Below are positions 1 through 64,000 of a stretch of DNA of 64,000 bases, in pieces. The first letter of the stretch is position 1. Each line of letters opens with the position of its first letter. The stretch covers positions 7,026,213 through 7,090,212 of the forward strand of contig NZ_CP031264.1 in the NCBI RefSeq assembly GCF_003258605.2, given 5' to 3'. The notes beneath the pieces were generated by a model, which saw only the letters and a program-made list of their open reading frames with translations, was not told where the DNA came from and did not search any database. The stretch is from Peterkaempfera bronchialis. GTDB lineage: Bacteria; Actinomycetota; Actinomycetes; Streptomycetales; Streptomycetaceae. A program made the translations under genes and the position numbers.

Positions 1-98
1 TTTTCCCCGGGTGCGGAGGGCATGCGCTCGGGATATGGTTTTGACGGCAAGATATCAACAATTCACTGTCATCACCAGCCTGAGGAGGGAATGGGTTC

Positions 99-1295
99 AT
101 GGAGTTTATTTTCAAAGATGAGGCATTCAAGTTCGAGACGCTGCGTACTGCGGGATTCGCCGGGGACGCCGGTGCTGACATCGGCGAGGTCATCGTCACC
201 ACAGCGCAGATCCCCGAGGGTGACGAGGACGCGTGGACCGCAGCCTGGAAGGCGACCGCCGAACGCACCGCGAAACGAGGCGAGGCGTCACTGGAGGTCG
301 GCGACACGGTCAGCGCGCGTGAAGCGTTCCTCCGCGCATCGAGTTACTACCGGTCAGCCGAGTTCTACCGACGCAAGGATCCGCTCAACGATCCCCAGGT
401 CCTCGAACTGTCGCGGCTTTCCAAGGATTACCTCGTCAAAGCCGGGGCCTTGCTGGACGGTCCTTTCCGCGAAGTGACCATCCCATACGCGGACGGTGAG
501 ATGCCCGGTTATCTGTTCCTCGTCGATGACAGCGGGGAACCGCGACCGACCGTCATCTACACCAACGGCTTCGACTCCACCCGCGAGGAGGGCTACTTCG
601 TCATCGGTGCGGCAGCGCTGCGGCGCGGCTACAACTTTCTGGCCTACGACGGCCCGGGCCGGGGCTGGATGATCCGGGAGAAGAACGTGCCGTACCGGCC
701 GGACTGGGAGAACGTGTTGGGCCCGGTGGTCGACTACGCCCTGACCGTGTCCGAGATCGACAGCGACAAGATCGTGCATTTCGGCTACAGCCTGGGTGGA
801 TACCTGGTGGCGCGGTACGCGGCCTACGACCACCGGTCGGCGGCGATCGTGTGCAACGACGGCGTGACGACCTTCTACGCGTCCTACCCGCCGATCCCCG
901 CAGCCACGCTGCGCCTCATCGAGGAGGGGCGAGACGCCGAGGCAATCCCGTTGCTTGAGACGATGACCAGGAACGACACCAATGCTCGCTGGGGCCTGCA
1001 GAATGGTGTCTGGGTCAACGGGGTCGCGAACGTCGCCGAGTACGTCCGCAGCACCGCCGATTACACCCTGACCGTGGACGACCTCCACAGGATCCAGACA
1101 TCCGTCCTGATCCTTGAGGGCGAGGACGACAAGGTCTTCGCCGGTCAGGCGGCCAAGATCGCCGCAGAGTTGCGCGCACCGCATGAGCACGTGGTGATGC
1201 GCAATGCGGACGGCGCGGGCCAGCATTGCCACGAGGGGGCGATGTACCTGCTCCACCAAACGGTCTTCAACTACCTGGCCAAGACCCTCGGCTAG
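99..1295 (+). CDS. Alpha/beta hydrolase, FrsA/DUF1100-like
   Basis: A 398-residue cytosolic serine hydrolase of the alpha/beta fold. The nucleophile elbow GYSLGG lies at residues 229-234, the likely catalytic Asp is in EGEDDK near residue 345, and the His is in the GAGQHCHEGA stretch near the C-terminus. The first ~130 residues form an extra helical cap, typical of the FrsA/DUF1100 and pseudooxynicotine-hydrolase-like group, some of which cleave C-C or ester bonds. The ATG at 99 is chosen because GAGGAGGGA lies about 8 bases upstream; another ATG at 91 is in a different frame. It stands alone, followed by an IS630 scrap, so context does not reveal the substrate. Family is confident, substrate unknown. 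Confidence 0.85.
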   Translation: MEFIFKDEAFKFETLRTAGFAGDAGADIGEVIVTTAQIPEGDEDAWTAAWKATAERTAKRGEASLEVGDTVSAREAFLRASSYYRSAEFYRRKDPLNDPQVLELSRLSKDYLVKAGALLDGPFREVTIPYADGEMPGYLFLVDDSGEPRPTVIYTNGFDSTREEGYFVIGAAALRRGYNFLAYDGPGRGWMIREKNVPYRPDWENVLGPVVDYALTVSEIDSDKIVHFGYSLGGYLVARYAAYDHRSAAIVCNDGVTTFYASYPPIPAATLRLIEEGRDAEAIPLLETMTRNDTNARWGLQNGVWVNGVANVAEYVRSTADYTLTVDDLHRIQTSVLILEGEDDKVFAGQAAKIAAELRAPHEHVVMRNADGAGQHCHEGAMYLLHQTVFNYLAKTLG

Positions 1296-1310
1296 TGCTC
1301 TGACCACATA

Positions 1311-1382
1311 GGCCGGCCCTTCACCCGCTGGTCGATCCGCAGACTCGCCGCCTACCTGCGCCGCGTGCACGGCCGTGTCACG
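1311..1382 (+). mobile_element. IS630-family transposase scrap
   Basis: About 24 codons read GRPFTRWSIRRLAAYLRR followed by VHGRV. This resembles the conserved N-terminal helix-turn-helix segment of IS630-type transposases (typical pattern RPFT.WS.RKLADYLRR). There is no start, no catalytic DDE domain and no flanking transposase sequence, and a stop codon (TAG) lies just upstream. It is a decayed fragment marking past insertion next to the damaged hydrolase gene that follows. Confidence 0.55.
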
Positions 1383-1402
1383 CGGTCACGGCACCAGTTC
1401 GG

Positions 1403-2149
1403 TTACAGGTGGAAGATCTGTCCCGCGATGTCCCGGATGGCGTCAGCCAGGGTGTCAGGAGCGTTGAGGTGGGCGGTGTGTCCCTGGCCAGGAAGCGTGA
1501 CGATCCGCGCGTTCGGCAGGGCTGCCGCCATGTCAGTCAGACGTTCGCGCAGGTGGGCGGGGCTGAGATCGCCCTCGACCAGGGTCGTCGGTAGGTCGAG
1601 CGTCGCGAAGCGATCAACACCGGTGCCGAGCGCGTCGATCGCCTCGTTGTCTGCGATCTGTGCCGCCGCGTACGCGGAGAATGCCGCTCGCACATGCTGG
1701 TCGGCGAACCTGGCATCGACCACCTTCGCGGGCATGCGGACGATGTCCCGCATATGGATCCGCATCGCCTCGACCGGATCGCCCCCGTCGAACGCGGCGC
1801 GAGCTCGTTCGCCCGCAGTCCCGGCGATCAACTCCTTGGTGGGCATCGGCGGTTCGTAGAGGAAGAGTCCGGCGAACGCCGACGGGTCCAGCAATGCGGC
1901 TTCCAGCGCGGCGACGGCGCCCGAGGAATGTCCCACGAGCAGCGCGGGGGGCTTCAGGAGACCCGCGACGGCGACAATGTCGGATGCCTCAGTGATCACC
2001 GAGTGAGGGTCGATGAGGTGGCGGGTGACGCCGTCCCAGGTCGTCGCATCCCCGCCACCTGGGTGGACCACCAGCAGGTTGGGCCCGGATCCGTCGTCGA
2101 GAGCGGCGATGGACCGGCCGTCATCAGCTGACACGTGGAGCTCAGTCAT
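1403..2149 (-). CDS. Alpha/beta hydrolase with internal deletion
   Basis: A 248-residue alpha/beta hydrolase. Visible motifs are the oxyanion-hole region HPGGGDATTWD near residue 30, the nucleophile elbow GHSSGA, an acid region VEGDLSP and the C-terminal His in GQGHTAH. Between the HPGGG segment and the elbow, relatives carry about 20 more residues containing an RRGRG-type motif. Here the sequence runs directly from RHLIDPHSVITEA into the helix before the elbow, so an in-frame deletion is likely. I start at the ATG giving MTELHVSADD; no clear ribosome site is visible and in-frame upstream starts exist. It may be non-functional. Confidence 0.6.
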   Translation of the reverse strand: MTELHVSADDGRSIAALDDGSGPNLLVVHPGGGDATTWDGVTRHLIDPHSVITEASDIVAVAGLLKPPALLVGHSSGAVAALEAALLDPSAFAGLFLYEPPMPTKELIAGTAGERARAAFDGGDPVEAMRIHMRDIVRMPAKVVDARFADQHVRAAFSAYAAAQIADNEAIDALGTGVDRFATLDLPTTLVEGDLSPAHLRERLTDMAAALPNARIVTLPGQGHTAHLNAPDTLADAIRDIAGQIFHL

Positions 2150-2243
2150 GCGCACACGTATGGACGTGTCCACCGACATCGCACCGACGGGCTGCGCCGG
2201 CATGCCGTGCTGCCGACAGCAGTCGGCCGGGCACGGCGTTGCG

Positions 2244-3371
2244 TCACGCTCCCCAGGCTGCGAACGGAGTGTCCAATTCGGCGGCGGTCAGGGAACCGTG
2301 TTCGTAGCGGTATTCGGGGTCGGCGAGGAAGGTGTCTCCCTCGGCGATGAGCAGCAGTTCGCCGACCCGGTCCCGCACGCTCTCGGCAAAGAGGTCCTCA
2401 GCCCCGGCCAGGCGCACCGATTCCGGGAGTTTCGCTGCCAGTTCGGCAGCGACGGCTTCGGTCACGCCCGGTGGCGAATAGAGCCACCGGGTGCGGCCGG
2501 CGCCGCCCATCCGGAAGCCGTGCTTGCGGGCCAGTGTGTCGAGCAGCTCGGCGAGGTCGGGGTCCGGGCGGGTCGGGGTGAGCCCGTGGTCGGCGTGTGC
2601 GAGTACCACCGTGCCGGTGTCGGCCAGCCTGCGGGCCAAGGCTTCGATCTTGGTCAGGAAGCGGGCGGCGTGTCTGTCGTAGCCGAAGTGGTGGATATGG
2701 CGGTCGAGTTCGACGTAGCACCACACGAGCCGTGGCCTGGCACCGGGCAGAGCGAGCGTCCGGACCAGGGCGTCACCGACGAGATCCGCCAACAGGTCCG
2801 GATCGCGCTCCGAGTACGGACCCGCGTCCGGGCTGTAGAAACGGTGCCCGATGACCGGTTCGGCACCGCGAAGCAGAGCGTTGCGCCAGGAACCGCCGTA
2901 CGCCTCCATGTCGCCCTGGACGGCGAGCGGGCGATAGCCGAGACCGCAGGCATCGGTGAAGACGGTCTCCTTGGCGGGGGTGAGGTGCTCGCCCTGGTAC
3001 TCGAAGACGTTGATGAGCTCCCGCGAGCCCTCTGGGCCGGCAAATACCACACCAGGGACGCGATGTCGGGGGACGTCCAGGCCGGTGAGGGCGGAGAGGA
3101 AGCCTGCCGAGGTCGTCGTGGGGAAAACCGACCGCAGACGGTCGATCCGGCAGACATCGGGCCAGCATTCGGCCGCAAAGTCGTGCGCCAGGCCGTCGAT
3201 GCCGAGAAGTACGACATCCCGTGGGGCCGGCGTGGCAGATTCCTGCCGCAGCAGGGCGGAGATCCTGCCACGGACGCTCGTGATGGAGGTTTCGGCGGTA
3301 GTAAGGGAGGACTCAGCGCACGTCGCTTGATCCTCTCTGCCCCCCACCAAGTGAAGCGGTGTACCCACCAT
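2244..3371 (-). CDS. Alkaline phosphatase/nucleotide pyrophosphatase-family phosphodiesterase
   Basis: About 375 residues of the alkaline-phosphatase superfamily (type I phosphodiesterase/nucleotide pyrophosphatase branch). The metal-ligand Asp is in DVVLLGIDG, the nucleophilic Thr in FPTTTSAGF, and further ligands are in VELDRHIHHFG and HADHG. No signal peptide is seen, so a cytosolic role is likely. The substrate, a phosphate diester or phosphonate-type ester, cannot be told. The ATG at 3371 overlaps in antisense with the ATG of the divergent aminotransferase (3370-3372). Longer starts up to 3491 and in-frame TTG/GTG codons just inside exist, so the start is uncertain. The divergent arrangement suggests a shared promoter zone. 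Confidence 0.75.
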   Translation of the reverse strand: MVGTPLHLVGGREDQATCAESSLTTAETSITSVRGRISALLRQESATPAPRDVVLLGIDGLAHDFAAECWPDVCRIDRLRSVFPTTTSAGFLSALTGLDVPRHRVPGVVFAGPEGSRELINVFEYQGEHLTPAKETVFTDACGLGYRPLAVQGDMEAYGGSWRNALLRGAEPVIGHRFYSPDAGPYSERDPDLLADLVGDALVRTLALPGARPRLVWCYVELDRHIHHFGYDRHAARFLTKIEALARRLADTGTVVLAHADHGLTPTRPDPDLAELLDTLARKHGFRMGGAGRTRWLYSPPGVTEAVAAELAAKLPESVRLAGAEDLFAESVRDRVGELLLIAEGDTFLADPEYRYEHGSLTAAELDTPFAAWGA

Positions 3372-4467
3372 GGCCCTTGCGAATGCGTCGTACCGGAGAC
3401 TGCGCTCGCTGGTTGATGGACCGGATCTGCTCAATCTGGCCTGGACCCTGGACGAACGCCGGTTTCTCTCCATCGACCTTTCCTCACTCATGGGTGCCGA
3501 ACTCCTGGCGGAGCAGAAGGCCGGACTGCCTTATCTGCACAGTTACTTCGTTCAGGACCCGTACGGCGACAGGGAGCTCGGCCCCACGGTCGGGGAGCTC
3601 TTCGGCCGCGCGGGCTGGGACTGCGAGATCACCTGTGGGGCGGGAGTGATATCGCTGCTGCACGCGCTGGCCCAGCTGGCCGAGGGCCGTCCGGTGTACG
3701 TCACCGGCGATGTCTACCCCGATCTGCCGCACTGGATTGAACAGCAGGGCGGCGTCTGCGCCTCGGCGTTCTTCGACGGGCTCACCCGGGGCGGGCTCGT
3801 CGACCATATTCGGGTGCTGGGCTGCCGACTCGTTCTGGTGGAACGTCCCAGCCTGGTCGCGGCGGAAGCCGACAGGGACGCAGGACTGGACGGGCTGCGT
3901 CACCTGTGCGAGGCCGTCGCCCCGCAGGGTGCCGTCGTCGTGGTGGACGAGTCGTATGCAAACTACTGTCCGCCGTCGTACAGCTCGGCTGTCCTTGTCG
4001 AGGAACTGCCCAACCTCGTGGTCCTGCGTGGGCTGTCCAAGGCGTATGGGATGGGTGGTCTGCGGCTGGCCTACGCCCTGACCCACCGTTCGCTCACCCC
4101 TCGGGTGCGGGCGGTCGTGCCGCCCATGCTCGCCTCCTCGCTGTCGATCCGGTTGGGTAGAGCCGTGCTGGCGCTGGGCGACGCCACCGCCGCGCTGCGG
4201 CAGCGCGTGCACACCGCCAAGGCCGAGATGACCGCGCTGCTGACGTCCGCGGGAGTGCCGGTCGCGGACACGTCCCACTCGGACGTCCCCTATGTGATGT
4301 ATGAGGAGCAGGACACCGCGGCGCAGCAGTGGCTCGAGAGCCGGGGCATCATCGGCAAGCTCCAGCCGCTGTGGTCGGAACGCTTGCTGGGCATTGCCCA
4401 CAAGTACCGGGTCAGCGTGCCGCTCAGTGAGGAGCGGATGGGTGATTTCCGCAGGCGCCTGAAGTGA
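3370..4467 (+). CDS. PLP-dependent class I/II aminotransferase, HisC-like
   Basis: A 365-residue fold-type I PLP enzyme resembling histidinol-phosphate aminotransferase. The PLP-binding Lys is K224 in LRGLSKAYGMGGLRLAY, the PLP-contacting Asp/Tyr is in VVVDESYANY, and the phosphate-cup region TCGAGVISLLHALAQL lies near residue 95. The usual C-terminal substrate Arg region is present (KYRVSVPLSEERM). Function is probably transamination or decarboxylation of an amino-acid-like substrate; no other his genes are nearby, so it is not assigned as hisC. It diverges from a phosphodiesterase gene with overlapping start codons and converges on a LuxR-type regulator only 15 bp away. Confidence 0.8.
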   Translation: MALANASYRRLRSLVDGPDLLNLAWTLDERRFLSIDLSSLMGAELLAEQKAGLPYLHSYFVQDPYGDRELGPTVGELFGRAGWDCEITCGAGVISLLHALAQLAEGRPVYVTGDVYPDLPHWIEQQGGVCASAFFDGLTRGGLVDHIRVLGCRLVLVERPSLVAAEADRDAGLDGLRHLCEAVAPQGAVVVVDESYANYCPPSYSSAVLVEELPNLVVLRGLSKAYGMGGLRLAYALTHRSLTPRVRAVVPPMLASSLSIRLGRAVLALGDATAALRQRVHTAKAEMTALLTSAGVPVADTSHSDVPYVMYEEQDTAAQQWLESRGIIGKLQPLWSERLLGIAHKYRVSVPLSEERMGDFRRRLK

Positions 4468-4482
4468 AGGGTGCCACACGGG

Positions 4483-5256
4483 TCAGGCCGATGCGTCGAT
4501 CAGCCCCAGTTGGGCCGCGCGCACTCCGGCCTGGAAGCGCGAGGTCGCGTCGAGACGGTCGAGCAGTGCCGCCACGCGGCGGCGGTAGGTCCGTACCGAC
4601 AGGCCGAGGACCCGGGCGGCCTTCTCGTCGGTGTAGCCCCGGCTCGCCGCTTGAAGCACCCGAGCCGCGCTGTCATCGTCGATCCACCCCGCATGTGCGG
4701 AACTGAGATCGACGGCCCGTGCCCAGACGGCGTTGTGCAGCACGGACATGGCCCGGGCGGTTTCGGGGTCGCTGATCACGGTGAGCGGTGCACCGCGGGT
4801 CGAGCTGAGCAACCCCACCCGGCCGTCGAAGACTGTGGCGGTGGGCAATTCGCAGGGTGATATCCGGATCTGTGCCCCGGAGGCGGCGAGTTCATCCAGT
4901 CGGGCGAGTGCCTCCTCGTCCCTCAGCAGCCCGCTGGGGATCAGCAGCCGCATTTCACCGTTCCGGGCGAGGAATTGGGTGTGCAAACGGTCCAGAAAGG
5001 GATCGGCGAACTCGTGCGGGCCCTCGGCGTAGCTGCACTGCGCCCGCACCACCCGGTCGCCGACCCGTTGGAGCAGACGCGCTGCGACTGTGCGGGCGTC
5101 CTCGACGGGTGGGCAGGGTGGCTGGGTCCCGGGCGTTGCGGCGATCTCTCTCCCGGAGAGGCGGTCGGCCATCTCCGCCAACTGCTGTGCCTGGTCGCGC
5201 AACTCCTTGAGCGTGGGGGCGGCTGACTCCGTTGATGACCCTGCAGTGTTGGGCAC
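4483..5256 (-). CDS. LuxR/TrmB-type HTH transcriptional regulator
   Basis: A 257-residue regulator. The C-terminus has a LuxR-type helix-turn-helix (RGYTDEKAARVLGLSVRTYRRRV). The middle part (RLLIPSGLLRDEEAL and VFDGRVGLLSS) matches the phospholipase-D-like effector region seen in TrmB/LuxR-type Streptomyces regulators. The N-terminal ~60 residues are a helical segment rich in Ala, Glu and Gln. The GTG start is chosen because GAGGAG lies six bases upstream. Effector and targets are unknown; the convergent aminotransferase is a possible but unproven partner. Confidence 0.75.
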   Translation of the reverse strand: MPNTAGSSTESAAPTLKELRDQAQQLAEMADRLSGREIAATPGTQPPCPPVEDARTVAARLLQRVGDRVVRAQCSYAEGPHEFADPFLDRLHTQFLARNGEMRLLIPSGLLRDEEALARLDELAASGAQIRISPCELPTATVFDGRVGLLSSTRGAPLTVISDPETARAMSVLHNAVWARAVDLSSAHAGWIDDDSAARVLQAASRGYTDEKAARVLGLSVRTYRRRVAALLDRLDATSRFQAGVRAAQLGLIDASA

Positions 5257-5889
5257 TGGCTGCTCCTCATGTCTTCTCGACCGATCTCCTTCGGTCGCGG
5301 ACAGCATGCGGTGGGGCGTCGGCCGTTGTCGGCGAGTGGGAAGACGAGCGGTGAGGGTCGGATGGGGTGGGCGGCCCCCGATGCCACGACGCTGCGACCC
5401 CCGACTGGCGTGACCGGTCCGGTTCCGGCCTACCGCTGTTCATCATCACTGAACACGGAGTCCTTTTCAACGTTATTGGACAGCCCGACCGGACGGAGTC
5501 GAGCGCCGGCGTGGACGTAATTCCTGCCGACCGGGTTGTCGAGGGAGAGGCGAATTTTCGCCAGATGTTCGCGTGAAATCATTCCTATCGCTCATCAAAC
5601 TGTCCGGTTCGCCCCTTCGGCTCCTGTCCGGTCGGCTGTGGTGGGCATCTCGCGCAGCCGGCAGTGCCCCGTCGGCCGGTCCGCTGTGACCGATCTGCCG
5701 GGCGCAGGGAAGGCCGGAGTCGTCGAACGCCGCGCACGTGGTGGTCGCAGTATGGGAAGCTTGCGCGTGCAGGTGTCCTGCCGGGGGTCTGCCGGACGTC
5801 TGAGAACTCCCTCAACCGGGTGAGCGGGCACCTATCCGTGTCGGTCCCGCGCTGCGGCCTCTTTCCGAGGAGTCTTCGAGGTAAGCGCG
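5257..5889. other. 633-bp intergenic region
   Basis: No convincing gene was found. Short open frames are low-complexity and lack ribosome sites. The stretch around 5440-5580 is less GC-rich than its surroundings and probably holds the promoters of the divergent LuxR-type and IclR genes. I could not define -10/-35 boxes with confidence. Confidence 0.5.
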
Positions 5890-6666
5890 ATGATTCAAGC
5901 GGTTCAACGGGCGGTCCACGTCCTGAGGGAACTGGCTACCGCGACACCGCAGCTCGGTGTGACGGCGCTCGCGGATCGGATTGGAGTGTCCAAGCCGACC
6001 GCCCATGCCCTGCTGCGCACGCTGGAGCGCGAGGGGTTGGTCTGTCAGGACCCCGAGACTGCTCGGTACCAACTGGGTCCGGGCCTGGTGGTGCTCGGCA
6101 ACGCGTATTTGGACTCCCATGAGCTGCGTGCCCGCGCCGCCGCCTGGGCCGACCATCTGGCAGGCCGGGTTGACTCGGCCGTCTGGGTGGGGGTGTTGAA
6201 CAAGCCCGACGTCCTGGTGATCCACCATCAGTTCCGTCCCGGGGACGCCCTGCAGACGCTGGAAACGGGGGCCAGCCTGCCGTGGAACACCTGCGCCCTG
6301 GGTAAGGCGATCGTCGCGTTCCTCCCCGCCGATCAGCGCGAGCAGTTACTGGGTGGCGAGCTGTACCGGGTGACCAGCGTCAGCGTCGACGACCCGCTGG
6401 TCCTCAAGTCCCAGCTGGACGGGGTGCGGCGCACCGGGTACGCCCTCGACGACCAGGAACTGACCCTGGGCGATGCCGGGATCGCCGCCCCGGTCTTCGA
6501 CCGCACCGGATTGGTCGCGGGGGCACTCGGGCTGGTCGGCCCTGTCGAGCGGCTCCTGGCGGATGACATGCGTCGGGACTACGCGATTGCGGTCCGCGAA
6601 GTCGCGCGGGGTGTCTCACGGGATCTCGGCGCTCCGCGCACGGCGGGGCTGTCGGCGAGCATGTAG
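5890..6666 (+). CDS. IclR-family transcriptional regulator
   Basis: A 258-residue DNA-binding protein. An N-terminal winged helix-turn-helix (LGVTALADRIGVSKPTAHALLRTLEREGLV, residues ~22-52) is followed by the IclR effector domain, with the characteristic NTCALGKAIVAFLP at about residue 138 and TGYALDDQELTLGDAGIAAPVFD near residue 180. IclR proteins commonly control catabolic or specialised-metabolite genes through a small-molecule ligand. No adjacent co-directional target is visible; the next gene converges. The start is a plain ATG with only a weak ribosome site. Confidence 0.88.
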   Translation: MIQAVQRAVHVLRELATATPQLGVTALADRIGVSKPTAHALLRTLEREGLVCQDPETARYQLGPGLVVLGNAYLDSHELRARAAAWADHLAGRVDSAVWVGVLNKPDVLVIHHQFRPGDALQTLETGASLPWNTCALGKAIVAFLPADQREQLLGGELYRVTSVSVDDPLVLKSQLDGVRRTGYALDDQELTLGDAGIAAPVFDRTGLVAGALGLVGPVERLLADDMRRDYAIAVREVARGVSRDLGAPRTAGLSASM

Positions 6667-6738
6667 TCGATCCTGCGCACTGCGCCGTCGTCCTCGCGCC
6701 GGTCCGGGCCGGGGGTGTCCGGTGCCTCGGGCCCGGGG

Positions 6739-7656
6739 TCAGAGCCCCAGCTGTCGTAGCAACCCCAGCCCCGCCGAGTCGAGTTGGTAGAGGACGCGCC
6801 CGCCCAGGCGCTGTTTCCAGACGATGCCCGCCTCGCTGAGGACCGACAGATGCTGGGAGACGGTACTTTTGGCGACGCCCAGGGAGGCTGCCAGGGCCGT
6901 CGTGGTCTGCGGAACCACCAGGGCACGTACGACCTGTGCCCGGCCCTTGCCGAGGAGGAGGGCCAGCCGGTCGTCCGCCACCGTGTCCCGGCCCGGAGCG
7001 GTCAGCACATGGAAGTACCCCGTGGCCCGGGCCTGGTAGGACATGGCCACGACGCCGTCTTCCTCCATGAACAGCCGCAGGCCGCCGGCGAAGACCGTGG
7101 GTACCAGGAGGAGCTTCGAGTGGCTCAGGGTGACATCCAGGTCACGGTGGTACGGCGCGGTCAGGAGCGGCGGAGTCCAGGTGATGCGGCCGCCCAGCTC
7201 GGCCAGCATCGCTTCCACGCCGCCCACCGCCAGTGTGCGGCCGCGGAAGAGGATCTCCTCCTCCAGCGAGGAGCGGATCGAGGTCCAGTGCGGGGCGATG
7301 GCCCACTCCCAGTACCGCTCCAGGAGTCCGATGAACCGTTCCGCCTGGACTGACCCGCGATGCCGCTGCCGAACCTGCCGCAGTTCGGCTTCGATGGTGT
7401 TGTGGGCAGCGTCGGGGAGCGGTACGAAGTCCGGGGGGAACAGGGGACGCTCGGGCTGCCGTAACCGCTCCACCAGATCCCTGGCGAACTCGGTCGGCAT
7501 GCCACGGCGCACTCCTCGTGCCCAGTTCGTGTACGGCGAGGGGGCCACACCCCGGTAGCGGGCCAGGATGCCGATGCTGCCGATCATTTCCCACAGCGGG
7601 CTGAAGGCGAGCCGTGTGGTCTGCAGGCTGTCGTCATCGACGTGGAGACGGATCAC
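6739..7656 (-). CDS. ArsR-type winged-helix regulator of the RiPP cluster
   Basis: A 305-residue protein. The C-terminal ~70 residues form an ArsR-type winged helix (TTTALAASLGVAKSTVSQHLSVLSEAG plus a wing). The long N-terminal region (~230 residues) resembles the DUF5937-type N-terminal domain common in actinobacterial ArsR-family proteins. It starts with GTG and lies just downstream of, and co-directional with, a nucleotidyltransferase gene, so the pair is probably one transcript diverging from the precursor-peptide operon. That placement makes it the best candidate pathway regulator, possibly acting at the palindrome at 8551-8568. Fold confident; regulatory role inferred from position. Confidence 0.75.
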   Translation of the reverse strand: MIRLHVDDDSLQTTRLAFSPLWEMIGSIGILARYRGVAPSPYTNWARGVRRGMPTEFARDLVERLRQPERPLFPPDFVPLPDAAHNTIEAELRQVRQRHRGSVQAERFIGLLERYWEWAIAPHWTSIRSSLEEEILFRGRTLAVGGVEAMLAELGGRITWTPPLLTAPYHRDLDVTLSHSKLLLVPTVFAGGLRLFMEEDGVVAMSYQARATGYFHVLTAPGRDTVADDRLALLLGKGRAQVVRALVVPQTTTALAASLGVAKSTVSQHLSVLSEAGIVWKQRLGGRVLYQLDSAGLGLLRQLGL

Positions 7657-7690
7657 GAGGGCACCCCCCGTGCCTGGGTCGCGCCGGTGG

Positions 7691-8482
7691 TCATGAGGTC
7701 TCCACTCGCATGGCCAGGTCCTGGCAGAGCGTGAGCACGCCCTCGATCCAGGGGGCCGGGTCTGCGGGGTCGTATCCCTCCATGGTTTCCACTCGCCAGT
7801 AGTCGGCGAAGCTGATGGCCTGCGGAGCCACTGCCTTGAAGCGGTTGGGCCGCCACTTCGGCAGATGGCTGCCGTACTCTCCGTGGCTCTCCAACAGGGC
7901 GTTGATGACATGTCCGAAGGCCAGGCGCGCCGAGATCGTCGCGCTTTCCAGGTCTCCGGCCTCCAGCTGGCCGAGTGCGTCCTCGACGGCGTCGTCAGCG
8001 GCGCCGAGCGAGCGGACCACGGCGAAGGAGTGGAATGCCGATTCCGCGAGCCGGGACCGGCACCGCGCCAGCCAGGCTTCGCCCAGCAGCGGCAGGCAGC
8101 TGCCCAGCCGCCCCAACAGCAGCTCCTCTCGCAGGACCAGGGTGTCCTCGGTGACCCGGCCGGTCTCGAACGCCTCCCAGGAGACCTTGGCGAAGATCTG
8201 GTCGATCTGGCTGTCCAGCCAGTACGTGACATCCCAGCGTCGGCTCTGCGTGTAGAACAACTCGGTGCTCAGTCGCGGCGGTTCGAGCGGGACCGGGACC
8301 GTGCCGCCGGACGAGGAGACGCGCTCCGTACGGGTGACGACGTAGACGTCGAAGTCGCTGCGCGGGTTGTGCCAGCCCCGAGCGGCAGAGCCGACGACAA
8401 ACACCGCGAGCGCCCCGCGGGGGATCAGGCCATGCTGCCGTAGCGGGGACAGCCAGTCCTCGGCCGCCTTGGTGCCATCCAT
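7691..8482 (-). CDS. MNT/KNT-type nucleotidyltransferase
   Basis: A 263-residue protein with a minimal Pol-beta-like nucleotidyltransferase domain. The signature GSAARGWHNPRSDFDVYVV covers residues 31-49, giving metal-binding D43 and D45, with a third carboxylate likely at D84 in RRWDVTYWL. The C-terminal half is helical. Such enzymes transfer an NMP to hydroxyl or phosphate groups, and members modify antibiotics or toxins' targets. The ATG at 8482 has a good ribosome site (AGGGAAGGGG). It diverges from the precursor peptide operon across 160 bp. It may modify the peptide or give self-protection; both are inference. Unlike the other nucleotidyltransferase here it has no RRE-like tail. Confidence 0.78.
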   Translation of the reverse strand: MDGTKAAEDWLSPLRQHGLIPRGALAVFVVGSAARGWHNPRSDFDVYVVTRTERVSSSGGTVPVPLEPPRLSTELFYTQSRRWDVTYWLDSQIDQIFAKVSWEAFETGRVTEDTLVLREELLLGRLGSCLPLLGEAWLARCRSRLAESAFHSFAVVRSLGAADDAVEDALGQLEAGDLESATISARLAFGHVINALLESHGEYGSHLPKWRPNRFKAVAPQAISFADYWRVETMEGYDPADPAPWIEGVLTLCQDLAMRVETS

Positions 8483-8550
8483 CCCAACGTCCCCTTCCCT
8501 CAGAGGTCTCGCGGATCTTAGACCACGATCTCGGGCAGTTGCGCATAGGT

Positions 8551-8568
8551 GTTCGGCCAGGACCGAAC
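8551..8568. promoter_or_regulatory. Inverted repeat in divergent promoter region
   Basis: GTTCGG and CCGAAC arms of 6 bp are separated by 6 bp, centred in the 160-bp gap between the divergent nucleotidyltransferase and the precursor peptide. The geometry suits a homodimeric winged-helix regulator such as the one at 6739-7656. A looser related pair (CCGAAC...GTTTGG) sits near 8617-8632, close to the peptide ribosome site. Confidence 0.4.
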
Positions 8569-8642
8569 GCGTGGGCTGGTCGTGTCCGCACATGTTCAAA
8601 TCGGATCAAGCGAAACCGAACTCTCGTTTGGGGAGGTGTGTG

Positions 8643-8768
8643 ATGGAGGACCTGAACGTCATCGAGGTCGACGAGGACATCGTCGAGTTCGACTCCGACG
8701 AGGAGAACGCGGCCGCCGCGGCGAACGTCGTCAACGTCGTCAACGTCGTGAATGTGGTCAACGTCTGA
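8643..8768 (+). CDS. Candidate RiPP precursor peptide with (NVV)4NV core
   Basis: A 41-residue peptide. Residues 1-22 are strongly acidic (11 Asp/Glu) and resemble a leader; an Ala5 spacer (residues 23-27) follows, and the C-terminus is NVVNVVNVVNVVNV, a perfect three-residue periodicity. A ribosome site GGGGAGG precedes the ATG. It is the first gene of an operon containing a nucleotidyltransferase with an RRE-like tail, TldD/TldE proteases and an ABC exporter. This is the classical order of a ribosomally made, modified and exported peptide. I do not know a described family with this core. The modification is unknown: a nucleotidyltransferase acting on Asn side chains or the C-terminus is only a guess. 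Confidence 0.72.
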   Translation: MEDLNVIEVDEDIVEFDSDEENAAAAANVVNVVNVVNVVNV

Positions 8769-8908
8769 CGAAGACGGTGGCGAGGGCCGGTTCACCGTCC
8801 CTCGCCACCTCGGATGTGCCTCCAACACCCCGGCACGCCTCGCCTACCCCGGCACGCCTCGCTCGGGATGCCGCAGAAGACCTGCTTGAGAGATGGGAAC
8901 CACGGGAC

Positions 8909-10012
8909 ATGGCCAGCCCCGCAGTCGAGCAGAAGCTCGCGGCGGCCCGCAAGCTCGGACACACCCTTGCGGCTGACGCTGATACAGACATCGACTCCAT
9001 CTACATCGGCGGCAGCCTCACGGCCGGCCTGGGAAACGCGACCAGCGACGCGGATCTCTTCGCGCTGACCGGCCACCGAGGCCACGCCGGCGACGAGGCC
9101 ACCCAGTTCAGCGTCGACGGCCACCGGATCGACGTCGAACGGTGCTCACTCAGCGAGGTCGAAGCATTCGTCGCCGACCTCACCGGTTTCGAGCTGCGCC
9201 GGGACAACCTGACAGCCCTTCATGGACTACCGAAGGCACTGGACTTCGTCTTCCGACTCAACGCCTCCGAGACCGTGGTCGACTCGGAGCGCCTGACGGC
9301 GCTCCGTGGCCGTATCAGCGACGCTCTCCCGGCGCTCCGGCGCACCATGGTCAACTACTCGGCCGCCGCCATCAACGGACATCTGGAAGACTTCCTCGGC
9401 GCGGCCGCCGAGGGCGATCTGGACACTGCGGCGTTCGCCGGGCAGCACCTGGTCGCGTTCGCGGGCAAGGCTGTGGTGTCAGCAGCCGGAGACCTGTACT
9501 TCAGCAACAAGTGGGTCTACAAGCAGCTGGCGCGCACCCCCGTCGAGGGCTTCCCCGTGGATCTGTTCACCCACTTCCAGCGCGGTGCCTGGACCGACGG
9601 AGGTGCCGAAGCCGCCGAGGAACTGATCCTTTTTGTCCAGACCTGCATAGCGGTCGCGCAGCTCCTTGCGAACACAGGCACTCCGCTCGGAGCCTGGCCG
9701 AGCTGGCGGCCCGGGACGGCGAAGGACGGCCTGTGGCGCAGCACCGGCTTCAACGTGCTGCACACGAGCGAGGGCATCCTGCTCCACTGGGAGCTCGGTC
9801 GGCAGCTGCTGCTCAAGGAAGCTCCGGCCTTCATCTGGGCCTTGTGCGACGGCCGCTCGGTGGAGGACATCGTGGAGGCAGTCCGCGACCTTGGGGCGAG
9901 TGTCCCTTCGCTCAAGGACATGCCCCGAGCCCGCGTCGAGTCGGTCCTGGCAGCCCTACGGAACAAGGGCCTCGTCGGCACCGAGCCCTTCTCCCGGCTG
10001 AGCTCGGTCTGA
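8909..10012 (+). CDS. Nucleotidyltransferase with C-terminal PqqD-like RRE
   Basis: A 367-residue protein. The N-terminal Pol-beta-like nucleotidyltransferase domain has GGSLTAGLGNATSDADLF at residues 34-51 (metal-binding D47 and D49, third likely D75 in HRIDVE). The middle is helical. Residues ~281-360 resemble a PqqD/RRE winged helix: a beta-rich lead-in, then FIWALCDGRSVEDIVEAV (DGRS at 314-317), then RVESVLAALRNKGLV. RREs bind RiPP leader peptides, so this enzyme probably acts on the acidic-leader peptide just upstream. The ATG at 8909 is chosen; in-frame GTG codons upstream (for example 8815) would extend it. Such a fusion is unusual and is the strongest link between this locus and peptide modification. 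Confidence 0.78.
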   Translation: MASPAVEQKLAAARKLGHTLAADADTDIDSIYIGGSLTAGLGNATSDADLFALTGHRGHAGDEATQFSVDGHRIDVERCSLSEVEAFVADLTGFELRRDNLTALHGLPKALDFVFRLNASETVVDSERLTALRGRISDALPALRRTMVNYSAAAINGHLEDFLGAAAEGDLDTAAFAGQHLVAFAGKAVVSAAGDLYFSNKWVYKQLARTPVEGFPVDLFTHFQRGAWTDGGAEAAEELILFVQTCIAVAQLLANTGTPLGAWPSWRPGTAKDGLWRSTGFNVLHTSEGILLHWELGRQLLLKEAPAFIWALCDGRSVEDIVEAVRDLGASVPSLKDMPRARVESVLAALRNKGLVGTEPFSRLSSV

Positions 10013-10053
10013 CGCGGCACGCAACCGACGACAACGGAAATGCGAACGGCATC

Positions 10054-11397
10054 ATGAGCGCTGAGCTGGTGTCCGCGCCAGGCATCGAGCAGCTGAGAGA
10101 CATCGCCGGCTGGGCCGCCCGTGAACTGCGCGGTGCAGCGGACTATCTCCAGGTCTTCGCTGAGTCCACGCTGGCGGTGAGTGTGGAGTGCACATCAGGC
10201 GAGCCGTCGGCCACCTGCGGGGACCTGCGGGAGGGCCTGGGGTGCCTGGCCCTGAAGGATGGTCGCTGGCGCTACAGGGCGGTGACCCCGGACCAGGTTG
10301 ACACCGTCGCCGACTGGCTTGGCGCCCCGCGTCCGGCAGCCACGCCCCCCTGGGTGCCCGGCCCGGGCACGGCGGGCTTCCGGCCGGTGGATCCGCAGGC
10401 ATGGCTGGTGGGGCAGGACGGGGACCCCTACTCCGTCCGCTCCGTGGAGGATGCGACCTGCCGGCGCTACGCCGTGGCTGACAGCGAGGGCGCCGCCTAC
10501 GCGGGTGCGTCGTACACGCTGCGTCGTCGGGTCGAGGCCGGTCTGCTCGCGGCTGGTCGGCGCTATCGCGGGCTCAGCCGCTGGCTGCGCAAGGGGACGG
10601 CTGCGGTCGATGCGGACGCATCGGTCGAGGACCTGGTGAACACGGCCCTGGGCCATGCTCGGGACTCTGCCAAGGCCGCCTTCATTGGCAAGCACCGTAC
10701 TCCGGTGGTCTTCGGGCCCTCTGCGGCGGCCGGATTCCTGCACGAGTTGGTGGGACACGCGCTGGAGGCGGACAACTTCCGGCTCGACAGCGACTACATC
10801 AGGGGGCTGCGCCGGCCGGGGGCCCTGCCGGCGGCACTGTCGCTGCGCGACGACCCGACCGTGGAGCACGGCTACGGCTCGTACCCGGCCGACGACGAAG
10901 GCTTCACCGCGACGGTCACCACCCTGCTCCAGAACGGCGAGATCGGTTCCCCTGTCACCTGTCTGCGCACCGCGCAGCGCGGTGGCCTCCGACGCACCGC
11001 CAACGCCCGCCGTGTCGACTTCCGCAGCCCCGCCATCCCTCGGGCCGCCAACACCGTGGTGGTGCCCGGTGCGGACGACCCTGCACTGCTGCTGCGGGGC
11101 GAGGGCTCCGGCGTGCTGCATGTCGGCGGCCTGGGCGCTGGAATGATCAATCTCGGCACCGGCGAGTTCTCGTTCGCGGCACTCAACTGCCACTACCTGA
11201 CACCGAATGGCGACCGGGTTCCCGCCCGCGATGTGAGCCTGGTCGGCAACGCACTGGACACACTGGCCCGCTTGGAAGGCATCGGGTCGGACTTCGGCGG
11301 CGACAACGCCACCTGCGGCAAGCAGGGGCAGCTGATCGGGATCGGGCTGTACTCCCCTTCGATGCGCTACGCGGCTCTCGACTGGAGCGCCGCGTGA
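10054..11397 (+). CDS. TldD-like metalloprotease
   Basis: A 447-residue TldD-family zinc metalloprotease. The signature HELVGHALEAD begins at H230 (HExxxH, with a following acidic ligand). The conserved late Cys is C421 in ATCGKQGQ, matching the TldD-type zinc site. TldD works with TldE as a heterodimer that digests unfolded peptides and removes leaders, for example in microcin B17 maturation. Here the partner is the next gene. The likely role is leader removal or trimming of the (NVV)4NV precursor. The ATG at 10054 follows the nucleotidyltransferase by 41 bp. Confidence 0.85.
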   Translation: MSAELVSAPGIEQLRDIAGWAARELRGAADYLQVFAESTLAVSVECTSGEPSATCGDLREGLGCLALKDGRWRYRAVTPDQVDTVADWLGAPRPAATPPWVPGPGTAGFRPVDPQAWLVGQDGDPYSVRSVEDATCRRYAVADSEGAAYAGASYTLRRRVEAGLLAAGRRYRGLSRWLRKGTAAVDADASVEDLVNTALGHARDSAKAAFIGKHRTPVVFGPSAAAGFLHELVGHALEADNFRLDSDYIRGLRRPGALPAALSLRDDPTVEHGYGSYPADDEGFTATVTTLLQNGEIGSPVTCLRTAQRGGLRRTANARRVDFRSPAIPRAANTVVVPGADDPALLLRGEGSGVLHVGGLGAGMINLGTGEFSFAALNCHYLTPNGDRVPARDVSLVGNALDTLARLEGIGSDFGGDNATCGKQGQLIGIGLYSPSMRYAALDWSAA

Positions 11398-11440
11398 TCC
11401 GGTCGACTATCGAGAGTGCGCCCGCAGGCAGGACGGCGGC

Positions 11441-12769
11441 ATGAGGCAACTGGACAGCGGCTGCGACGAGGCACTGGCCGTCGCGGACGCAGTGAACCGC
11501 GAACTGCGAGCGGGTGAGAGGGCGTTCATCCATCTGGGCCGGACCGGGCGGCGGTGCCTGACTGTCGACCCCGCAACCGGCGGCGGGCAGCTGATGGTGC
11601 GACAGGGCCGGTTCGACGGCTATGTGCGCCTCACCCGCGACGGCAGCGAGGTCTACCTCAATGCCCCCGCGCCGGGTTCCGCGACCGTGGGCCGGCTCCT
11701 GGACGTCGGCCGGCTCCTGCTGCCGCTCGGCACCTTCCGCACCCCTCTGGCCGACCAGGTGCCACACGCGGGCGAGTGGCGCAACCGTGATGGCAGGGTG
11801 AGTCTGGAGTCGGTCGCCACCGACCCGGTACCGCTGCTGTCCCGGCTCGCCGAGGCAGCCGGGCCGGACTGCGCCGTGCGGACCCTCGCTGTCTCCGAGG
11901 TACTCGGCGAGCAGGTCTTCGCCGACTCCACGGGCCCGCGTGGTCAGAGCGTCTGCCGAGGGGCCGAGGTGCAGGCCGCCGCATCCGCAGACGGTGGCGC
12001 GACTGTCGCCCGGGTCTCCCACTACGCCGCTGATCTCAAGCGCATCGATCTGGTCACCCTCGGTCGTGAGCTGGCGCTGACCGCCGCCGCGCTCGGCCCG
12101 GCATCGGCTTCCCTCCCCGGGAGCGAGATCGGGTTCCTCCCCTCGGCGGCAGCCCAACTGCTGCGGGTCCTGGTGAGTGCGCTGCTCTTCAACCCGATCG
12201 CCGAGCCCCGGCCGCTGTGCACCGCGGTCGTTGACGACGGGCGCACTGCGGACGGCTGCTCCGCGCGGGCTTTTGACTGCGAGGGAACGCCCACCGGGGC
12301 GATGGAGCTGGTGACCCGGCAGGGTGAGCAGCAGGCCGTTGCCACCCGGCTGAACTCCGTCGTCGGTACCGGAGGCCGGAAGGCGCGCAGTCTCACCGGG
12401 CACGCGTCCTGGGAGGCACGCCGATACCAGCCGCAGCCCACCGCCACAAATGTGCGGCTGGCGCCGGGTGGTGCGGCTCCCGACCTGTGGAGTGGCGAAC
12501 GCTGCCTGGTCACCGATGTGCGCAGCCTGGGTGTGGAGGAGTTCCGCTCGGGTGGACAGCTGGCGCTCCGCCTGCTCGCCGCGCGAGCGGTGGACGGCGT
12601 ACCGACGGGCGCCTATGCGCCGCTCGTGGTGGAGGGAGAGGCCGTCGACTTCCTGGCCGCACTCACCGGGGTCGGTGAGACCGCTTCCTACCACCCCGGT
12701 CCCTTCTCTGTCGGCGGCGCCCCGCTGTCGATGGACCTGTCCCGTCTGTCCGAGAGGAACGAGGTCTGA
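11441..12769 (+). CDS. TldE/PmbA-like protease partner
   Basis: A 442-residue PmbA/TldE-type protein lacking the HExxxH motif, as expected for the non-catalytic partner of TldD. Family traits include FDCEGTPTGAMELV near residue 280 (PmbA: FD.EG.PT) and the late LAARAVDGVPTGAYAPLVVEG block. With the preceding TldD-like subunit it would form the protease chamber that processes the peptide. It lies 43 bp after TldD, and its stop is 2 bp before the exporter ATPase, so it belongs to the same operon. Sequence is divergent from housekeeping PmbA, consistent with a pathway-specific copy. Confidence 0.8.
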   Translation: MRQLDSGCDEALAVADAVNRELRAGERAFIHLGRTGRRCLTVDPATGGGQLMVRQGRFDGYVRLTRDGSEVYLNAPAPGSATVGRLLDVGRLLLPLGTFRTPLADQVPHAGEWRNRDGRVSLESVATDPVPLLSRLAEAAGPDCAVRTLAVSEVLGEQVFADSTGPRGQSVCRGAEVQAAASADGGATVARVSHYAADLKRIDLVTLGRELALTAAALGPASASLPGSEIGFLPSAAAQLLRVLVSALLFNPIAEPRPLCTAVVDDGRTADGCSARAFDCEGTPTGAMELVTRQGEQQAVATRLNSVVGTGGRKARSLTGHASWEARRYQPQPTATNVRLAPGGAAPDLWSGERCLVTDVRSLGVEEFRSGGQLALRLLAARAVDGVPTGAYAPLVVEGEAVDFLAALTGVGETASYHPGPFSVGGAPLSMDLSRLSERNEV

Positions 12770-12771
12770 TC

Positions 12772-13716
12772 TTGGCTGCTGATCGGGGACTTCATGTCAC
12801 CGGCCTGACCCGCGTGTTCACCACCCGGGACGGAACCGTCCGCAAGGCGGTTGACGACGTCGACCTGACCGTGCGGCCCGGCGAGCTCGTCTCGGTGCTC
12901 GGCCCGAACGGGGCGGGGAAGACAACGACCGTGCGGATGCTGACAGGTCTGCTGCTGCCGACCTCGGGCACCGTCCTGCTCGATGGCCACGACGTGGTGA
13001 AGGACCGCAAGAAGGCCTCCCTGGCCTGCGGGTTCAGCCTCGGGGGTGACACCGGCCTGTACCCACGGCTCACCGCTCGGCAGAACCTCACCTTCTTCGG
13101 CCTGATGTACGGCCTGCGCGGCGGCGCTCTGGAAGGCAAGGCCGACCAGCTGCTCCGGACAGTGAACCTGGCCGACCGGGCCGGGGATCCCGTCGGGTCG
13201 TTCTCGCGCGGCATGAAGCAGCGACTTCACCTGGCCCGCGCGCTGCTGCACGATCCGGCCGTGCTGATCCTGGACGAGCCCTCGGCCGGATTGGATCCGC
13301 AGTCCGCTGCCGCGATGCGCGCCCTGGTCGCCGAGTTGTCCGCGGAGGGCCGCAGCATCCTGCTGACCACTCACGACATGCGTGAGGCCGAGGAGCTCAG
13401 CGACCGGATCGTGCTGATGAGGGACGGCCGGATCCATGCCGAGTCCACCGCCTCCGCGTTGCGCCTGGCCGCGGCGGAACGGCTCGGTCACACCGTGCGG
13501 ATCGACTTCGCCGAAGCTGAGGTCCCTGACGGGGTTGGTGACTGCCCGGGTCTGCTGGACGAGCAGCGGACCGGCTCGACGGCGATCCTGCGGGCCACCG
13601 ACGGGCCGGCGGCTGTGCAGTGGCTCCTGGCGCGTTTTCCGGGCCGGACGCTGAGTGTGGCGGTCACCCCGCCCACCCTTGAGGAGGTCTTCCTGGAGAT
13701 GGTGGCCGTCTCGTGA
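12772..13716 (+). CDS. ABC transporter ATP-binding protein
   Basis: A 314-residue DrrA-like ATPase. It has Walker A GPNGAGKTT at residue 44, the signature SFSRGMKQRL, Walker B VLILDEPSAGLD and the H-loop TTHD. A ~90-residue C-terminal extension is typical of ATPases serving ABC-2 exporters. Translation probably starts at TTG 12772, with GAGAGGAACGAGG upstream. It overlaps the first permease by GTGA. Two permeases follow, so this should be the motor of a peptide exporter that also confers self-immunity. Confidence 0.9.
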   Translation: MAADRGLHVTGLTRVFTTRDGTVRKAVDDVDLTVRPGELVSVLGPNGAGKTTTVRMLTGLLLPTSGTVLLDGHDVVKDRKKASLACGFSLGGDTGLYPRLTARQNLTFFGLMYGLRGGALEGKADQLLRTVNLADRAGDPVGSFSRGMKQRLHLARALLHDPAVLILDEPSAGLDPQSAAAMRALVAELSAEGRSILLTTHDMREAEELSDRIVLMRDGRIHAESTASALRLAAAERLGHTVRIDFAEAEVPDGVGDCPGLLDEQRTGSTAILRATDGPAAVQWLLARFPGRTLSVAVTPPTLEEVFLEMVAVS

Positions 13717-14462
13717 ACAACACGTACCTCAGGTCGGTGCTCGACCAGTTCAGGATGCACGCGACGAGCCCGATGGCAGTCTTCGGCACACTCGCGATGC
13801 CGTGCGTCTTCGCCTTTGTCATCCACAGCAACCGGGCGCATGGCACGGGCGCGGCCGGCACCACGAGCGACATGGCCGTGGGTTCCGCCGGCATCGGTGT
13901 CCTGGACTCCGCCATCGTGCTCGTCGTGCTCAGTCTGCTCGGCGAGAAGCAGTGGAAGACGCTGTACGCAGCGCTCGGCAGTCCGGGCGGCATGGTGCCC
14001 CTCGTACTCGGCCGACTGAGCGGGATCGCGGTGCAGACCCTGATCGCGGTCCCTGGAACGTTCGCGGTTCTGGCGCTGTTGTGGGGTGTCGACGACAGCT
14101 TCGCCTGGAGCCGCTGGCTGGTCGGCGGAGTACTGCTGACACTGGCCACCATGTCCGTGGTCGGTCTGCTCGCGGCAGCCGTGCTCCGCTTTCCCTACTC
14201 CTCCGGCATGGTCAACGGCCTGACCGGTCTGGTCATGGCGCTGTCCGCGCTGGTCGTGCCGCAGTCGGCCCTGCCCGGACCGGTGCGGGCACTGGCCCAG
14301 CTGATGCCACAGGCACACGTCATGGCCTGGGTGCGCGGCGGCTCGGCGGGCAGTCTCGCTCTCGCACTGGCTCTCACCGCCGGCTACGCGGTGCTCGTCG
14401 TACTGCTGATCCGGCGCGTGGAGTACTCCGCCCGCCGTGACGCCGTCCCCATGGAGATGTGA
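13713..14462 (+). CDS. ABC-2 transporter permease 1
   Basis: A 249-residue integral membrane protein with about six hydrophobic segments (approximately residues 20-38, 62-78, 95-125, 138-160, 170-190 and 215-235). It starts with GTG inside the stop of the ATPase gene, showing translational coupling. It resembles the DrrB-type exporter permease family but shares little specific motif. With the next gene it forms the membrane part of the exporter. Confidence 0.85.
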   Translation: MNNTYLRSVLDQFRMHATSPMAVFGTLAMPCVFAFVIHSNRAHGTGAAGTTSDMAVGSAGIGVLDSAIVLVVLSLLGEKQWKTLYAALGSPGGMVPLVLGRLSGIAVQTLIAVPGTFAVLALLWGVDDSFAWSRWLVGGVLLTLATMSVVGLLAAAVLRFPYSSGMVNGLTGLVMALSALVVPQSALPGPVRALAQLMPQAHVMAWVRGGSAGSLALALALTAGYAVLVVLLIRRVEYSARRDAVPMEM

Positions 14463-14465
14463 CCG

Positions 14466-15227
14466 GTGACCACCTACATCAAGGGCGCGTTGCTGTCGTA
14501 CAAGGCCCTGTTCACCTGGCTCAACCCGCTGGGCTATGTCAGCTCCCGGATCGTCCGCCCGATCGGTCTGGCGATTGCCTGCGTCTCGCTGGCCGACTAC
14601 TACGGTGCCGCCATCGGCCGCATGCTGATCGGCGCGAGTCTGCTCGCGGGCGCGAGTGCGGTGATCTACGGCATGGCCCTCGCGGTCGGCAATGAGCGGT
14701 CGTACGGCACGCTCGGCACCTGGCTCGCCTCGCCGCAGAACAAGCTCGGCGCGGCCTGCCAGCGGGCACTGCCACACATCGCGGACGGTGTCGTGGGCGG
14801 ACTCTGCACCTATCTGGTGTGCTGTGCGCTCTACGGATCGCTGCCGATCGGCGTGCCCGCGTACACCGGCCTGCTGAGTCTGGCTGTCGTGACCACTGCC
14901 GGCCTGGGCCTTGCCCTGTCGGCGCTGGCGCTGCTGATCGAGGACCTGTTCATCGGACCGAACGTGGCCGACCTCGTGTTGATGATGCTCACCGGCACAT
15001 TGATCCCGCATGACCGGCTTCCGGCCTTCCTGCAACCGCTGTCGGAAGTCCTTCCCGTCACCCATGTCATGGCTGCGGTGGCAGGTCGGCTCGCGGGCGG
15101 GAGCTGGAACGGTGGCGAGTTCCTGGTGGAACTGGGGGTGGGGGCCGGCTGGTTCGCGGTCAGTTCGCTTTTCATGATGTGGGCGGTCCAGCGGGCCACC
15201 CACCGCCTGGGCCGGTCCTCGGGCTGA
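14466..15227 (+). CDS. ABC-2 transporter permease 2
   Basis: A 253-residue membrane protein with about six transmembrane stretches and a GTG start 3 bp after the first permease. The hydrophobic pattern and the segment GNERSYGTLGTWLASPQNK between helices 2 and 3 match the ABC-2 permease fold, where this loop contacts the ATPase. It ends the first operon of the cluster; a 197-bp gap with no visible hairpin separates it from the enolase. Confidence 0.85.
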   Translation: MTTYIKGALLSYKALFTWLNPLGYVSSRIVRPIGLAIACVSLADYYGAAIGRMLIGASLLAGASAVIYGMALAVGNERSYGTLGTWLASPQNKLGAACQRALPHIADGVVGGLCTYLVCCALYGSLPIGVPAYTGLLSLAVVTTAGLGLALSALALLIEDLFIGPNVADLVLMMLTGTLIPHDRLPAFLQPLSEVLPVTHVMAAVAGRLAGGSWNGGEFLVELGVGAGWFAVSSLFMMWAVQRATHRLGRSSG

Positions 15228-15274
15228 CCCCTGGCCACCCCTGGCGCAGCGTCAAATCTGCTTCTTAGCGGTGA

Positions 15275-16708
<1,434 letters not shown>

Positions 16709-16733
16709 CACCTCGCCACCCGGCAGCCCTCCG

Positions 16734-16770
16734 TGGATCGGCCACCTGGCGGAAACCGGTGGCCGATCCA
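16734..16770 (+). terminator. Hairpin terminator after enolase
   Basis: A perfect 13-bp stem (16734-16746 with 16758-16770, TGGATCGGCCACC and its complement) with an 11-nt loop lies 26 bp after the enolase stop. It has only a weak T tail, as is usual in Streptomyces. It separates the enolase transcript from the second peptide operon. Confidence 0.8.
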
Positions 16771-16900
16771 TTGTCATGATGCTGCCAACGCCCAGCGCCC
16801 AATGGCACGTTGATGCAGGTGTCGACGGTGCGGGCGGTGCACCGGCCTAGTGTCGAGGCCAGTCGGGAAAAGGTCCCGGCACTGACCTCTGGAGGATGGC

Positions 16901-17110
16901 ATGATCGCCGTTTCCCCCGCGGTGCAGAGCACCAACTTCAACCTCAAGAACGAGGCTGTCGAGCTGATCGCCGCCGGCGGTGTCGCCGAGCGCGTGTCGC
17001 TCTCCGTCGCCGACCTGGAGGCCATGCGCACCCTGCGTGCGGCCGTCCCGGCGTCGAAGCACGGCCTTGAGGCCATCACTGGCGGCTCTTGCGAGACCGG
17101 CGCCCAGTAG
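16901..17110 (+). CDS. Second candidate precursor peptide, 69 aa
   Basis: A 69-residue protein with a well-placed ribosome site (CTGGAGGATGGC) before the ATG, isolated between the enolase terminator and the PP-loop gene. The N-terminal two thirds look like a helical leader (NEAVELIAAGG, SLSVADLEAMRTLR). The C-terminus SKHGLEAITGGSCETGAQ has a Gly-Gly followed by a Ser/Cys-containing tail, a plausible core. It heads a ten-gene operon of possible tailoring enzymes. Size, position and composition suit a RiPP precursor, but no known family was recognised. Alternatively it is a small structural or carrier protein. Confidence 0.6.
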   Translation: MIAVSPAVQSTNFNLKNEAVELIAAGGVAERVSLSVADLEAMRTLRAAVPASKHGLEAITGGSCETGAQ

Positions 17111-17191
17111 CACCCCGGGTGGGCCGCCCCTGTGGCGGCCCACCCACCTCGTCTCCCACTGCTCGCTGTCAGGGATCAGATAGGACCGGTT

Positions 17192-18424
17192 ATGCCCACG
17201 AACCCCGTCTTCCACGGTAATCCGCCGTCGGTCGCCGTCGTCACCTCGCATGGCCGGCAGACGCTGAGCGGCAACAGCGACGACCGCCTCATCGATGTGC
17301 TGAACCGGCACAATGTGCCGTGGTCCGCCATTTCCGCTTACGTCATCCACAAGGCGGGTGAGGCCCCGCAGCTGTTCCCGTCCCTGGACGTGCGCCTCGG
17401 CGAGCTGGAGGAGGGCGCCGAGGTGCTGCTCTACTTCAACCGGAACGTCAATCCGTTCAAGTTCTCCCTCGGGGCCTTCAAGCTGATCGAGAGTGAGACC
17501 CCGGGTGCGGAGGCGACCGAGTACATCTACCAGCGGCTGGACAACGAGACCGGGACCGCAGAGGCGTTCCTGAAGAAGCTGAGTCCCGAGGAGTGCAAGC
17601 AGATCATCGCCGATCGCGTCGGCGACACGGTCCGGCAGCACGTCCCGGCGGGCTCCACACTCGTGGTCGGCGTCAGCGGCGGCGGTGACAGCAACGCCAT
17701 GCTGTACGGCCTGAGCCGGCTCAAGGACCACGGCATCACCGTCCGCCCCGTGATCCTCAAGGGCATCCCGGACTGGGATGCCGGGGTGCCGCGGGCCGAG
17801 GCGCTCTGCGAGAACTACGGCCTCGATCTCAAGGTCATGGAGGCCGACGAGGTCAAGGACCTGCTCGGCATCCCGCGTGACTCGGTCGATCTGATCGACC
17901 GCTTCGAGCAGGAGTTCCAGGGCGACGACTTCGAGTTCCTGGGCACCCTGATGATCCGGCTCGCACTGTCCAAGTACGCCCGCGAGCTCGGCACTCAGTA
18001 CATCGTGACCGGCGTCAACCTCGAAGACATCGTCTGCGAGAACCTCTTCCGCGTCTCAAGCGGCCTCAAGCCCGCCGGCTTCCCGGTCCGAACCATCGGC
18101 GACGTGACCCTGGTGCTGCCGCTGTGGCTGTGCCCCAAGCGCATCATCGACGGCTGCTTCCCCAAGTTCTCGCTGGAGAACTACGACGCCCGCTACCCGT
18201 GCTTCTCGCTGGGCCGCAACCTCTACTACAGCGTCGTGTACGCCATGCAGTCCCAGTTCCCCGGATACCTGGAGCAGCTGGCGCGGGGCATGTCCGAGCT
18301 CAGCCTCAAGGACCCGGTCGAGTACACGTACAACGAGCAGCTCGGCTTCCACACCGAGCGCACCGTCCCCTTCCCGCTGCTGCGCCGCTTCCAGCGGATG
18401 CTCACCGGAGCCACGCCCAACTGA
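17192..18424 (+). CDS. PP-loop ATPase with N-terminal beta-grasp domain
   Basis: A 410-residue protein. The ATP-pyrophosphatase motif SGGGDS spans residues 162-167 (PP-loop, VVGVSGGGDSNAM). Enzymes of this class adenylate a carbonyl or tRNA base before attack by sulfur or nitrogen. Residues 1-~90 look like a MoaD/ThiS-type beta-grasp (GRQTLSGNSDDRLIDVLNRH and EEGAEVLLYFNRN) but lack a terminal Gly-Gly. Several Cys residues are present without obvious paired CxxC zinc motifs. It follows the 69-aa peptide and precedes a PhyH oxygenase. Amide activation (thioamide or amidine formation) on that peptide is a hypothesis. Start ATG 17192 with a weak AGGA upstream. Confidence 0.75.
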   Translation: MPTNPVFHGNPPSVAVVTSHGRQTLSGNSDDRLIDVLNRHNVPWSAISAYVIHKAGEAPQLFPSLDVRLGELEEGAEVLLYFNRNVNPFKFSLGAFKLIESETPGAEATEYIYQRLDNETGTAEAFLKKLSPEECKQIIADRVGDTVRQHVPAGSTLVVGVSGGGDSNAMLYGLSRLKDHGITVRPVILKGIPDWDAGVPRAEALCENYGLDLKVMEADEVKDLLGIPRDSVDLIDRFEQEFQGDDFEFLGTLMIRLALSKYARELGTQYIVTGVNLEDIVCENLFRVSSGLKPAGFPVRTIGDVTLVLPLWLCPKRIIDGCFPKFSLENYDARYPCFSLGRNLYYSVVYAMQSQFPGYLEQLARGMSELSLKDPVEYTYNEQLGFHTERTVPFPLLRRFQRMLTGATPN

Positions 18425-18473
18425 ACTGAGCTGAGCTGAGGCACGACGGAACGGGACGAAGGAGGCCATCACC

Positions 18474-19295
18474 ATGTCCGATCTGGACAACCCGGGCAAG
18501 GGCGTACGCGCCATCACGGACGACGAGGTCGCCCACTACCTGGAGCACGGCTGGGTCAGACTCGAAGGCTTTATGCAGCCGTGGCTGGTGGAGGAACTGC
18601 TTGCCCACGGGCAGGCGAAGATGGGCGCCGACCCGTTGACGCTCAGCAGCGCGGCCCCCAAGGACCTTCAGGCCAACGAGTTCAAGTGGTACGAGCGTTG
18701 GGACGGACCGTCTCACCACGATGACTGGATCAAGAAGGTCAGTCACTCACCGGAGCTGGCCGCCGGCGCCGCCCGGCTGATGGGTCTGGACGCCGTCCGT
18801 TTCTACTTCGACCACTTCTTCGTCAAGGTACCCGCCGAGGAGAAGGGCGGGACCGAGACTCCCTGGCACCAGGACTTCCCGCACCACCCGCTGGACCGCA
18901 TGGGCGCGCTGACCATGTGGATCCCACTGGTCGAGTGCCCGCCGGAGAAGGGCACCATGCGCTTCCTGAGCGGCTCGCACCGGATCGGCGCCCTCGGGCG
19001 CTATCTCAACCGGCATGACAAGATCAACCTGCTGGACGAGAACCCGTGGGTGGCCGAGAAGTTCGAGGCGTCACCGCCGCTGCACCTGATGCCCGGCGAC
19101 GCCACCGTGCACCACCTCGGCATCACGCACTATGCCCCGCCGAACACCACGGACAGCCCCCGCTGGGTCTACACCACGCAGTGGCTGCCGCCGGCAGCCC
19201 GGTTCACCGGTGCGCCGAACCACCGTACGGACGGACTCGACCTCGAGATCGACAAGCCGCTCGACCACCCGCGCTTCCCGGTCATCTCGGTCTGA
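18474..19295 (+). CDS. PhyH-family Fe(II)/2-oxoglutarate dioxygenase
   Basis: A 273-residue phytanoyl-CoA-dioxygenase-like oxygenase. The iron-binding facial triad is visible as H132-x-D134 (WHQDFPHH) and H219 (ITHYAPPN), followed by an Arg (SPRW) suited to bind 2-oxoglutarate. RTG-like folding core residues LTMWIPLVECPPEKGTMRFLSGSH are typical. It has an excellent ribosome site (AAGGAGG). Such enzymes hydroxylate or otherwise oxidise aliphatic carbons. In this operon it is a likely tailoring enzyme for the peptide or another intermediate. Confidence 0.88.
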   Translation: MSDLDNPGKGVRAITDDEVAHYLEHGWVRLEGFMQPWLVEELLAHGQAKMGADPLTLSSAAPKDLQANEFKWYERWDGPSHHDDWIKKVSHSPELAAGAARLMGLDAVRFYFDHFFVKVPAEEKGGTETPWHQDFPHHPLDRMGALTMWIPLVECPPEKGTMRFLSGSHRIGALGRYLNRHDKINLLDENPWVAEKFEASPPLHLMPGDATVHHLGITHYAPPNTTDSPRWVYTTQWLPPAARFTGAPNHRTDGLDLEIDKPLDHPRFPVISV

Positions 19296-19330
19296 CGGGC
19301 AGCGGCGGGGTACGACAGGTCAGGACCAGA

Positions 19331-20323
19331 ATGAAGCGAATGGGGCGGAACGTGGCTGTGAGAGTCGCGGCTGTGGACTGCGGCACCAACTCCATCCGGC
19401 TGCTCGTGGCCGAGCGAGACGCTCACACCGGCGCGGTGGTCGAACTCGCCCGCCGGTCGCGGATCGTGCGGCTCGGGCAGGGGGTCGGACGGACCGGGCG
19501 GTTCGCGCCCGAGGCGTTGGAGCGCACCTTCGCGGCCTGCGCGGAGTTCGCCCAAGTCATCGAGGAACTCAAGGCCGAAAGCGTCGCATTCGTCGCCACC
19601 TCCGCCACCCGGGACGTGGCCGACCGCGCGGAGTTCTTCTCCGGTGTGCAGCGCATCCTCGGTGTGCGTCCCGAGGTGATCAGCGGCGACGAGGAGGCCG
19701 GCCTCTCCTTTGCCGGCGCCGTCGGGAGCCTGTCGACCGGCCCAGGCCCCTGGCTGGTGATCGACATCGGGGGCGGCTCCACGGAGTGCGTTGTCGGAGC
19801 TTCGGCAAGGAGTGCCCCGGAGAGCGGGGGTACCACGTCCGGCGCCCTGGACGTCCATGCGTCCGTCTCCCTGGACATCGGGTCCGTACGGCTGACGGAG
19901 CGGCACCTTGCCGACTCGGAAGGATCGCTGGACCGGGCCTCGCCGGAGGGCATCGCAGCCGTGCGCCGGGATGTCGAGGCGGCTCTCGGAGGGGCGGCGG
20001 CCCGGCTTCCCCTCGCGCCCCGGCCCACGCTGGTCGGTGTCGGCGGCTCCGTCACCACGCTGGCGGCGGTCCGAAGGGGCAGCAAGGACGGGGTGCACGG
20101 GGTGCGGCTCGACATCGACGAGGTCCGCGAGGTCAGCCGCCTGCTGCTGTCTGCCGACCGGGCGCAGCGCGCCGCCATCGACGTCATCGAGCCAGGACGG
20201 GTGGACGTCATCCCGGCCGGGTCCCTCATCCTGCTCACCGCGATGGAGAGGCTGGGATTCCCCGAGATCGTCGTCAGCAGGCACGGTCTGCTGGACGGGC
20301 TGGCACACCGTCTCGTCGGCTGA
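19331..20323 (+). CDS. Ppx/GppA-family phosphatase paralogue
   Basis: About 330 residues of the ASKHA-fold exopolyphosphatase/pppGpp phosphatase family. Seen are the phosphate-1 motif VDCGTNSIRLLV, the phosphate-2 motif WLVIDIGGGSTECVVG, GVGGSVTTLAAV and the late VVSRHGLLDGLAH. Length matches actinobacterial Ppx proteins. Family members cleave terminal phosphates of polyphosphate or pppGpp. Start ATG 19331 (AGGA upstream); ATG 19340 or GTG 19352 are alternatives. In Streptomyces one such gene usually lies beside enolase and FtsB, so a copy here near an enolase may reflect an ancient block duplication or recruitment. Confidence 0.88.
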   Translation: MKRMGRNVAVRVAAVDCGTNSIRLLVAERDAHTGAVVELARRSRIVRLGQGVGRTGRFAPEALERTFAACAEFAQVIEELKAESVAFVATSATRDVADRAEFFSGVQRILGVRPEVISGDEEAGLSFAGAVGSLSTGPGPWLVIDIGGGSTECVVGASARSAPESGGTTSGALDVHASVSLDIGSVRLTERHLADSEGSLDRASPEGIAAVRRDVEAALGGAAARLPLAPRPTLVGVGGSVTTLAAVRRGSKDGVHGVRLDIDEVREVSRLLLSADRAQRAAIDVIEPGRVDVIPAGSLILLTAMERLGFPEIVVSRHGLLDGLAHRLVG

Positions 20324-20378
20324 ACCGCGCCCGCGGCTCGCGTTCCGAAGTCCGGGATCCGAAGGAGAGACCACCCCC

Positions 20379-21686
20379 ATGACCCCCACGACACCCATCG
20401 GCGCCGGCAAGCCCCAGCTGGCCTGCTCGTTCTGCGGGAAGCGGATGGACGAGGTGACCCAGCTGGTGGAGGGGCCGGGTGTCCAGATATGCGACGGCTG
20501 CGTCGAACTGTGCAGCGAGGCGGTGGCCGAGGGCGCCCGCAACCGTGCCCAGGCGGAGCAGGGCGGCCGCGAACTGCCCAGGCCCTGGGAGCTGCGCGGC
20601 TTCCTGGACGGCTATGTCGTCGGCCAGGACACCGCCAAGCGGGCCCTGTGCGTCGCCGTCTACAACCACTACAAGCGCGTCGACCGCGCAGCGGCGCTCG
20701 GCCCGGACGCCGTCGAGCTGGCCAAGTCGAACATCCTGCTGCTCGGACCCACCGGCTCCGGCAAGACGCTGCTCACCCAGAGCCTGGCCCGCATCCTCGA
20801 CGTCCCGTACGTCGCCGTGGACGCCACCGGGCTGACCGAGGCGGGGTACGTCGGCGAGGACGTCGACAGCATCCTGACCAAGCTGCTGCGGGCAGCCGGC
20901 AACGACCCGCGGAAGGCTGAGACCGGCATCGTCTACCTGGACGAGATCGACAAGCTCGCCCGCAGCCCCCAGGCATCCTCCGGCGGTCGCGACGTCTCCG
21001 GCGAGGGAGTCCAACAGGCCCTGCTGAAGATCCTTGAAGGCACCGTCGTCACCTTGTCCGGCGGCGACAAGGGCGCCCAGGCGGTTCGCGGGCGCGGGTA
21101 CTCCAGCCGGGAGCCGGTGCGCATCGACACCTCCGGCATTCTCTTCATCGCCGCTGGTGCCTTCAGCGGCCTGGAGGAGATCGTGGACAAGCGCCGGTCG
21201 CGCGGCAGCGTCGGCTTCGGCGGAGCCCTCCAGACCTCGGCCTCGGCCGCCGACCGCACCGGGGCCGCCGGGGTGACCGCGGCGGACCTGGTGAAGTTCG
21301 GCCTCATCCCCGAGTTCATCGGCCGCTTTCCCGTCCTCACCGCACTGCGCAGACTGGACCGCTCCGACTTGCTGCGTGTGCTGACCGAACCGCGCAATGC
21401 CCTGGTGAAGCAGTACCAGACCCTGTTCGAACTCGACGGCGTCGAGCTTGAGTTCGAGCAGGAGGCGTTGGAGGCTGTAGCGGATGAGGCGATAGCCAGG
21501 GAGACGGGGGCGCGCGGCCTGCGCGGCATTCTGGAGGATGCCCTGATCCCCGCCATGTACGACATCCCGTCGCTGCGCGACATCGTGCGGGTCACCGTCA
21601 CGGCGGACGTGATCACGGATCGTGTGGAACCGGTGCTCACCGTCGCGGAAACCGGCCGTGACCGACGGGCCGGTTCAGCGGGATGA
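20379..21686 (+). CDS. clpX: ClpX-like AAA+ unfoldase paralogue
   Basis: A 435-residue protein with all ClpX landmarks: a four-Cys zinc-binding domain (C16, C19, C38, C41), Walker A GPTGSGKT, Walker B VYLDEIDK, the pore motif GYVGED, GEGVQQALLKILEGT, and the ClpP-binding tripeptide region as VGF (normally IGF or LGF). It has a strong GAAGGAGAG ribosome site. It lies in the peptide operon far from clpP, so it is a second copy. It may deliver a pathway protein to proteolysis or serve as a resistant stand-in for a targeted ClpX; lasso-peptide-type inhibitors of Clp are known, but here this is speculation. Confidence 0.9.
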   Translation: MTPTTPIGAGKPQLACSFCGKRMDEVTQLVEGPGVQICDGCVELCSEAVAEGARNRAQAEQGGRELPRPWELRGFLDGYVVGQDTAKRALCVAVYNHYKRVDRAAALGPDAVELAKSNILLLGPTGSGKTLLTQSLARILDVPYVAVDATGLTEAGYVGEDVDSILTKLLRAAGNDPRKAETGIVYLDEIDKLARSPQASSGGRDVSGEGVQQALLKILEGTVVTLSGGDKGAQAVRGRGYSSREPVRIDTSGILFIAAGAFSGLEEIVDKRRSRGSVGFGGALQTSASAADRTGAAGVTAADLVKFGLIPEFIGRFPVLTALRRLDRSDLLRVLTEPRNALVKQYQTLFELDGVELEFEQEALEAVADEAIARETGARGLRGILEDALIPAMYDIPSLRDIVRVTVTADVITDRVEPVLTVAETGRDRRAGSAG

Positions 21687-21763
21687 GCCCCCACGACCGC
21701 ACCCGATGTGGTCCGATCGAAGCCGTGGGGGGACTTCTTGCCGAGCAGAGACAGGAACACCGA

Positions 21764-23746
21764 ATGCCCGACTGGCAGTTGATCACCCGAACCGAGGCCA
21801 AGGCGCAGCTCTACATGCGCGAGACCTACTTCCGCGAGGGTCTCGCGGACGCCCAGGACACCTTCGGGGACGCGCTTGAGGACGGCCTCTGGCACTCCTC
21901 GATGATCATGGTGAAGGCGGACGGCCTTGCAGCCGGCACGCTCGCCCCGGTCGTCGAGTTCCTGCGTGAACACGACTTCGCGGTCGTCGGCGTGGAGGAA
22001 GTCCGGTTCACCCGCACACTCTGGCGTGAGCTGTGGCGCTTCCAGCTCACCTCGGCCACCCTCGACCGCCTCGCCGTCAACGATGCCGTGCACCCGGGCC
22101 GGTCGGCGCTGCTCCTGCTGCTGCGCAGCGGCGCGGGCCACGACCTGCCCGGGACGGTCCGGCTCAGTGGTCTCAAGGGATCCGCCGGCGGCCCCGCCAA
22201 GGGCAGCCTGCGGGACCGCCTGGGCCAGCCCAACCGGGTCTTCAGCTATGTCCATGTGCCGGACGAACCCGCCGACCTGCTACGCGAGTTGGGCCTGCTG
22301 CTCGACTCCAGGGCCCGCCGCCGCGCCCTGGCCGCGCTTGCCTCCGGTCGGATCGGAGACGAGGGCACCGCCCGATTGGAAGCAGCCCTGACGGCGCACA
22401 CAGGCCGCTCCCTGGCCGCAGAGCCGGCCGCCCGGCGGATCGAGGCTGCGATCCAGGACTCCCTGGACCAGGGCACCGTGGCAGCGGAGCAGGCCGCCCA
22501 GCTGCTGGACCATCTGAAGGCCCTGGACAGCGGCAGCCCGGTGCCGTGGCGGTCCTTCTACCAGCTCGCAGCCGACAGCGGCCTGGCGGCCGACCCCTGG
22601 GACCTCGCGATCCTCGGCGCCACCCATGTCGTCTGCGACGAGACGGGCTTCGCCAAGGTCCTGACCAACCCCGACCCCGAGGACTGGCGCACTGCGCCTG
22701 CCACGGTTGCCGAATCAGCCCCGGCCGGCGAGGAGCCGGACTGCCGAAGGAAGACCCCCATGTTCATGCATCGCATCACGACCGCGGACCAGATGCCCGA
22801 TGAGCGGGCCTGGCACGCGCTCACCCGCTCCCCGCGCAAGCGCGAGCTGTTCGCCGACGACCTCTACTTCCGCGAGGCATGGGCCGATGCCGACGCTGTC
22901 CTCGGGGACGGCGCACTCGACCTGCTGAGCCAGGTGGCGCTGTTCAACTTCAAGCCCGACGGCCTGGTGGGCCGCCGTGCGAGCCGGACCCTCGACTTCT
23001 TCGAGGAACACGGCTTCACCGTGGTGGGAACGGCGCCGATGCGTCTCAACCGTCACTCCATGCGCGAGGTGTGGCGCTATGACTGGAACGTCTACACCCC
23101 CGATCGACTCGCCCTGTGCTCCCTGATGCACAGCGCCACGGAGACGGTCCTGCTCATCCTCCGTGACCACCGCTACGACGGGGTGATTCCCGCTGCCGTG
23201 CGCCTGTCCGACCTCAAGGGCTCGGCGGACCCCAAGGCCCGCGGCCCTGAGGCACTGCGCTCCGTGCTCGCCCCGCCGAACCGGGTCATCAACTTCAACC
23301 ATGTGGCCGACGAGCCCGCCGACCTGGTCCGGGAGATCGGCATCTTCCTCGATCGCGCCGAACGCCGCACGCTCTTCGAGGAGGTGCGCCGCGACTTCTC
23401 CTCGGACCTGTCCGAGCGAGCCCGGTCCGAGGTCGAGCGGCTCGAGAACCTCATCCCCGCCAACGACTTCGACCTGGACCAGGCCCTGGACCGCTTGGAA
23501 GCCTCAGGCCGGATCCCGGCCGACGACATGGAGCGGCTGCGCAAGGAGTCGGGGGGCGGCAAGGGCATGGCCTTCGACGAACTGACGGCGATCGTCGATC
23601 CGCACGACCCGGCGATCGACCGTTGGGACTTCGTCCGCGTCGCCACCGAAGTGCTGCCCGTGGAGCGAAAAGGCTTCGGCGGCTCGCTCCCGGCACCCGT
23701 CTCGGCGGACTGGGTCCGCACAGCCGCGGAGAGCCCGGCCCCGTGA
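21764..23746 (+). CDS. Tandem nucleoside-diphosphate-kinase-like protein
   Basis: About 660 residues made of two similar halves. Each half has an NDK-like domain: MVKADGL (K51) with NRVFSYVHVPDEPADLLREL (H164), and FKPDGL (K397) with NRVINFNHVADEPADLVREI (H513). The His positions align with the phosphohistidine of NDK and the Lys with its nucleotide-phosphate Lys, at almost the same spacing (113 and 116 residues). Each domain is followed by a helical segment ending in a W-D block. A duplicated NDK of this size is not a standard kinase. It starts at ATG 21764; ATG 21683 overlapping the ClpX stop (ATGA) is an alternative. Its role may be phosphotransfer to a pathway intermediate. Confidence 0.72.
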   Translation: MPDWQLITRTEAKAQLYMRETYFREGLADAQDTFGDALEDGLWHSSMIMVKADGLAAGTLAPVVEFLREHDFAVVGVEEVRFTRTLWRELWRFQLTSATLDRLAVNDAVHPGRSALLLLLRSGAGHDLPGTVRLSGLKGSAGGPAKGSLRDRLGQPNRVFSYVHVPDEPADLLRELGLLLDSRARRRALAALASGRIGDEGTARLEAALTAHTGRSLAAEPAARRIEAAIQDSLDQGTVAAEQAAQLLDHLKALDSGSPVPWRSFYQLAADSGLAADPWDLAILGATHVVCDETGFAKVLTNPDPEDWRTAPATVAESAPAGEEPDCRRKTPMFMHRITTADQMPDERAWHALTRSPRKRELFADDLYFREAWADADAVLGDGALDLLSQVALFNFKPDGLVGRRASRTLDFFEEHGFTVVGTAPMRLNRHSMREVWRYDWNVYTPDRLALCSLMHSATETVLLILRDHRYDGVIPAAVRLSDLKGSADPKARGPEALRSVLAPPNRVINFNHVADEPADLVREIGIFLDRAERRTLFEEVRRDFSSDLSERARSEVERLENLIPANDFDLDQALDRLEASGRIPADDMERLRKESGGGKGMAFDELTAIVDPHDPAIDRWDFVRVATEVLPVERKGFGGSLPAPVSADWVRTAAESPAP

Positions 23747-23958
23747 GCGAGACAGCAGAGACCGGGTCCGCGGAGCACGAGTTCGACCTGTTGATGTCCC
23801 TCCACGGGCATGACGTGCCGGAAGGTCTGCGCCCGGGGGTCCTCGCGGTCCACCTGGAGCTCAGACGGATGACCGCGCTGTTGCGCACTGCGAACCTGCC
23901 GCCCGAGGCAGAGCCCGCGCATGTGTTCTCCGTTGAGACCTATGCGCGGCAAGCCTGA
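23743..23958 (+). CDS. AtzG-like small amidase partner
   Basis: A 71-residue protein whose GTG start overlaps the stop of the NDK-like gene (GTGA). The pattern LRPGVLAVHLELRRMTALLRT followed by NLPPEAEPAHVF matches the AtzG-like family, short helical proteins that pair with AtzE-type amidases as GatC does with GatA. The amidase gene follows immediately, which supports the pairing. Confidence 0.7.
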   Translation: MSETAETGSAEHEFDLLMSLHGHDVPEGLRPGVLAVHLELRRMTALLRTANLPPEAEPAHVFSVETYARQA

Positions 23959-23962
23959 ACGG

Positions 23963-25402
23963 ATGGACACACCCATGGGTGACAAGCCCCTGCACGAACT
24001 GTCGGTCGCCGAAGTCGGCGCCGCGCTGCGCGACGGTTCGCTCACCTCGGTGCGGTTGACCGCGCACACCCTGGAGCGGATCGCGGCGATCGACCCGCTG
24101 ATCGACTCACTGGTGGCGGTCACGGCGGAGCGGGCACTCTCCGACGCGGAGCGCGCCGACGACGAACTGGGCCGCGGCGCCGACCGCGGGCCACTGCACG
24201 GCATCCCGTACACGCTCAAGGACATCATCGATTCGGCCGGCATCCCGACCACCTCCAATTCCCGCTTGATGCTCGGCCACGTCCCACAGCAGGACGCCCA
24301 TGTCGAGGAGCGCCTGCGCGCCGGCGGCGCCGTCCTGGTGGGTAAGGCCAACCTCGCCGAATTCGCCTTCGGCGGCCCCGGGTTCGACCTGCCGACCCCG
24401 CCTTCCCGCAACCCCTGGAACCCGGAGCACTTCACCGGCGGATCATCGGCCGGCAGCGGCGCCGGTGTGGCGGCCGGCCTGGTGCGGGTCTCCATCGGCT
24501 CCGACACCGGCGGTTCGATCCGCTCACCCGCCGCCAACTGCGGCGCCGTCGGTCTGAAACCGACGTACGGCCTGGTGTCGCGGCGCGGCGTCTACCCACT
24601 CTCGTACACGCTCGACCACGTCGGTCCGCTCACCGGGAACGTACGGGACGCGGCGCTTGCCCTGCAGGTCATCTCCGGTCACGATCCGCTCGACCCCAGC
24701 AGCGTCGAGCGGCCCCGGGAGGACTACACCGCTGACCTCGACAAGGGCGTGGAGGGGCTGCGCATCGGCTATGCCCGCGAGTTCTTCACCGCGAGCAAGG
24801 GCGTATCCGACGAGGTGGTCGCGACCATCGATGCGGCGGCTGCCCTGCTCTCCTCCCTCGGCGCGGTGGTGGAGGAGGTGCGCATGCCGGACTTCGAGCT
24901 GATGAAGGCCTGCGGCCGAGTGATCCTGCAGGCCGAGGGCTACGCCATCCACGAGCACAGCCTGCGCGAACGGCCACAGGACTACGGCCGCTACACCTAC
25001 CAGCGACTGACCGGCGGTGCCGCCCTGACAGCGGCCGACTACATCCAGGCCACCCGGGTCCGGCACGAGCTGACCCGACAGCTCAACACCGGCCTGTTCG
25101 GTCGCTACGACGCGCTGATCACGACCGTCGCGCTCGCGCCCCCTGCGCCGTTCACGGACTTCCCGCACCACTGGCCGCCACCCGGTCCGGCGGTGGCCGT
25201 CCAGACCGCGCCGTTCAATGTCACCGGCCACCCGGCGCTGGTGGTGCCCGCCGGCTTCTCGGCCGACGGCCTGCCCTTCGGACTGCAGATCATCGGCCGG
25301 CACTTCGACGAGCGGAGCGTGCTGCGGATCGGCCAGACCTTCGAGTCCGCGGCAGGCGCGAGCGAGCGGCGCCCCGCACTCGGAACGCAGGTGGGCACAT
25401 GA
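23963..25402 (+). CDS. Amidase-signature family hydrolase (AtzE/GatA-like)
   Basis: A 479-residue amidase-signature enzyme with the Ser-cisSer-Lys machinery: K86 in GIPYTLKDII, S161/S162 in TGGSSAGSGAG, and nucleophile S185 in GSDTGGSIRSPAANCG. It hydrolyses an amide or transfers ammonia, in the cytosol. With the AtzG-like partner just upstream it resembles the carboxybiuret amidase pair AtzG/AtzE, though the real substrate here is unknown. Start ATG 23963 follows the partner stop by 4 bp; ATG 23975 is possible. Its stop overlaps the next gene start (ATGA), so it is in the same operon. Confidence 0.85.
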   Translation: MDTPMGDKPLHELSVAEVGAALRDGSLTSVRLTAHTLERIAAIDPLIDSLVAVTAERALSDAERADDELGRGADRGPLHGIPYTLKDIIDSAGIPTTSNSRLMLGHVPQQDAHVEERLRAGGAVLVGKANLAEFAFGGPGFDLPTPPSRNPWNPEHFTGGSSAGSGAGVAAGLVRVSIGSDTGGSIRSPAANCGAVGLKPTYGLVSRRGVYPLSYTLDHVGPLTGNVRDAALALQVISGHDPLDPSSVERPREDYTADLDKGVEGLRIGYAREFFTASKGVSDEVVATIDAAAALLSSLGAVVEEVRMPDFELMKACGRVILQAEGYAIHEHSLRERPQDYGRYTYQRLTGGAALTAADYIQATRVRHELTRQLNTGLFGRYDALITTVALAPPAPFTDFPHHWPPPGPAVAVQTAPFNVTGHPALVVPAGFSADGLPFGLQIIGRHFDERSVLRIGQTFESAAGASERRPALGTQVGT

Positions 25403-27585
25403 CGGGGCAGCACCGGGACGCGACCCGGAATGTCGTCATCGTGGGCGGCGGACCGTGGGGCACCTACGCCCTGGAGCGGTTGGCAGCCCTGCTGCCGCAC
25501 ACCGAGCCGGACAGCACCGTGCACATCACCGTGTTCGAGCGCTCGGGACGTTTCGGTGCAGGTGACACCCACAGTGACGACCAGGTAGCCACGAGCTATC
25601 TGAACCGGGTGGCCAGCCAGATAGCATTCGCCGCCGACGAGTCGACCGCAGCCGCCGACCATCTGCTGCCCCGGCGGCTGCGCCCGACCTTCGCTGAGTG
25701 GACCCGGGACGCCTATGCGCGTACCGGGGAAGAGCACTACGACCTCCGGCCCACCGACGTCCCGCGCCGCTATCTGCACGGCCACGCCCTGCGCGACATG
25801 TTCCAGCGCTACACCGCGCTGCTGCGAGCGGTCCCCGGTGTGACCGTCGACCTGATCGCCGCCGAGGCCACCGACATCGAACCCGGCAGCGGCGCGGGGT
25901 TCCTGGTGCACCACACCGGCGACAGCCCACCGGTCAAGGCTGACCACCTCCTCCTGGTCACAGGCCACTCACAGAACCGCCCGGCCCCCGGCTCCACCGA
26001 GGCCCTGCTCGCCAAGGAGGCATCGACCCGCTACATCCCCAACGCCTACCCGCTGGCCGACCTCACGCTCGACGCTGTCCCGCCCGGTTCCACGGTTGGC
26101 GTGACCGGGCTCGGACTCACCGCGATCGACCTGCTGATGCACCTCACCGAGGGCAGGGGCGGCACCTTCAACCCGGTCGGCGCCGGCGGCCTCCTTGGCG
26201 ATCTCAGCTACGCCCCCAGCGGCCGCGAACCCGCTGTGATCGTCCCCGTCAGCCCCAGCGGCATGTTCACCTGGGCCCGCGCCGAGAACGCCAAGGCCGC
26301 TGACGAAACCGGACGCACCCATGCCGGCCTGGAGCACACCGCGCGCTTCCTGACCGGCGAAGCCATCGCCACGCTGCGCCGCACCGTCGGGACTCCGCGG
26401 CTCCTGCGTGACGGCGAAGTGCGCCAACTGGACTTTGAGCGGCACATCTTCCCGCTGGTCGTGCTGGAGATGGCGTACGTCTACTACGCCACCCTGTTCG
26501 GTGCCCAGGCCGGCGTCCGGCTCGCCGAGACCGCGGAGACCGGCTACCGCCGCTTCCTGCACGGCACCGCCGACCCGGCGAGCGTGGCCATCGCCGAACT
26601 GATGAGGCCGATGCAGCGGGAGTTCGACCGGGTGGCGGAGTACGTCCTGTGCACTGCGGCCGGACGCCCCGTGCCGCCCGACTGCGCCGTCTACGCGGCG
26701 ACGGACGCGGTGGAGGCGTTTCACCGCACCGTCTTCGGTGAACCGGGAGAGAACGGTCCCGGCGCGTCGGGGACCATGGGCGCCTCGCCCTGGGGCCACT
26801 CCACCGACCCCCGGGACCACAGATACGTCTGGGAGGAGTTCTTCGATCCACTGGGCCCGGAGGACACCAAGAACGGTGATGTCTGGCAACGCGGCCTCAT
26901 CGACCACATGCGCCGCGACCACCGGGCCGCCGCCCAGGGCAACCTGCGCAACCCCACCAAGGCAGCATGCGACGGCGTATGGCGTGACCTGCGCTCCACC
27001 TTCTCTGCCGCGGTCGACTTCGGCGGCCTGACGGCGGCCTCGCACCGATCCTTCCTGACCCGGCACCTGCGCCACTACACCCGCATGTCCAACGGCACCG
27101 GCCTGGAGGCGATGAAGAAGGTGCTCGCCCTCATCGAGGCGGGCATCGTGGATGTGACGGTGGGCCCCGCGCCTCTGGTCGAGGTGACCCCGGACGGCGC
27201 CTTCCGGCTGCGCGGCACCAAGACCGGCACGGAGCGCACCGTCGCGTACCTGGTCGAGGGCAGAGGTCATGCCTTTGACGCCGACCACGATGTGCGCCCG
27301 CTGTATTCCAATCTCCTGCGGCGCGGCCTGGTGCGGAAATGGCGCAACCCCGGGGACACCGAGGACGAGGACTTCGTGCCGGGCGCCATCGACGTCAACC
27401 GGGACTTCCAGGTCGTCCGGGCGGACGAAACCGTGGACCCGCGCATCACGGTCCTCGGCGCCCCGGTCGAACGACTGTGCTTCTTCCAGCTCAGTGCCGC
27501 ACGGCCGTACTCGGGTAGCTCGGTACTCAACAACATCGCCCGATGGGCACAGCACGTCGTCGGGGGACTTCATGACGACTGTTGA
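25399..27585 (+). CDS. FAD/NAD(P)-binding protein (NAD_binding_9 type)
   Basis: A 728-residue flavoprotein-like enzyme. The N-terminal dinucleotide-binding motif is VVIVGGGPWGTYALERL (residues ~12-28), and a second nucleotide-binding segment GVTGLGLTAIDLLMHLTEG lies near residue 235. A central helical region and a C-terminal part ending in ARPYSGSSVLNNIARWAQ, with a probable FAD contact, complete the COG4529-like FAD-NAD(P)-binding family. Members are linked to oxidation steps in specialised metabolism, some without a known reaction. The ATGA overlap with the amidase shows coupling. Reaction unknown. Confidence 0.8.
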   Translation: MTGQHRDATRNVVIVGGGPWGTYALERLAALLPHTEPDSTVHITVFERSGRFGAGDTHSDDQVATSYLNRVASQIAFAADESTAAADHLLPRRLRPTFAEWTRDAYARTGEEHYDLRPTDVPRRYLHGHALRDMFQRYTALLRAVPGVTVDLIAAEATDIEPGSGAGFLVHHTGDSPPVKADHLLLVTGHSQNRPAPGSTEALLAKEASTRYIPNAYPLADLTLDAVPPGSTVGVTGLGLTAIDLLMHLTEGRGGTFNPVGAGGLLGDLSYAPSGREPAVIVPVSPSGMFTWARAENAKAADETGRTHAGLEHTARFLTGEAIATLRRTVGTPRLLRDGEVRQLDFERHIFPLVVLEMAYVYYATLFGAQAGVRLAETAETGYRRFLHGTADPASVAIAELMRPMQREFDRVAEYVLCTAAGRPVPPDCAVYAATDAVEAFHRTVFGEPGENGPGASGTMGASPWGHSTDPRDHRYVWEEFFDPLGPEDTKNGDVWQRGLIDHMRRDHRAAAQGNLRNPTKAACDGVWRDLRSTFSAAVDFGGLTAASHRSFLTRHLRHYTRMSNGTGLEAMKKVLALIEAGIVDVTVGPAPLVEVTPDGAFRLRGTKTGTERTVAYLVEGRGHAFDADHDVRPLYSNLLRRGLVRKWRNPGDTEDEDFVPGAIDVNRDFQVVRADETVDPRITVLGAPVERLCFFQLSAARPYSGSSVLNNIARWAQHVVGGLHDDC

Positions 27586-27600
27586 AAGGCGAGGGACCCG

Positions 27601-29385
27601 ATGACTGACACCCTCCTGGAGGACTGCCTCCGCCTGGTACCGCAAGACGAGGTGATGCGCCACATCGAACGCATCTGCCGCTACGACCGCTACCAGGGCT
27701 CGACCGGTCTGGAGCAGGCAGCGGAACTCGTTGCCGAATCCGCGGTCACGGCGGGACTGACGGGCGTGGCCATCGACCGCTACCCGGCCGACGGCAAGGC
27801 GCAGTGGTGGACCTGGCGTGCCCCGGTCTCCTGGACTCCGGTCGCGGCGGTGCTCGAGGTGTACGAGGGCGCGGTGCGGGTTGTCCGGATCGATCACGCG
27901 GAGCAGCCCTTCTCGATCGGCACGTACTCTGCGCCTACGCCGCCGGGCGGCTGTGACGCACGGCTGGTGCGGGTCGGGGACACCGCCGTGCGGGGGGCAC
28001 TGGTCGTCGTCGAGCGAGCCGACTTCGGTAACGCTCGTCTGCTCCGGGAACTTCAGACCGCCGGTGCCGTCGGCTTTGTCACCGATGCCCCCTGGAAGGG
28101 GACACCGGAAGAACCCCATGCCGGGCGGATTGAACTTCCGCCGGACAGTCCGCTGTCGGCCTTCAGCGTGCCCCCGCCGCAGTTGGCCCGTATAGCCGCA
28201 GCGGCAGTCCGCAGGGGACACGCGCGACTGACGATCGAGATCGACCGGTCGGCCGAGATGCCTGTGGTCTCCGGAGTGCTTCCGGGCACGGACCCCGAAG
28301 CCGAGGAGATCTGGCTCACGGCCCACTTGTGCCATCCTCGCCCCGGCGCCAACGACAACGCCTCGGGTGTGGCGGCGACGCTGGGTGTGGCGGCAACCCT
28401 GAGCGCTGCCCGCAAGGCGCGCGCCTCCTTCGGCACGCGGGCCTCGATCCGCTTCTTCTGGGCACCGGAGTTTCTGGGCCAGGCCGCAGTACTTCACCAG
28501 TGCCTGGGAGAGTCCGTCCCCAGGCAGCGGCTCCCGCGCGCGGTGATCAACCTGGACATGGTGGGCGAGGACCAGGCCCAATGCGGGTCACCCTTTGTGG
28601 TGGAACGCCCGCCAGACCTGATCCCGTCCCTGCTGGCTCCCCTTGCGGAGCACTACGTCGATCAGGCGTTCCGGAACACCGCCACGCACTCGGGCGCCTG
28701 GCAGCCGTCCCCCTTCCTCGGCTTCTCCGACCATGCCCTGTTCGCCAATCCAGGTATCGCCCGCCCCGGCGTGCAGTTCTGCCACCCCGCCGACCGCTTC
28801 AACCACTCGGCTGGAGACGCCCCCGACAAGGTGTCGCGCATCGAAATGCTCCGCTCGACCGCGGCTGCCGCCGCCCTGGCCCAGACGCTCGCACGGAGTG
28901 GTCCGGACACAGCCGACCTGGGCACCATCGTCGGTCGCTGGTGCGACCGTGAACGCACAAGGGCACGGAAGGTCGCCGCCGGCCGCAGCGCGGAATGGGG
29001 TCGTCGCTACCTGACCCGGGTGGACTCCACATGTGCGGCCATGACCCTCCTCGCCTCCGGACGCCCGGCACATCAGCCTCAGCCGTCCCCGGGGCAGGAG
29101 GGCCCACCTGTCAAGGCGCACTGGGCCGGGCCCCTGAACGTGCGGGCGATGATGACAGACCTCTCACCCCGCACCCGCGACGCGCTGTCCGACCTGGTGA
29201 CGCTGGACAAGCACTGCCTCGCGATGCTCTTCCACTTCGCCATCAGGGCCGACGGTCACCGCACGCGCGCCGAGATCATCGACGACACGTCGTTCGCTCT
29301 GGAGCGCGAGATCGGCTCGGCGGTGTCGAGGCAGCTCTTCGACGCCCTGCTGGAGTCGGGTTGGCTTCGCGAGGGCTCGGACTAG
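27601..29385 (+). CDS. M28/DUF4910-type aminopeptidase with C-terminal winged helix
   Basis: A 594-residue metallopeptidase-like protein. An inserted protease-associated-type domain (AGAVGFVTDAPWKG, residues ~155-175) is followed by a zinc peptidase core: TAHLCHPRPGANDNASG (His/Asp ligands), FFWAPEFLG, INLDMVGED and the late FSDHALF and CHPADRFNHSAGD. This matches DUF4910/M28-type aminopeptidase-like proteins. The last ~70 residues (DKHCLAMLFHFAIRADGHRTRAEIID) look like a winged helix. No signal peptide is seen, so it should act inside the cell, possibly in final trimming of a peptide. It is the last gene of the operon. Confidence 0.78.
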   Translation: MTDTLLEDCLRLVPQDEVMRHIERICRYDRYQGSTGLEQAAELVAESAVTAGLTGVAIDRYPADGKAQWWTWRAPVSWTPVAAVLEVYEGAVRVVRIDHAEQPFSIGTYSAPTPPGGCDARLVRVGDTAVRGALVVVERADFGNARLLRELQTAGAVGFVTDAPWKGTPEEPHAGRIELPPDSPLSAFSVPPPQLARIAAAAVRRGHARLTIEIDRSAEMPVVSGVLPGTDPEAEEIWLTAHLCHPRPGANDNASGVAATLGVAATLSAARKARASFGTRASIRFFWAPEFLGQAAVLHQCLGESVPRQRLPRAVINLDMVGEDQAQCGSPFVVERPPDLIPSLLAPLAEHYVDQAFRNTATHSGAWQPSPFLGFSDHALFANPGIARPGVQFCHPADRFNHSAGDAPDKVSRIEMLRSTAAAAALAQTLARSGPDTADLGTIVGRWCDRERTRARKVAAGRSAEWGRRYLTRVDSTCAAMTLLASGRPAHQPQPSPGQEGPPVKAHWAGPLNVRAMMTDLSPRTRDALSDLVTLDKHCLAMLFHFAIRADGHRTRAEIIDDTSFALEREIGSAVSRQLFDALLESGWLREGSD

Positions 29386-29539
29386 TGTCCATGTCCATGT
29401 CCTGGGCCGAACCCGGCTGAGCTGGTGTGGTCGGATCACAAGCGGCAGGACTCGGCACGTGGGTGCCCGTCACCTGAACCACCACGACCGTCCCTGCCCA
29501 ACCCACGAACCCAGGACCCCGGAGACCCCGACGACGCGT

Positions 29540-29939
29540 CGGTTGCGGCGGGCAGGTCCGCCGTCCTCGGTACGAAGAACTTCGCGCCGAGATCCCGCAC
29601 CAGTTCCTCGTCGCCGGCGCCCGCGACCGCGACCACCCTCACACCGGCCAGCGCGGCGAGCCGCACCGCGTAGCCGCCCACCGCCTCCGCCACCGGATCG
29701 GTGCCGACCGGCACTGCGGCGACCGCGTCCGCGTCCAGCACCACGTACTCGGCCTGCGCCTTGAGCGGCAGCGCCAACCGGTCGGACAGCCCGATCACCG
29801 CGTCGCCGCCCCGGAAGCCGGTGACCCCGGACCCCAACGCGTCGACGGTGCCGGCGACATCCCAGCCGATGCCGATGACCTCCCGCTTCGGGAGCAGGCC
29901 GCCTGCGGTGAGCGCGCCGGAGCGGGTCTGGACGTCCAC
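29540..29939 (-). pseudogene. MDR/quinone-oxidoreductase remnant
   Basis: The frame reads KREVIGIGWDVAGTVDALG, then GVTGFRGGDAVIGL, which is the catalytic-domain hallmark of zinc-independent MDR alcohol dehydrogenases. It then jumps to AALAGVRVVAVAGAGDEE and LRDLGAKFFV-like cofactor-domain sequence. The usual ~60-residue segment with the Rossmann glycine motif is missing, and both ends are truncated. It is a deletion remnant, sharing the strand with a TetR gene whose 3' end has run into it. Confidence 0.7.
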
Positions 29940-30718
29940 CGGGGAGCCTGGTGCTCAACGCGCTGGCCGACGGGCCGCTGCCTGCTGCCGGTGATGGCCT
30001 CGATCAAGGAGTGGGCCGAGTGCCACATCGAGGAAGTCCAGAGTGCCCGCGCGCAATACGACCAGGGCACGGCCGCGGAACCGGCACCCCAGCCGTAGGC
30101 GGCGCGCGGGCTGAGGACTCCCTCCACCAGGCGCCGCCGTCGCCGCTGGTTGTGTAGGGCTGCTCGGTCCGCGCTGCGCAGGCGGGTGCCGTAGCGGAGT
30201 CCGTCGACGAGCAGGGTGATCATGCGCTGGGTGTAGCCGTGGTCGTCGGGGGCGACGATGTCGCTCATGGCGCGCAGCAGGTCGTACGGGATGACGTCGG
30301 AGCGGATGTCGCCGGATGCGGCGGCAGCGTCCAGCAGCTCCGTCACGACGGGGACGAAGCGCTGCTGGAAGTAGGCGGGCAGGCTTTCGTAGGCGGGGTC
30401 GCCGGAGTGCAGGGCGGTCTTGAGGCCGCGTTTGGCTGCGACGAACTGAGCGAAGCGCTCCAGCCACCGCGTCAGGGCCTCCACCGGCTCGTACCGGTCC
30501 GAGAAGGCGGGGGCGGCCGCGGCGCAGGCGTCGACCTCGTGGCGGAAGACGGCGGTGATGAGGTCCGAGCGTTGCGGGAAATGGCGGTAGAGGGTGCCCG
30601 CCCCCACGCCCGCCTTGGTGGTGATCCGTCGTACGGGGGCGTCCACGCCGTCCGAAGCGAAGACCTCGGCGGCTGCGGTCAGCAGGGCGTCCAGGCTGCG
30701 CTGGACGTCGGGTCGCAC
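29795..30718 (-). CDS. TetR-family regulator with run-on C-terminus
   Basis: The TetR DNA-binding domain is clear: LLTAAAEVFASDGVDAPVRR, then ITTKAGVGAGTLYRHFPQR (residues ~10-50), followed by a helical ligand domain ending near LLVDGLRYGTRLRSADRAALHNQ. Normal relatives stop shortly after this point. Here the frame continues ~110 residues of low-complexity sequence into the MDR remnant, so the natural 3' end was probably lost by deletion. A GTG start gives MRPDVQRSLDALL. It likely once controlled the flanking oxidoreductases. Confidence 0.65.
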   Translation of the reverse strand: MRPDVQRSLDALLTAAAEVFASDGVDAPVRRITTKAGVGAGTLYRHFPQRSDLITAVFRHEVDACAAAAPAFSDRYEPVEALTRWLERFAQFVAAKRGLKTALHSGDPAYESLPAYFQQRFVPVVTELLDAAAASGDIRSDVIPYDLLRAMSDIVAPDDHGYTQRMITLLVDGLRYGTRLRSADRAALHNQRRRRRLVEGVLSPRAAYGWGAGSAAVPWSYCARALWTSSMWHSAHSLIEAITGSRQRPVGQRVEHQAPRWTSRPAPARSPQAACSRSGRSSASAGMSPAPSTRWGPGSPASGAATR

Positions 30719-30742
30719 GCGGCGGGCGGCCGGTTCTCCGGT

Positions 30743-31429
30743 GGGGCGGTCGGTCTCATGATGTTCGGCGCCATCGGCAACCCCGACCACGACGACTGCA
30801 CCCGCATCATCCACAAGGCGCTGGACGCGGGCATCAACTTCATCGACACCGCGGACGCCTACTCGCGCGGCGAGTCGGAGGAGATCGTCGGAAAGGCCCT
30901 CAAGGGCCGCCGCGACCACGTCGTCCTGGCCACCAAGGCGCACCTCCCGATGGGGGACGACCCCAACCAGCAGGGCAACTCCCGGCGCTGGCTGGTCGGC
31001 GCACTGGAGGATTCGCTGCGCCGGCTGCAGACCGACCACGTCGACCTGTTCCAGATCCACCGGCCCGCGCCGGACACCGATGTCGAGGAGACCCTCTCGG
31101 ACCTCACCGACCTGGTACGCGCCGGCAAGGTCCGTGCCATCGGTTCCTCGGCCTTCCCGGCCTCGGACATCGTCGAGGCGCAGTGGACCGCCGAACGGCG
31201 CGGCCTGCAGCGCTTCCGGACCGAGCAGCCGTCGTACTCGACCATGGACCACCTCGACAACCTGCTCGCAGGCGCCGAGACCGCCCTGACCGACGAGATA
31301 CTCGACCAGATCGACGCCATCGTGCCTCCCGGCACCGACATCGGGACGCTGGACATGGCCTACAACCCACCCGCCATCCAGCAGAGCGCGCTGCGCCGCC
31401 GCCTGCCCGACGAGCGCTCCGCCGCCTGA
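30743..31429 (+). pseudogene. Aldo-keto reductase, truncated and internally deleted
   Basis: The frame begins inside the conserved LGTMMFGAWGNPDHDD region (here LMMFGAIGNPDHDD), lacking the first ~15 residues. It runs well through DAGINFIDTADAYSRGESEE, KGRRDHVVLATKAH and RRLQTDHVDLFQIHRP. After TEQPSYS it jumps directly to the C-terminal LTDEILDQIDAIVPPGTDIG block. About 100 residues of the barrel (including the usual PLAGGWLTG region) are missing. It cannot form a complete TIM barrel, so it is a pseudogene. The stop codon lies inside a 7-bp tandem repeat. Confidence 0.75.
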
Positions 31430-31472
31430 CGCCTGACGCCTGACGCCTGACGCCTGACGCCTGACGCCTGGC
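31424..31472. repeat. 7-bp tandem repeat (GCCTGAC)
   Basis: Six perfect copies of GCCTGAC followed by one imperfect copy (GCCTGGC) span the stop codon of the aldo-keto reductase remnant. Each unit carries a TGA, and since 7 is not a multiple of three the array puts stops in all three forward frames. Confidence 0.95.
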
Positions 31473-31666
31473 TGGCCGCCGCCGGTGCCGACCCGCCCGC
31501 TGCGGTGCGTTCACCCTTGGCCTGCTCGCGGAACAGGCCCCGGGCCGAGGGCCGTGCTGCGCCTCTCGGCCCGGGGCCCCCGCGCGGGGATGCCCAGGGA
31601 GTGCCCGCCGGGCGCGGCACTAGGCTGGAGGCCGCCGTCCAGTCCCCGTACGCCGGAGGGGTTCCC

Positions 31667-32272
31667 TTGCCCGCTCGTGACGCCGCCCGGCCCACCCCCG
31701 CCGAGCTGGAGGCGGCCCGCGACCGCACCATCGCCGATGTGATCGCCGACGACCTGCGGGTGCTCTTCTGCGGCATCAACCCCGGGCTCTGGTCGGCCGC
31801 CACCGGCCACCACTTCGCCCGCCCGGGCAACCGCTTCTGGCCGGCCCTGCACCGCTCCGGTTTCACCGACCGCCAGTATCTGCCCCGCGAGCAGGGGCAG
31901 TTGCTCGCGCTCGGCCTGGGCATCACCAATGTCGCCGCCCGGGCGACCGCCCGCGCGGACGAACTGCGGGCGGCGGAGTTCACCGAGGGCGGTGCCGTCC
32001 TCACCCGCAAGGTGCTGCGGCACCGCCCGCGCTGGTTGGCCGTGGTGGGCATCACCGCGTACCGTGCCGCCTTCGCCGCGCCGCGCGCCGTGGTCGGGCC
32101 GCAGCCGGAGCCGATCGGCAACACCCGGGTCTGGGTGCTGCCCAACCCCAGCGGCCTCAACGCACACTGGCCGGCCCCGGCGCTGGCCGCCGAGTTCGCC
32201 CGGCTGCGGGAGGCCGCCGGACCGGGGGAGGGGCAGGTCGGACCGACGGCTCGGGCGACTTCAGGCGGGTGA
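31667..32272 (+). CDS. mug: G/U mismatch-specific uracil-DNA glycosylase
   Basis: A 201-residue Mug/TDG-type DNA glycosylase that removes uracil or thymine from mismatches with guanine. Visible are the active-site motif VLFCGINPGLWSA (N in GINPG activates water), HHFARPGNRFWPALHRSGF, and the DNA-intercalating block WVLPNPSGLNAHW. It starts with TTG at 31667, fixed by GGAGGG six bases upstream. It is a single-gene unit, following the oxidoreductase remnants. Length matches actinobacterial Mug proteins. Confidence 0.92.
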   Translation: MPARDAARPTPAELEAARDRTIADVIADDLRVLFCGINPGLWSAATGHHFARPGNRFWPALHRSGFTDRQYLPREQGQLLALGLGITNVAARATARADELRAAEFTEGGAVLTRKVLRHRPRWLAVVGITAYRAAFAAPRAVVGPQPEPIGNTRVWVLPNPSGLNAHWPAPALAAEFARLREAAGPGEGQVGPTARATSGG

Positions 32273-32414
32273 CTCCTCGGCGGGGCGGTCAGCTGCCGGT
32301 GGCCTGCTTCCAGGCATCGACACAGCCGATCTGGTGGGCCGGGCTGACCAGGGTGGAGTCGAACGGTCCCCCGCCCCTGCGCAGGCCCGCTGCCACCGGG
32401 GCCGAGTGCCGCCT

Positions 32415-33431
32415 TCAGCTCAGCGTGATCCGGGCGGCGATCGGGAGGTGGTCGCTGCCGGTGGCGGGCAAGGTGCGGATGCGGGTGACGGTCGCCGAGC
32501 GGGCCATGACCTGGTCGATCCGGGCCAGCGGGAAGGCGGCGGGGAAACTGAGGGCGAAGCCGCGTTTCGCTACGTTCATCCGTGAGGTCAGCGGGGCCAG
32601 CCCACGATCGTCGACCGTGCCGTTGAGGTCGCCCAGCAGGATCACCGTGCTCAGCTCCTCGGCGCCGACAGCCTTGCCCAGCAGGTCGGCGCTCTCGTCG
32701 CGCCAGGAGGATGCGAAGCCGCTCGCCCGGACGCGGACCGAGGGCAGATGCGCGACGTATGCCGCGATCCGACCGTGCGGTGTGTGCACCACCGTCCGCA
32801 GCCCGCGACTCCATGGCTCCGCGATCCCCTGGGGTTTGAGGTCCAACTGCCGGGTGCCGGTCAGCGGATGCTTCGACCAGAGTCCGACGGTGCCCCGGAC
32901 CGCGTGGTACGGGTAGTCCGAGGCGAGGCTCTTCTCGTAGACCGCCAGTGCAGGGGGCACCACCTCCTCCAGCGCGATGAGATCGGACCCGGCGCCGGCC
33001 AGAGCGTGGGCCGTGCCCGCCGGATCGGCGTTCTCGTCGCTGACGTTGTGCTGCACCACGACCAGGTCGTACGGGCCGGACCGCGCCCCGGGCAGGAGCA
33101 GCCCGCCGAAGAGATACGTCCAGGCAGCCACCGGCAGTAGCAGGGCCACCAGCGCGATGGCCGAACGACGCAGCAGCGCCAGGCCGAGCAGCACCACGAC
33201 CACCAGGCCGAGCCACGGCAGGAACGCTTCCAGCAAACTGCCCAGGCGGCCGACGGAGTTGGGCACGGCCCGGTGGAACGCCAGCAGCCCGGCCGTCAGC
33301 ACCGCGAACGCAGCGAGCACCCGCCCCCGCGTCCAGACCGACCGGCCCCTCGCATCCGTCTTCGCGTCAGCACCCGGAATCCACCGCCCCGCCCACGTCG
33401 CACCTCTGCCTGCCCGAGCCCGCTCCACCAC
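32415..33431 (-). CDS. Membrane-anchored endonuclease/exonuclease/phosphatase-family protein
   Basis: About 338 residues. Three hydrophobic segments occur in the first ~120 residues (AAFAVLTAGLLAF, FLPWLGLVVVVLLGLALL and AIALVALLLPVAAWTYL). They are followed by an extracytoplasmic EEP-fold domain with VVQHNVSDENADP, DLIALEEV, VAHLPSVR, VILLGDLNGT and the final GSDHLPI, the standard metal and catalytic motifs. Such proteins hydrolyse phosphodiesters of nucleic acids or lipids outside the membrane. Start GTG 33431 is chosen for a GGAGG seven bases upstream; an ATG at 33500 would extend it. Confidence 0.85.
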   Translation of the reverse strand: MVERARAGRGATWAGRWIPGADAKTDARGRSVWTRGRVLAAFAVLTAGLLAFHRAVPNSVGRLGSLLEAFLPWLGLVVVVLLGLALLRRSAIALVALLLPVAAWTYLFGGLLLPGARSGPYDLVVVQHNVSDENADPAGTAHALAGAGSDLIALEEVVPPALAVYEKSLASDYPYHAVRGTVGLWSKHPLTGTRQLDLKPQGIAEPWSRGLRTVVHTPHGRIAAYVAHLPSVRVRASGFASSWRDESADLLGKAVGAEELSTVILLGDLNGTVDDRGLAPLTSRMNVAKRGFALSFPAAFPLARIDQVMARSATVTRIRTLPATGSDHLPIAARITLS

Positions 33432-33900
33432 GGCCACCCCTCCACTCGCCCTTGCCCTCCAGGACGAGCCACCAGGTGAATCAGTTTCGGTTTCCCGCAA
33501 GCGAGCTCCCCTTCCTTGCCCGCTACGCCTGGCTCAGCGGCACCGCCCAGTCGGCACACGGTCAGCAACATCCCGCCGACCGAGAACCTGACGCGGACGT
33601 CCGGACAGCCCAGCCGACGGCGACAACCTGGGCGAAGGCGCTGGAGGACTCCCGGCGCAGCCGCACCATGTCGCGTACACCTGGCAGCACGGCGGACACC
33701 ACGGCATGCTGGCCGGGCCGTCCGCGGCCGTCACCGTCAACAACAGGCCGCGACGACAGGTCATCGATGGAGGGACTCTGCTGACGTGAAGTGCCTTGGC
33801 CCGCTTGCGACGTGCTGCAGCCATCTGTGCGGCGAGTCGAATCCACGGAATGCCCGCACACCACCGAGCCCCGCCGCCTGCTGCCTCTAGGGTGGCGGGT
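33432..33900. other. 469-bp intergenic region
   Basis: Several overlapping short frames exist on both strands, but none has a ribosome site or recognisable motif. I see no hairpin terminator or repeat. It may hold gene debris that I cannot identify. Confidence 0.4.
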
Positions 33901-34257
33901 ATGGATGCCAAGGACGTGCACCCCGCTGCGGAGTGGCCGCTGCCGCCTCCGTGGATGTGGGCCTGCCCGGAGTGCACTGCGCTGTACACGGCGATGCGGC
34001 GTGTCGCCGAGGAGGTGGAGGCCGCCTGGGCGGCGGCCGAGCCGGGGCTGGACTGCGATCCGGCGTCCTCGGTGGTGGGCGGTGAGATCCGGCTCGCCCG
34101 GCACATCGCCACCGCCCATGCCCCGCAGGTCCCCGACGCCGACCCGGCATGCGCCATGTGCCGGTACCACGGCACCGGTCGGAGCCCCGCCCTGCTGGAC
34201 TTGGAGCACCGTGCCCGCCACCTCTTCACCCCGCCCAGCACCACCGGCCTGATCTGA
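33901..34257 (+). CDS. Hypothetical Cys/His-rich protein, 118 aa
   Basis: A 118-residue protein with possible zinc ligands: CPEC at about residues 21-24 (PPPWMWACPECTALY), HIATAH near residue 65 and CAMC near residue 82. It looks like a small zinc-ribbon or rubredoxin-like fold, possibly nucleic-acid or partner binding. No family was recognised. A degenerate, shortened copy of its 5' half lies at 51154-51270, so this is part of a duplicated family in the genome. The start ATG is preceded by a weak GGGTGGCGGG. Confidence 0.6.
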   Translation: MDAKDVHPAAEWPLPPPWMWACPECTALYTAMRRVAEEVEAAWAAAEPGLDCDPASSVVGGEIRLARHIATAHAPQVPDADPACAMCRYHGTGRSPALLDLEHRARHLFTPPSTTGLI

Positions 34258-34474
34258 CCGCGGCGCAGCCACCCGCAGCACCAGCACCCCGGCCCCCTGG
34301 GGCGGCGGTGCAACTGCCCCGCGCCGCCATGCCCCGCCGTACCGGACCCGGGCCCGCCAGCGGTGCGGGCCACGGAGGCCGCGCCGCGCTCGGTCGCGAT
34401 GTCAGCTGACAGCCGGTGGCACGGCACCGGGGGAGAGCCGGAGCCCCGGCCCTCCCCCGATCGCATGCAAGGGG

Positions 34475-36016
34475 CTACCCGGTGACCCCGGCGCCGTGGC
34501 CCTCGTGCAGGCCCCCGCCGCCACCCGCGGAGCCCTTGGTGCGCTGCGGCTTCACCGGCTTGGTCAGCAGGCTGGTGTCCCAGGCGTACTGTCCCACCGC
34601 GTTGGCGATGACGTCGATGTTGACGTCGAACGCCCTCATGTTGATGTTCTTGAGGGTGTCGCAGGCCGAGTGGTAGCAGGCGTCGTACGCGATCCCGGCC
34701 CTGCCGCCGTAGACCTTCGCCTGACCCCGCGTCTTGATGCCCGCGGCCCCGGTGAAGGTGCCGCCGGACGGGATGCCCACCTCCGTGAACGGCCCGTAGT
34801 CGGACAGGCCGGTGAGGTCGGTGCCCTCGTGTGGAATGCGCCGGCTGTCCAGGTAGTCGGTGATCTGCCGCTCCAGCTGTGCCGAACCCTCCGGGCCCGG
34901 GCCCTCGCCGACCTGGTCGGAGTCGTCGCCGTCGTAGACGAACTGGACGTAGTTGGGCGAAGCGATCATGTCGAAGTTGAGGTACAGCCTGATCTTCCGC
35001 TGCTCGGCCTCCGACAGGCCGTCGACGTACGCCTCCGACCCCAGCAGACCGGACTCCTCCGCCGACCACCAGGCGAAGCGGACCTTGTTCCCGACGTTCT
35101 CATGGGCGAGGTTGAGCGCCACATCGAGGATGCCCGCGGCGCCCGAGCCGTTGTCGTTGATCCCCGGACCGGCCGCCACGGAGTCCAGGTGGGCACCGAA
35201 CATCACCACATTGCGGGGATCGCCGCCCTTGGTCTCGGCGATGAGGTTGTAGGTGTGCCTCGGCTCCGCAAAGGTGCGGACTTCGAGGTTCACCGTGACC
35301 TTGCCGGCGGCCGCCCTGGCCGCCAGGGCCTGGCCGTCCTCCCGTGTGACACCGGCGGTCGGGATTCTCCCCACGCCCGGGCCGTCAAGGCTGCCGTTGA
35401 GCGTGCCGTCGGTGTTGTTGTAGACGATCACGCCGACCGCACCGGCCGTGGCGGCGGCCGCCTGCTTGTCCGTGAAGCCGCAGCCGCCCCGCATGATCAG
35501 CACGACCTTCCCGGCGAATGCGCCCCCGGCGTAGTCCTCGGCCGCGCAGCCCGACGCGTCCTTCACCGGCACCACCGCGAGCGGGGCGGTGATGCCGCCG
35601 ACCGGGGTGGAGGCCGAGTAGGTCATCGCGGCCACCGGAATGTCCTGCTGCTGCGGCGACACCACCTTCAGCCGCTGCGCCAGCGTCTCGGTGTACATGT
35701 AGTCGAACTCGTTCCGGGTCACCGAATAGCCGGCCTTGCGCAGCAGACCGGAGACGTACTCGGCCGACTGGCGGTGGCCTTCAAGCCCGGCCACCCGGGT
35801 GTTCCCGTTGGCGTCGGCGATCCGCTGGAACCTCTCCAGATGCCTGTACGCGCTCTTGGCGTCACTCTTCTGGACCAGCTTCCTGGCGAGCCTGGCGGCC
35901 TCCCCGGCAGGGTCGCTGCGGGCGGTGGCGGTACCGGATCCGAACAGCAGCAGCGGGGCTGTGAGCGCTGCTGCGCAGACGGCGGCTAACGTGGCGCGGC
36001 GGTTCCGTGCGTACAA
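34475..36016 (-). CDS. Secreted M28 aminopeptidase with PA domain
   Basis: A 513-residue exported zinc aminopeptidase like Streptomyces griseus aminopeptidase. A signal peptide (RNRRATLAAVCAAALTAPLLLFGSG) is followed by the peptidase domain interrupted by a PA insert (VVLIMRGGCGFTDKQAAAA, residues ~185-205). Zinc and catalytic motifs are MFGAHLDSVAAGPGINDNGSG, WWSAEESGLLGS, LNFDMIASPNY and the late CYHSACDT. It releases N-terminal, often leucine-type, residues outside the cell. The TTG start at 36016 is supported by GGAAGGAA upstream. It is transcribed alone. Confidence 0.93.
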   Translation of the reverse strand: MYARNRRATLAAVCAAALTAPLLLFGSGTATARSDPAGEAARLARKLVQKSDAKSAYRHLERFQRIADANGNTRVAGLEGHRQSAEYVSGLLRKAGYSVTRNEFDYMYTETLAQRLKVVSPQQQDIPVAAMTYSASTPVGGITAPLAVVPVKDASGCAAEDYAGGAFAGKVVLIMRGGCGFTDKQAAAATAGAVGVIVYNNTDGTLNGSLDGPGVGRIPTAGVTREDGQALAARAAAGKVTVNLEVRTFAEPRHTYNLIAETKGGDPRNVVMFGAHLDSVAAGPGINDNGSGAAGILDVALNLAHENVGNKVRFAWWSAEESGLLGSEAYVDGLSEAEQRKIRLYLNFDMIASPNYVQFVYDGDDSDQVGEGPGPEGSAQLERQITDYLDSRRIPHEGTDLTGLSDYGPFTEVGIPSGGTFTGAAGIKTRGQAKVYGGRAGIAYDACYHSACDTLKNINMRAFDVNIDVIANAVGQYAWDTSLLTKPVKPQRTKGSAGGGGGLHEGHGAGVTG

Positions 36017-36318
36017 GGCGCTTCCTTCCGGCGGTCCGTGACGATGGGCAGGCAGGGGGGAAAGCCTGGCTGGTCCCGCCCCCGCAACCGGCAAGGGCAA
36101 AGGTATCTTTCCCGGAATCGATTGGTAATGAGTTCGGTGGAAGCGCCGACGCCCCGGGGCACCGGCAGCGGCCGGACTGCGGGCACTGCACTCCGCACAG
36201 CCGTACGAGATGCTGGAGATCCATCCGGGCCGCCCGACCACGGTGGACCAACGGCCCAGCGTCCTGGAGGCAGGTCCCCCCTGGATCGCTCCGGCCGCCT
36301 GAAAGAAGGGACAATGCG
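36017..36318. other. Divergent promoter region
   Basis: A 302-bp non-coding stretch between the secreted aminopeptidase and the divergent SnoaL-like gene. It is less GC-rich around 36090-36130 (AAAGGTATCTTTCCCGGAAT), where the aminopeptidase promoter probably lies. No repeat or gene is seen. Confidence 0.4.
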
Positions 36319-36723
36319 ATGGAGCCTGATATCCGGACCAGGGCCGCAATCGAGGAACACTGGCGGGCATCGGAACGTGGGGATACCGAAGCCGAGCATG
36401 CCATCTACGCCGCCGACGCGATTCTTGACTACCCCCAGTCAGGTGAACGATTCCGGGGCCGCGCGGCGATTTCGGCGCAACGCGGCGGGCACCCGGCCAG
36501 TCGGCACTTCACCGTCCACCGGATCGCCGGCAGCGGGGATCTCTGGGTGAGCGAGTGCATCATCACCTACGACGGGGTGCCCACCTACTCGGTGAGCATG
36601 ATGGAATTCGCCCAGGGGCAGGTGGTGCACGAGACGCAGTACTTCGCGGATGCCTTCGGTGCGCCTGAATGGCGGACAGCACTCGCGGAGCCGATGCCGG
36701 GCAGGGACATCGCCAGGGCCTGA
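36319..36723 (+). CDS. NTF2/SnoaL-like domain protein
   Basis: A 134-residue single-domain protein with the cone-shaped NTF2-like pattern: an N-terminal helix (IEEHWRASERGDTEAEHAIYA), then YPQSGERFRGRAAI, and a final strand pair (YSVSMMEFAQGQVVHETQYFAD). Members act as small cyclases, isomerases or binding proteins. Start ATG 36319 with AAGGGA upstream. It converges on the next gene. The exact role is not deducible. Confidence 0.82.
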   Translation: MEPDIRTRAAIEEHWRASERGDTEAEHAIYAADAILDYPQSGERFRGRAAISAQRGGHPASRHFTVHRIAGSGDLWVSECIITYDGVPTYSVSMMEFAQGQVVHETQYFADAFGAPEWRTALAEPMPGRDIARA

Positions 36724-36756
36724 CCCAGGGCTGGGAGAGGGTACTGCCTGCCGCTT

Positions 36757-37635
36757 CTAGGGTGTGGTGGCTGCGGTGCGGTAGAACTCGGCTGCGGTGA
36801 CGGTGGCGGGGACGCCGAGTTCGGCGGCGACTGCGGTGATCGCGGTGGCGCCGACGCCGAGGTCGGCTTGGCCGTCGGTGGTGAAATACGGTGCGATGAA
36901 CGTCTCGTAGTGGGCTCGGGCTTCGTCGCCGGTGTGTCGGCCGAGGAACGCCTGGATGTACCGCACCGTGGTGTCGGGTTCGTTGTGGATCACCTGCAGA
37001 GCCCGCCGGTGGGCGCGTACGACGGCCTGGACCGCAGGGTCGTCCGGGTCGATGTAGGTGGGGTCGACGGCCACGCCGACGGTGGGGATCCGGAAGTGGT
37101 CGCCGACCCAGGCCAGCACCTGCCAGCCGTGCCGGGCGGCTACCGCCTCCGGTGCCATGGTGCTGCCGACCAGGGCGGCGTCGATCCTGCCGTCGTGCAG
37201 CCGGCGCAGGTCCATGCCGTAGTCGCCGGGCGGGCGGACGATGGCGTGAAGGTCGCGGTCCGGATCGAGGCCGACCTGGCGCAGCACGATCCGGGTGAAG
37301 CACCCGGGCGCGGTGTGGGGGGCGTGTACCGCCAGCCGTCGGCCGGCCAGATCGGCCAGGGAGGTCGGGCCGGGGCGGGCGAGGAACCAGAACAGCGGGC
37401 GGTGGGTGTTGACATGGAGTACGACCCAGGGGGTGCCGTCGGCCAGTCGGGACAGCAGTGCCCGGCCGAGCCCGATGGTGGCGCTGTGGCGCAGCCGCTC
37501 CTCGTCCCAGGAGCAGCCGTCGTGCAGCGCGACATGGACGCCCTCGTCGGCGTAGTAGCCCTGCTGGTCGGCGATATAGGCGGTCAGTTCCTCATGCAGG
37601 CCCCGCCCGGCGTAGGCGAGATCGAACGTGTACAT
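36757..37635 (-). CDS. NMT1/THI5-like substrate-binding protein
   Basis: A 292-residue periplasmic-binding-protein-like fold (NMT1/SsuA type). It shows TAYIADQQGYYADEGVHVALHD near the start, the switch region RPGPTSLADLAGRRLAVHAPHTA and IDAALVGSTMAPEA. No signal peptide or lipobox is seen, so it probably binds a ligand in the cytosol or is a PBP-like enzyme rather than an ABC receptor. Start ATG 37635 has AAGGA nine bases upstream. It follows the SDR and TetR genes on the same strand, which may be one unit. Confidence 0.72.
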   Translation of the reverse strand: MYTFDLAYAGRGLHEELTAYIADQQGYYADEGVHVALHDGCSWDEERLRHSATIGLGRALLSRLADGTPWVVLHVNTHRPLFWFLARPGPTSLADLAGRRLAVHAPHTAPGCFTRIVLRQVGLDPDRDLHAIVRPPGDYGMDLRRLHDGRIDAALVGSTMAPEAVAARHGWQVLAWVGDHFRIPTVGVAVDPTYIDPDDPAVQAVVRAHRRALQVIHNEPDTTVRYIQAFLGRHTGDEARAHYETFIAPYFTTDGQADLGVGATAITAVAAELGVPATVTAAEFYRTAATTP

Positions 37636-37755
37636 GAGCGTCTTCCTTGGTCGTGTCACCGCCGTGCGCCCGCGTGCCGCTGTCCAGCCATCGGCCGTGA
37701 CCGGGACGATCGTGACCGGGACGATATGGCCTCGCGTGCACAGCACAGCGAGCCA

Positions 37756-38514
37756 TCAGTACATGGACATCCCGCCGTTGACCGCGGCCGTGGTGCCGGT
37801 CATGAAGGCGCTGTCCTCGCCGGCGTAGAAGGCGACCGCTTGAGCGACGTCGCCCGGGTGGGCCAGGCGGCCCAGGGGCGTGGCGGCCACCTGCCGCCGC
37901 TTGTGCTCCTCGTCGAACACATCCGCCGCCATGCGGGTGTCGTCCACCGGGCCGGGCTCGACGACGTTGACCGTGATGCCCAGCGGGCCCAGTTCCTGGG
38001 CGAGGTACCGGGCGAACTGCGCCAGTGCGGCCTTGGCCGTGCCCAGGGCGATCATGCCCTCCCGGGGCTGCCGGCTGAGGCCGGTGCCGAGATAGACGAT
38101 GCGTCCCCAGCCCTGTTCGGTCATGGCGGGCAGGACGGCTTTGGTGACCGCGAACGCCGCACGCATCTCGCCGTCGAGCTTGCCGCCCAGTTCTTCCCAG
38201 GTCATGTCCTGGAACGGCTTGACCACAAACGGGGCGAGCGCGTTGTGCACGAGCACGTCGGTGCCGCCCCATACCGCCTGGACCTGCTCGATCATGCTCC
38301 CGACCGCCGGCGCCTCGCGCACGTCGGCCCGTACGGCCATGGCCTGACCGCCTGCGGCCTCGATGTCGGCCACGACCTCCTCGGCCGCCGTGGCGCTGTG
38401 CAGGTAGTTGACCACCACGCGCATCCCTCGGGCGGCCAGCAGGCGCGCGGTGGCCGCCCCGATTCCGCTGCTGGCCCCTGTCACCAATGCCACCCTGCTG
38501 GTTGCCCCAGTCAT
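37756..38514 (-). CDS. SDR-fold protein lacking the catalytic Tyr
   Basis: A 252-residue short-chain dehydrogenase fold. The nucleotide motif TGASSGIG (residues ~12-19) and LVHNALAP replacing NNAG are present. The usual YxxxK catalytic pair reads LGTAK in GMIALGTAKAAL, so the Tyr is replaced by Leu, and the catalytic Ser region is YLGTGLS. Classical oxidoreductase activity is doubtful; comparable variants may bind NAD(P) or catalyse non-redox steps. Its stop... the upstream TetR gene overlaps its start by 4 bp (ATGA), indicating co-translation. Confidence 0.8.
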   Translation of the reverse strand: MTGATSRVALVTGASSGIGAATARLLAARGMRVVVNYLHSATAAEEVVADIEAAGGQAMAVRADVREAPAVGSMIEQVQAVWGGTDVLVHNALAPFVVKPFQDMTWEELGGKLDGEMRAAFAVTKAVLPAMTEQGWGRIVYLGTGLSRQPREGMIALGTAKAALAQFARYLAQELGPLGITVNVVEPGPVDDTRMAADVFDEEHKRRQVAATPLGRLAHPGDVAQAVAFYAGEDSAFMTGTTAAVNGGMSMY

Positions 38515-39200
38515 GGGACCACCCCTTGCTTGTCATCGCGGGCCGTCGGGATGACCGTCCGGAGTTGTTCATCGCCGATGCCGGGGTGTGCCGGGCGGAT
38601 CGCCCCGTAGAGCACGGTGTCGACGGTTGCGCGCAGCAGATCGGCCGCGGCGCAGTCGAGTCCATGCGGCAGCTGTGAGGTGAGCAGCCGCTCCAACGCG
38701 CCGCGGGTGATCTCACCGAGCAGCTCGGGCGGCGCCGACAGCACTCCCCGCCGGTGCCCCTCCCGGAACAGCTCGTCCAGCCGCCGGTAGACCGCCGCGT
38801 CCACACGCTGCTCCACGTACTGGCGCAGCCTCGCATCGCCGCGCCCCGCCGCGAGCCGGGCCGCGCCGATCCGTCCGAGCTCACTGCCTGCCGCGATCAG
38901 GAACCGCCGTACCCGCACATCGAACGGCTGCCCTTCTGCGTCCTCGGCTGCCGCCGCCAGCGTGCGTTCCACCGCCGCGAACCGCCGATCCAGCACTGCG
39001 GCCAGCAGGCTGCGCTTGTCCGGGAAATGACGGTAGATCGTCTTCTTGCTCATCCCGAGCTCACGAGCGAGATCGTCCATGCTCACCCGCGTGAAAGCAG
39101 GCGCGAGGAACAGCCGTCCGGCCGTCTCCAGAATCACGTCGGCCCGCTGCCGGTCACCCTCGGAAACGTGAGAAACCGATGGAGTTTCCACGGTTCCCAT
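38511..39200 (-). CDS. TetR-family regulator
   Basis: A 229-residue TetR/AcrR repressor with helix-turn-helix FTRVSMDDLARELGMSKKTIYRHFPDKRSLL (residues ~37-67) and a helical C-terminal ligand domain. ATG 39200 (MGTVETPS) is chosen; a longer start at 39227 exists. Its 3' end overlaps the SDR gene, so it probably autoregulates the TetR-SDR-binding-protein unit. Confidence 0.87.
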   Translation of the reverse strand: MGTVETPSVSHVSEGDRQRADVILETAGRLFLAPAFTRVSMDDLARELGMSKKTIYRHFPDKRSLLAAVLDRRFAAVERTLAAAAEDAEGQPFDVRVRRFLIAAGSELGRIGAARLAAGRGDARLRQYVEQRVDAAVYRRLDELFREGHRRGVLSAPPELLGEITRGALERLLTSQLPHGLDCAAADLLRATVDTVLYGAIRPAHPGIGDEQLRTVIPTARDDKQGVVP

Positions 39201-39227
39201 GGTGGATCCCCACCCCTCCGCCGTCAA

Positions 39228-39710
39228 TCAGGACCCCGATGTCTGCCTCGCCCTCCGCCTCGCCCTCCGGCTTGTCCCGGCCGACAAGGCCGCAGGCCAG
39301 GCGCGCTCGTGCAGGAGGTCGGCGAGAAGGGCGCGGATGCGCTGCTCGATCTCGTCCCGGATGGGGCGGACCGCCTCGGGGCCCTGTCCGGCCGGGTCGG
39401 CGAGCGTCCAGTCGAGGTACTTCTTGCCGGGGAAGACGGGGCAGGTGTCGCCGCAGCCCATGGTGATCACCACGTCGGATGCCTGCACGGCCTCGACGGT
39501 CAGCACCTTCGGTCTCTCGGCGGACATGTCGATACCTACCTCCGCCATGACCTGCACGGCGGCCGGGTTCACCGCGTCGGCCGGTGCGGACCCGGCGGAG
39601 CGGACCTCGACCCGGCCCTCGGAGAGGTGGGTGAGGAAGGCGGCGGCCATCTGCGAGCGGCCGGCGTTGTGGACGCACACGAACAGCACGGACGGCTTGG
39701 ACTCAGACAC
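39228..39710 (-). CDS. arsC: Arsenate reductase, thioredoxin-type LMW-PTP fold
   Basis: About 160 residues of the low-molecular-weight phosphatase-type arsenate reductase. The P-loop is VCVHNAGRSQMAAAF (C at residue ~12), and the further redox Cys are in ITMGCGDTCPVFPGKKYLDW, followed by the DPAGQ acid loop. It reduces arsenate to arsenite for export by the adjacent Acr3. The last ~25 residues (rich in Arg after LLHERAW) exceed the usual length and may be a run-on. The GTG start overlaps the acr3 stop by 8 bp. Confidence 0.92.
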   Translation of the reverse strand: MSESKPSVLFVCVHNAGRSQMAAAFLTHLSEGRVEVRSAGSAPADAVNPAAVQVMAEVGIDMSAERPKVLTVEAVQASDVVITMGCGDTCPVFPGKKYLDWTLADPAGQGPEAVRPIRDEIEQRIRALLADLLHERAWPAALSAGTSRRARRRARQTSGS

Positions 39711-40827
39711 GGGCGGAACCTTCACGGGAGACGGTTGGTCGGGCCGTCGGTGCGGGCTGGGGGAAGAAGCGGCGGGCGGCCAGGGCGACGTAGACCAGGC
39801 CGATCAGGACCGGCACCTCGATGAGCGGGCCGACGACTCCCGCGAGGGCCTGGCCGGAGGTGGCGCCGAAGGTGGCGATGGCGACGGCGATGGCGAGTTC
39901 GAAGTTGTTGCCCGCAGCGGTGAAGGCCAGTGTCGTCGCCTTCGGGTAGCCGAGTCCGACCGCACGGCCGGCGGCCATGGACCCGGCCCACATCACGGCG
40001 AAGTACACCAGCAGGGGCAGCGCGATCCGGGCGACGTCCAGGGGGTGGGAGGTGATGGCGCCGCCCTGGAGGGCGAAGAGTACGACGATGGTGAACAGCA
40101 GCCCGTACAGGGCGAAGGGGCCGAGGCGCGGGATCAGCTTCGTCTCGTACCAGGTGCGGCCCCTGGCCTTCTCGCCCAGGCGGCGGGTGAGGAACCCGGC
40201 GAGCAGGGGGATGCCGAGGAAGAGGAGGACGGAGCGGGCAATCTCCCACACCGACACATCGAGCGTGGTCTGCTCCAGGCCGAGCCGGCCGGGCAGCACG
40301 CTCAGGTAGAACCAGCCCAGCGCGGCGAATGCGATCACCTGGAACACGGAGTTCAGGGCGACGAGGACGGCGGCTGCCTCGCGGTCGCCGCCGGCGAGGT
40401 CGTTCCAGATGATGACCATCGCAATGCAGCGGGCGAGGCCGACGATGATCAGGCCGGTGCGGTAGGCGGGCAGGTCCGGCAGGAAGGCCCAGGCGAGGGC
40501 GAACATCAGCGCCGGGCCGACGATCCAGTTCAGCACCAGGGACGGGATGAGCAGGCGCCGGTCGCGGGTGACGGTGTCCAGGCGGTCGTAGCGGACCTTG
40601 GCGAGGACCGGGTACATCATCACAAGCAGGCCGAGCGCGATCGGCAGCGAGACACCGGTGACGGTGACCTTCGCGAGCGCGTCCCCCAGGCCGGGAGCGA
40701 GGCGGCCCAGGCCGAGGCCGGTGGCCATCGCGATCAGAATCCACACGGCGAGGAACCGGTCCAGGAACGACAGCCGCCCGGCCACCGGCCCCGGGGCCGA
40801 CGCCGTGGCGGCGGCTTCGGCGCTCAC
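39703..40827 (-). CDS. arsB: Arsenite efflux transporter Acr3
   Basis: A 374-residue membrane protein of the Acr3 (BART) family with about ten transmembrane helices. The hallmark VGLARCIAMVIIWNDLAGGD contains the conserved Cys that binds arsenite, and AFTAAGNNFELAIAVAIATFG is the second discontinuous-helix motif. It exports As(III) using the proton gradient. Its GTG start overlaps the arsR stop and its own stop overlaps arsC, forming a tightly coupled arsR-acr3-arsC operon. Confidence 0.95.
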   Translation of the reverse strand: MSAEAAATASAPGPVAGRLSFLDRFLAVWILIAMATGLGLGRLAPGLGDALAKVTVTGVSLPIALGLLVMMYPVLAKVRYDRLDTVTRDRRLLIPSLVLNWIVGPALMFALAWAFLPDLPAYRTGLIIVGLARCIAMVIIWNDLAGGDREAAAVLVALNSVFQVIAFAALGWFYLSVLPGRLGLEQTTLDVSVWEIARSVLLFLGIPLLAGFLTRRLGEKARGRTWYETKLIPRLGPFALYGLLFTIVVLFALQGGAITSHPLDVARIALPLLVYFAVMWAGSMAAGRAVGLGYPKATTLAFTAAGNNFELAIAVAIATFGATSGQALAGVVGPLIEVPVLIGLVYVALAARRFFPQPAPTARPTVSREGSARV

Positions 40828-41225
40828 GAGACGGCTCCGGCAGGCCCGGCCTCGGTCGGCGGCTGCCCGGCGGGGCGGGTGAGGAGCGCGGCGAGGCGGT
40901 CGGTCATCTGCGGCAGCAGCCGGTAGTACACCCAGGTTCCGCGCCGCTCGGAGTCGATGAGCCCGGCCTGCTTCAGCAGCTTGAGGTGGTGGGAGACCGT
41001 CGGCTGCGACAGGTCGAAGGCCGGGGTGAGGTCGCAGACGCAGACCTCCCCGCCCGCGCGGGAGGCGATCATCGACAGCAGCCGCAGCCGTACGGGGTCG
41101 CCCAGGGCCTTGAACACCTTCGCCAGATCGGCGGCCTGGTCCTCGTCCAGCGGGGCGGTCAGCAGCGTGCGGCAGCATCCGCCGGCACTGTCCTGGCCGA
41201 TCACCACAAGCTCTTGTTTCGACAT
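40824..41225 (-). CDS. arsR: ArsR arsenic-responsive repressor
   Basis: A 133-residue winged-helix repressor. The DNA-binding helix is LSQPTVSHHLKLLKQAGLI, preceded by VCVCDLTPAF, where the two Cys bind As(III) and release DNA. Additional Cys residues near the N-terminus (GGCCRTLL) may add to the site. It heads the ars operon. Start ATG 41225. Confidence 0.94.
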   Translation of the reverse strand: MSKQELVVIGQDSAGGCCRTLLTAPLDEDQAADLAKVFKALGDPVRLRLLSMIASRAGGEVCVCDLTPAFDLSQPTVSHHLKLLKQAGLIDSERRGTWVYYRLLPQMTDRLAALLTRPAGQPPTEAGPAGAVS

Positions 41226-41262
41226 TCTTCTATATTGACGCTTCTCGATCCAAGGCGCAAGG
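41226..41262 (-). promoter_or_regulatory. ars operon promoter/operator region
   Basis: Just upstream of arsR the sequence turns AT-rich (read on the minus strand: GCGTCAATATAGAAGAATG). It contains a TCAATATAGA segment resembling the AT-rich dyads bound by ArsR proteins. The leader is very short, so ArsR bound here would block the promoter. Exact boxes are uncertain. Confidence 0.4.
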
Positions 41263-41316
41263 TTGCGTCGACCTCGCCGAGCAGTTGAGAGCCGCTGCCG
41301 GGGCGCCCCGGCAGCC

Positions 41317-41382
41317 ATGGCCGACCGGGAGAGCAAGGTAGCCGTCGTCACCGGCGTCAGCTCCGGTTCGTCCGCGCTCGGC
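41317..41382 (+). pseudogene. SDR N-terminal remnant
   Basis: A short frame reads MADRESKVAVVTGVSSG, the start of a short-chain dehydrogenase (KVAVVTGASSGIG), then loses similarity within a few residues. It is a scrap left between the ars operon and the sigma-factor gene. Confidence 0.5.
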
Positions 41383-41389
41383 CCGTCCG

Positions 41390-41504
41390 CGCCCAGCCCC
41401 GCAGCCTCGGCCTCGGCCTGGCGGATGAACCGGGCGCGGTACAGCTGTGCGCAGCGCCCATCGGCCTTGAGCAACCCCTCGTGGTTGCCACGCTCACGCA
41501 AGTG
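41390..41504 (-). pseudogene. ABC exporter ATPase C-terminal remnant
   Basis: On the minus strand the frame reads ERGNHEGLLKADGRCAQLYR. This corresponds to the conserved tail of MsbA/multidrug-type ABC ATPases (GTHEELLAADGRYAxLYR). Everything upstream is gone. Together with the SDR scrap it marks a deletion scar. Confidence 0.55.
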
Positions 41505-41530
41505 CCGCGGCAGGACCCGAGCGCGACCCG

Positions 41531-42688
41531 TCAGCGACACCGGCGGGTGTTGAGCCGGCCGGCCTGGCGCGTCAGGTGGTCGCGCTCGGCCAGGTTGGGT
41601 GCCTTTCGGGCCGCCTCGGCGTACAGCCGTGCCGCCGTCGCCAGGTCGCCGTCGCGCTCGTGCAGGTACGCCGCCACCGCGGCGTGGCGGGGCAGTGAGT
41701 CGTCCAGCGCCGCGAGCGCCGCCAGGCCGGCGCGCGGTCCGTCGGCCTCGCCGACGGCCACCGCGCGGTTGAGCCGGACGACCGGGCTGTCGGTCAGGCG
41801 CGCGAGCTCGTCGTACCACTCGACGATCTGCACCCAGTCGGTCTCCTCGGCGGTGGGCGCGTCGGCATGGAGCGCCGCGATGGCGGCCTGGGCCTGGAAC
41901 TCGCCCAGCCGATCGCGGGCGAGGGCCGCCTGCAGGATCTCGACGCCCTCGGTGATCGACTCGGTGTCCCACCGGCCGCGGTCCTGCTCGGCGAGCGGCA
42001 CCAGGCTGCCGTCGGGCGCGGTCCGGGCCGCGCGCCGGGCATGGTGGAGCAGCATGAGGGCGAGCAGCCCCGCCACCTCGGGGTGGTCGATCGCGGCCGC
42101 GAGCTGCCGGGTGAGCCGGATGGCCTCGGCGGCAAGGTCGACATCGCCGGAGTAGCCCTCGTTGAAGACCAAGTAGAGGACGCGCAGCACGGTGGCGACG
42201 TCGCCAGGCTGGTCGAACCGCACGCCGGAGACAGTGCGCTTGGCCCGGCTGATGCGCTGCGCCATGGTCGCCTCGGGCACCAGGTACGCCTGGGCGATCT
42301 GGCGGGTGGTCAGCCCTCCGACGGCCCGCAGCGTGAGCGCGACCGCGGACGACGGCGTCAGTGACGGGTGGGCGCACAGGAAGTAGAGCTGGAGCGTGTC
42401 GTCCACCGCGGGCGCCGGCCCGGGCGCCGGCTCCTCGTCGACGAGGTCCTCACGCCGGCGGCGGGCGGCGTCCGCCCGGGTCGCGTCGAGGAATCGGCGC
42501 CAGGCCACGGTGACCAGCCAGCCCTTCGGGTCCCGCGGCGGGTCGGTCGGCCAGACGCGGACCGCCTCGACCAGCGCGTCCTGCACGGCGTCCTCGGCCG
42601 CCGCGAAGTCGGCTCCGCGGCGGACGAGGATCCCGAGCACGCTCGGCGTGAGGCTCCGCAGCAGGACCTCGTTCACCTCGGAGGTCAC
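41531..42688 (-). CDS. ECF sigma factor, ECF42/SigG-like with TPR-type tail
   Basis: A 385-residue sigma-70 family protein. Region 2 (FAAAEDAVQDALVEAVRVWP, residues ~27-47, and PKGWLVTVAWRRFLDATR) and region 4 (AVGGLTTRQIAQAYLVPEATMAQRISRAK) are followed by a long DUF6596/TPR-like helical domain (FNEGYSG, LLALMLLHHARRAAR and RAVAVGEADGPRAGL). This is the ECF42 layout. Such sigma factors are typically paired with a DGPF/YCII protein, found here directly upstream with a GTGA overlap. Start GTG 42688. Confidence 0.9.
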   Translation of the reverse strand: MTSEVNEVLLRSLTPSVLGILVRRGADFAAAEDAVQDALVEAVRVWPTDPPRDPKGWLVTVAWRRFLDATRADAARRRREDLVDEEPAPGPAPAVDDTLQLYFLCAHPSLTPSSAVALTLRAVGGLTTRQIAQAYLVPEATMAQRISRAKRTVSGVRFDQPGDVATVLRVLYLVFNEGYSGDVDLAAEAIRLTRQLAAAIDHPEVAGLLALMLLHHARRAARTAPDGSLVPLAEQDRGRWDTESITEGVEILQAALARDRLGEFQAQAAIAALHADAPTAEETDWVQIVEWYDELARLTDSPVVRLNRAVAVGEADGPRAGLAALAALDDSLPRHAAVAAYLHERDGDLATAARLYAEAARKAPNLAERDHLTRQAGRLNTRRCR

Positions 42689-43092
42689 TCCGTGACGGTG
42701 GGCGGCGCGGCCAGGAACGGGCGCACCTCGAGCCACTCGTGGATCGGCTCCCCGCCCGCTCCGGGGGCTGCCGACAGCTCCCCGGCCAGCTCGATGGCGC
42801 GCTCATAGCTGTCGACGTCGATCACCATCCAGCCGGCGATGAGGTCCTTGGTCTCGGCGAACGGGCCGTCGGTGACCGGCGGACGGCCCTCGCCGTCGTA
42901 CCGGACGAACGTCCCCTCGGGGGCGAGCGCCTGACCGTCGACGAACTCGCCGGTCCCCTCCAGCCGGGCCGCGAAGTCGTGCATGTACTGCACATGGGCC
43001 GAGATCTCCTCCGGCGTCCACTGGTCCATGGGCACGTCGTTGACCGCCGCCGGGGCGCCGCGGTAGTGCTTGAGCAGCAAGTACTTGGCCAT
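42685..43092 (-). CDS. YCII-related DGPF-domain protein
   Basis: A 135-residue protein with the family hallmark VTDGPFAETKDLIAGW near residue 75 and a C-terminal EVRPFLAAP. YCII-like proteins form ferredoxin-like folds and occur with ECF42 sigma factors, where they may sense a signal; the exact mechanism is not known. Ribosome site GAGGAG and a GTGA overlap with the sigma gene confirm a two-gene operon. Confidence 0.88.
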   Translation of the reverse strand: MAKYLLLKHYRGAPAAVNDVPMDQWTPEEISAHVQYMHDFAARLEGTGEFVDGQALAPEGTFVRYDGEGRPPVTDGPFAETKDLIAGWMVIDVDSYERAIELAGELSAAPGAGGEPIHEWLEVRPFLAAPPTVTE

Positions 43093-43364
43093 CGTGGTTC
43101 TCCTCGGTGCTGGTACGACCCATTGTGGTCGCGTTCAGTGCGGGGACGGAGCCGGCCACGGATTCTCGACATCGCCGTCCGGATTTTTTGGCTCTTGTAG
43201 TTGAGCGCGGGGTGGGGTCAGTCCGGGAAGGCCCGCGCTTCGGGCAGGTGTCTGCGTGCGGACTTCGCTGACATCGTGGAACGGTTCCCGCCCGGAAGAG
43301 TGACAGTGACGCCGCCGGGGCGGACGGGCCGATGGCTAGGCCGAGGAGTGCCCGTGGCCGACCT

Positions 43365-43787
43365 TCAGTCGCCGAGGGCGCCGAGGGCGCCGAGGGCGGC
43401 GGCGTACTGCTCGTCGGTGACCGGCTCCAGCCAGGTGGTGCCGTCGCCGCTGCCATCACCGACCACGAGGGCGATGTGCGCCATGAGGTTGGCCTCGGTG
43501 GCACCGTGCCAGTGCTCCTCGCCGGGCGGGCACTTGAGGCTCTCGCCGGCGCTGACGCGCACCACCTTGCCGTCACGGGTGCCGACCAGGCCGACGCCGT
43601 CGGTGATGTACAGGACCTGGCCCAATGCGTGGGAGTGCCAGTTGGTGCGGGCTCCGGGGGTGAAACGCACCAGGCCGGCCGCGAGACGGGCGGGCTCGGT
43701 GGGGGCCTCGATCACGTTGAGGTAGACGTCGCCGGTGAAGCGCTCGGCCTGGGCCTTGACAGTGGGGGTGGACGTGATGTGCTCCAT
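43365..43787 (-). CDS. Cupin-domain protein
   Basis: A 140-residue single cupin. Metal ligands appear in motif 1 (GARTNWHSHALGQVLYITDG) and motif 2 (PPGEEHWHGATEANLMAHIAL). It resembles the QdoI/carboxymuconolactone-associated cupins of unknown substrate. AAGGAA precedes the ATG. It is followed downstream by nothing co-directional, and an SDR remnant lies just upstream, so a once larger oxidoreductase operon is likely. Confidence 0.87.
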   Translation of the reverse strand: MEHITSTPTVKAQAERFTGDVYLNVIEAPTEPARLAAGLVRFTPGARTNWHSHALGQVLYITDGVGLVGTRDGKVVRVSAGESLKCPPGEEHWHGATEANLMAHIALVVGDGSGDGTTWLEPVTDEQYAAALGALGALGD

Positions 43788-43844
43788 GGCTCTTTTCCTT
43801 GATCGTCTAGTGGTGCGCGGTCGCTCAGCCGGTGGTGCTGCCGC

Positions 43845-44060
43845 TCAGGCGGCGTCGTCGTGGGCGAGGTCGGCGCCCAGCTCGCGCGAGGCTTCGGCCT
43901 GTGCCATCAGTTCCTTGGCCTTGGCGGTGACGGGAGCGATGGCATCGGCTCCGGCGACGAAGCGGGCCGGGGGCTGCTCCTGGCCCGCGCTGGTCAGCAG
44001 GGCGGCGGCGAGCTTGGCAGGGTCACCGGCTTGCTGCGGGCCGGCCAGGACCACCGAGAG
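43845..44060 (-). pseudogene. SDR C-terminal remnant
   Basis: The frame reads GPQQAGDPAKLAAALLTSAG then PPARFVAGADA and KAKELMAQAEASREL, the C-terminal quarter of a common actinobacterial SDR that is normally divergent from an XRE regulator. The nucleotide-binding and catalytic parts are absent. The XRE regulator is intact next door, so the SDR lost its 5' three quarters. Confidence 0.65.
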
Positions 44061-44232
44061 GCGGGGGCGGCTTTCCAGCAGCCGCCACAGCCAGGATCCC
44101 CGGTGGTTCCCGGGGCCCTCAACCGCTGCCGATATCCATGAAACCGAAGGTCAGCGAGGTGGGGAAGGGTCTGCCATTACAGGTACTGACAGGACCCCCC
44201 ACCCGTGCGCCGTCCGGCCTAGCCTGGAATGC

Positions 44233-45129
44233 GTGAGTACCGAGAGCGACATCCGCGCCTTCCTGGCCTCCCGCCGTGCCAAGATCACCCCGCAGCAGGC
44301 CGGACTGCCCGCCTATGGCGGCAACCGGCGCGTACCCGGCCTCCGCCGCGAAGAAGTCGCCCTGCTCGCCGGCGTCAGCATCGACTACTACGTCCGCCTG
44401 GAACGCGGCCACCTCGCCGGAGCCTCGGAGGAAGTCCTCGACGCCGTCGCGAACGCCCTCCAACTGGACGACGCCGAACGCGCCCACCTGAGCGACCTGG
44501 CCCGCGCCGCCGCCAAACGTCCCGCCCGCCGCACCAAGCGCGCCCACGGACCGCTCCCCGACAGCATCCTGCGCGTCCTGGAGTCCATGACCGACTCACC
44601 GGCCTTCATCCGCAACGGCCGCCTGGACATCCTCGCCGCCAACCCCCTCGGCCAGGCCCTGTACGCACCCCTGTACGCCGACGACGCCCCGCGTCCGGTC
44701 AACATCGCCCGCTTCCAGTTCCTGCACCCCGGCGGCCGGGACTTCTTCCCCGACTGGGACGAGTCCCTGAACACCACCGTCTCCCTGCTGCGCACCGAAG
44801 CCGGACGCGCCCCCCACGACAGCGGCCTCACCGGGCTGATCGGCGAGCTCGTCACCCGCAGCGAGGACTTCCGCACCGCCTGGGCCAAGCACAACGTGCG
44901 CCTGCACCACACCGGCCGCAAGTCCTTCCGCCACCCCGCCGTCGGCGTCCTCGCCCTGGACTTCGACGCCATGGAACTGCCCGCACAGCCCGGCCTGACC
45001 CTCACCGCGTACACCGCCGCGCCCGGCACCACCGAGCACGACGCCCTGCAACTCCTCGCCAGCTGGGCCGCCACCGAGAACACCTCGCCCGACAGCAGCC
45101 CCGACCCCGCCGACCGGCAGAACCGGTGA
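44233..45129 (+). CDS. XRE-family regulator with MmyB-like ligand domain
   Basis: A 298-residue regulator. An N-terminal XRE helix-turn-helix (RREEVALLAGVSIDYYVRLERGHL, residues ~38-61) is followed by the MmyB-type PAS-like domain (ILAANPLGQALYAPLYAD, and RFQFLHPGGRDFFPDWD). Such proteins usually control an adjacent divergent SDR through a fatty-acid-like ligand; here that SDR is reduced to a fragment. Start GTG 44233 (MSTESDIRAFL). Confidence 0.9.
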   Translation: MSTESDIRAFLASRRAKITPQQAGLPAYGGNRRVPGLRREEVALLAGVSIDYYVRLERGHLAGASEEVLDAVANALQLDDAERAHLSDLARAAAKRPARRTKRAHGPLPDSILRVLESMTDSPAFIRNGRLDILAANPLGQALYAPLYADDAPRPVNIARFQFLHPGGRDFFPDWDESLNTTVSLLRTEAGRAPHDSGLTGLIGELVTRSEDFRTAWAKHNVRLHHTGRKSFRHPAVGVLALDFDAMELPAQPGLTLTAYTAAPGTTEHDALQLLASWAATENTSPDSSPDPADRQNR

Positions 45130-45349
45130 ACACGGTGCTGCGATCACCCAGCGCCCGACGATTCTCGTCAATGACCGGTTGCGAGAGTCGTTTCCGCAGG
45201 TCGCCGCTGGCGGAAGTCCTTTCCCGCCGTCCCGGATCGCCCCAACGCGCAGCCAGCGCTACCGAGGCGACCGGCCAACTGCCACACAGCGTCGCGGCGC
45301 CGCCCGGCCCGGGCGACGGAGCTGCCGCTGGGCTTGCTTCTGCCGACGG

Positions 45350-47164
45350 CTACTGAGGTCGTGTCATCGCGGCGACAGGGGCGCTCGCGCAGCCCAGCGA
45401 CCCTGCTGCCCAGTCGGCTGATGGCTGGTCGCCAGGGTCATCGTGGTGTCCGGTCGCCGACGGGAGGGTCACACCGGGCCAGGCGGTGAGGCGTTGTCGG
45501 ACCAGAGGCGCGATGCGGCGCAGGACGGCGCTGTGGGACGTCGCGGTGAGGCGCACGAGGTAGCGGCCCTGTTGGACGTAGACGACGCGCAGCGACCCCT
45601 CCGGGGTGGACTCGAACAGCTCCAGGCTGTGCGGGTCGAGCCAGGTCACCGGCTCGATGCTGACCTGGTGCTGTGCACACTCCTTGGCCCGGAGCAGGTC
45701 ATGGGCTGCCGCCGCGGTGGGTGCCACCCAGTCCAGGGACAGCGTCAGTGAGATGCCGCGTTCGGCGGGCGGCAGGAAGTCGCACTGCGACGGGGCGGTG
45801 AGCCCGGCGTCGGACAGGGTCCGGCGTCGGGGGATCGGGACGTATCCGGGGGCGAGGAATGTCAGGTCCTGCTCGGTCAGGGCGGTGCAGGCGTTGGGCC
45901 AGGCGGCAGCCGGCGGTACGACGCCGGCGGCCTGGTCGGAGGCCGGGCGCTGCCGCACGCGGTAGGCGGTGAGCCGGGCGTTCTCGTCGCCCTCAAGGGC
46001 GGTCTGGACGTACACCAGCCCTGCTGCCGCTCCGATCACGCGCGAGTCCGTGGCGGTGGTGGGCAGCGGCAGCAGTCGCCGGGTGCCGGTGCGCGCGTCG
46101 ACGGTGAGGACGAAGGCCGGCAGTGGCCAACCGATCCAGGTGCTGTAGAGCACGCCGTCGGCGGCGGCGAGATGGGACCCCTCCACCGACCACACATCCA
46201 CGCCCCCGGCCGTCCAACGCGGCCTGCCGGTGGACCGGTCCAGGGCGTGCAGCCGGGTGTGGCCCCCCTGGTCGGTGGCGGACTCGTACAGCAGGGTGTC
46301 GGCGGTGAAGCCCATGGCCCACAGGGACTCCGGGATTCGGGCGATCATCCTGCCCTGGGCGGAGTAGAGCCGGAAGCTGTCGGCCTCGGTGACGGCGACG
46401 GTGCCGTCGGCGACGGCTATCGGGGTCGGAGGCCGCTCCTCCTTCCCGGGGGGTGCCAGGTCGTCGCTCCACAGCAGTCCGCTCACCGGGTCGATGCTCC
46501 TGATCCGCGCCGCTCCTCGGCAGAGGGTCGTCACCAGCAGGGCGTCCAGGCTCTCGGAGGTCGCCAGCTGGCAGCCCTCGCGCGCCGTGGCCCTCCAGCG
46601 CGTCAGCCCACTGGACAGGTCCAGGGACTCCAGTCGGGTCGGTGTCCCGCGCAGCACGAGGACACCGCGGCGGGTGACGGCCAGGTGGGTACCCAGGACG
46701 TCCGGCTCCCGGTCCGCCGGCCACTGCCGGCGCCACAACTGCTGCCCCGTGTCGACCGAGTACGCCGTGACGACGTCAGCACCTGGGGCGTAGCCGACTC
46801 CCCGGGCGACGACCAGGGTTCTTTCCGCCACTCCCAGGTATGCGTGTACTGACCTGGCGGCGGGGTCGGGGGGAATGCGCGCACGTTCACGGCCGCTTGC
46901 CGGGTCCAGCAGGACCAGGCCTCGCGCCCTGTCCCTGTCGGGTACCACCACGACCGCGTCGGACACCAGGAAGCCGCCCCCGTCCAGACTCGGATCGGGT
47001 GCGTCCGCTGCTCGGGACCAGACGGCGGTGAGTACCGGCACCTGGGGGATGGCGTCGTGCGGCTCAGGGTGTGTGTCCGTGGCCAGCAGGAGCACCACTG
47101 CTGCCGCCACCGCGATCTGACGCAGCCTCAGCACGACGGGTCCAGTTGCCGCAGGGCCTTGCAT
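45350..47164 (-). CDS. Exported PQQ-type beta-propeller protein
   Basis: A 604-residue protein. An N-terminal hydrophobic segment (LRQIAVAAAVVLLLA) suggests export or anchoring. A long beta-propeller of PQQ-like repeats follows (VDTGQQLWRRQW, DLSSGLTRWRAT, DPVSGLLWSDDL, DRSTGRPRWTAG, with recurring GxxxW closures). The last ~170 residues form a separate domain containing CTALTEQDL and QCDFLPPAERG. No catalytic residues are seen, so a structural or sensing role at the envelope is likely. Its start overlaps the upstream membrane gene by 37 bp; a GTG at 47134 is an alternative. Confidence 0.78.
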   Translation of the reverse strand: MQGPAATGPVVLRLRQIAVAAAVVLLLATDTHPEPHDAIPQVPVLTAVWSRAADAPDPSLDGGGFLVSDAVVVVPDRDRARGLVLLDPASGRERARIPPDPAARSVHAYLGVAERTLVVARGVGYAPGADVVTAYSVDTGQQLWRRQWPADREPDVLGTHLAVTRRGVLVLRGTPTRLESLDLSSGLTRWRATAREGCQLATSESLDALLVTTLCRGAARIRSIDPVSGLLWSDDLAPPGKEERPPTPIAVADGTVAVTEADSFRLYSAQGRMIARIPESLWAMGFTADTLLYESATDQGGHTRLHALDRSTGRPRWTAGGVDVWSVEGSHLAAADGVLYSTWIGWPLPAFVLTVDARTGTRRLLPLPTTATDSRVIGAAAGLVYVQTALEGDENARLTAYRVRQRPASDQAAGVVPPAAAWPNACTALTEQDLTFLAPGYVPIPRRRTLSDAGLTAPSQCDFLPPAERGISLTLSLDWVAPTAAAAHDLLRAKECAQHQVSIEPVTWLDPHSLELFESTPEGSLRVVYVQQGRYLVRLTATSHSAVLRRIAPLVRQRLTAWPGVTLPSATGHHDDPGDQPSADWAAGSLGCASAPVAAMTRPQ

Positions 47165-48177
47165 CGCTGAGGGCCTGTGGCGACCACCCAGGCACCCGCC
47201 GAGCGCACGTACACCCGGGCGTAGCGCTGCGGTTTCCGTGGCAGCCCGGTGACGCGGAACAGGCCTCCGTCCTGCGGCGCCAGAGTGAGCGTCTGCGCCT
47301 TTCCGTCGGCCGAGACCGTCACCTGCAGATCGAACGCATAGCTCGCCTGACGTGCCGTGAACGACATCACCACGGTGGTCTGCTCACCACGGGCGAGATC
47401 GATCTGCTTCTGCCGGAAGTACGCCTTGCTGCCGCCCCCCGCCGAGAACCCGGGCCGCGGCGCGTCCATGTCGGCACTGAGCGCGACGGTGCCCACCTCG
47501 CCCGCCGTGGTGGGTGCGAAGTAGGCGCCGGTCAGAGGGGATCCGGAAGCGCGCACCCGCGGCACGATGTCGACGATCCGCACACTGCCGCGAGCCCCCT
47601 CCAGCACCACGGTGACGTCCAGGCGCCCCGCCCCGGCCCCTTTGTGTGCCCGCACCACCTGCCCGAACTGCTCCTCGGATGCGCCGGGCAGCAGCGCGGC
47701 CCGCTCCCCGGGAGCGGTCACCGGAGTCTCGAGCGCAAGGGGCCCCTCCTCCGTCCGCACCATGATCACGTGCAGCGGGGGCTCTCCCGTCAGGCTGCGC
47801 AGCGCGTCGGGCCCTGTCGCTCCCCACCAGCCGGTGAATATTCCGCCCAGGACGGCCGCGACAACGGCGGCTGCCACCCCGGCCAGCCACGCCCGCCACT
47901 GCCGGCCGGCGGGTGCCGCTTCCGGCGCTCCGTTCCCGACAGGATCGGCCGCAGGAGCGTCGGCGTCGGCCGCGTCGGCCTGCGGGACCGGCTCAGCGCC
48001 GGGCCGAACGGGCGTTTCCTCTGTGGCAGGGGAGGTCGTCCCGGTGTCCTCGGCGGCGTCCTCGGCCTGATTCCTTCTTCGCCCGCCTGCCGTGCTCGGC
48101 TCGCGGTCCCCCTCCGTTCGCGCGTCGGCCGCCCCCGAAGAATCGGCCGCTTCCGGAGAAGTCGTTGCGTCGCCCAT
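47128..48177 (-). CDS. Single-pass membrane protein of unknown function
   Basis: A 349-residue protein. The first ~90 residues are acidic and low-complexity (rich in Ala, Glu, Asp, Pro). A transmembrane helix (WLAGVAAAVVAAVLGGIFTGW, residues ~94-114) is followed by an extracytoplasmic beta-rich domain with HVIMVRTEEGPLALETP and RVYVRSAGAW. The C-terminus contains two Cys (QRCKALRQLDPSC) that could form a disulfide. It is co-transcribed with the beta-propeller gene; no family recognised. Confidence 0.7.
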   Translation of the reverse strand: MGDATTSPEAADSSGAADARTEGDREPSTAGGRRRNQAEDAAEDTGTTSPATEETPVRPGAEPVPQADAADADAPAADPVGNGAPEAAPAGRQWRAWLAGVAAAVVAAVLGGIFTGWWGATGPDALRSLTGEPPLHVIMVRTEEGPLALETPVTAPGERAALLPGASEEQFGQVVRAHKGAGAGRLDVTVVLEGARGSVRIVDIVPRVRASGSPLTGAYFAPTTAGEVGTVALSADMDAPRPGFSAGGGSKAYFRQKQIDLARGEQTTVVMSFTARQASYAFDLQVTVSADGKAQTLTLAPQDGGLFRVTGLPRKPQRYARVYVRSAGAWVVATGPQRCKALRQLDPSC

Positions 48178-48514
48178 CGTTGCCCCCCGGCAATTCGCCT
48201 GCCCGACCTCGCGAGACGAATCTTCCCATAGCCGCCGGGTTTGGTAGCTGATAAACGGAATGTATCTCGGGGCTGGGCCCCAGGATTTTGCCATTCGCCG
48301 ACGGTGCTGGAGGAGCTTGCACGCCGACCGGGGAGCGGCACCTACGGCGCGGTCCGGCCGACGGGGTGGCGGCGGTGGCTGCCGCACAGCGTGGGCCGAC
48401 CCCTCGCCATGGGGAACCCCCACCGCTGCTGAAGGAACTCCAGCAGCGGCGAGGGCACCGCAGCGGTCGCGAAGAAGACGCCCAGGACTTCCCCCGCCGC
48501 AACGAAAGACTTCG
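48178..48514. other. 337-bp intergenic region
   Basis: No supported gene. It contains the upstream region of the membrane-protein gene (an AATTCG/ATAAACGG AT-richer stretch near 48185-48265). A weakly related string of short frames on both strands was not convincing. Confidence 0.4.
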
Positions 48515-49213
48515 CTACCGGCCGAGCGCGGTCACGAGCCGCCGTGCCACGGCAGCTGCGGAGCCAGGGTTCTGACCGGAGATCAGGTTCCGGTCGGTGA
48601 CCGTGAACTCGCTCCACGGCGTGCCGGCGGCGAAGTCCGCGCCTTCGGCCCGCAGCCTCGACTCCAGGGTGAACGGTGCGGCGTCACCGGGACCGCCCTG
48701 GGACTCCTCCTCGTCGGTGTACCCGGTCATCCGGTACCCAGCGAAGATCCACCCGTCCTCCGAACGGGCCGAGAGCAGCCCGACCGTCCCATGGCAGACG
48801 GTCGCGACCGGCGCCGTCCGCGCCTGCAGCGCGCCCAGAATCCGGCCCAGGTCCGGATCGTCGTACAGGTCCTCCATCGGCCCCGTGCCGCCCGGTACGA
48901 ACACCGCGTCGATCGTGTCCGGGTCGACCCCGGCGAACGGCTGCGGGTGCGCGACCCGGTCAGCAAGCCCGGCGAGCTCGGTGCGCAGCTCGGCGGTGCG
49001 TCCGGCCGATCCGGTCATCGACTCGTCCAGGCTGTACTCCTGCAACGGCGCGGACACGCCGCCAGGGGTGGCCAGCACGATGCCGATTCCCGCCGCCGTG
49101 AGGATCCGGTACGGCTCGATGAGCTCCTCGGCCCAGAAGCCCGCCGGAAGCGTGCTGCCGTCCTTCATGGTCCACTTCTCCGCGCCGGTCAGCGCGATCA
49201 GCACCGTGGTCAT
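48515..49213 (-). CDS. DJ-1/PfpI-family glutamine-amidotransferase-like protein
   Basis: A 232-residue class-1 glutamine-amidotransferase fold. The nucleophile elbow VATVCHGTVGLL holds the Cys and an adjacent His, and FVPGGTGPMEDL is the oxyanion region. It resembles Hsp31-type or protease I-like family members acting in carbonyl stress or as uncharacterised hydrolases. GAGGGAGT precedes the ATG. It diverges from a LysR regulator over 115 bp, so it is the probable target of that regulator. Confidence 0.88.
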   Translation of the reverse strand: MTTVLIALTGAEKWTMKDGSTLPAGFWAEELIEPYRILTAAGIGIVLATPGGVSAPLQEYSLDESMTGSAGRTAELRTELAGLADRVAHPQPFAGVDPDTIDAVFVPGGTGPMEDLYDDPDLGRILGALQARTAPVATVCHGTVGLLSARSEDGWIFAGYRMTGYTDEEESQGGPGDAAPFTLESRLRAEGADFAAGTPWSEFTVTDRNLISGQNPGSAAAVARRLVTALGR

Positions 49214-49328
49214 CGTGGTACTCCCTCAGTATCCGCGGACGGCGTTCCCGTCCGCCGTGATCCAGTGTGGAAGCACCGTGACCTGCGGGTCCAAGACCAA
49301 TCCGGGCTCACGGTGATACCGTTCCGGC

Positions 49329-50237
49329 ATGGTCCGGCGAGCCCGTCATCTTGATCCGAGTGCCGAACTCGACCTGCGCAAGCTCCGCTATTTCCTCGCC
49401 GTGGCGCACCACCTGAATTTCAGCCGCGCGGCGGAGGAACTCCTCGTGGCGCAGCCGGCGCTCAGCAGGGCGGTCCGGGCCCTGGAAGCGGATCTCGGCG
49501 TGACGCTCTTCGAGCGGGACCATCACAAGGTCACGCTGACCCCGCCGGGCACGGCCCTGGTGCGCGAGGCGGACATGCTCCTCTCCCGAGCCGCTGCGGC
49601 CCGCCGCACCGTCCAGGCCGCCGGCCGCACCCCCCGCACTCTCACCATCGGCTTCCGCCCCGGCATCATCATCACCGACGTCGTGCAGCAGTTCACCAAG
49701 GCGTGCCCGGGAGCCGCGGTGAACGCCATCCGCATCGAATGGGACGAGCAGGAAGCCGCCGTTGCCGACGGCCGCGTCGACATCGCATGGATCCGGACCC
49801 CCATAGCCCATGGCGACCTGCTGATCACCCCGCTCTTCGACGATCCCGAAGTGGTCGCCCTCCCGGCCGCCCACCCGCTCACCGCGTACGACTCCGTCAG
49901 CCTGGCCGACCTGGCCAACCAGCCGATGCTGCGCTACGACGCCGCTCCCGAACACGAGATCGGGCGCCCGTCCGGGAAACGCGGGATCAGGACCATGGAG
50001 GAGAAGCTGGAGGCTGTCGCGCTGGGCCACGGCCTCGCCCTGGTGCCTGAGACAGCCGCCGCCTACTACCAGCGCCCCGACATCGCCTACCGACCCGTCC
50101 CCGGAGCCTCGCCCTATCAGGTCGCGCTGGCCACCACCTCCGACACGGCAAAGCGCCCGGAAGCACAGATCTTCATCAGCACCGCGGTCGCAGTGAACGC
50201 GCGGAATGCCGCGCAACGCGGTGGCGCGGCCCGATGA
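49329..50237 (+). CDS. LysR-family transcriptional regulator
   Basis: A 302-residue regulator. The winged helix is LRKLRYFLAVAHHLNFSRAAEELLVAQPALSRAVRALEADLG (residues ~16-57, quoted in two parts: LRKLRYFLAVAHHLNFS and RAAEELLVAQPALSRAV). It is followed by a substrate-binding-like domain (TIGFRPGIIITDVV, VDIAWIRTPI and LALVPETAA). Divergent from the DJ-1-like gene, it probably activates that gene on binding a small inducer. Confidence 0.9.
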   Translation: MVRRARHLDPSAELDLRKLRYFLAVAHHLNFSRAAEELLVAQPALSRAVRALEADLGVTLFERDHHKVTLTPPGTALVREADMLLSRAAAARRTVQAAGRTPRTLTIGFRPGIIITDVVQQFTKACPGAAVNAIRIEWDEQEAAVADGRVDIAWIRTPIAHGDLLITPLFDDPEVVALPAAHPLTAYDSVSLADLANQPMLRYDAAPEHEIGRPSGKRGIRTMEEKLEAVALGHGLALVPETAAAYYQRPDIAYRPVPGASPYQVALATTSDTAKRPEAQIFISTAVAVNARNAAQRGGAAR

Positions 50238-50644
50238 GAAGCAGCGCCGGACCCAGGCGCCACCGGGCGCCGGCGCAGCAACGAACGGAGAGACGGCGGC
50301 GCGCTACACAACGCGTCAGCGCAGAACTGCAGGAGGGAGCCGCCCCCGCCTGAGGGGGTCAACGGCCGTCCGGCCCGAGGCTCGGTCCCGGTCCGGCATA
50401 CCGGGCGCCCTCGTGGTCAAGGACCGCTGGCGGCAGGGAGAGCAGACCGGAGGAGACCCCGGCGGCTTCCAGTGCGCTGAAGAGCAGCGGGCCCGCTCGC
50501 CGCCCTGGAGAAGGCCGCCGCCGAGGCATGCCAGCGGGTCCCCGCCCGGCGACGCCCCCGGCCGCACCGCCCGCAGCAGGGCGTCGCCCTGCCGGGCCGC
50601 TTCGCTGCTGGAGCGGCCTGACCAAGCCCCTTCCATCCGTCGCG
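50238..50644. other. 407-bp intergenic region
   Basis: No convincing gene or repeat. Forward-strand frames after the LysR stop are Arg/Pro-rich shadows. The convergent LysR and VOC genes end on each side, so terminators would be expected, but I could not define a clean hairpin. Confidence 0.4.
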
Positions 50645-51067
50645 TCAGGTGTGGTCGCCCGGATCGTGCGCAGTACCGGCACGGCGTAGTTGGATCAAGT
50701 CCCAGCGGTTGCCGTACAGGTCGCGGAAGACCGCCACCGTGCCGTAGGGCTCGTGCCGCGGGGCCTCCTCGAACACGACCCCGGCCGCCCGCATGCGCTG
50801 GTAGTCCCGGTCGAACGCTTCGGTGTTCAGGAACCAGCCCACACGGCCTCCGGTCTGGTCCCCAATCCGGGCCTCCTGCTCACGGCCTGCGGCCCGGGCC
50901 AGGAGCACTGCGCTTTCACGCGCCCCAGGCGGGGCAACGACCACCCACCGCTTCTCCTCGCTGATGCGCGTGTCCTCCACGAGCTCGAACCCGAGGGACT
51001 CCACATAGAACGCGATGGCTTCGTCGTAGTCACGCACGACCACGGCCACCAGCCCGAGATGAGACAC
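50645..51067 (-). CDS. VOC-superfamily (glyoxalase/bleomycin-resistance-like) protein
   Basis: A 140-residue single-VOC protein with paired beta-alpha-beta units: HLGLVAVVVRDYDEAIAFYVESLGFE, then FDRDYQRMRAAGVVFEEAPRHEPYG and the closing FRDLYGNRWDLIQL. Metal ligands are H in HLGLV and E in FEEAP-like positions. The GTG start at 51067 (VSHLGLV) follows a GGAT. Substrate unknown. Confidence 0.85.
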   Translation of the reverse strand: MSHLGLVAVVVRDYDEAIAFYVESLGFELVEDTRISEEKRWVVVAPPGARESAVLLARAAGREQEARIGDQTGGRVGWFLNTEAFDRDYQRMRAAGVVFEEAPRHEPYGTVAVFRDLYGNRWDLIQLRRAGTAHDPGDHT

Positions 51068-51153
51068 CCGGTGATCCTGCCCGTCATCCGGCCCTCGGCG
51101 CCACCCGAAACCGGTCAACCTTCCCAGCCGCAGCACAGCGGGGGACCGATGCT

Positions 51154-51270
51154 ATGGACGTGCACCCCCTGCCGCCTCCGTGGATGTGGGCCTGCCCGAA
51201 GTGCACGGGTCTTTACACGGCGATGCGGCTGAGCCTGGTCTGGACCGCACGCCGTCCTTCGCACCGCTGC
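51154..51270 (+). pseudogene. Degenerate copy of the 118-aa Cys/His-rich gene
   Basis: The sequence encodes MDVHPLPPPWMWACPKCTGL then YTAMR, closely matching residues 5-33 of the gene at 33901. It lacks a short N-terminal stretch and then skips ~15 codons before a few more matching bases. The frame is lost after that. A truncated paralogue or recombination scar. Confidence 0.7.
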
Positions 51271-51479
51271 CGGCGTGCCCCAGGCCGTGCAGCTCGCCGG
51301 TCGGTGGCATCTGCGGCCAACCTCGGCGAGGCCGCCGAACGAACCGTTGCCCGCCACCGCAGCTGTCGGCGAGCCCGGGCACCGCAACCGGAAGCATCCC
51401 TCGCCGATCCGCCACTGGTCGAGGCAGCAGCGAGCCAGCCGTGGCCGACCGGTCACCGGTTCGCCGACTGCCGACCACA

Positions 51480-51739
51480 GCTGACGCTCGATCCAGCCTC
51501 AGCTCGGTAGGACCCACCACACGGTCAAACGCCTCGCCGAGACCACTACCCCAGAGGACATGTTCAACGGCCAGTGGCAGAACCGGCCCTCCCTCCTGGA
51601 CGCCAACAAGCCCTCCCCGGAAGACTGTTGGAACGAGGGGTGCATCAACACCCGGAAGCCGTGGGAGAAGATCGTCCCATTGGGCTACAACGCCAGCTCT
51701 CAGCGCGTCCGCGCCTACCCGCGGCAGAAACGCACGTGA
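51480..51739 (+). mobile_element. ISL3-family transposase remnant
   Basis: In the frame ending at the TGA at 51737-51739 one reads LGRTHHTVKRLAE, then NRPSLLDANKPSPEDCWNEG and PLGYNASSQRVRAYPRQKR. This matches the ISL3 pattern of an HTH (LGR.TVRRFA), NRPSILDPFKPYLHxRWNEGC and LGYxGSYQxVRRY. The DDE domain is missing and the first third is damaged. The insertion sits immediately before the truncated thiolase/OB gene and probably caused that truncation. Confidence 0.62.
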
Positions 51740-51806
51740 CCGCGGCCCGCCACCGCACCGCCGCCTCGCGCGCAGCCTCCCCGTGCGCACCCGCACACCG
51801 GACGGC

Positions 51807-52601
51807 GTGGTCCACGACTACGACGACCCGCGCCTGCTGCGCGAACGCGGCCTGCGGGCCTCCCTCGAACAGACCGGACCGGAGGTCACTCCGGATGTGG
51901 TCGCTGGTCTCGCTGACAGGGACGCTCGCGCGCTGAGCGCGGGACGGTCGCCTCGGCTGCCGACCTTCGGTGCCTCCGCTGTGCTCTTCGCGCTCGCTGA
52001 GATGGCCGGGTCCGGCACCCCTGGTACCCTGCTCGCCGCCGAACAGGCCACGATGACCATGGCCGCTGTCGGTGAGGACACCACCGGGCGCGCCACGGTG
52101 CGCCGTGTCGAACCCGAGGCGCGGCCCGTCCCCGCCACGCGCACCACCCCCGGGCTTCCCATTCCGATCTCGCTCGCCGCCTACGACCGCGCGTTCGAAC
52201 CCAAGGTCCGCTGGGAGGCCGCCAGATGCGGGGGCTGCGGGACCCTCGCCTACCCGCCCCGCCACCGCTGCCGCGGTTGCGGCGCCGAGGCCGGCTGGGG
52301 GACGTCCCCCCTGCCGCGCCGTGCGGAGGTCTACACCTGCGTCACCGTGCACGTCCCCGTCCCCGGTATGGCCTCCCCGTACGACCTGGCCCTGGTCCAG
52401 CTCGCGGACACCGACGTACGCGTCCTGGTCCGCACCACCGCGGCCGCCCCCGGCGACATCGGTATCGGCCGGACCGGCCGGATGACCCTGCGCCGGGTCG
52501 CGGTCCGCTCCGGAGTCCCCGACTACGGATACGCGTTCTGGCCCGACACCGAGGGCGGCGCAGCCCCGGGCCCCGACACCGTCAAGGAGGCCGCCCGATG
52601 A
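51807..52601 (+). CDS. N-terminally truncated thiolase-like/OB-fold (DUF35) protein
   Basis: About 264 residues. The first part (VHDYDDPRLLRERGLR, and PTFGASAVLFALAEMAGSGTPGTLL then AAEQATMTMAAV) is the end of an HMG-CoA-synthase/thiolase-like domain. The C-terminal part is a DUF35 zinc ribbon (CGGCGTLAYPPRHRCRGCG) plus OB-fold (VYTCVTVHVPVPGMASPYDLALVQLAD). Normal fused proteins are about twice as long, so the N-terminal catalytic half is lost at an ISL3 junction. The OB-fold part may still serve the adjacent thiolase. Start GTG 51807 is a guess. It overlaps the thiolase start by ATGA. Confidence 0.65.
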   Translation: MVHDYDDPRLLRERGLRASLEQTGPEVTPDVVAGLADRDARALSAGRSPRLPTFGASAVLFALAEMAGSGTPGTLLAAEQATMTMAAVGEDTTGRATVRRVEPEARPVPATRTTPGLPIPISLAAYDRAFEPKVRWEAARCGGCGTLAYPPRHRCRGCGAEAGWGTSPLPRRAEVYTCVTVHVPVPGMASPYDLALVQLADTDVRVLVRTTAAAPGDIGIGRTGRMTLRRVAVRSGVPDYGYAFWPDTEGGAAPGPDTVKEAAR

Positions 52602-53758
52602 GAAGGGTCGCCGTTGTGGGAGCGGGCATGACCCGCTTCGCCGAACATTTCGATCTCGGTATCAAGGACCTGCTGCCCATGGCCGTGGCGGAGTGCGAGC
52701 GCTCCGTCGACAAGGGCTTCGACCGCGCCGACATCCAGGCGGCCTGGTTCGGTGAGCTGTCCACCACCGACGGGTTCCCGGCCGGCATCCTCGCCGACAG
52801 CTGCGGACTGGAGGACGTCCCCGTCACCCGCGTCGAGAACGCCTGCGCCACCGGCAACGACGCCCTGCGCAACGCCACCTTCGCGGTGGCCTCCGGCGCG
52901 GTGGACGTGGCCCTGGTGGTCGGCGGCGACAAGGTCCGGGAGTCCTCCACCCGCTCCACCTTCTGGGAGTGGGCCGGCATGACCCGCGACACCGCGTGGG
53001 ACTACCCCCTCGGCCTTGTCGCCCCGGCGAACTTCGCCCTGCACGTGAGGCGTTACCTCCACGAATCGCCGGCCACCCGCGAGCACATGGCGATGGTCGC
53101 GGTGAAGAACCACAAGCACGCCGTCAGCAACCCCAAGGCCCAGCTCCGTTTCGAGATCACCGTCGAACAGGTGCTGAACGCCCCGATGGTCGTCGAGCCG
53201 TTCGGTCTCTTCGACTGCACTCCGCAGAGCGACGGCGCCGCAGCCCTGCTGGTGGTGGGGGAGGAGGTCGCCGACCGCTACACCGACAACCCCGTGTGGG
53301 TGCGGGGCGTCGGTCTCGGCCTCGACCGGGTGATGCACCAGCACAAGCCCGACATGACCACGTTCCCCGCCACCGTGCGTGCCGCCCGCCAGGCGATGGC
53401 CATGGCCGGGATCACGCCCGCCGACATCGACGTGGCCGAGGTGCACGACTGCTTCACCGGCGTGGAGCTCATCTCGTACGAGGACCTGGGCTTCGCCGAC
53501 CGGTTCGGCGCGCACAAGCTGGTCGAGGACGGCGTCACCAGCGTCGGCGGCCGGCTCCCCGTCAACCCCAGTGGCGGGCTCAAGGGGAAGGGCCACCCGC
53601 CGGGGGCCACCGGTGTCGCGCAGTGCGTCGAACTGTTCGAGCAGCTGCGCGGCACGGCCGCGAACCAGGTGGACGGAGCCCGCATCGGCCTCGCCCACAA
53701 CATCGGCGGCCCCACCGCGGTGTCCGCCGTCAGCATCCTCTCCACGGACCGGGGATGA
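52598..53758 (+). CDS. Thiolase/acetyl-CoA acetyltransferase (SCP-x type)
   Basis: A 386-residue thiolase. The nucleophilic Cys is in VTRVENACATGNDALRNATF and the C-terminal His/Gly motif is NPSGGLKGKGHPPGATGVAQ, typical of lipid-transfer-type thiolases that need a DUF35 partner. It cleaves a beta-ketoacyl-CoA in a catabolic pathway. The ATGA overlap with the preceding OB-fold gene fits the known pairing. Confidence 0.92.
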   Translation: MRRVAVVGAGMTRFAEHFDLGIKDLLPMAVAECERSVDKGFDRADIQAAWFGELSTTDGFPAGILADSCGLEDVPVTRVENACATGNDALRNATFAVASGAVDVALVVGGDKVRESSTRSTFWEWAGMTRDTAWDYPLGLVAPANFALHVRRYLHESPATREHMAMVAVKNHKHAVSNPKAQLRFEITVEQVLNAPMVVEPFGLFDCTPQSDGAAALLVVGEEVADRYTDNPVWVRGVGLGLDRVMHQHKPDMTTFPATVRAARQAMAMAGITPADIDVAEVHDCFTGVELISYEDLGFADRFGAHKLVEDGVTSVGGRLPVNPSGGLKGKGHPPGATGVAQCVELFEQLRGTAANQVDGARIGLAHNIGGPTAVSAVSILSTDRG

Positions 53759-53765
53759 CCCGCGG

Positions 53766-54961
53766 ATGACCCGACTGGACAAGCTCGTGCGACCCGGTTG
53801 CACCGTGGCGTTCGCGGACGGCGCCGGCCTGCCGCGCGGCGCCGCCGCCGACGAGCTCTCCCGGGCCGCCGCCGAAGCGGGCGGGGTACGGCTGTTCCTC
53901 GGCTGGTGCCCCGCCCCGCCGGAGGGCCTCGACCTCACGGCCTTCGCCGAGGTGCGCACCATCATGGCCGGATACGCGCTGCGCCGCCCCGTCGCCGACG
54001 GCGCCGTCCGCTATCTGCCCGCACGGCTGGGCACGGTCCCCGCGCTGCTGCGCGACGTGATCCGGCCCGACGTGCTGGTCGCACCGGTGGTGCGGGTCCC
54101 CGGCGGATGGCGGTTCACCATGGAGGCGTCCTGGCTGCACGCCGCCGTCGAGGCGGGCGCCGTGGTCGCCGGCGTACCGCAGCACCGCCCCCGCACCGCC
54201 CATGCCGGGCCGCTGCTGGACCCCGCCCGCGTCGTGGAGCTGGACACGGGGGCGGACGGCCCGGCAACCATCGACTGGGGCGGCGGCCCGAGCGACGTCC
54301 AGAGCGTCGTCGGCGAACGCGTCGCCGCGCTCGTCCCAGACGGCGGCCGCATCCAGTTCGCGCCTGGCGGCGTGGGCGCGGCGTTCGTCGCCGCCCTGCG
54401 CCGCCCGGTCCATGTGGACACCGGAATAGTCACCCCCGACGTGCTGACCCTGGACCGCCGCGGACTGCTCCGGGGGCTGCCCGTCGCGCCCTACCTGGCC
54501 GGCGGCGAGGAGCTCTACGACTGGGCCGACGGCCGGCCCCTGGTCCATCCCCTGGAAAACACCCACCATCCGGGCCGGCTCTCCTCGGGGCCGCCGCTGA
54601 CCGCGGTCAACACCGCCCTCCAGATCGACCTGGACGGCCAGGTCAACGTCGAGGCGGTGGGCCGCGAGCCGGTCGCGGGCGTCGGCGGTCAGCCCGACTA
54701 CATGGCCGCCGCGGCCCGCGCCACGGGCGGGCTCAGCGTCATCGCCCTGCCCAGCCGGCACCGCGGCCGCCCCACCCTGGTCGAGTCGCTGAGCACCGCG
54801 GTCAGCACCCCCTCCCACGACGTGGACGTCGTGGTCACCGAACACGCCACCGTCGATCTGCGCGGCCTGGACCGCGCCGAGCGGCGCGCGGCACTGAGCA
54901 AGGCCTGGGCCGGCGAGACGGCACCCGCCCCGGGCCGGGAAAGGACGGAACCGAACGGTGA
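53766..54961 (+). CDS. Acetyl-CoA hydrolase/transferase-family protein, 3' frameshift
   Basis: A ~395-residue CoA-transferase-like enzyme. Family features are RIQFAPGGVGAAFVAALRR, ITPDVLTLDRRGLLRGLP-like strand patterns, and the C-terminal VNTALQIDLDGQVNVEAVG, VGGQPDYMAAAARATGG and DVVVTEHATVDLRGLDRA. The reading frame meets no stop until 55817, deep inside the next gene. A stop at 54959-54961 in another frame overlaps the next GTG start, as in all neighbouring genes. A single-base indel near 54880-54950 therefore explains the run-on, either real or a sequencing error. It may move CoA between pathway acids. Confidence 0.75.
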
Positions 54962-55827
54962 CCAGCAACCCGCCCGACACCGAGGAGCCGACCGAGCTCG
55001 TCCTGCGCGACCTCGACGACGCCGGCGTCCTCACCCTCACCTGGAACCGCCCCCACCGGCGCAACGGCTGGAACCCCGACCTCGAGAACGCCTACTTCCG
55101 GGCCCTCGACGAGGCCGCCGACGATCCCGCCGTCCGGGCGATCGTGGTCACCGGGGCAGGCAAGGCGTTCTGCCCCGGCGTCGATATGCAGCGCCTGGCC
55201 GGGCTGACCGCACGCCCCATGAACCTGGCCGGACGGCGGCCCCATCACCACGCCCGCGGCATCCCGAAGCCGATGATCGCCGCGATCAACGGGGCCTGCG
55301 CCGGCGTCGGCCTGATCCAGGCCCTGCTGTGCGATGTGCGGTTCGCCGCTTCCGGGGCCCGCTTCGCCACCTCGTTCTCCCGCCGGGGGCTGCCCGCCGA
55401 ACGCGGCATCTCCTGGCTGCTGCCCCGGCTGACCGGCGTGGAGAACGCCCTGGACCTGCTGCTGTCCGGGCGCACCGTCGATGCGGCCGAGGCCAAGGGA
55501 CTCGGCCTCGTCAGCCGGGTGCTTCCGGCGGACGAGGTGCTCGCCGCCGCGCAGGCCTACGCACGGGACCTCGCCGTCAACAGCTCGCCGCAGGCCATGG
55601 CGGTGATCCGCCGCCAGGTGCTGGCCGACCTGGAGGCGGACTTCGCCACCGCCTACGACCGGTCGCTGAACGCGATGGCGGCCCTCACCGCCCACCCCGA
55701 CTTCGGGGAGGGAGTCGCCTCTTTCACCGAGCGCCGTCCGCCGCGCTTCGCACCCCTGCCCGCCGGCCTCGACCCCGAGGTGCTCCTCGCCAAGCCCCAG
55801 CCCACGACGGAAGGTGACGCCCGATGA
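54958..55827 (+). CDS. Enoyl-CoA hydratase/isomerase family protein
   Basis: A 289-residue crotonase-fold enzyme. The oxyanion-hole segment is IVVTGAGKAFCPGVDMQRL and the second is MIAAINGACAGVGLIQALLCDVRFAA, with FSRRGLPAERGISWLLPRLTG carrying the active-site Glu region. GTG start with the GTGA overlap to the CoA-transferase. It hydrates or isomerises a 2-enoyl-CoA intermediate. Confidence 0.9.
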   Translation: MTSNPPDTEEPTELVLRDLDDAGVLTLTWNRPHRRNGWNPDLENAYFRALDEAADDPAVRAIVVTGAGKAFCPGVDMQRLAGLTARPMNLAGRRPHHHARGIPKPMIAAINGACAGVGLIQALLCDVRFAASGARFATSFSRRGLPAERGISWLLPRLTGVENALDLLLSGRTVDAAEAKGLGLVSRVLPADEVLAAAQAYARDLAVNSSPQAMAVIRRQVLADLEADFATAYDRSLNAMAALTAHPDFGEGVASFTERRPPRFAPLPAGLDPEVLLAKPQPTTEGDAR

Positions 55828-56771
55828 GCGCCCCCGCCCCCCTACCGCACGCGCACGGCATCCTGCACATCAACCTCAACGCCGCCGCCGCCGAGCCGGA
55901 GCACGCGTTCTACCGCGACCTGCTGGGCCTCAACCTGCGGATGCGCTCCCACGAGCCCAAGGGCGACGCCACGCCCATGGGCATCGACGGGATCACGGAC
56001 AGCGAGACGCTGTTCCTCTACGACGCCCGCGGGCCCCGCGTCGCCGGAGCCCTGGAGATCGTGCAGTGGAACGAGCCCGGCCCCGTGGCGCGAGCCCTTC
56101 CCGCTGCGCCCTGGCACCTGGGTATTGCCGCCGTCGGCTACCGCGTCCCCTGGGCTCCCGAGGAGCTGCGCCGGCGCGCCGGGGGAGCCGTCCTCGGCGA
56201 GGCGCCCCTGCCGGTGGCCGGCCGGGCGAACCAGGGCGCACTGCGGGTGCAGGACCCCGTCGGCGTCCCGGTGGAACTCGTCCCGGACGCCGACGGCGAA
56301 TCCCCGGCCCTCTCCCACCTGCGGATCAATACCGCCGACCTGGAACGCGCCCTCGCCTGGTACCGAGTCCTCGGGTTCACCGTCGCCGACGGCCCCACCC
56401 GGCGCGATCTGCCCGCCGGGACGCTCGGCGCAGCAGGCCCGGTCGCGGTGACCACCGCCGCCGTCGCCTTGTCCGAGGACCCCACCTTCACCCTCGAACT
56501 CACCCAGTGGCACACCCCCGAGGCCGTCGGTCCCGTCCCCGACCGGGCGAACACACAAGGCCTGTTCCGTATCGCCCTGGCCTGTGAGGACGTGAACGCG
56601 GCCCACGCGGAACTCTCCCGGGACCCGGCCTTCGGCTGCGGCGACCCGGTGTGGATCCCCCTCCCGGGCACACCGCTGGGCGGCCTCACGGTGATGTTCC
56701 TGCGCGACCCGGACGGCGTCGTCGTCGAACTCGTCGCCCGTCCCCGCTCGGCGCTCGCCGCACGGGGCTGA
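55824..56771 (+). CDS. Two-domain VOC protein, extradiol-dioxygenase-like
   Basis: A 315-residue protein with two VOC modules (ILHINLNAAAAEPEHAFYRDL at residue ~12; LSHLRINTADLERALAWYRVL at ~165, ending FLRDPDGVVVELVARP). The fold matches type I extradiol dioxygenases and related isomerases. The metal triad appears only partly recognisable, so activity is uncertain. It ends the forward operon, overlapping the hydratase by ATGA and followed by a strong terminator. Confidence 0.8.
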   Translation: MSAPAPLPHAHGILHINLNAAAAEPEHAFYRDLLGLNLRMRSHEPKGDATPMGIDGITDSETLFLYDARGPRVAGALEIVQWNEPGPVARALPAAPWHLGIAAVGYRVPWAPEELRRRAGGAVLGEAPLPVAGRANQGALRVQDPVGVPVELVPDADGESPALSHLRINTADLERALAWYRVLGFTVADGPTRRDLPAGTLGAAGPVAVTTAAVALSEDPTFTLELTQWHTPEAVGPVPDRANTQGLFRIALACEDVNAAHAELSRDPAFGCGDPVWIPLPGTPLGGLTVMFLRDPDGVVVELVARPRSALAARG

Positions 56772-56783
56772 CCGACAACAGGG

Positions 56784-56827
56784 GAGCGGGGCCGGACGGC
56801 GTGATCGCCGTCCGGCCCCGCTCTTTT
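56784..56827 (+). terminator. Strong intrinsic terminator
   Basis: An 18-bp perfect stem (56784-56801 with 56806-56823, GAGCGGGGCCGGACGGCG and complement) has a TGAT loop and is followed by TTTT. It ends the forward acyl-CoA operon and probably also insulates the reverse operon that starts on the other side. Confidence 0.93.
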
Positions 56828-56925
56828 GGGTCCCGCTCTTTTGGGTCCCGCTCTTTTGGGTCCCGCTCTTTTGGGTCCCGCTCTTTTGGGTCCCGCTCTT
56901 TTGGGCCCCGCTCCCTTGCGCCCCG
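56821..56925. repeat. 15-bp tandem repeat of the terminator tail
   Basis: The unit CTCTTTTGGGTCCCG occurs four times perfectly (56821-56880), then once more perfectly, once with one change and once degenerate (to 56925). Each unit includes the end of the terminator stem (CCCGCTC) and its T-tract, so the repeat arose by amplification of the terminator 3' half. A looser ~10-bp CCAGAGGT(C/T) series follows up to the reverse gene stop at 56975. Confidence 0.95.
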
Positions 56926-56974
56926 TTTCCAGAGGTCCCGGAGATCCCAGAGGCCCCAGAGGTCCCAGAGGTTC

Positions 56975-57940
56975 CTAGAGTCCGGGAGCGGCCAGGGCCG
57001 TCCAGATCCCCTCCTCGCCGGCCTCGGCGGCCCGCGCCCCCAGCTCCCGCGCCCACCCCGATGCCGGTGCCACCGCGTCCCGCCAGGCCCACAGCCGGCG
57101 GGTCAGCGGATGCAGGGGATACTCCGCCGTGATGCCCACGGCGCCGTGCAGCTGATGGGCGATCCGGGCCACTTCGGTGGCTGTCCGCGACGTGGTGAGC
57201 GCCGCGACCGCGATGCCCTCCGGCGTCGTGCCGGCCAGCGACAGCGCGGTGTCCGCCTCCGCCAGCGCGATCCGCGCCAGCGCCAGCTGCCGCATCACGG
57301 CGGGCAGCTTCAGCAGCGGAGCGCCGAACTGTTCCCGCTCGGCCACGTACTGGCGGGTCAGCCGGTACGCGCCATGGGCCGCACCGGTCACCGCCACGGA
57401 CCGCAGCAGCGCGATCCGCTCACGCACCGCCTCGGGGGAGAACGCGGACCCGGTGGTCAGCGGTTCGGGGGCCGCGACGAGCGTGACCGTGTCCCGAGGC
57501 TCACCCGCCAGGTCCTCGCCCGGCTCGACTCCAGCCCCGGCGAGGTCCGCGCGGAACAGCCCGCCCGGCGTGCACACCAGCACGGCCCCGGCGCTGCGGC
57601 CCCAGGGAACCCGGGGGAGCACCAGCTCCCGCCCCGCCCCGGTGTCGTCCCGCAGCAGCAGCGTGGTCAGCGTCCCGTCGAGCTTCCCGCACCCGGCGAG
57701 CACCCAGTCCGCCGTGGCCGCCTCCACCAGCGGCGTCGCCGCGCCCCGTTCGGCCAGCGCCCTGACGACGACCAGCAGGTCCGCCAGCTCGCCGCCGGAC
57801 CCGCCGGCCTCCTCGGACACACCGATCCGATGCAGGCCCAGCTCCACCAGCTGATCCCACAGCGCCTCCGCCGGCGCGTCCTTCATCCCGTCGGCCACGC
57901 TGCCGACCAGGTCCCGCAGTGGTGCGGACTGCTCCGTCAT
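56975..57940 (-). CDS. Acyl-CoA dehydrogenase, small-subunit type
   Basis: A 321-residue acyl-CoA dehydrogenase-like protein with LLRSVAVTGAAHGAYRLTRQYVAEREQFGAPL and HQLHGAVGITAEYPLHPLTRR. The N-terminal FAD-binding portions are reduced and the usual catalytic Glu position is not evident. This suits the partner of a heteromeric FadE pair, as in Mycobacterium cholesterol side-chain enzymes. ATG start inside the stop of the next gene upstream (ATGA), so the two are co-translated. Confidence 0.85.
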   Translation of the reverse strand: MTEQSAPLRDLVGSVADGMKDAPAEALWDQLVELGLHRIGVSEEAGGSGGELADLLVVVRALAERGAATPLVEAATADWVLAGCGKLDGTLTTLLLRDDTGAGRELVLPRVPWGRSAGAVLVCTPGGLFRADLAGAGVEPGEDLAGEPRDTVTLVAAPEPLTTGSAFSPEAVRERIALLRSVAVTGAAHGAYRLTRQYVAEREQFGAPLLKLPAVMRQLALARIALAEADTALSLAGTTPEGIAVAALTTSRTATEVARIAHQLHGAVGITAEYPLHPLTRRLWAWRDAVAPASGWARELGARAAEAGEEGIWTALAAPGL

Positions 57941-59043
57941 GCCCGTGCCTCCTGTCTCGCGATCATCCCGAGCAGGACGTCCGCCGCCCCGCCGCGCAGA
58001 CCGAAGGCCGGCGAGGCCATCAGCGCCTGCCCGTACACGCCGTCCGGAGCGGCATCGACCCCCGCCCCGGTGTCCCGCAGTGCCTCGATCACCTCCGTCT
58101 CGAAAGCGTTGCCCAGGTACTTGAGGGCAGCCGACTCCTGGACCGGGGCCCGGCCCCCGTCCATGGCACGCGCCACGTCGAAGCACATCCGCCGCAGCAC
58201 CGCCAGCCGTGCCGTCAGCGCGCCGAGCCGCTCGTGCAGCCCCGCGTCCGGCCGCTCGGCGGCCACCCGCGCCAGCTCGGCCAGCGCCGGGTAGCTGGAC
58301 AGCATCCGCTCGGCGCCGCCCCGTTCGAACGAGAGCTGCTCCACCACCTGCCGCCAGCCGTTGCCCACCTCCCCGATCACCCGGTGCGCCGGCACGAAGA
58401 CATCCTCGAAGTGGACCTCGTTGAAATGGTGCTCGCCGGCCAGGTCGGTGATCGGGGTGACCCGTACGCCCTCGGCGTCCATGTCGAGGACGAACTCGGT
58501 GAGCCCCTCGTGCTTGCGCTCGCCGGTGGACGTACGCGCCAGCACATAGGCATGGGTGGCCCGGTGCGCGTGACTGGTCCAGATCTTGTGGCCGTTCAGC
58601 CGCCAGCCGCCTTCGCAGGGCACCGCCGCCGTGCGCACCGCCGCCAGGTCGGAACCGGCCGACGGCTCACTCATTCCCAGGCAGAACACCGCCTGCGCCG
58701 AGGCGATCAACGGCAGGATCTCGGCCCGGAGTTCCGGCGTGCCGTGGCGCAGGATCGACGGTCCGATCTGCCGGTCCCCGATCCAGTGCGCGGCCACCGG
58801 GGCACCCGCCCGCAGCAGTTCCTCGGTCACCACGAGCCGTTCGACGTTGGTGCGGCCGGCGCCCCCGTAGGCGACCGGGTACGTCATCGCCACCAGGCCG
58901 CGCGAGGCGAGCTCGCGGCTGAACGCCGGGTCGAACGAGCGCAGCCAGGCGTCGCTGCGTGGCACGAAGTCCCATCCGGCCACCAGGGACCGCACCTCGG
59001 CCCGCAGTTCGGGCAGGCTCTCCTCGTACGCGGAGAGAGTCAT
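57937..59043 (-). CDS. Acyl-CoA dehydrogenase, catalytic-subunit type
   Basis: A 368-residue acyl-CoA dehydrogenase. FAD-binding and substrate motifs include FCLGMSEPSAGSDLAAVRT, GWRLNGHKIWTSHAHRA and LSFERGGAERMLSSYPAL. It likely forms a heteromer with the smaller following gene and dehydrogenates an acyl-CoA. It is co-operonic with the downstream hydratase gene on the minus strand. Confidence 0.9.
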   Translation of the reverse strand: MTLSAYEESLPELRAEVRSLVAGWDFVPRSDAWLRSFDPAFSRELASRGLVAMTYPVAYGGAGRTNVERLVVTEELLRAGAPVAAHWIGDRQIGPSILRHGTPELRAEILPLIASAQAVFCLGMSEPSAGSDLAAVRTAAVPCEGGWRLNGHKIWTSHAHRATHAYVLARTSTGERKHEGLTEFVLDMDAEGVRVTPITDLAGEHHFNEVHFEDVFVPAHRVIGEVGNGWRQVVEQLSFERGGAERMLSSYPALAELARVAAERPDAGLHERLGALTARLAVLRRMCFDVARAMDGGRAPVQESAALKYLGNAFETEVIEALRDTGAGVDAAPDGVYGQALMASPAFGLRGGAADVLLGMIARQEARA

Positions 59044-59055
59044 CGCGAGGTCACC

Positions 59056-59837
59056 TCACTTTCCGTTGTACTGACCGGGACGGCGCTCCTTGAAGGCCGC
59101 GAAGGCTTCCTTGCTGTCCTCGGTGGAACCGATGACGCCGAAGTGCGAGGAGACCGTGTCCAGGGAGGTCATCAGGTCGGTCCGGGCCCCTTGCCGGACG
59201 AGCCGCTTGATCATGCGGACGGCGGCCGGGGCTGCCCGGCGAGCCGCACGGCGTACGCGTGGACGAATTCGGGGAGCTTGTCGTCATCGACGACCTCCTC
59301 CACCAGACCGATCCCCAGCGCCTGCTCGGCATCGATGAACTCGCCGGTCCACAGCAGATGCAGGGCCTTGGACGTGCCCACGATGCGCGGCAGCAGCCAG
59401 CAGCCCCCGTCTCCCGGGACCAGACCCACGTTGACGTAACTCTCGCCGAACCGGGCGCCGCGGCCGGCGAAGCGCAGATCGCACATCAGCGCCATGTCCA
59501 TACCGGCCCCGACCGCGGCACCGGGGACAGCGGCGATCACCGGTTTGTCGATCTGCTCCAGGGCACGCGCCACCCGGTGCACCCGCCCCGTCAGCATCTC
59601 CTTCTGCGCCAGCGGGCCTCGCTCCTGGCCCGTGAGGTCGCCGAGGTCGATCCCGGAACAGAACGCCCCGCCGGCCCCGGTCACCACGATCACCCGCACC
59701 TCGGGGTCGTCCCCGGCCCGCAGCAGCAGGTCCGCCCACGCATCGACCATGTCGAGCGTGAAGGCGTTCTTCCGGTGAGGCCGGTTCAGCAGAATGGTCG
59801 CGACCCGGTCGCGGACGGTGTACTCGATGTCTGCCAC
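59056..59837 (-). pseudogene. Enoyl-CoA hydratase with a -1 frameshift
   Basis: The first ~205 residues are an ordinary crotonase: IVVTGAGGAFCSGIDLGDL, VIAAVPGAAVGAGMDMALMCD, and VGLVPGDGGCWLLPRIVG. The frame then ends prematurely at 59211 after RLAGQPRPPSA. In the next frame (59056-~59227) the missing tail is intact: AAVRMIKRLVRQGARTD, then SSHFGVIGSTEDSKEAFAA and FKERRPGQYNGK. One C lost from a C-run in the CAGCCCCGG site near 59227 restores the full gene. Start ATG 59837. Either a recent pseudogene or a sequence error. Confidence 0.85.
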
Positions 59838-60004
59838 AAGGGCTCCTTCGGTTCTCCGGTTTCTTCACGTCGGCGTCCAGGCCCTGAACGACGCTCCGCG
59901 TGCCGGGGTCCGCGTTCAGGAGGACCGCGTCCCCGACGCAGCGGACCGGGGTCGCCACCCGACGGCTCGATCCTCACCACCTCGTCGGGGCCCCAGGTAC
60001 CATC

Positions 60005-60034
60005 GCATACAAGATTGGATCCAATCATGCATGC
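60005..60034. promoter_or_regulatory. Long palindromic operator of the GntR regulator
   Basis: A perfect 14-bp palindrome GATTGGATCCAATC (60013-60026) extends to 15-bp arms (60005-60034) with only two mismatches. It lies in the divergent gap between the frameshifted hydratase and the GntR gene. Such TGG-ATCCA-type dyads are typical of FadR-type GntR sites, so it is the likely autoregulatory and pathway operator. Confidence 0.75.
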
Positions 60035-60099
60035 GACAATGACCAAGGTCAACGGCGGATCACCGCCGGACTCCGTCTCCCGGCAGGATTCCTGGAGGA

Positions 60100-60773
60100 G
60101 TGGTGGGCGCAGGCACCGAGAACGCCGTCGCCAAGGCGGTCGCGGCGCTGCACGAGATGATCGCCTCGATGGAGATCCTTCCCGGCCAGTCGCTGCGTCA
60201 GGAGGCGCTGGCCGAGCGGCTCGGGGTGAGCAGGGCACCGGTGCGCGAGGCGCTGCGGATCCTGGAGAGCGAAGGGCTCCTGGAGCACACCCGGCACGTG
60301 GGTTACGCGGTGAAGCGGCTCACCGTCGCCGAGTTCGAGCAGACCTATCTCATGCGCCGTGTTCTGGAAGCGGAGGTGCTGCGGGCCCTGCCCGTGCCGA
60401 TGCCCGAGGAGGTCCTGGCCCGACTGGAACGGCTCAACGAGGAGATCGTGGAGGCCTGGACCGCCGGAGACGTGGCCATGATGCGCACCCTCAACATCGA
60501 CTTCCACTTCACCCTGTTCCGGGCCTCGGGCTGGATCTCGTCGTGGACGAGATCCGCCGGATATGGGCACTGAGCGACGTCTACCGCTCGGCATCCCTGA
60601 TGGACCCAAGGGGGCGGCCCCGGATGTTCGAAGAGCACGCCGAGATGATCGCGGCACTGCGCCGTGACGATCCGGAGGCCGTCGTGGCACTCATGGGCAT
60701 CCATCGCGACGGGACCCGCACCTCGATCGCCGGCCTGCTCGCGGTGGGGTCCGGAGGCTCCCGGACCGCGTGA
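60100..60773 (+). pseudogene. GntR/FadR-type regulator with a frameshift
   Basis: The winged helix is clear: LRQEALAERLGVSRAPVREALRILESEGLL (residues ~32-61, within MEILPGQS...), followed by the FCD domain start EFEQTYLMRRVLEAEVLRAL. Frame one ends at 60573 with a short nonsense tail after FHFTLFRASGW. In the next frame the FCD domain continues as LDLVVDEIRRIWALSDVYRS, MFEEHAEMIAALRRDDPEAV to 60773. A single-base indel near 60525-60535 separates them. GTG start with GGAGGA just upstream. Confidence 0.8.
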
Positions 60774-61301
60774 CGGAGGGCGATGCAGTCGGCTTGTTCC
60801 GCGCGCCGGAGGCCCGCACGGCAGCCCGGCTCGGCCGACCAGTGATCCAGGAACCGGCAGGCCGCCGTGACCTGTTCCCCGTCGCCGTCGACCAACCGCA
60901 CCCGCCGCACGATTCCGCCACCGCGTTCCTTGACCACCCGCACACCGACCTCCCCGAGCCTGCACTCAGATGGCCCAACGAACCCTGCACCTCGATCGCC
61001 ACGGCGCCGGTTCAGGCGTCACTCGAAGGCATCCAGATAGGAGATCCTCGGCCGCTACGCCTTCACCACCCCGAAGGCGCCCGGCACGCGCCCTCTGCGC
61101 AACCCCGGGCCCGTCCTCCCCGATCAGCGGGGTGCCGCCAGCCCACAGCGCCTGGTTGATGCTGAACCCGGCGGTCGCGGCGACGCCCTGCCCCACCCCC
61201 GGGCGGTTCGTGATCCTGCCGTACTCCTGCGACCGGACGCCTCCGTACCGGCGCCGGATGCTCGCCTCCACCACGGTGGCCCGCCGCAGGGCGCGGGCGC
61301 G
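60774..61301. other. 528-bp region of unidentified debris
   Basis: No complete gene. A minus-strand frame near 60800-60940 (RRVRLVDGDGEQVTAACRFLDHW) vaguely recalls an integrase N-terminus, and another near 61000-61270 has no recognisable motif. I treat the region as gene debris adjoining the IS481 remnant. Confidence 0.35.
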
Positions 61302-61661
61302 CTAGGTGTCTTGATCCGCAGGGTTGTTGACGCGGGTGATCGGGGGTTTTCCTCCGAGTGCTGTGTGGCACCGGTGATGGTTGTAGGTGTGCGGGAAGTT
61401 GTCCAGGGCGGGGGTGCGTTCGGTGTTGCTGGTGTGGGGCCGCAGGTGGGCCCACTCGTCGAGCGGTGTGCGGTTGAAGCGTTCGACCTTGCCGTTGGTC
61501 TGGGGCCGGTAGGCACGGGTGAGCTTGCCGGTGGCGCCGAGGAGGCAAGGGCCTGCTTCCAGGCGAAGCTCTTGCGGTAGGGCCAGGCGTTGTCGGTCAG
61601 CACCGGCTCGATGCGGTCGATGCCGCGGGTGGCGAAGAAGGCGGCGGCCCGGCGGAGGAAG
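61302..61661 (-). mobile_element. IS481-family transposase, C-terminal part
   Basis: On the minus strand, starting at 61661, one reads FLRRAAAFFATRGIDRIEPV then LTDNAWPYRKSFAWKQAL in one frame. After an indel it continues as LTRAYRPQTNGKVERFNRT and HTYNHHRCHTALGGKPPITR to 61302. These are the DDE-domain end and tail of IS481 transposases. Its 5' neighbour, the central part of the same protein, is present but in the opposite orientation. Confidence 0.8.
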
Positions 61662-61664
61662 CCG

Positions 61665-62010
61665 CGTTGTCCACACTACCGAGGCGGCCCGATCCTCGAC
61701 CTGGCCCCCTCCACCGTGCATCGCGTCCTGGCCCGACACGGCCTCCACCGCCTGGCCCACCTCGACCGACCCACCGGCCAGGTCATCCGCCGCTACGAGC
61801 CCGCCCGACCCGGCGAGCTGGTCCACATCGACGTCAAGAAGCCCGGCCGCATCCCCGACGGAGGCGGCCACAAGGTGCTCGGCCGCCACGCCGGCCGTGC
61901 CACCAGGGCCGACGTCGGCTACGACTGCATCCACTCCGCCGTCGACGACCACAGCCGCCTGGCCCACAGCGAGGTCCACGCCGACGAGAAGGCCGACACC
62001 TGCGCGTGGT
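61665..62010 (+). mobile_element. IS481-family transposase, central part, inverted
   Basis: On the plus strand the frame reads DLAPSTVHRVLARHGLHRLAH, then RPGELVHIDVKKPGRIPDGG and DDHSRLAHSEVHADEKADTCA, the first DDE strands of an IS481 transposase. It ends at DEKADTCA, exactly where the minus-strand fragment begins (FLRRAAAFF). The two pieces are therefore consecutive parts of one protein with the central piece inverted in place. No terminal repeats were found. Confidence 0.75.
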
Positions 62011-62274
62011 GATCCACTCATGCGTGGGTCCCGTCGATGCCGAGGTGGCCGTAGCCGGTGCACGTGCCGGAGCGGACGTTGTTCGGCCACGTCCTCGCCT
62101 CCCGCGCCGCATGTCGCCGAATCCGAGACACCGATCGTCCCGCAGCCAAGCGGCCTGCCATGAGAGGCGGCGCCGAGGCCGGGGTACCGCCGCGCCCGGG
62201 CGCCATCGATGCGGGGGTGTCCGGAGCCCGCGCCGTTCGCCTGCTCCCGGGCGGGGCACCGTCCCGGCGTCCGG

Positions 62275-63273
62275 TCAGCGGGTGGCGAGGAGCTCGAGCG
62301 TGTCGATCACGCGGTTCGAGAAGCCCCACTCGTTGTCGTACCACGCGACCACCTTGATGTGGCGGCCGTCGACGCGGGTCAGGGCCGAGTCGAAGATCGA
62401 CGAGGCGGGATTGCCCGTGATGTCGGACGACACGAGGGGGTCGTCCGAGTACTCGAGGATGCCGGCGAGTGGCCCCTCCGCTGCGGCGCGGTACGCCGCC
62501 AGCACGTCGTCGCGCGTCACGTCGCGGGCGACGGTCGTGTTGAGTTCGACGATCGAGCCCACCGGCACCGGTACGCGGATGGAGTCGCCCGAGAGCTTGC
62601 CGGCGAGGTTCGGCAGCACCAGGCCGATCGCCTTGGCGGCGCCGGTCGTGGTCGGCACGATGTTGACGCCGGCGGCTCGGGCGCGACGGGCGTCGCGGTG
62701 CGGACCGTCCTGGAGGTTCTGCTCCTGCGTGTAGGCGTGCACCGTCGTCATGAACCCGTGTTCGATACCGGCGAGTTCGTCGAGGACCGCGGCCAGCGGC
62801 GCGAGCGCGTTGGTGGTGCAGGAGGCGTTCGAGACGATCGTGTGCACGGCCGGGTCGTAGGCGCCGGTGTTGACCCCGAACGCGAGCGTGACGTCGGCGC
62901 CGTCCGACGGCGCGCTGACGAGTACCTTCTTCGTGCCCGCGTCGAGGTGGGCCCGGGCGGCCTTGGCCGAGGTGAATCGGCCGGTGGCTTCCAGGACGAT
63001 GTCGACGCCGAGTTCGGCCCACGGCAACTGCGCCGGTTCGCGCTCGGCCAGCACCGTGATCCGGCGGCCGTCAACGACAAGGACGTCACCGTCGACGGTC
63101 ACCGGGCGCCCGAGCCGGCCGGCCGTGCTGTCGTAGGCGAGCAGTCGGGCGAGAGCGGCGGGCTCCGTCAGGTCGTTGACGGCGACGATCTCGAGGGCGC
63201 TGTCGCGCTCCAGCAGTGCGCGCAGCACATTGCGTCCGATGCGGCCGAATCCGTTGATGGCGATGCGAGTCAT
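62275..63273 (-). CDS. gap: Glyceraldehyde-3-phosphate dehydrogenase
   Basis: A 332-residue complete GAPDH (glyceraldehyde-3-phosphate to 1,3-bisphosphoglycerate with NAD). The NAD motif INGFGRIGRNVLRALLE, catalytic VSNASCTTNALAPL, AYTQEQNLQDGPHRDARRAR and WYDNEWGFSNRVIDTL are all present. Start ATG 63273 with AAGGGA upstream. No pgk or tpi gene adjoins, so it is an orphan copy, possibly for an oxidative-stress or inhibitor-resistance role (pentalenolactone-type resistance is a known precedent), or under the AraC-type regulator next door. Confidence 0.94.
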   Translation of the reverse strand: MTRIAINGFGRIGRNVLRALLERDSALEIVAVNDLTEPAALARLLAYDSTAGRLGRPVTVDGDVLVVDGRRITVLAEREPAQLPWAELGVDIVLEATGRFTSAKAARAHLDAGTKKVLVSAPSDGADVTLAFGVNTGAYDPAVHTIVSNASCTTNALAPLAAVLDELAGIEHGFMTTVHAYTQEQNLQDGPHRDARRARAAGVNIVPTTTGAAKAIGLVLPNLAGKLSGDSIRVPVPVGSIVELNTTVARDVTRDDVLAAYRAAAEGPLAGILEYSDDPLVSSDITGNPASSIFDSALTRVDGRHIKVVAWYDNEWGFSNRVIDTLELLATR

Positions 63274-63386
63274 GAGTGGCATCCCTTTCCCTTCCACACC
63301 AGGCTCGCTCGCGGCAGGTGCCGCTGACAGTGGCGGGATCGCCACGGTTCAAAAGGATCCCGCCACGCGGTGGCGGCCCGGCCGGG

Positions 63387-64000
63387 TCACTCGCCCCGGG
63401 TGAAGGTGCGCCGGTACTCGCTCGGTGTGGTGCCGAGGATGCGCTGGAAGTGCAGGCGCAGGTTCGCGCCGGTGCCGAGCCCGACGGCGGCGGCGATCTG
63501 CTCGACGCTGCGCTGTGAGCGCTCAAGCAGTTCGCGGGCCAGGTCGATGCGGGCGCGCATCACCCACTGCATCGGCGTGCAGCCGGTCTCTTCGACGAAG
63601 CGCCGGGAGAACGTGCGCGGTGAGACCCCCGCCTGCCGCGCCAGTACGTCGAGGGTGAGGGGCTCGCCGAACCGGTGCAGCGCCCACTCGCGGGTGGCGG
63701 CGAACCGCTCGCCGAGCGGCTCGGGACGCTGCGCGGCACGTACTGGGCCTGGCCGCCGCTGCGGTAGGGCCGCAACCAGACGCCGGCCGCGTGGTTGGAC
63801 GCGGCCACTCCAGGTCGCCCGCGCAGGATGCAGGCAAGGTCGATGCCGGAGGCGGCTCCGGCCGAGTGAGCACGCTTCCCTCGTCGACGAACAGCACGTT
63901 CTCGTCGACCTGGACGAGCGATGCCTGGCCACGAGTGCCCGCGTGTAGTGCCAGTGCGTCGTGGCGCGCCTGCCGTCGAGCAGGCCCGTGGCGGCGAGCG
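63387..64000 (-). pseudogene. GlxA/FtrA-type AraC regulator, frameshifted, 5' end outside
   Basis: The C-terminal AraC domain is intact: FAATREWALHRFGEPLTLDVL, ARQAGVSPRTFSRRFVEETG and TPMQWVMRARIDLARELLER. Upstream, pieces of the DJ-1-like N-terminal domain appear in different frames: TGLLDGRRATTHWHYTRAL, then VDENVLFVDEGSVLT, then AASGIDLACILRG and RSGGQAQYVPR. At least three indels break the gene before the AraC part. The 5' end lies beyond the window. Non-functional as read, or affected by sequence errors. Confidence 0.75.

Follow-up and report, generated by a model that had tools for sequence, protein, structure and literature searches.

Nucleotide chemistry on a ribosomal peptide is known from microcin C, whose ThiF-like enzyme MccB acts on a C-terminal Asn, and the maturation of a ribosomal peptide by TldD/TldE is known from microcin B17. 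According to PMC10885120, Yersinia microcin C also undergoes TldD/E processing, and the clusters of pearlins, which are built on a scaffold peptide, hold TldD/E-like or M50 proteases. Two further families are daptides, a RiPP class whose clusters sometimes contain nucleotidyltransferases as secondary enzymes (PMC10036551), and nitrilobacillins with other products of ATP-dependent nitrile synthetases, in which a peptide carboxylate or amide is adenylated by ATP (PMC13060819). Related literature includes PMC12710340, PMC7470986 and PMC5810440. Among the openly accessible papers listed, none described a RiPP class corresponding to either system below, and none dealt with the precursors or the gene set reported here.

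The window analysed here, a stretch of 64,000 nucleotides from Peterkaempfera bronchialis (NZ_CP031264.1), contains two gene clusters, systems 1 and 2, that resemble these families in part. System 1 would share nucleotide chemistry on a ribosomal peptide with microcin C, but its nucleotidyltransferase (NTase) has the ANT fold and an RRE, and its repeat core ends in Val or Ile; of the 20 window proteins run against Pfam, none matched a ThiF/MccB-like enzyme or a YcaO cyclodehydratase. It shares TldD/TldE with microcin B17 maturation, whereas its core is devoid of Cys, Ser and Thr and the protease pair is encoded in the cluster itself. In contrast to the NTases reported for daptides, the one found here is itself the RRE-bearing enzyme, and it is encoded immediately behind a precursor made of tripeptide repeats. 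The conserved end of the system-2 precursor would resemble a pearlin scaffold; however, a PP-loop ATPase takes the place of the LanB-like peptide aminoacyl-tRNA ligase, which had no match among the proteins scanned. This ATPase also differs from the nitrilobacillin enzyme PesC, which is asparagine-synthetase-like, in being closest to TtuA/NcsA, [4Fe-4S] tRNA thiolases with which it shares the PP-loop SGGxDS motif and the fold but not the Fe-S-binding CxxC.

Two adjacent and separable clusters

Two gene clusters for peptide modification lie next to each other in the window and can be separated; each has a small peptide gene of its own (Table 1). System 1 (8,643-15,227) consists of a precursor, the NTase-RRE, TldD/TldE and an ABC exporter. 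System 2 (2,244-5,307 plus 15,425-29,385) comprises a 69-aa precursor, the PP-loop ATPase, PhyH, an amidase, a flavoprotein, an M28 peptidase, a phosphodiesterase and an aminotransferase, as well as diverged extra copies of enolase, Ppx, ClpX and NDK. We assign a probability of about 0.5 to the overall reading that an RRE-tipped NTase likely adenylates the Asn residues of a tripeptide precursor, which TldD/TldE would cut and the ABC transporter export, and that the PP-loop ATPase is predicted to adenylate the SCETGAQ end of the second precursor; the chemistry and the products are what we infer from the gene content.

Table 1 Features of systems 1 and 2 and of the genes between and beside them
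Feature	Position	Strand	Remark
Type I phosphodiesterase/alkaline-phosphatase-family protein	2244..3491	-	system 2
HisC-like class I/II aminotransferase	3370..4467	+	system 2
Putative regulator	4483..5307	-	recurs at system 2 edge in G604; named by eye
ArsR-type HTH regulator	6739..7656	-	homologue beside system 2 in G604 (L103), beside system 1 in Catenulispora (L007)
Second nucleotidyltransferase (NT2)	7691..8482	-	relatives in L037/L038 adjoin separate PqqD protein
precA, 41-aa precursor	8643..8768	+	leader MEDLNVIEVDEDIVEFDSDEENAAAAA, core NVVNVVNVVNVVNV; leader and tripeptide array upstream of NTase in 7/7 distinct loci
NTase with C-terminal PqqD/RRE domain	8909..10012	+	PqqD above cut-off, motif residues, predicted fold
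TldD-like metalloprotease subunit	10054..11397	+	PF19289; HEXXXH kept (HELVGH)
TldE-like subunit	11441..12769	+	PF19289; without HEXXXH
ABC exporter ATPase	12772..13716	+	
ABC-2 permease 1	13713..14462	+	
ABC-2 permease 2	14466..15227	+	
Enolase paralogue	15425..16708	+	other copies in same genome 63% and 43%
precB, 69-aa precursor	16901..17110	+	near-invariant C-terminal core VPASKHGLEAITGGSCETGAQ
PP-loop ATPase	17192..18424	+	TtuA/NcsA/TilS-type fold; without aligned Fe-S CxxC
PhyH-family oxygenase	18474..19295	+	
Ppx/GppA paralogue	19331..20323	+	57% to another copy
ClpX paralogue	20379..21686	+	56% to another copy; Walker A and GYVG pore motif retained
Tandem NDK-like protein	21764..23746 (ORF open from 21683)	+	His and Lys align with another NDK of genome
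71-aa ORF between NDK and amidase	23743..23958	+	uncharacterised
Amidase	23963..25402	+	PF01425
FAD/NAD(P)-binding flavoprotein	25399..27585	+	
M28 metallopeptidase	27601..29385	+	

An earlier note on this DNA had described a RiPP-type gene set headed by two small peptide genes, and every gene type that it listed is present apart from an amidase pair: short precursors (precA and precB) with a kept leader and a distinct core lie beside modifying enzymes, including a TldD/TldE pair with a three-gene exporter as well as the PP-loop ATPase, PhyH oxygenase, flavoprotein and M28-type peptidase. The supposed amidase pair proved to be a single amidase preceded by the 71-aa ORF, which had no Pfam or NCBIfam match; ORFs of 71 and 74 aa directly precede the amidase in the related genome G604 and in Pantoea. 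The genes placed at 6-30 kb are real, but system 2 extends beyond that span into the upstream block. The tight gene spacing was borne out by 4-bp overlaps at the junctions of ABC ATPase with permease 1, amidase with flavoprotein and NDK with the 71-aa ORF, while ClpX and NDK overlap only if NDK starts at 21683. Rfam at its gathering threshold and a tRNA scan found nothing in the window, and two scans of viral contigs found no relatives.

Whether these genes form one pathway or two adjacent ones had been left as alternatives. In G604, a single 18-kb stretch is matched by 15 of the 25 window proteins used as queries, which correspond to 13 system-2 genes and the ArsR/NT2 pair, whereas the seven system-1 proteins have no match there; searching the whole of G604 with the NTase-RRE likewise gave no match, although the same query matches the window and genome G637. 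Conversely, the precursor-NTase-TldD-TldE order is kept at seven distinct loci in Streptomyces, Kitasatospora, Catenulispora and the window, and the synteny across genera that had been named beforehand as support for a real system was found. The six loci outside the window (~21 kb each) contain no system-2 homologue except NDK-like genes (L009-L012), the ArsR/NT2 pair (L007) and a short regulator match (L008). The weaker NTase matches (L003-L006, L036-L038, L070-L078), remote relatives in other gene contexts, serve the wider pattern only.

These data bear on the proposal that both precursors feed one hybrid product. The two systems occur together here and in Streptomyces sp. NPDC035033, where annotation gives an NTase and a precB under locus tags 23250 and 23315, both with the same longest contig of 46,734 bp, and an NTase and a PP-loop protein probably share one 18,433-bp contig; moreover, NDK-like genes accompany both systems, and the ArsR/NT2 pair stands with system 1 in L007 but with system 2 in G604. 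Yet system 2 exists without the NTase-RRE in G604, and at the six other system-1 loci the remainder of system 2 is missing from the ~21 kb covered. In K. xanthocidica, the sole PP-loop match is of a different type (36%) and lies on another contig. Seven system-2 genes recur on a Pantoea plasmid in a region that carries system 2 alone, while the plasmid collection yielded a single NTase match, at 25%, from S. virginiae. A hybrid product is therefore very unlikely, and we reject the single-pathway reading in favour of two adjacent, sometimes linked pathways. Homologues of the flavoprotein were found in 105 plasmid records (18 of the 20 matches listed are 28-33% identical), but other system-2 genes lie beside one only in Pantoea among the three plasmid records examined.

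A tripeptide-repeat precursor and an RRE-bearing nucleotidyltransferase

The precA gene, preceded by GGGGAGG, encodes a leader containing DEDIVEFD, and a DIVEF leader with a repeat core is found at all seven distinct system-1 loci, where each core repeats N-[V/I]-x in tandem, with 5 to 18 Asn steps. Among the repeat units of the seven precursors, synonymous differing sites outnumber non-synonymous ones by 56 to 9, against ~26% synonymous expected (binomial P 3e-24, indicative only because the units are duplicates of each other). Judged from the sequence, the repeat core is thus kept beyond chance.

The RRE claimed for the NTase was confirmed by a PF05402 match at residues 289-356 (29.5 bits against a Pfam cut-off of 23.4), and this domain superposes on TigE in structure comparison. 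The AF2 model of the enzyme (pLDDT 93.3) resembles kanamycin nucleotidyltransferase, and both the ANT/KNT fold of small-molecule nucleotidyltransferases and the GS...DxD motif are present, the motif residues being invariant across 27 alignment rows; the NTase profile had no match in PDB sequences. The word start 'nucleotid' is absent from the RRE-Finder paper.

Since the closest folds belong to enzymes that act on small molecules, among them ANT-4 and LinB, and the precA cores offer no canonical NMP acceptor side chain, the NTase might instead modify a small molecule in the manner of aminoglycoside nucleotidyltransferases, with the repeat peptide in a structural or signalling role. We consider this unlikely, as the enzyme ends in RRE/PqqD, the precursor stands directly upstream in 7/7 loci, the NTase and the exporter flank TldD/TldE, and a distant homologue of the NTase adjoins a RiPP radical SAM gene.

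Under the peptide-modifying reading, the RRE would bind the DEDIVEF leader and the NTase would use ATP as donor and Asn side chains as acceptors, Asn being proposed because it is the only polar side chain in the cores. The AMP may be retained, yielding a peptide-nucleotide of the microcin C kind, or be lost, yielding a nitrile or cyclic amidine. TldD/TldE has been reported to thread unfolded peptides, and tripeptide release is assumed in the structural model, so the tripeptide array would match such a step; the pair could cut the array into modified tripeptides for ABC export. If the predicted nucleotide-tagging of the Asn-tripeptide repeat is true, it would be a new route to peptide natural products and would extend RiPP chemistry by one type of modification, with the array as a simple, polymer-like substrate on which leader-guided, processive catalysis could be studied. 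That the repeat is as long as the proposed TldD/TldE step can be put to a direct test.

A fuller version of this reading is doubtful in its entirety: system 1 would be a new RiPP class in which an RRE-guided NTase adenylates every third residue and TldD/TldE, perhaps advancing by one tripeptide at a time, cleaves the array in register to release many near-identical tripeptides that are nucleotidylated or bear a nitrile or amidine, and system 2 would be a separate cross-phylum pathway turning the SCETGAQ end into one conserved small molecule, with its own enolase, Ppx, ClpX and NDK copies in actinobacteria.

The PP-loop cluster and its housekeeping paralogues

The end of precB, SCETGAQ, is near-invariant within its family, and actinobacteria and Pantoea share this core, a sign that the product is conserved as well. 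The PP-loop enzyme would adenylate a peptide carbonyl of this core, followed by PhyH oxidation and release by the amidase and M28, and the product would be a conserved small molecule rather than a variable antibiotic. No PqqD match was found in the system-2 proteins scanned with sequence profiles, a scan that covers RREs recognisable by sequence.

The nearest matches of the PP-loop ATPase, by predicted fold and by profile, are the tRNA thiolases TtuA and NcsA, which would suit a sulfur transferase that forms a thioamide on precB. However, the NcsA CxxC positions read DDFEFLG in this enzyme, and the CxxC is missing in the 25 aligned relatives; because these aligned Fe-S cysteines are missing, we downgraded this explanation to a very unlikely one. 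The fold is also matched by TilS, NAD synthetase, asparagine synthetase and the nitrile synthetase ArtA, none of which is known to transfer sulfur, and adenylation of precB is the reading that we retain.

The presence of paralogues in the same genome agrees with the earlier description of enolase, Ppx and ClpX as recruited copies, whereas the NDK-like gene, though present, consists of two NDK-like halves in tandem, of which the C-terminal half alone scores in Pfam. System 2 thereby raises the question of what keeps copies of central-metabolism and protease genes together with the pathway; they may have a role in it or protect against its product. Self-resistance, in which the enolase, ClpX and Ppx copies would be insensitive versions of the product's targets, is a possible but not the favoured explanation. 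Three unrelated targets for one product are unlikely; the genes listed up to 15 kb from the PP-loop gene of Pantoea include no such copies, but they do include a PEP-binding protein, a thymidylate kinase look-alike and SurE, which could fill similar biosynthetic slots. On the other hand, the copies have diverged from the genome's others while retaining the enolase motifs and the ClpX Walker A and pore motifs, and a ClpX-like protein (by eye) lies near a PP-loop gene on a Xenorhabdus plasmid. Furthermore, in another PP-loop/peptide type, whose peptide ends in TAH[LIYF], a HisRS paralogue adjoins in 5/5 loci, and all five genomes carry another HisRS that is 31-37% identical.

Two systems and their distribution

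A 7.09-Mb contig has the window as its right-hand end (G000:C1:7026213-7090212); in our reading, the window carries two separable RiPP-like systems (probability about 0.85). The gene list of the earlier note proved correct overall, except that its "amidase pair" is one amidase plus a 71-aa ORF; its NDK-like copy is present as a tandem NDK gene, and its cluster extent fell short of three genes belonging to the second system. The same family also includes the genomes of Kitasatospora xanthocidica (G637) and a Streptacidiphilus-like strain (G604). In G604, a single stretch (L103) is matched by 15 of 25 window proteins at 70-93% identity, namely 13 system-2 proteins, the ArsR-type regulator and the second nucleotidyltransferase (NT2), with NDK present as two genes. 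None of the seven system-1 proteins matched this stretch, and a search of the whole G604 genome gave no match to NTase-RRE, the nucleotidyltransferase ending in a PqqD/RRE domain.

NTase-RRE is rare. A large protein search, in which 7,998 candidates were scored, returned 35 proteins at E 1e-3, and six loci were found with two peptide patterns in the genome collection. Matches of all strengths together occurred in 41 of 394 family genomes: two below 1e-170 (window and G637), four between 1e-50 and 1e-67, and 35 weaker, mostly partial ones. The order precursor, NTase, TldD, TldE was kept in all seven distinct loci with context (window, L007-L012), followed by three ABC genes in six of them; an MFS-like gene replaces these in L007. 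L009-L011 additionally contain a NagA-like protein (named by eye, no Pfam match), two NDK-like proteins (related by BLAST to the window NDK, with no Pfam match for the single one scanned), a BFD [2Fe-2S] protein and an AXE1 esterase, the Pfam run covering L009 only, while L008 has an extra CYTH protein.

Features of the window and compared loci
Locus	Coordinates	Feature
Window	8,643-15,227	System 1; array four NVV + NV
Window	2,244-5,307; 15,425-29,385	System 2
Window	15,425-23,746	Enolase, NDK, Ppx, compared with PEP-binding, thymidylate-kinase-like and SurE genes of Pantoea L024
L007, L008, L010, L011		Array 10 to 17 NVA + NV
L009		Array mixed NVA/NIG/NIA
L012		Array eight NIN + NI
L025 (Xenorhabdus plasmid)	11747-15295	Short ORF, PP-loop gene (34%), MFS, ClpX-like AAA protein (by eye); transposases around
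L028 (S. virginiae plasmid)	8633-11044	NTase homologue (25%) adjoining gene annotated nucleoside-diphosphate kinase; upstream, no repeat precursor was seen
L036	12430-15317	TldD/TldE-like genes with distant NTase, M16-like and NDK-like genes
L037	9156-9458	Separate PqqD/RRE protein adjoining NT2-like nucleotidyltransferase
L038	9147-9464	As L037

The repeat precursor of system 1

The system-1 precursors have in common a leader with [DE]DIVEF; their C-terminal part is an N[VI]x array. This array pattern was present in 11 of 115 loci, all 11 being copies of the seven system-1 loci. Differences between repeat units were synonymous in 56 cases vs non-synonymous in 9, all nine in L009, against an expected synonymous share of 26%, duplicated units not being independent.

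Literature searches brought up no account of these precursors or of the gene sets. RiPP logic as such is already known; the RRE-nucleotidyltransferase with a tripeptide array fits no class among those tested. Asn is the only functional side chain in the core of precA, the system-1 precursor of the window, and the NTase would adenylate these side chains, precA being its probable substrate and Asn having an even chance of being the acceptor. Microcin C is a known case of an N-linked nucleotide. Carboxamide adenylation is proposed for nitrile synthetases in excerpts from PMC13060819. The precA leader would be removed by TldD/TldE, which could also cleave the array in tripeptide register. The array fits TldD/TldE because, in excerpts from a structural study (PMC5810440) and a review (PMC10885120), the pair threads unfolded N-termini, tripeptide release being assumed in the former. 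The estimate for this protease is roughly 15 unfolded residues, more than the 14 of the window core, which argues against complete cutting in the window. We regard cutting in register as rather unlikely.

System 2 and the PP-loop enzyme

The SCETGAQ end of precB, the system-2 precursor, recurs in all seven other sequences compared, Pantoea included. Mean identity is 89% over the last 21 columns vs 55% over the remainder, and invariant columns number 15/21 vs 9/50. A Pantoea agglomerans plasmid encodes homologues of precB, the PP-loop enzyme, flavoprotein, phosphodiesterase, HisC, M28 and amidase (35-62% identity).

Both profile and structure model place the PP-loop enzyme near TtuA/NcsA/TilS; it retains the ATP-binding SGGGDS motif, and the Fe-S CxxC of TtuA/NcsA type is not kept. 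Acyl adenylation of precB would be its likely step, an assignment we somewhat favour. A looser form of the system (phosphodiesterase, PP-loop, HisC, M28) occurs in seven loci (L017, L033-L035, L109-L111), all with a short ORF ending FRTTCTDCVPN[YF] or FRTCCADPRASR. Overall, a short ORF, recognised by eye, lies within the same block in 21 of 22 distinct PP-loop loci with context; L026 lay outside the check for such an ORF, and a fourth plasmid match (Geobacillus) outside the loci compared.

Housekeeping copies and neighbouring loci

Other copies in the same genome share 63% (eno), 57% (ppx) and 56% (clpX) identity with those of the window, and two higher-scoring NDK copies lie elsewhere. The window enolase retains the enolase motifs, ClpX its Walker A and pore motifs, and six NDK-like domains the His and Lys (aligned to one of the two higher-scoring NDKs). 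A HisRS paralogue adjoins in 5/5 PP-loop loci with a TAH[LIYF]-ending peptide (L016, L030, L031, L032, L112), each genome having another HisRS elsewhere; in L107 and L108 the peptides end in TAQV and gene calls contain no HisRS. These copies and paralogues may be resistant versions of targets, or pathway enzymes. In L024, the same functional slots as in the window are possibly filled by unrelated enzymes.

The NT2-like nucleotidyltransferases of L037 and L038 are 40-42% identical to the window NT2. L036 has a possible precursor start (MFDIIEDGDY), interrupted by the contig end. Besides a distant NTase (32-35%), L070-L072 contain ABC genes and encode a conserved 49-aa peptide, a PEP-utilising protein and a B12 radical SAM protein, which in L070 matches TIGR03975; they are a candidate for another RiPP type. 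PEP mutase-like and phosphonopyruvate decarboxylase-like genes (by eye) lie near the PP-loop gene in L106 and near the NTase in L078.
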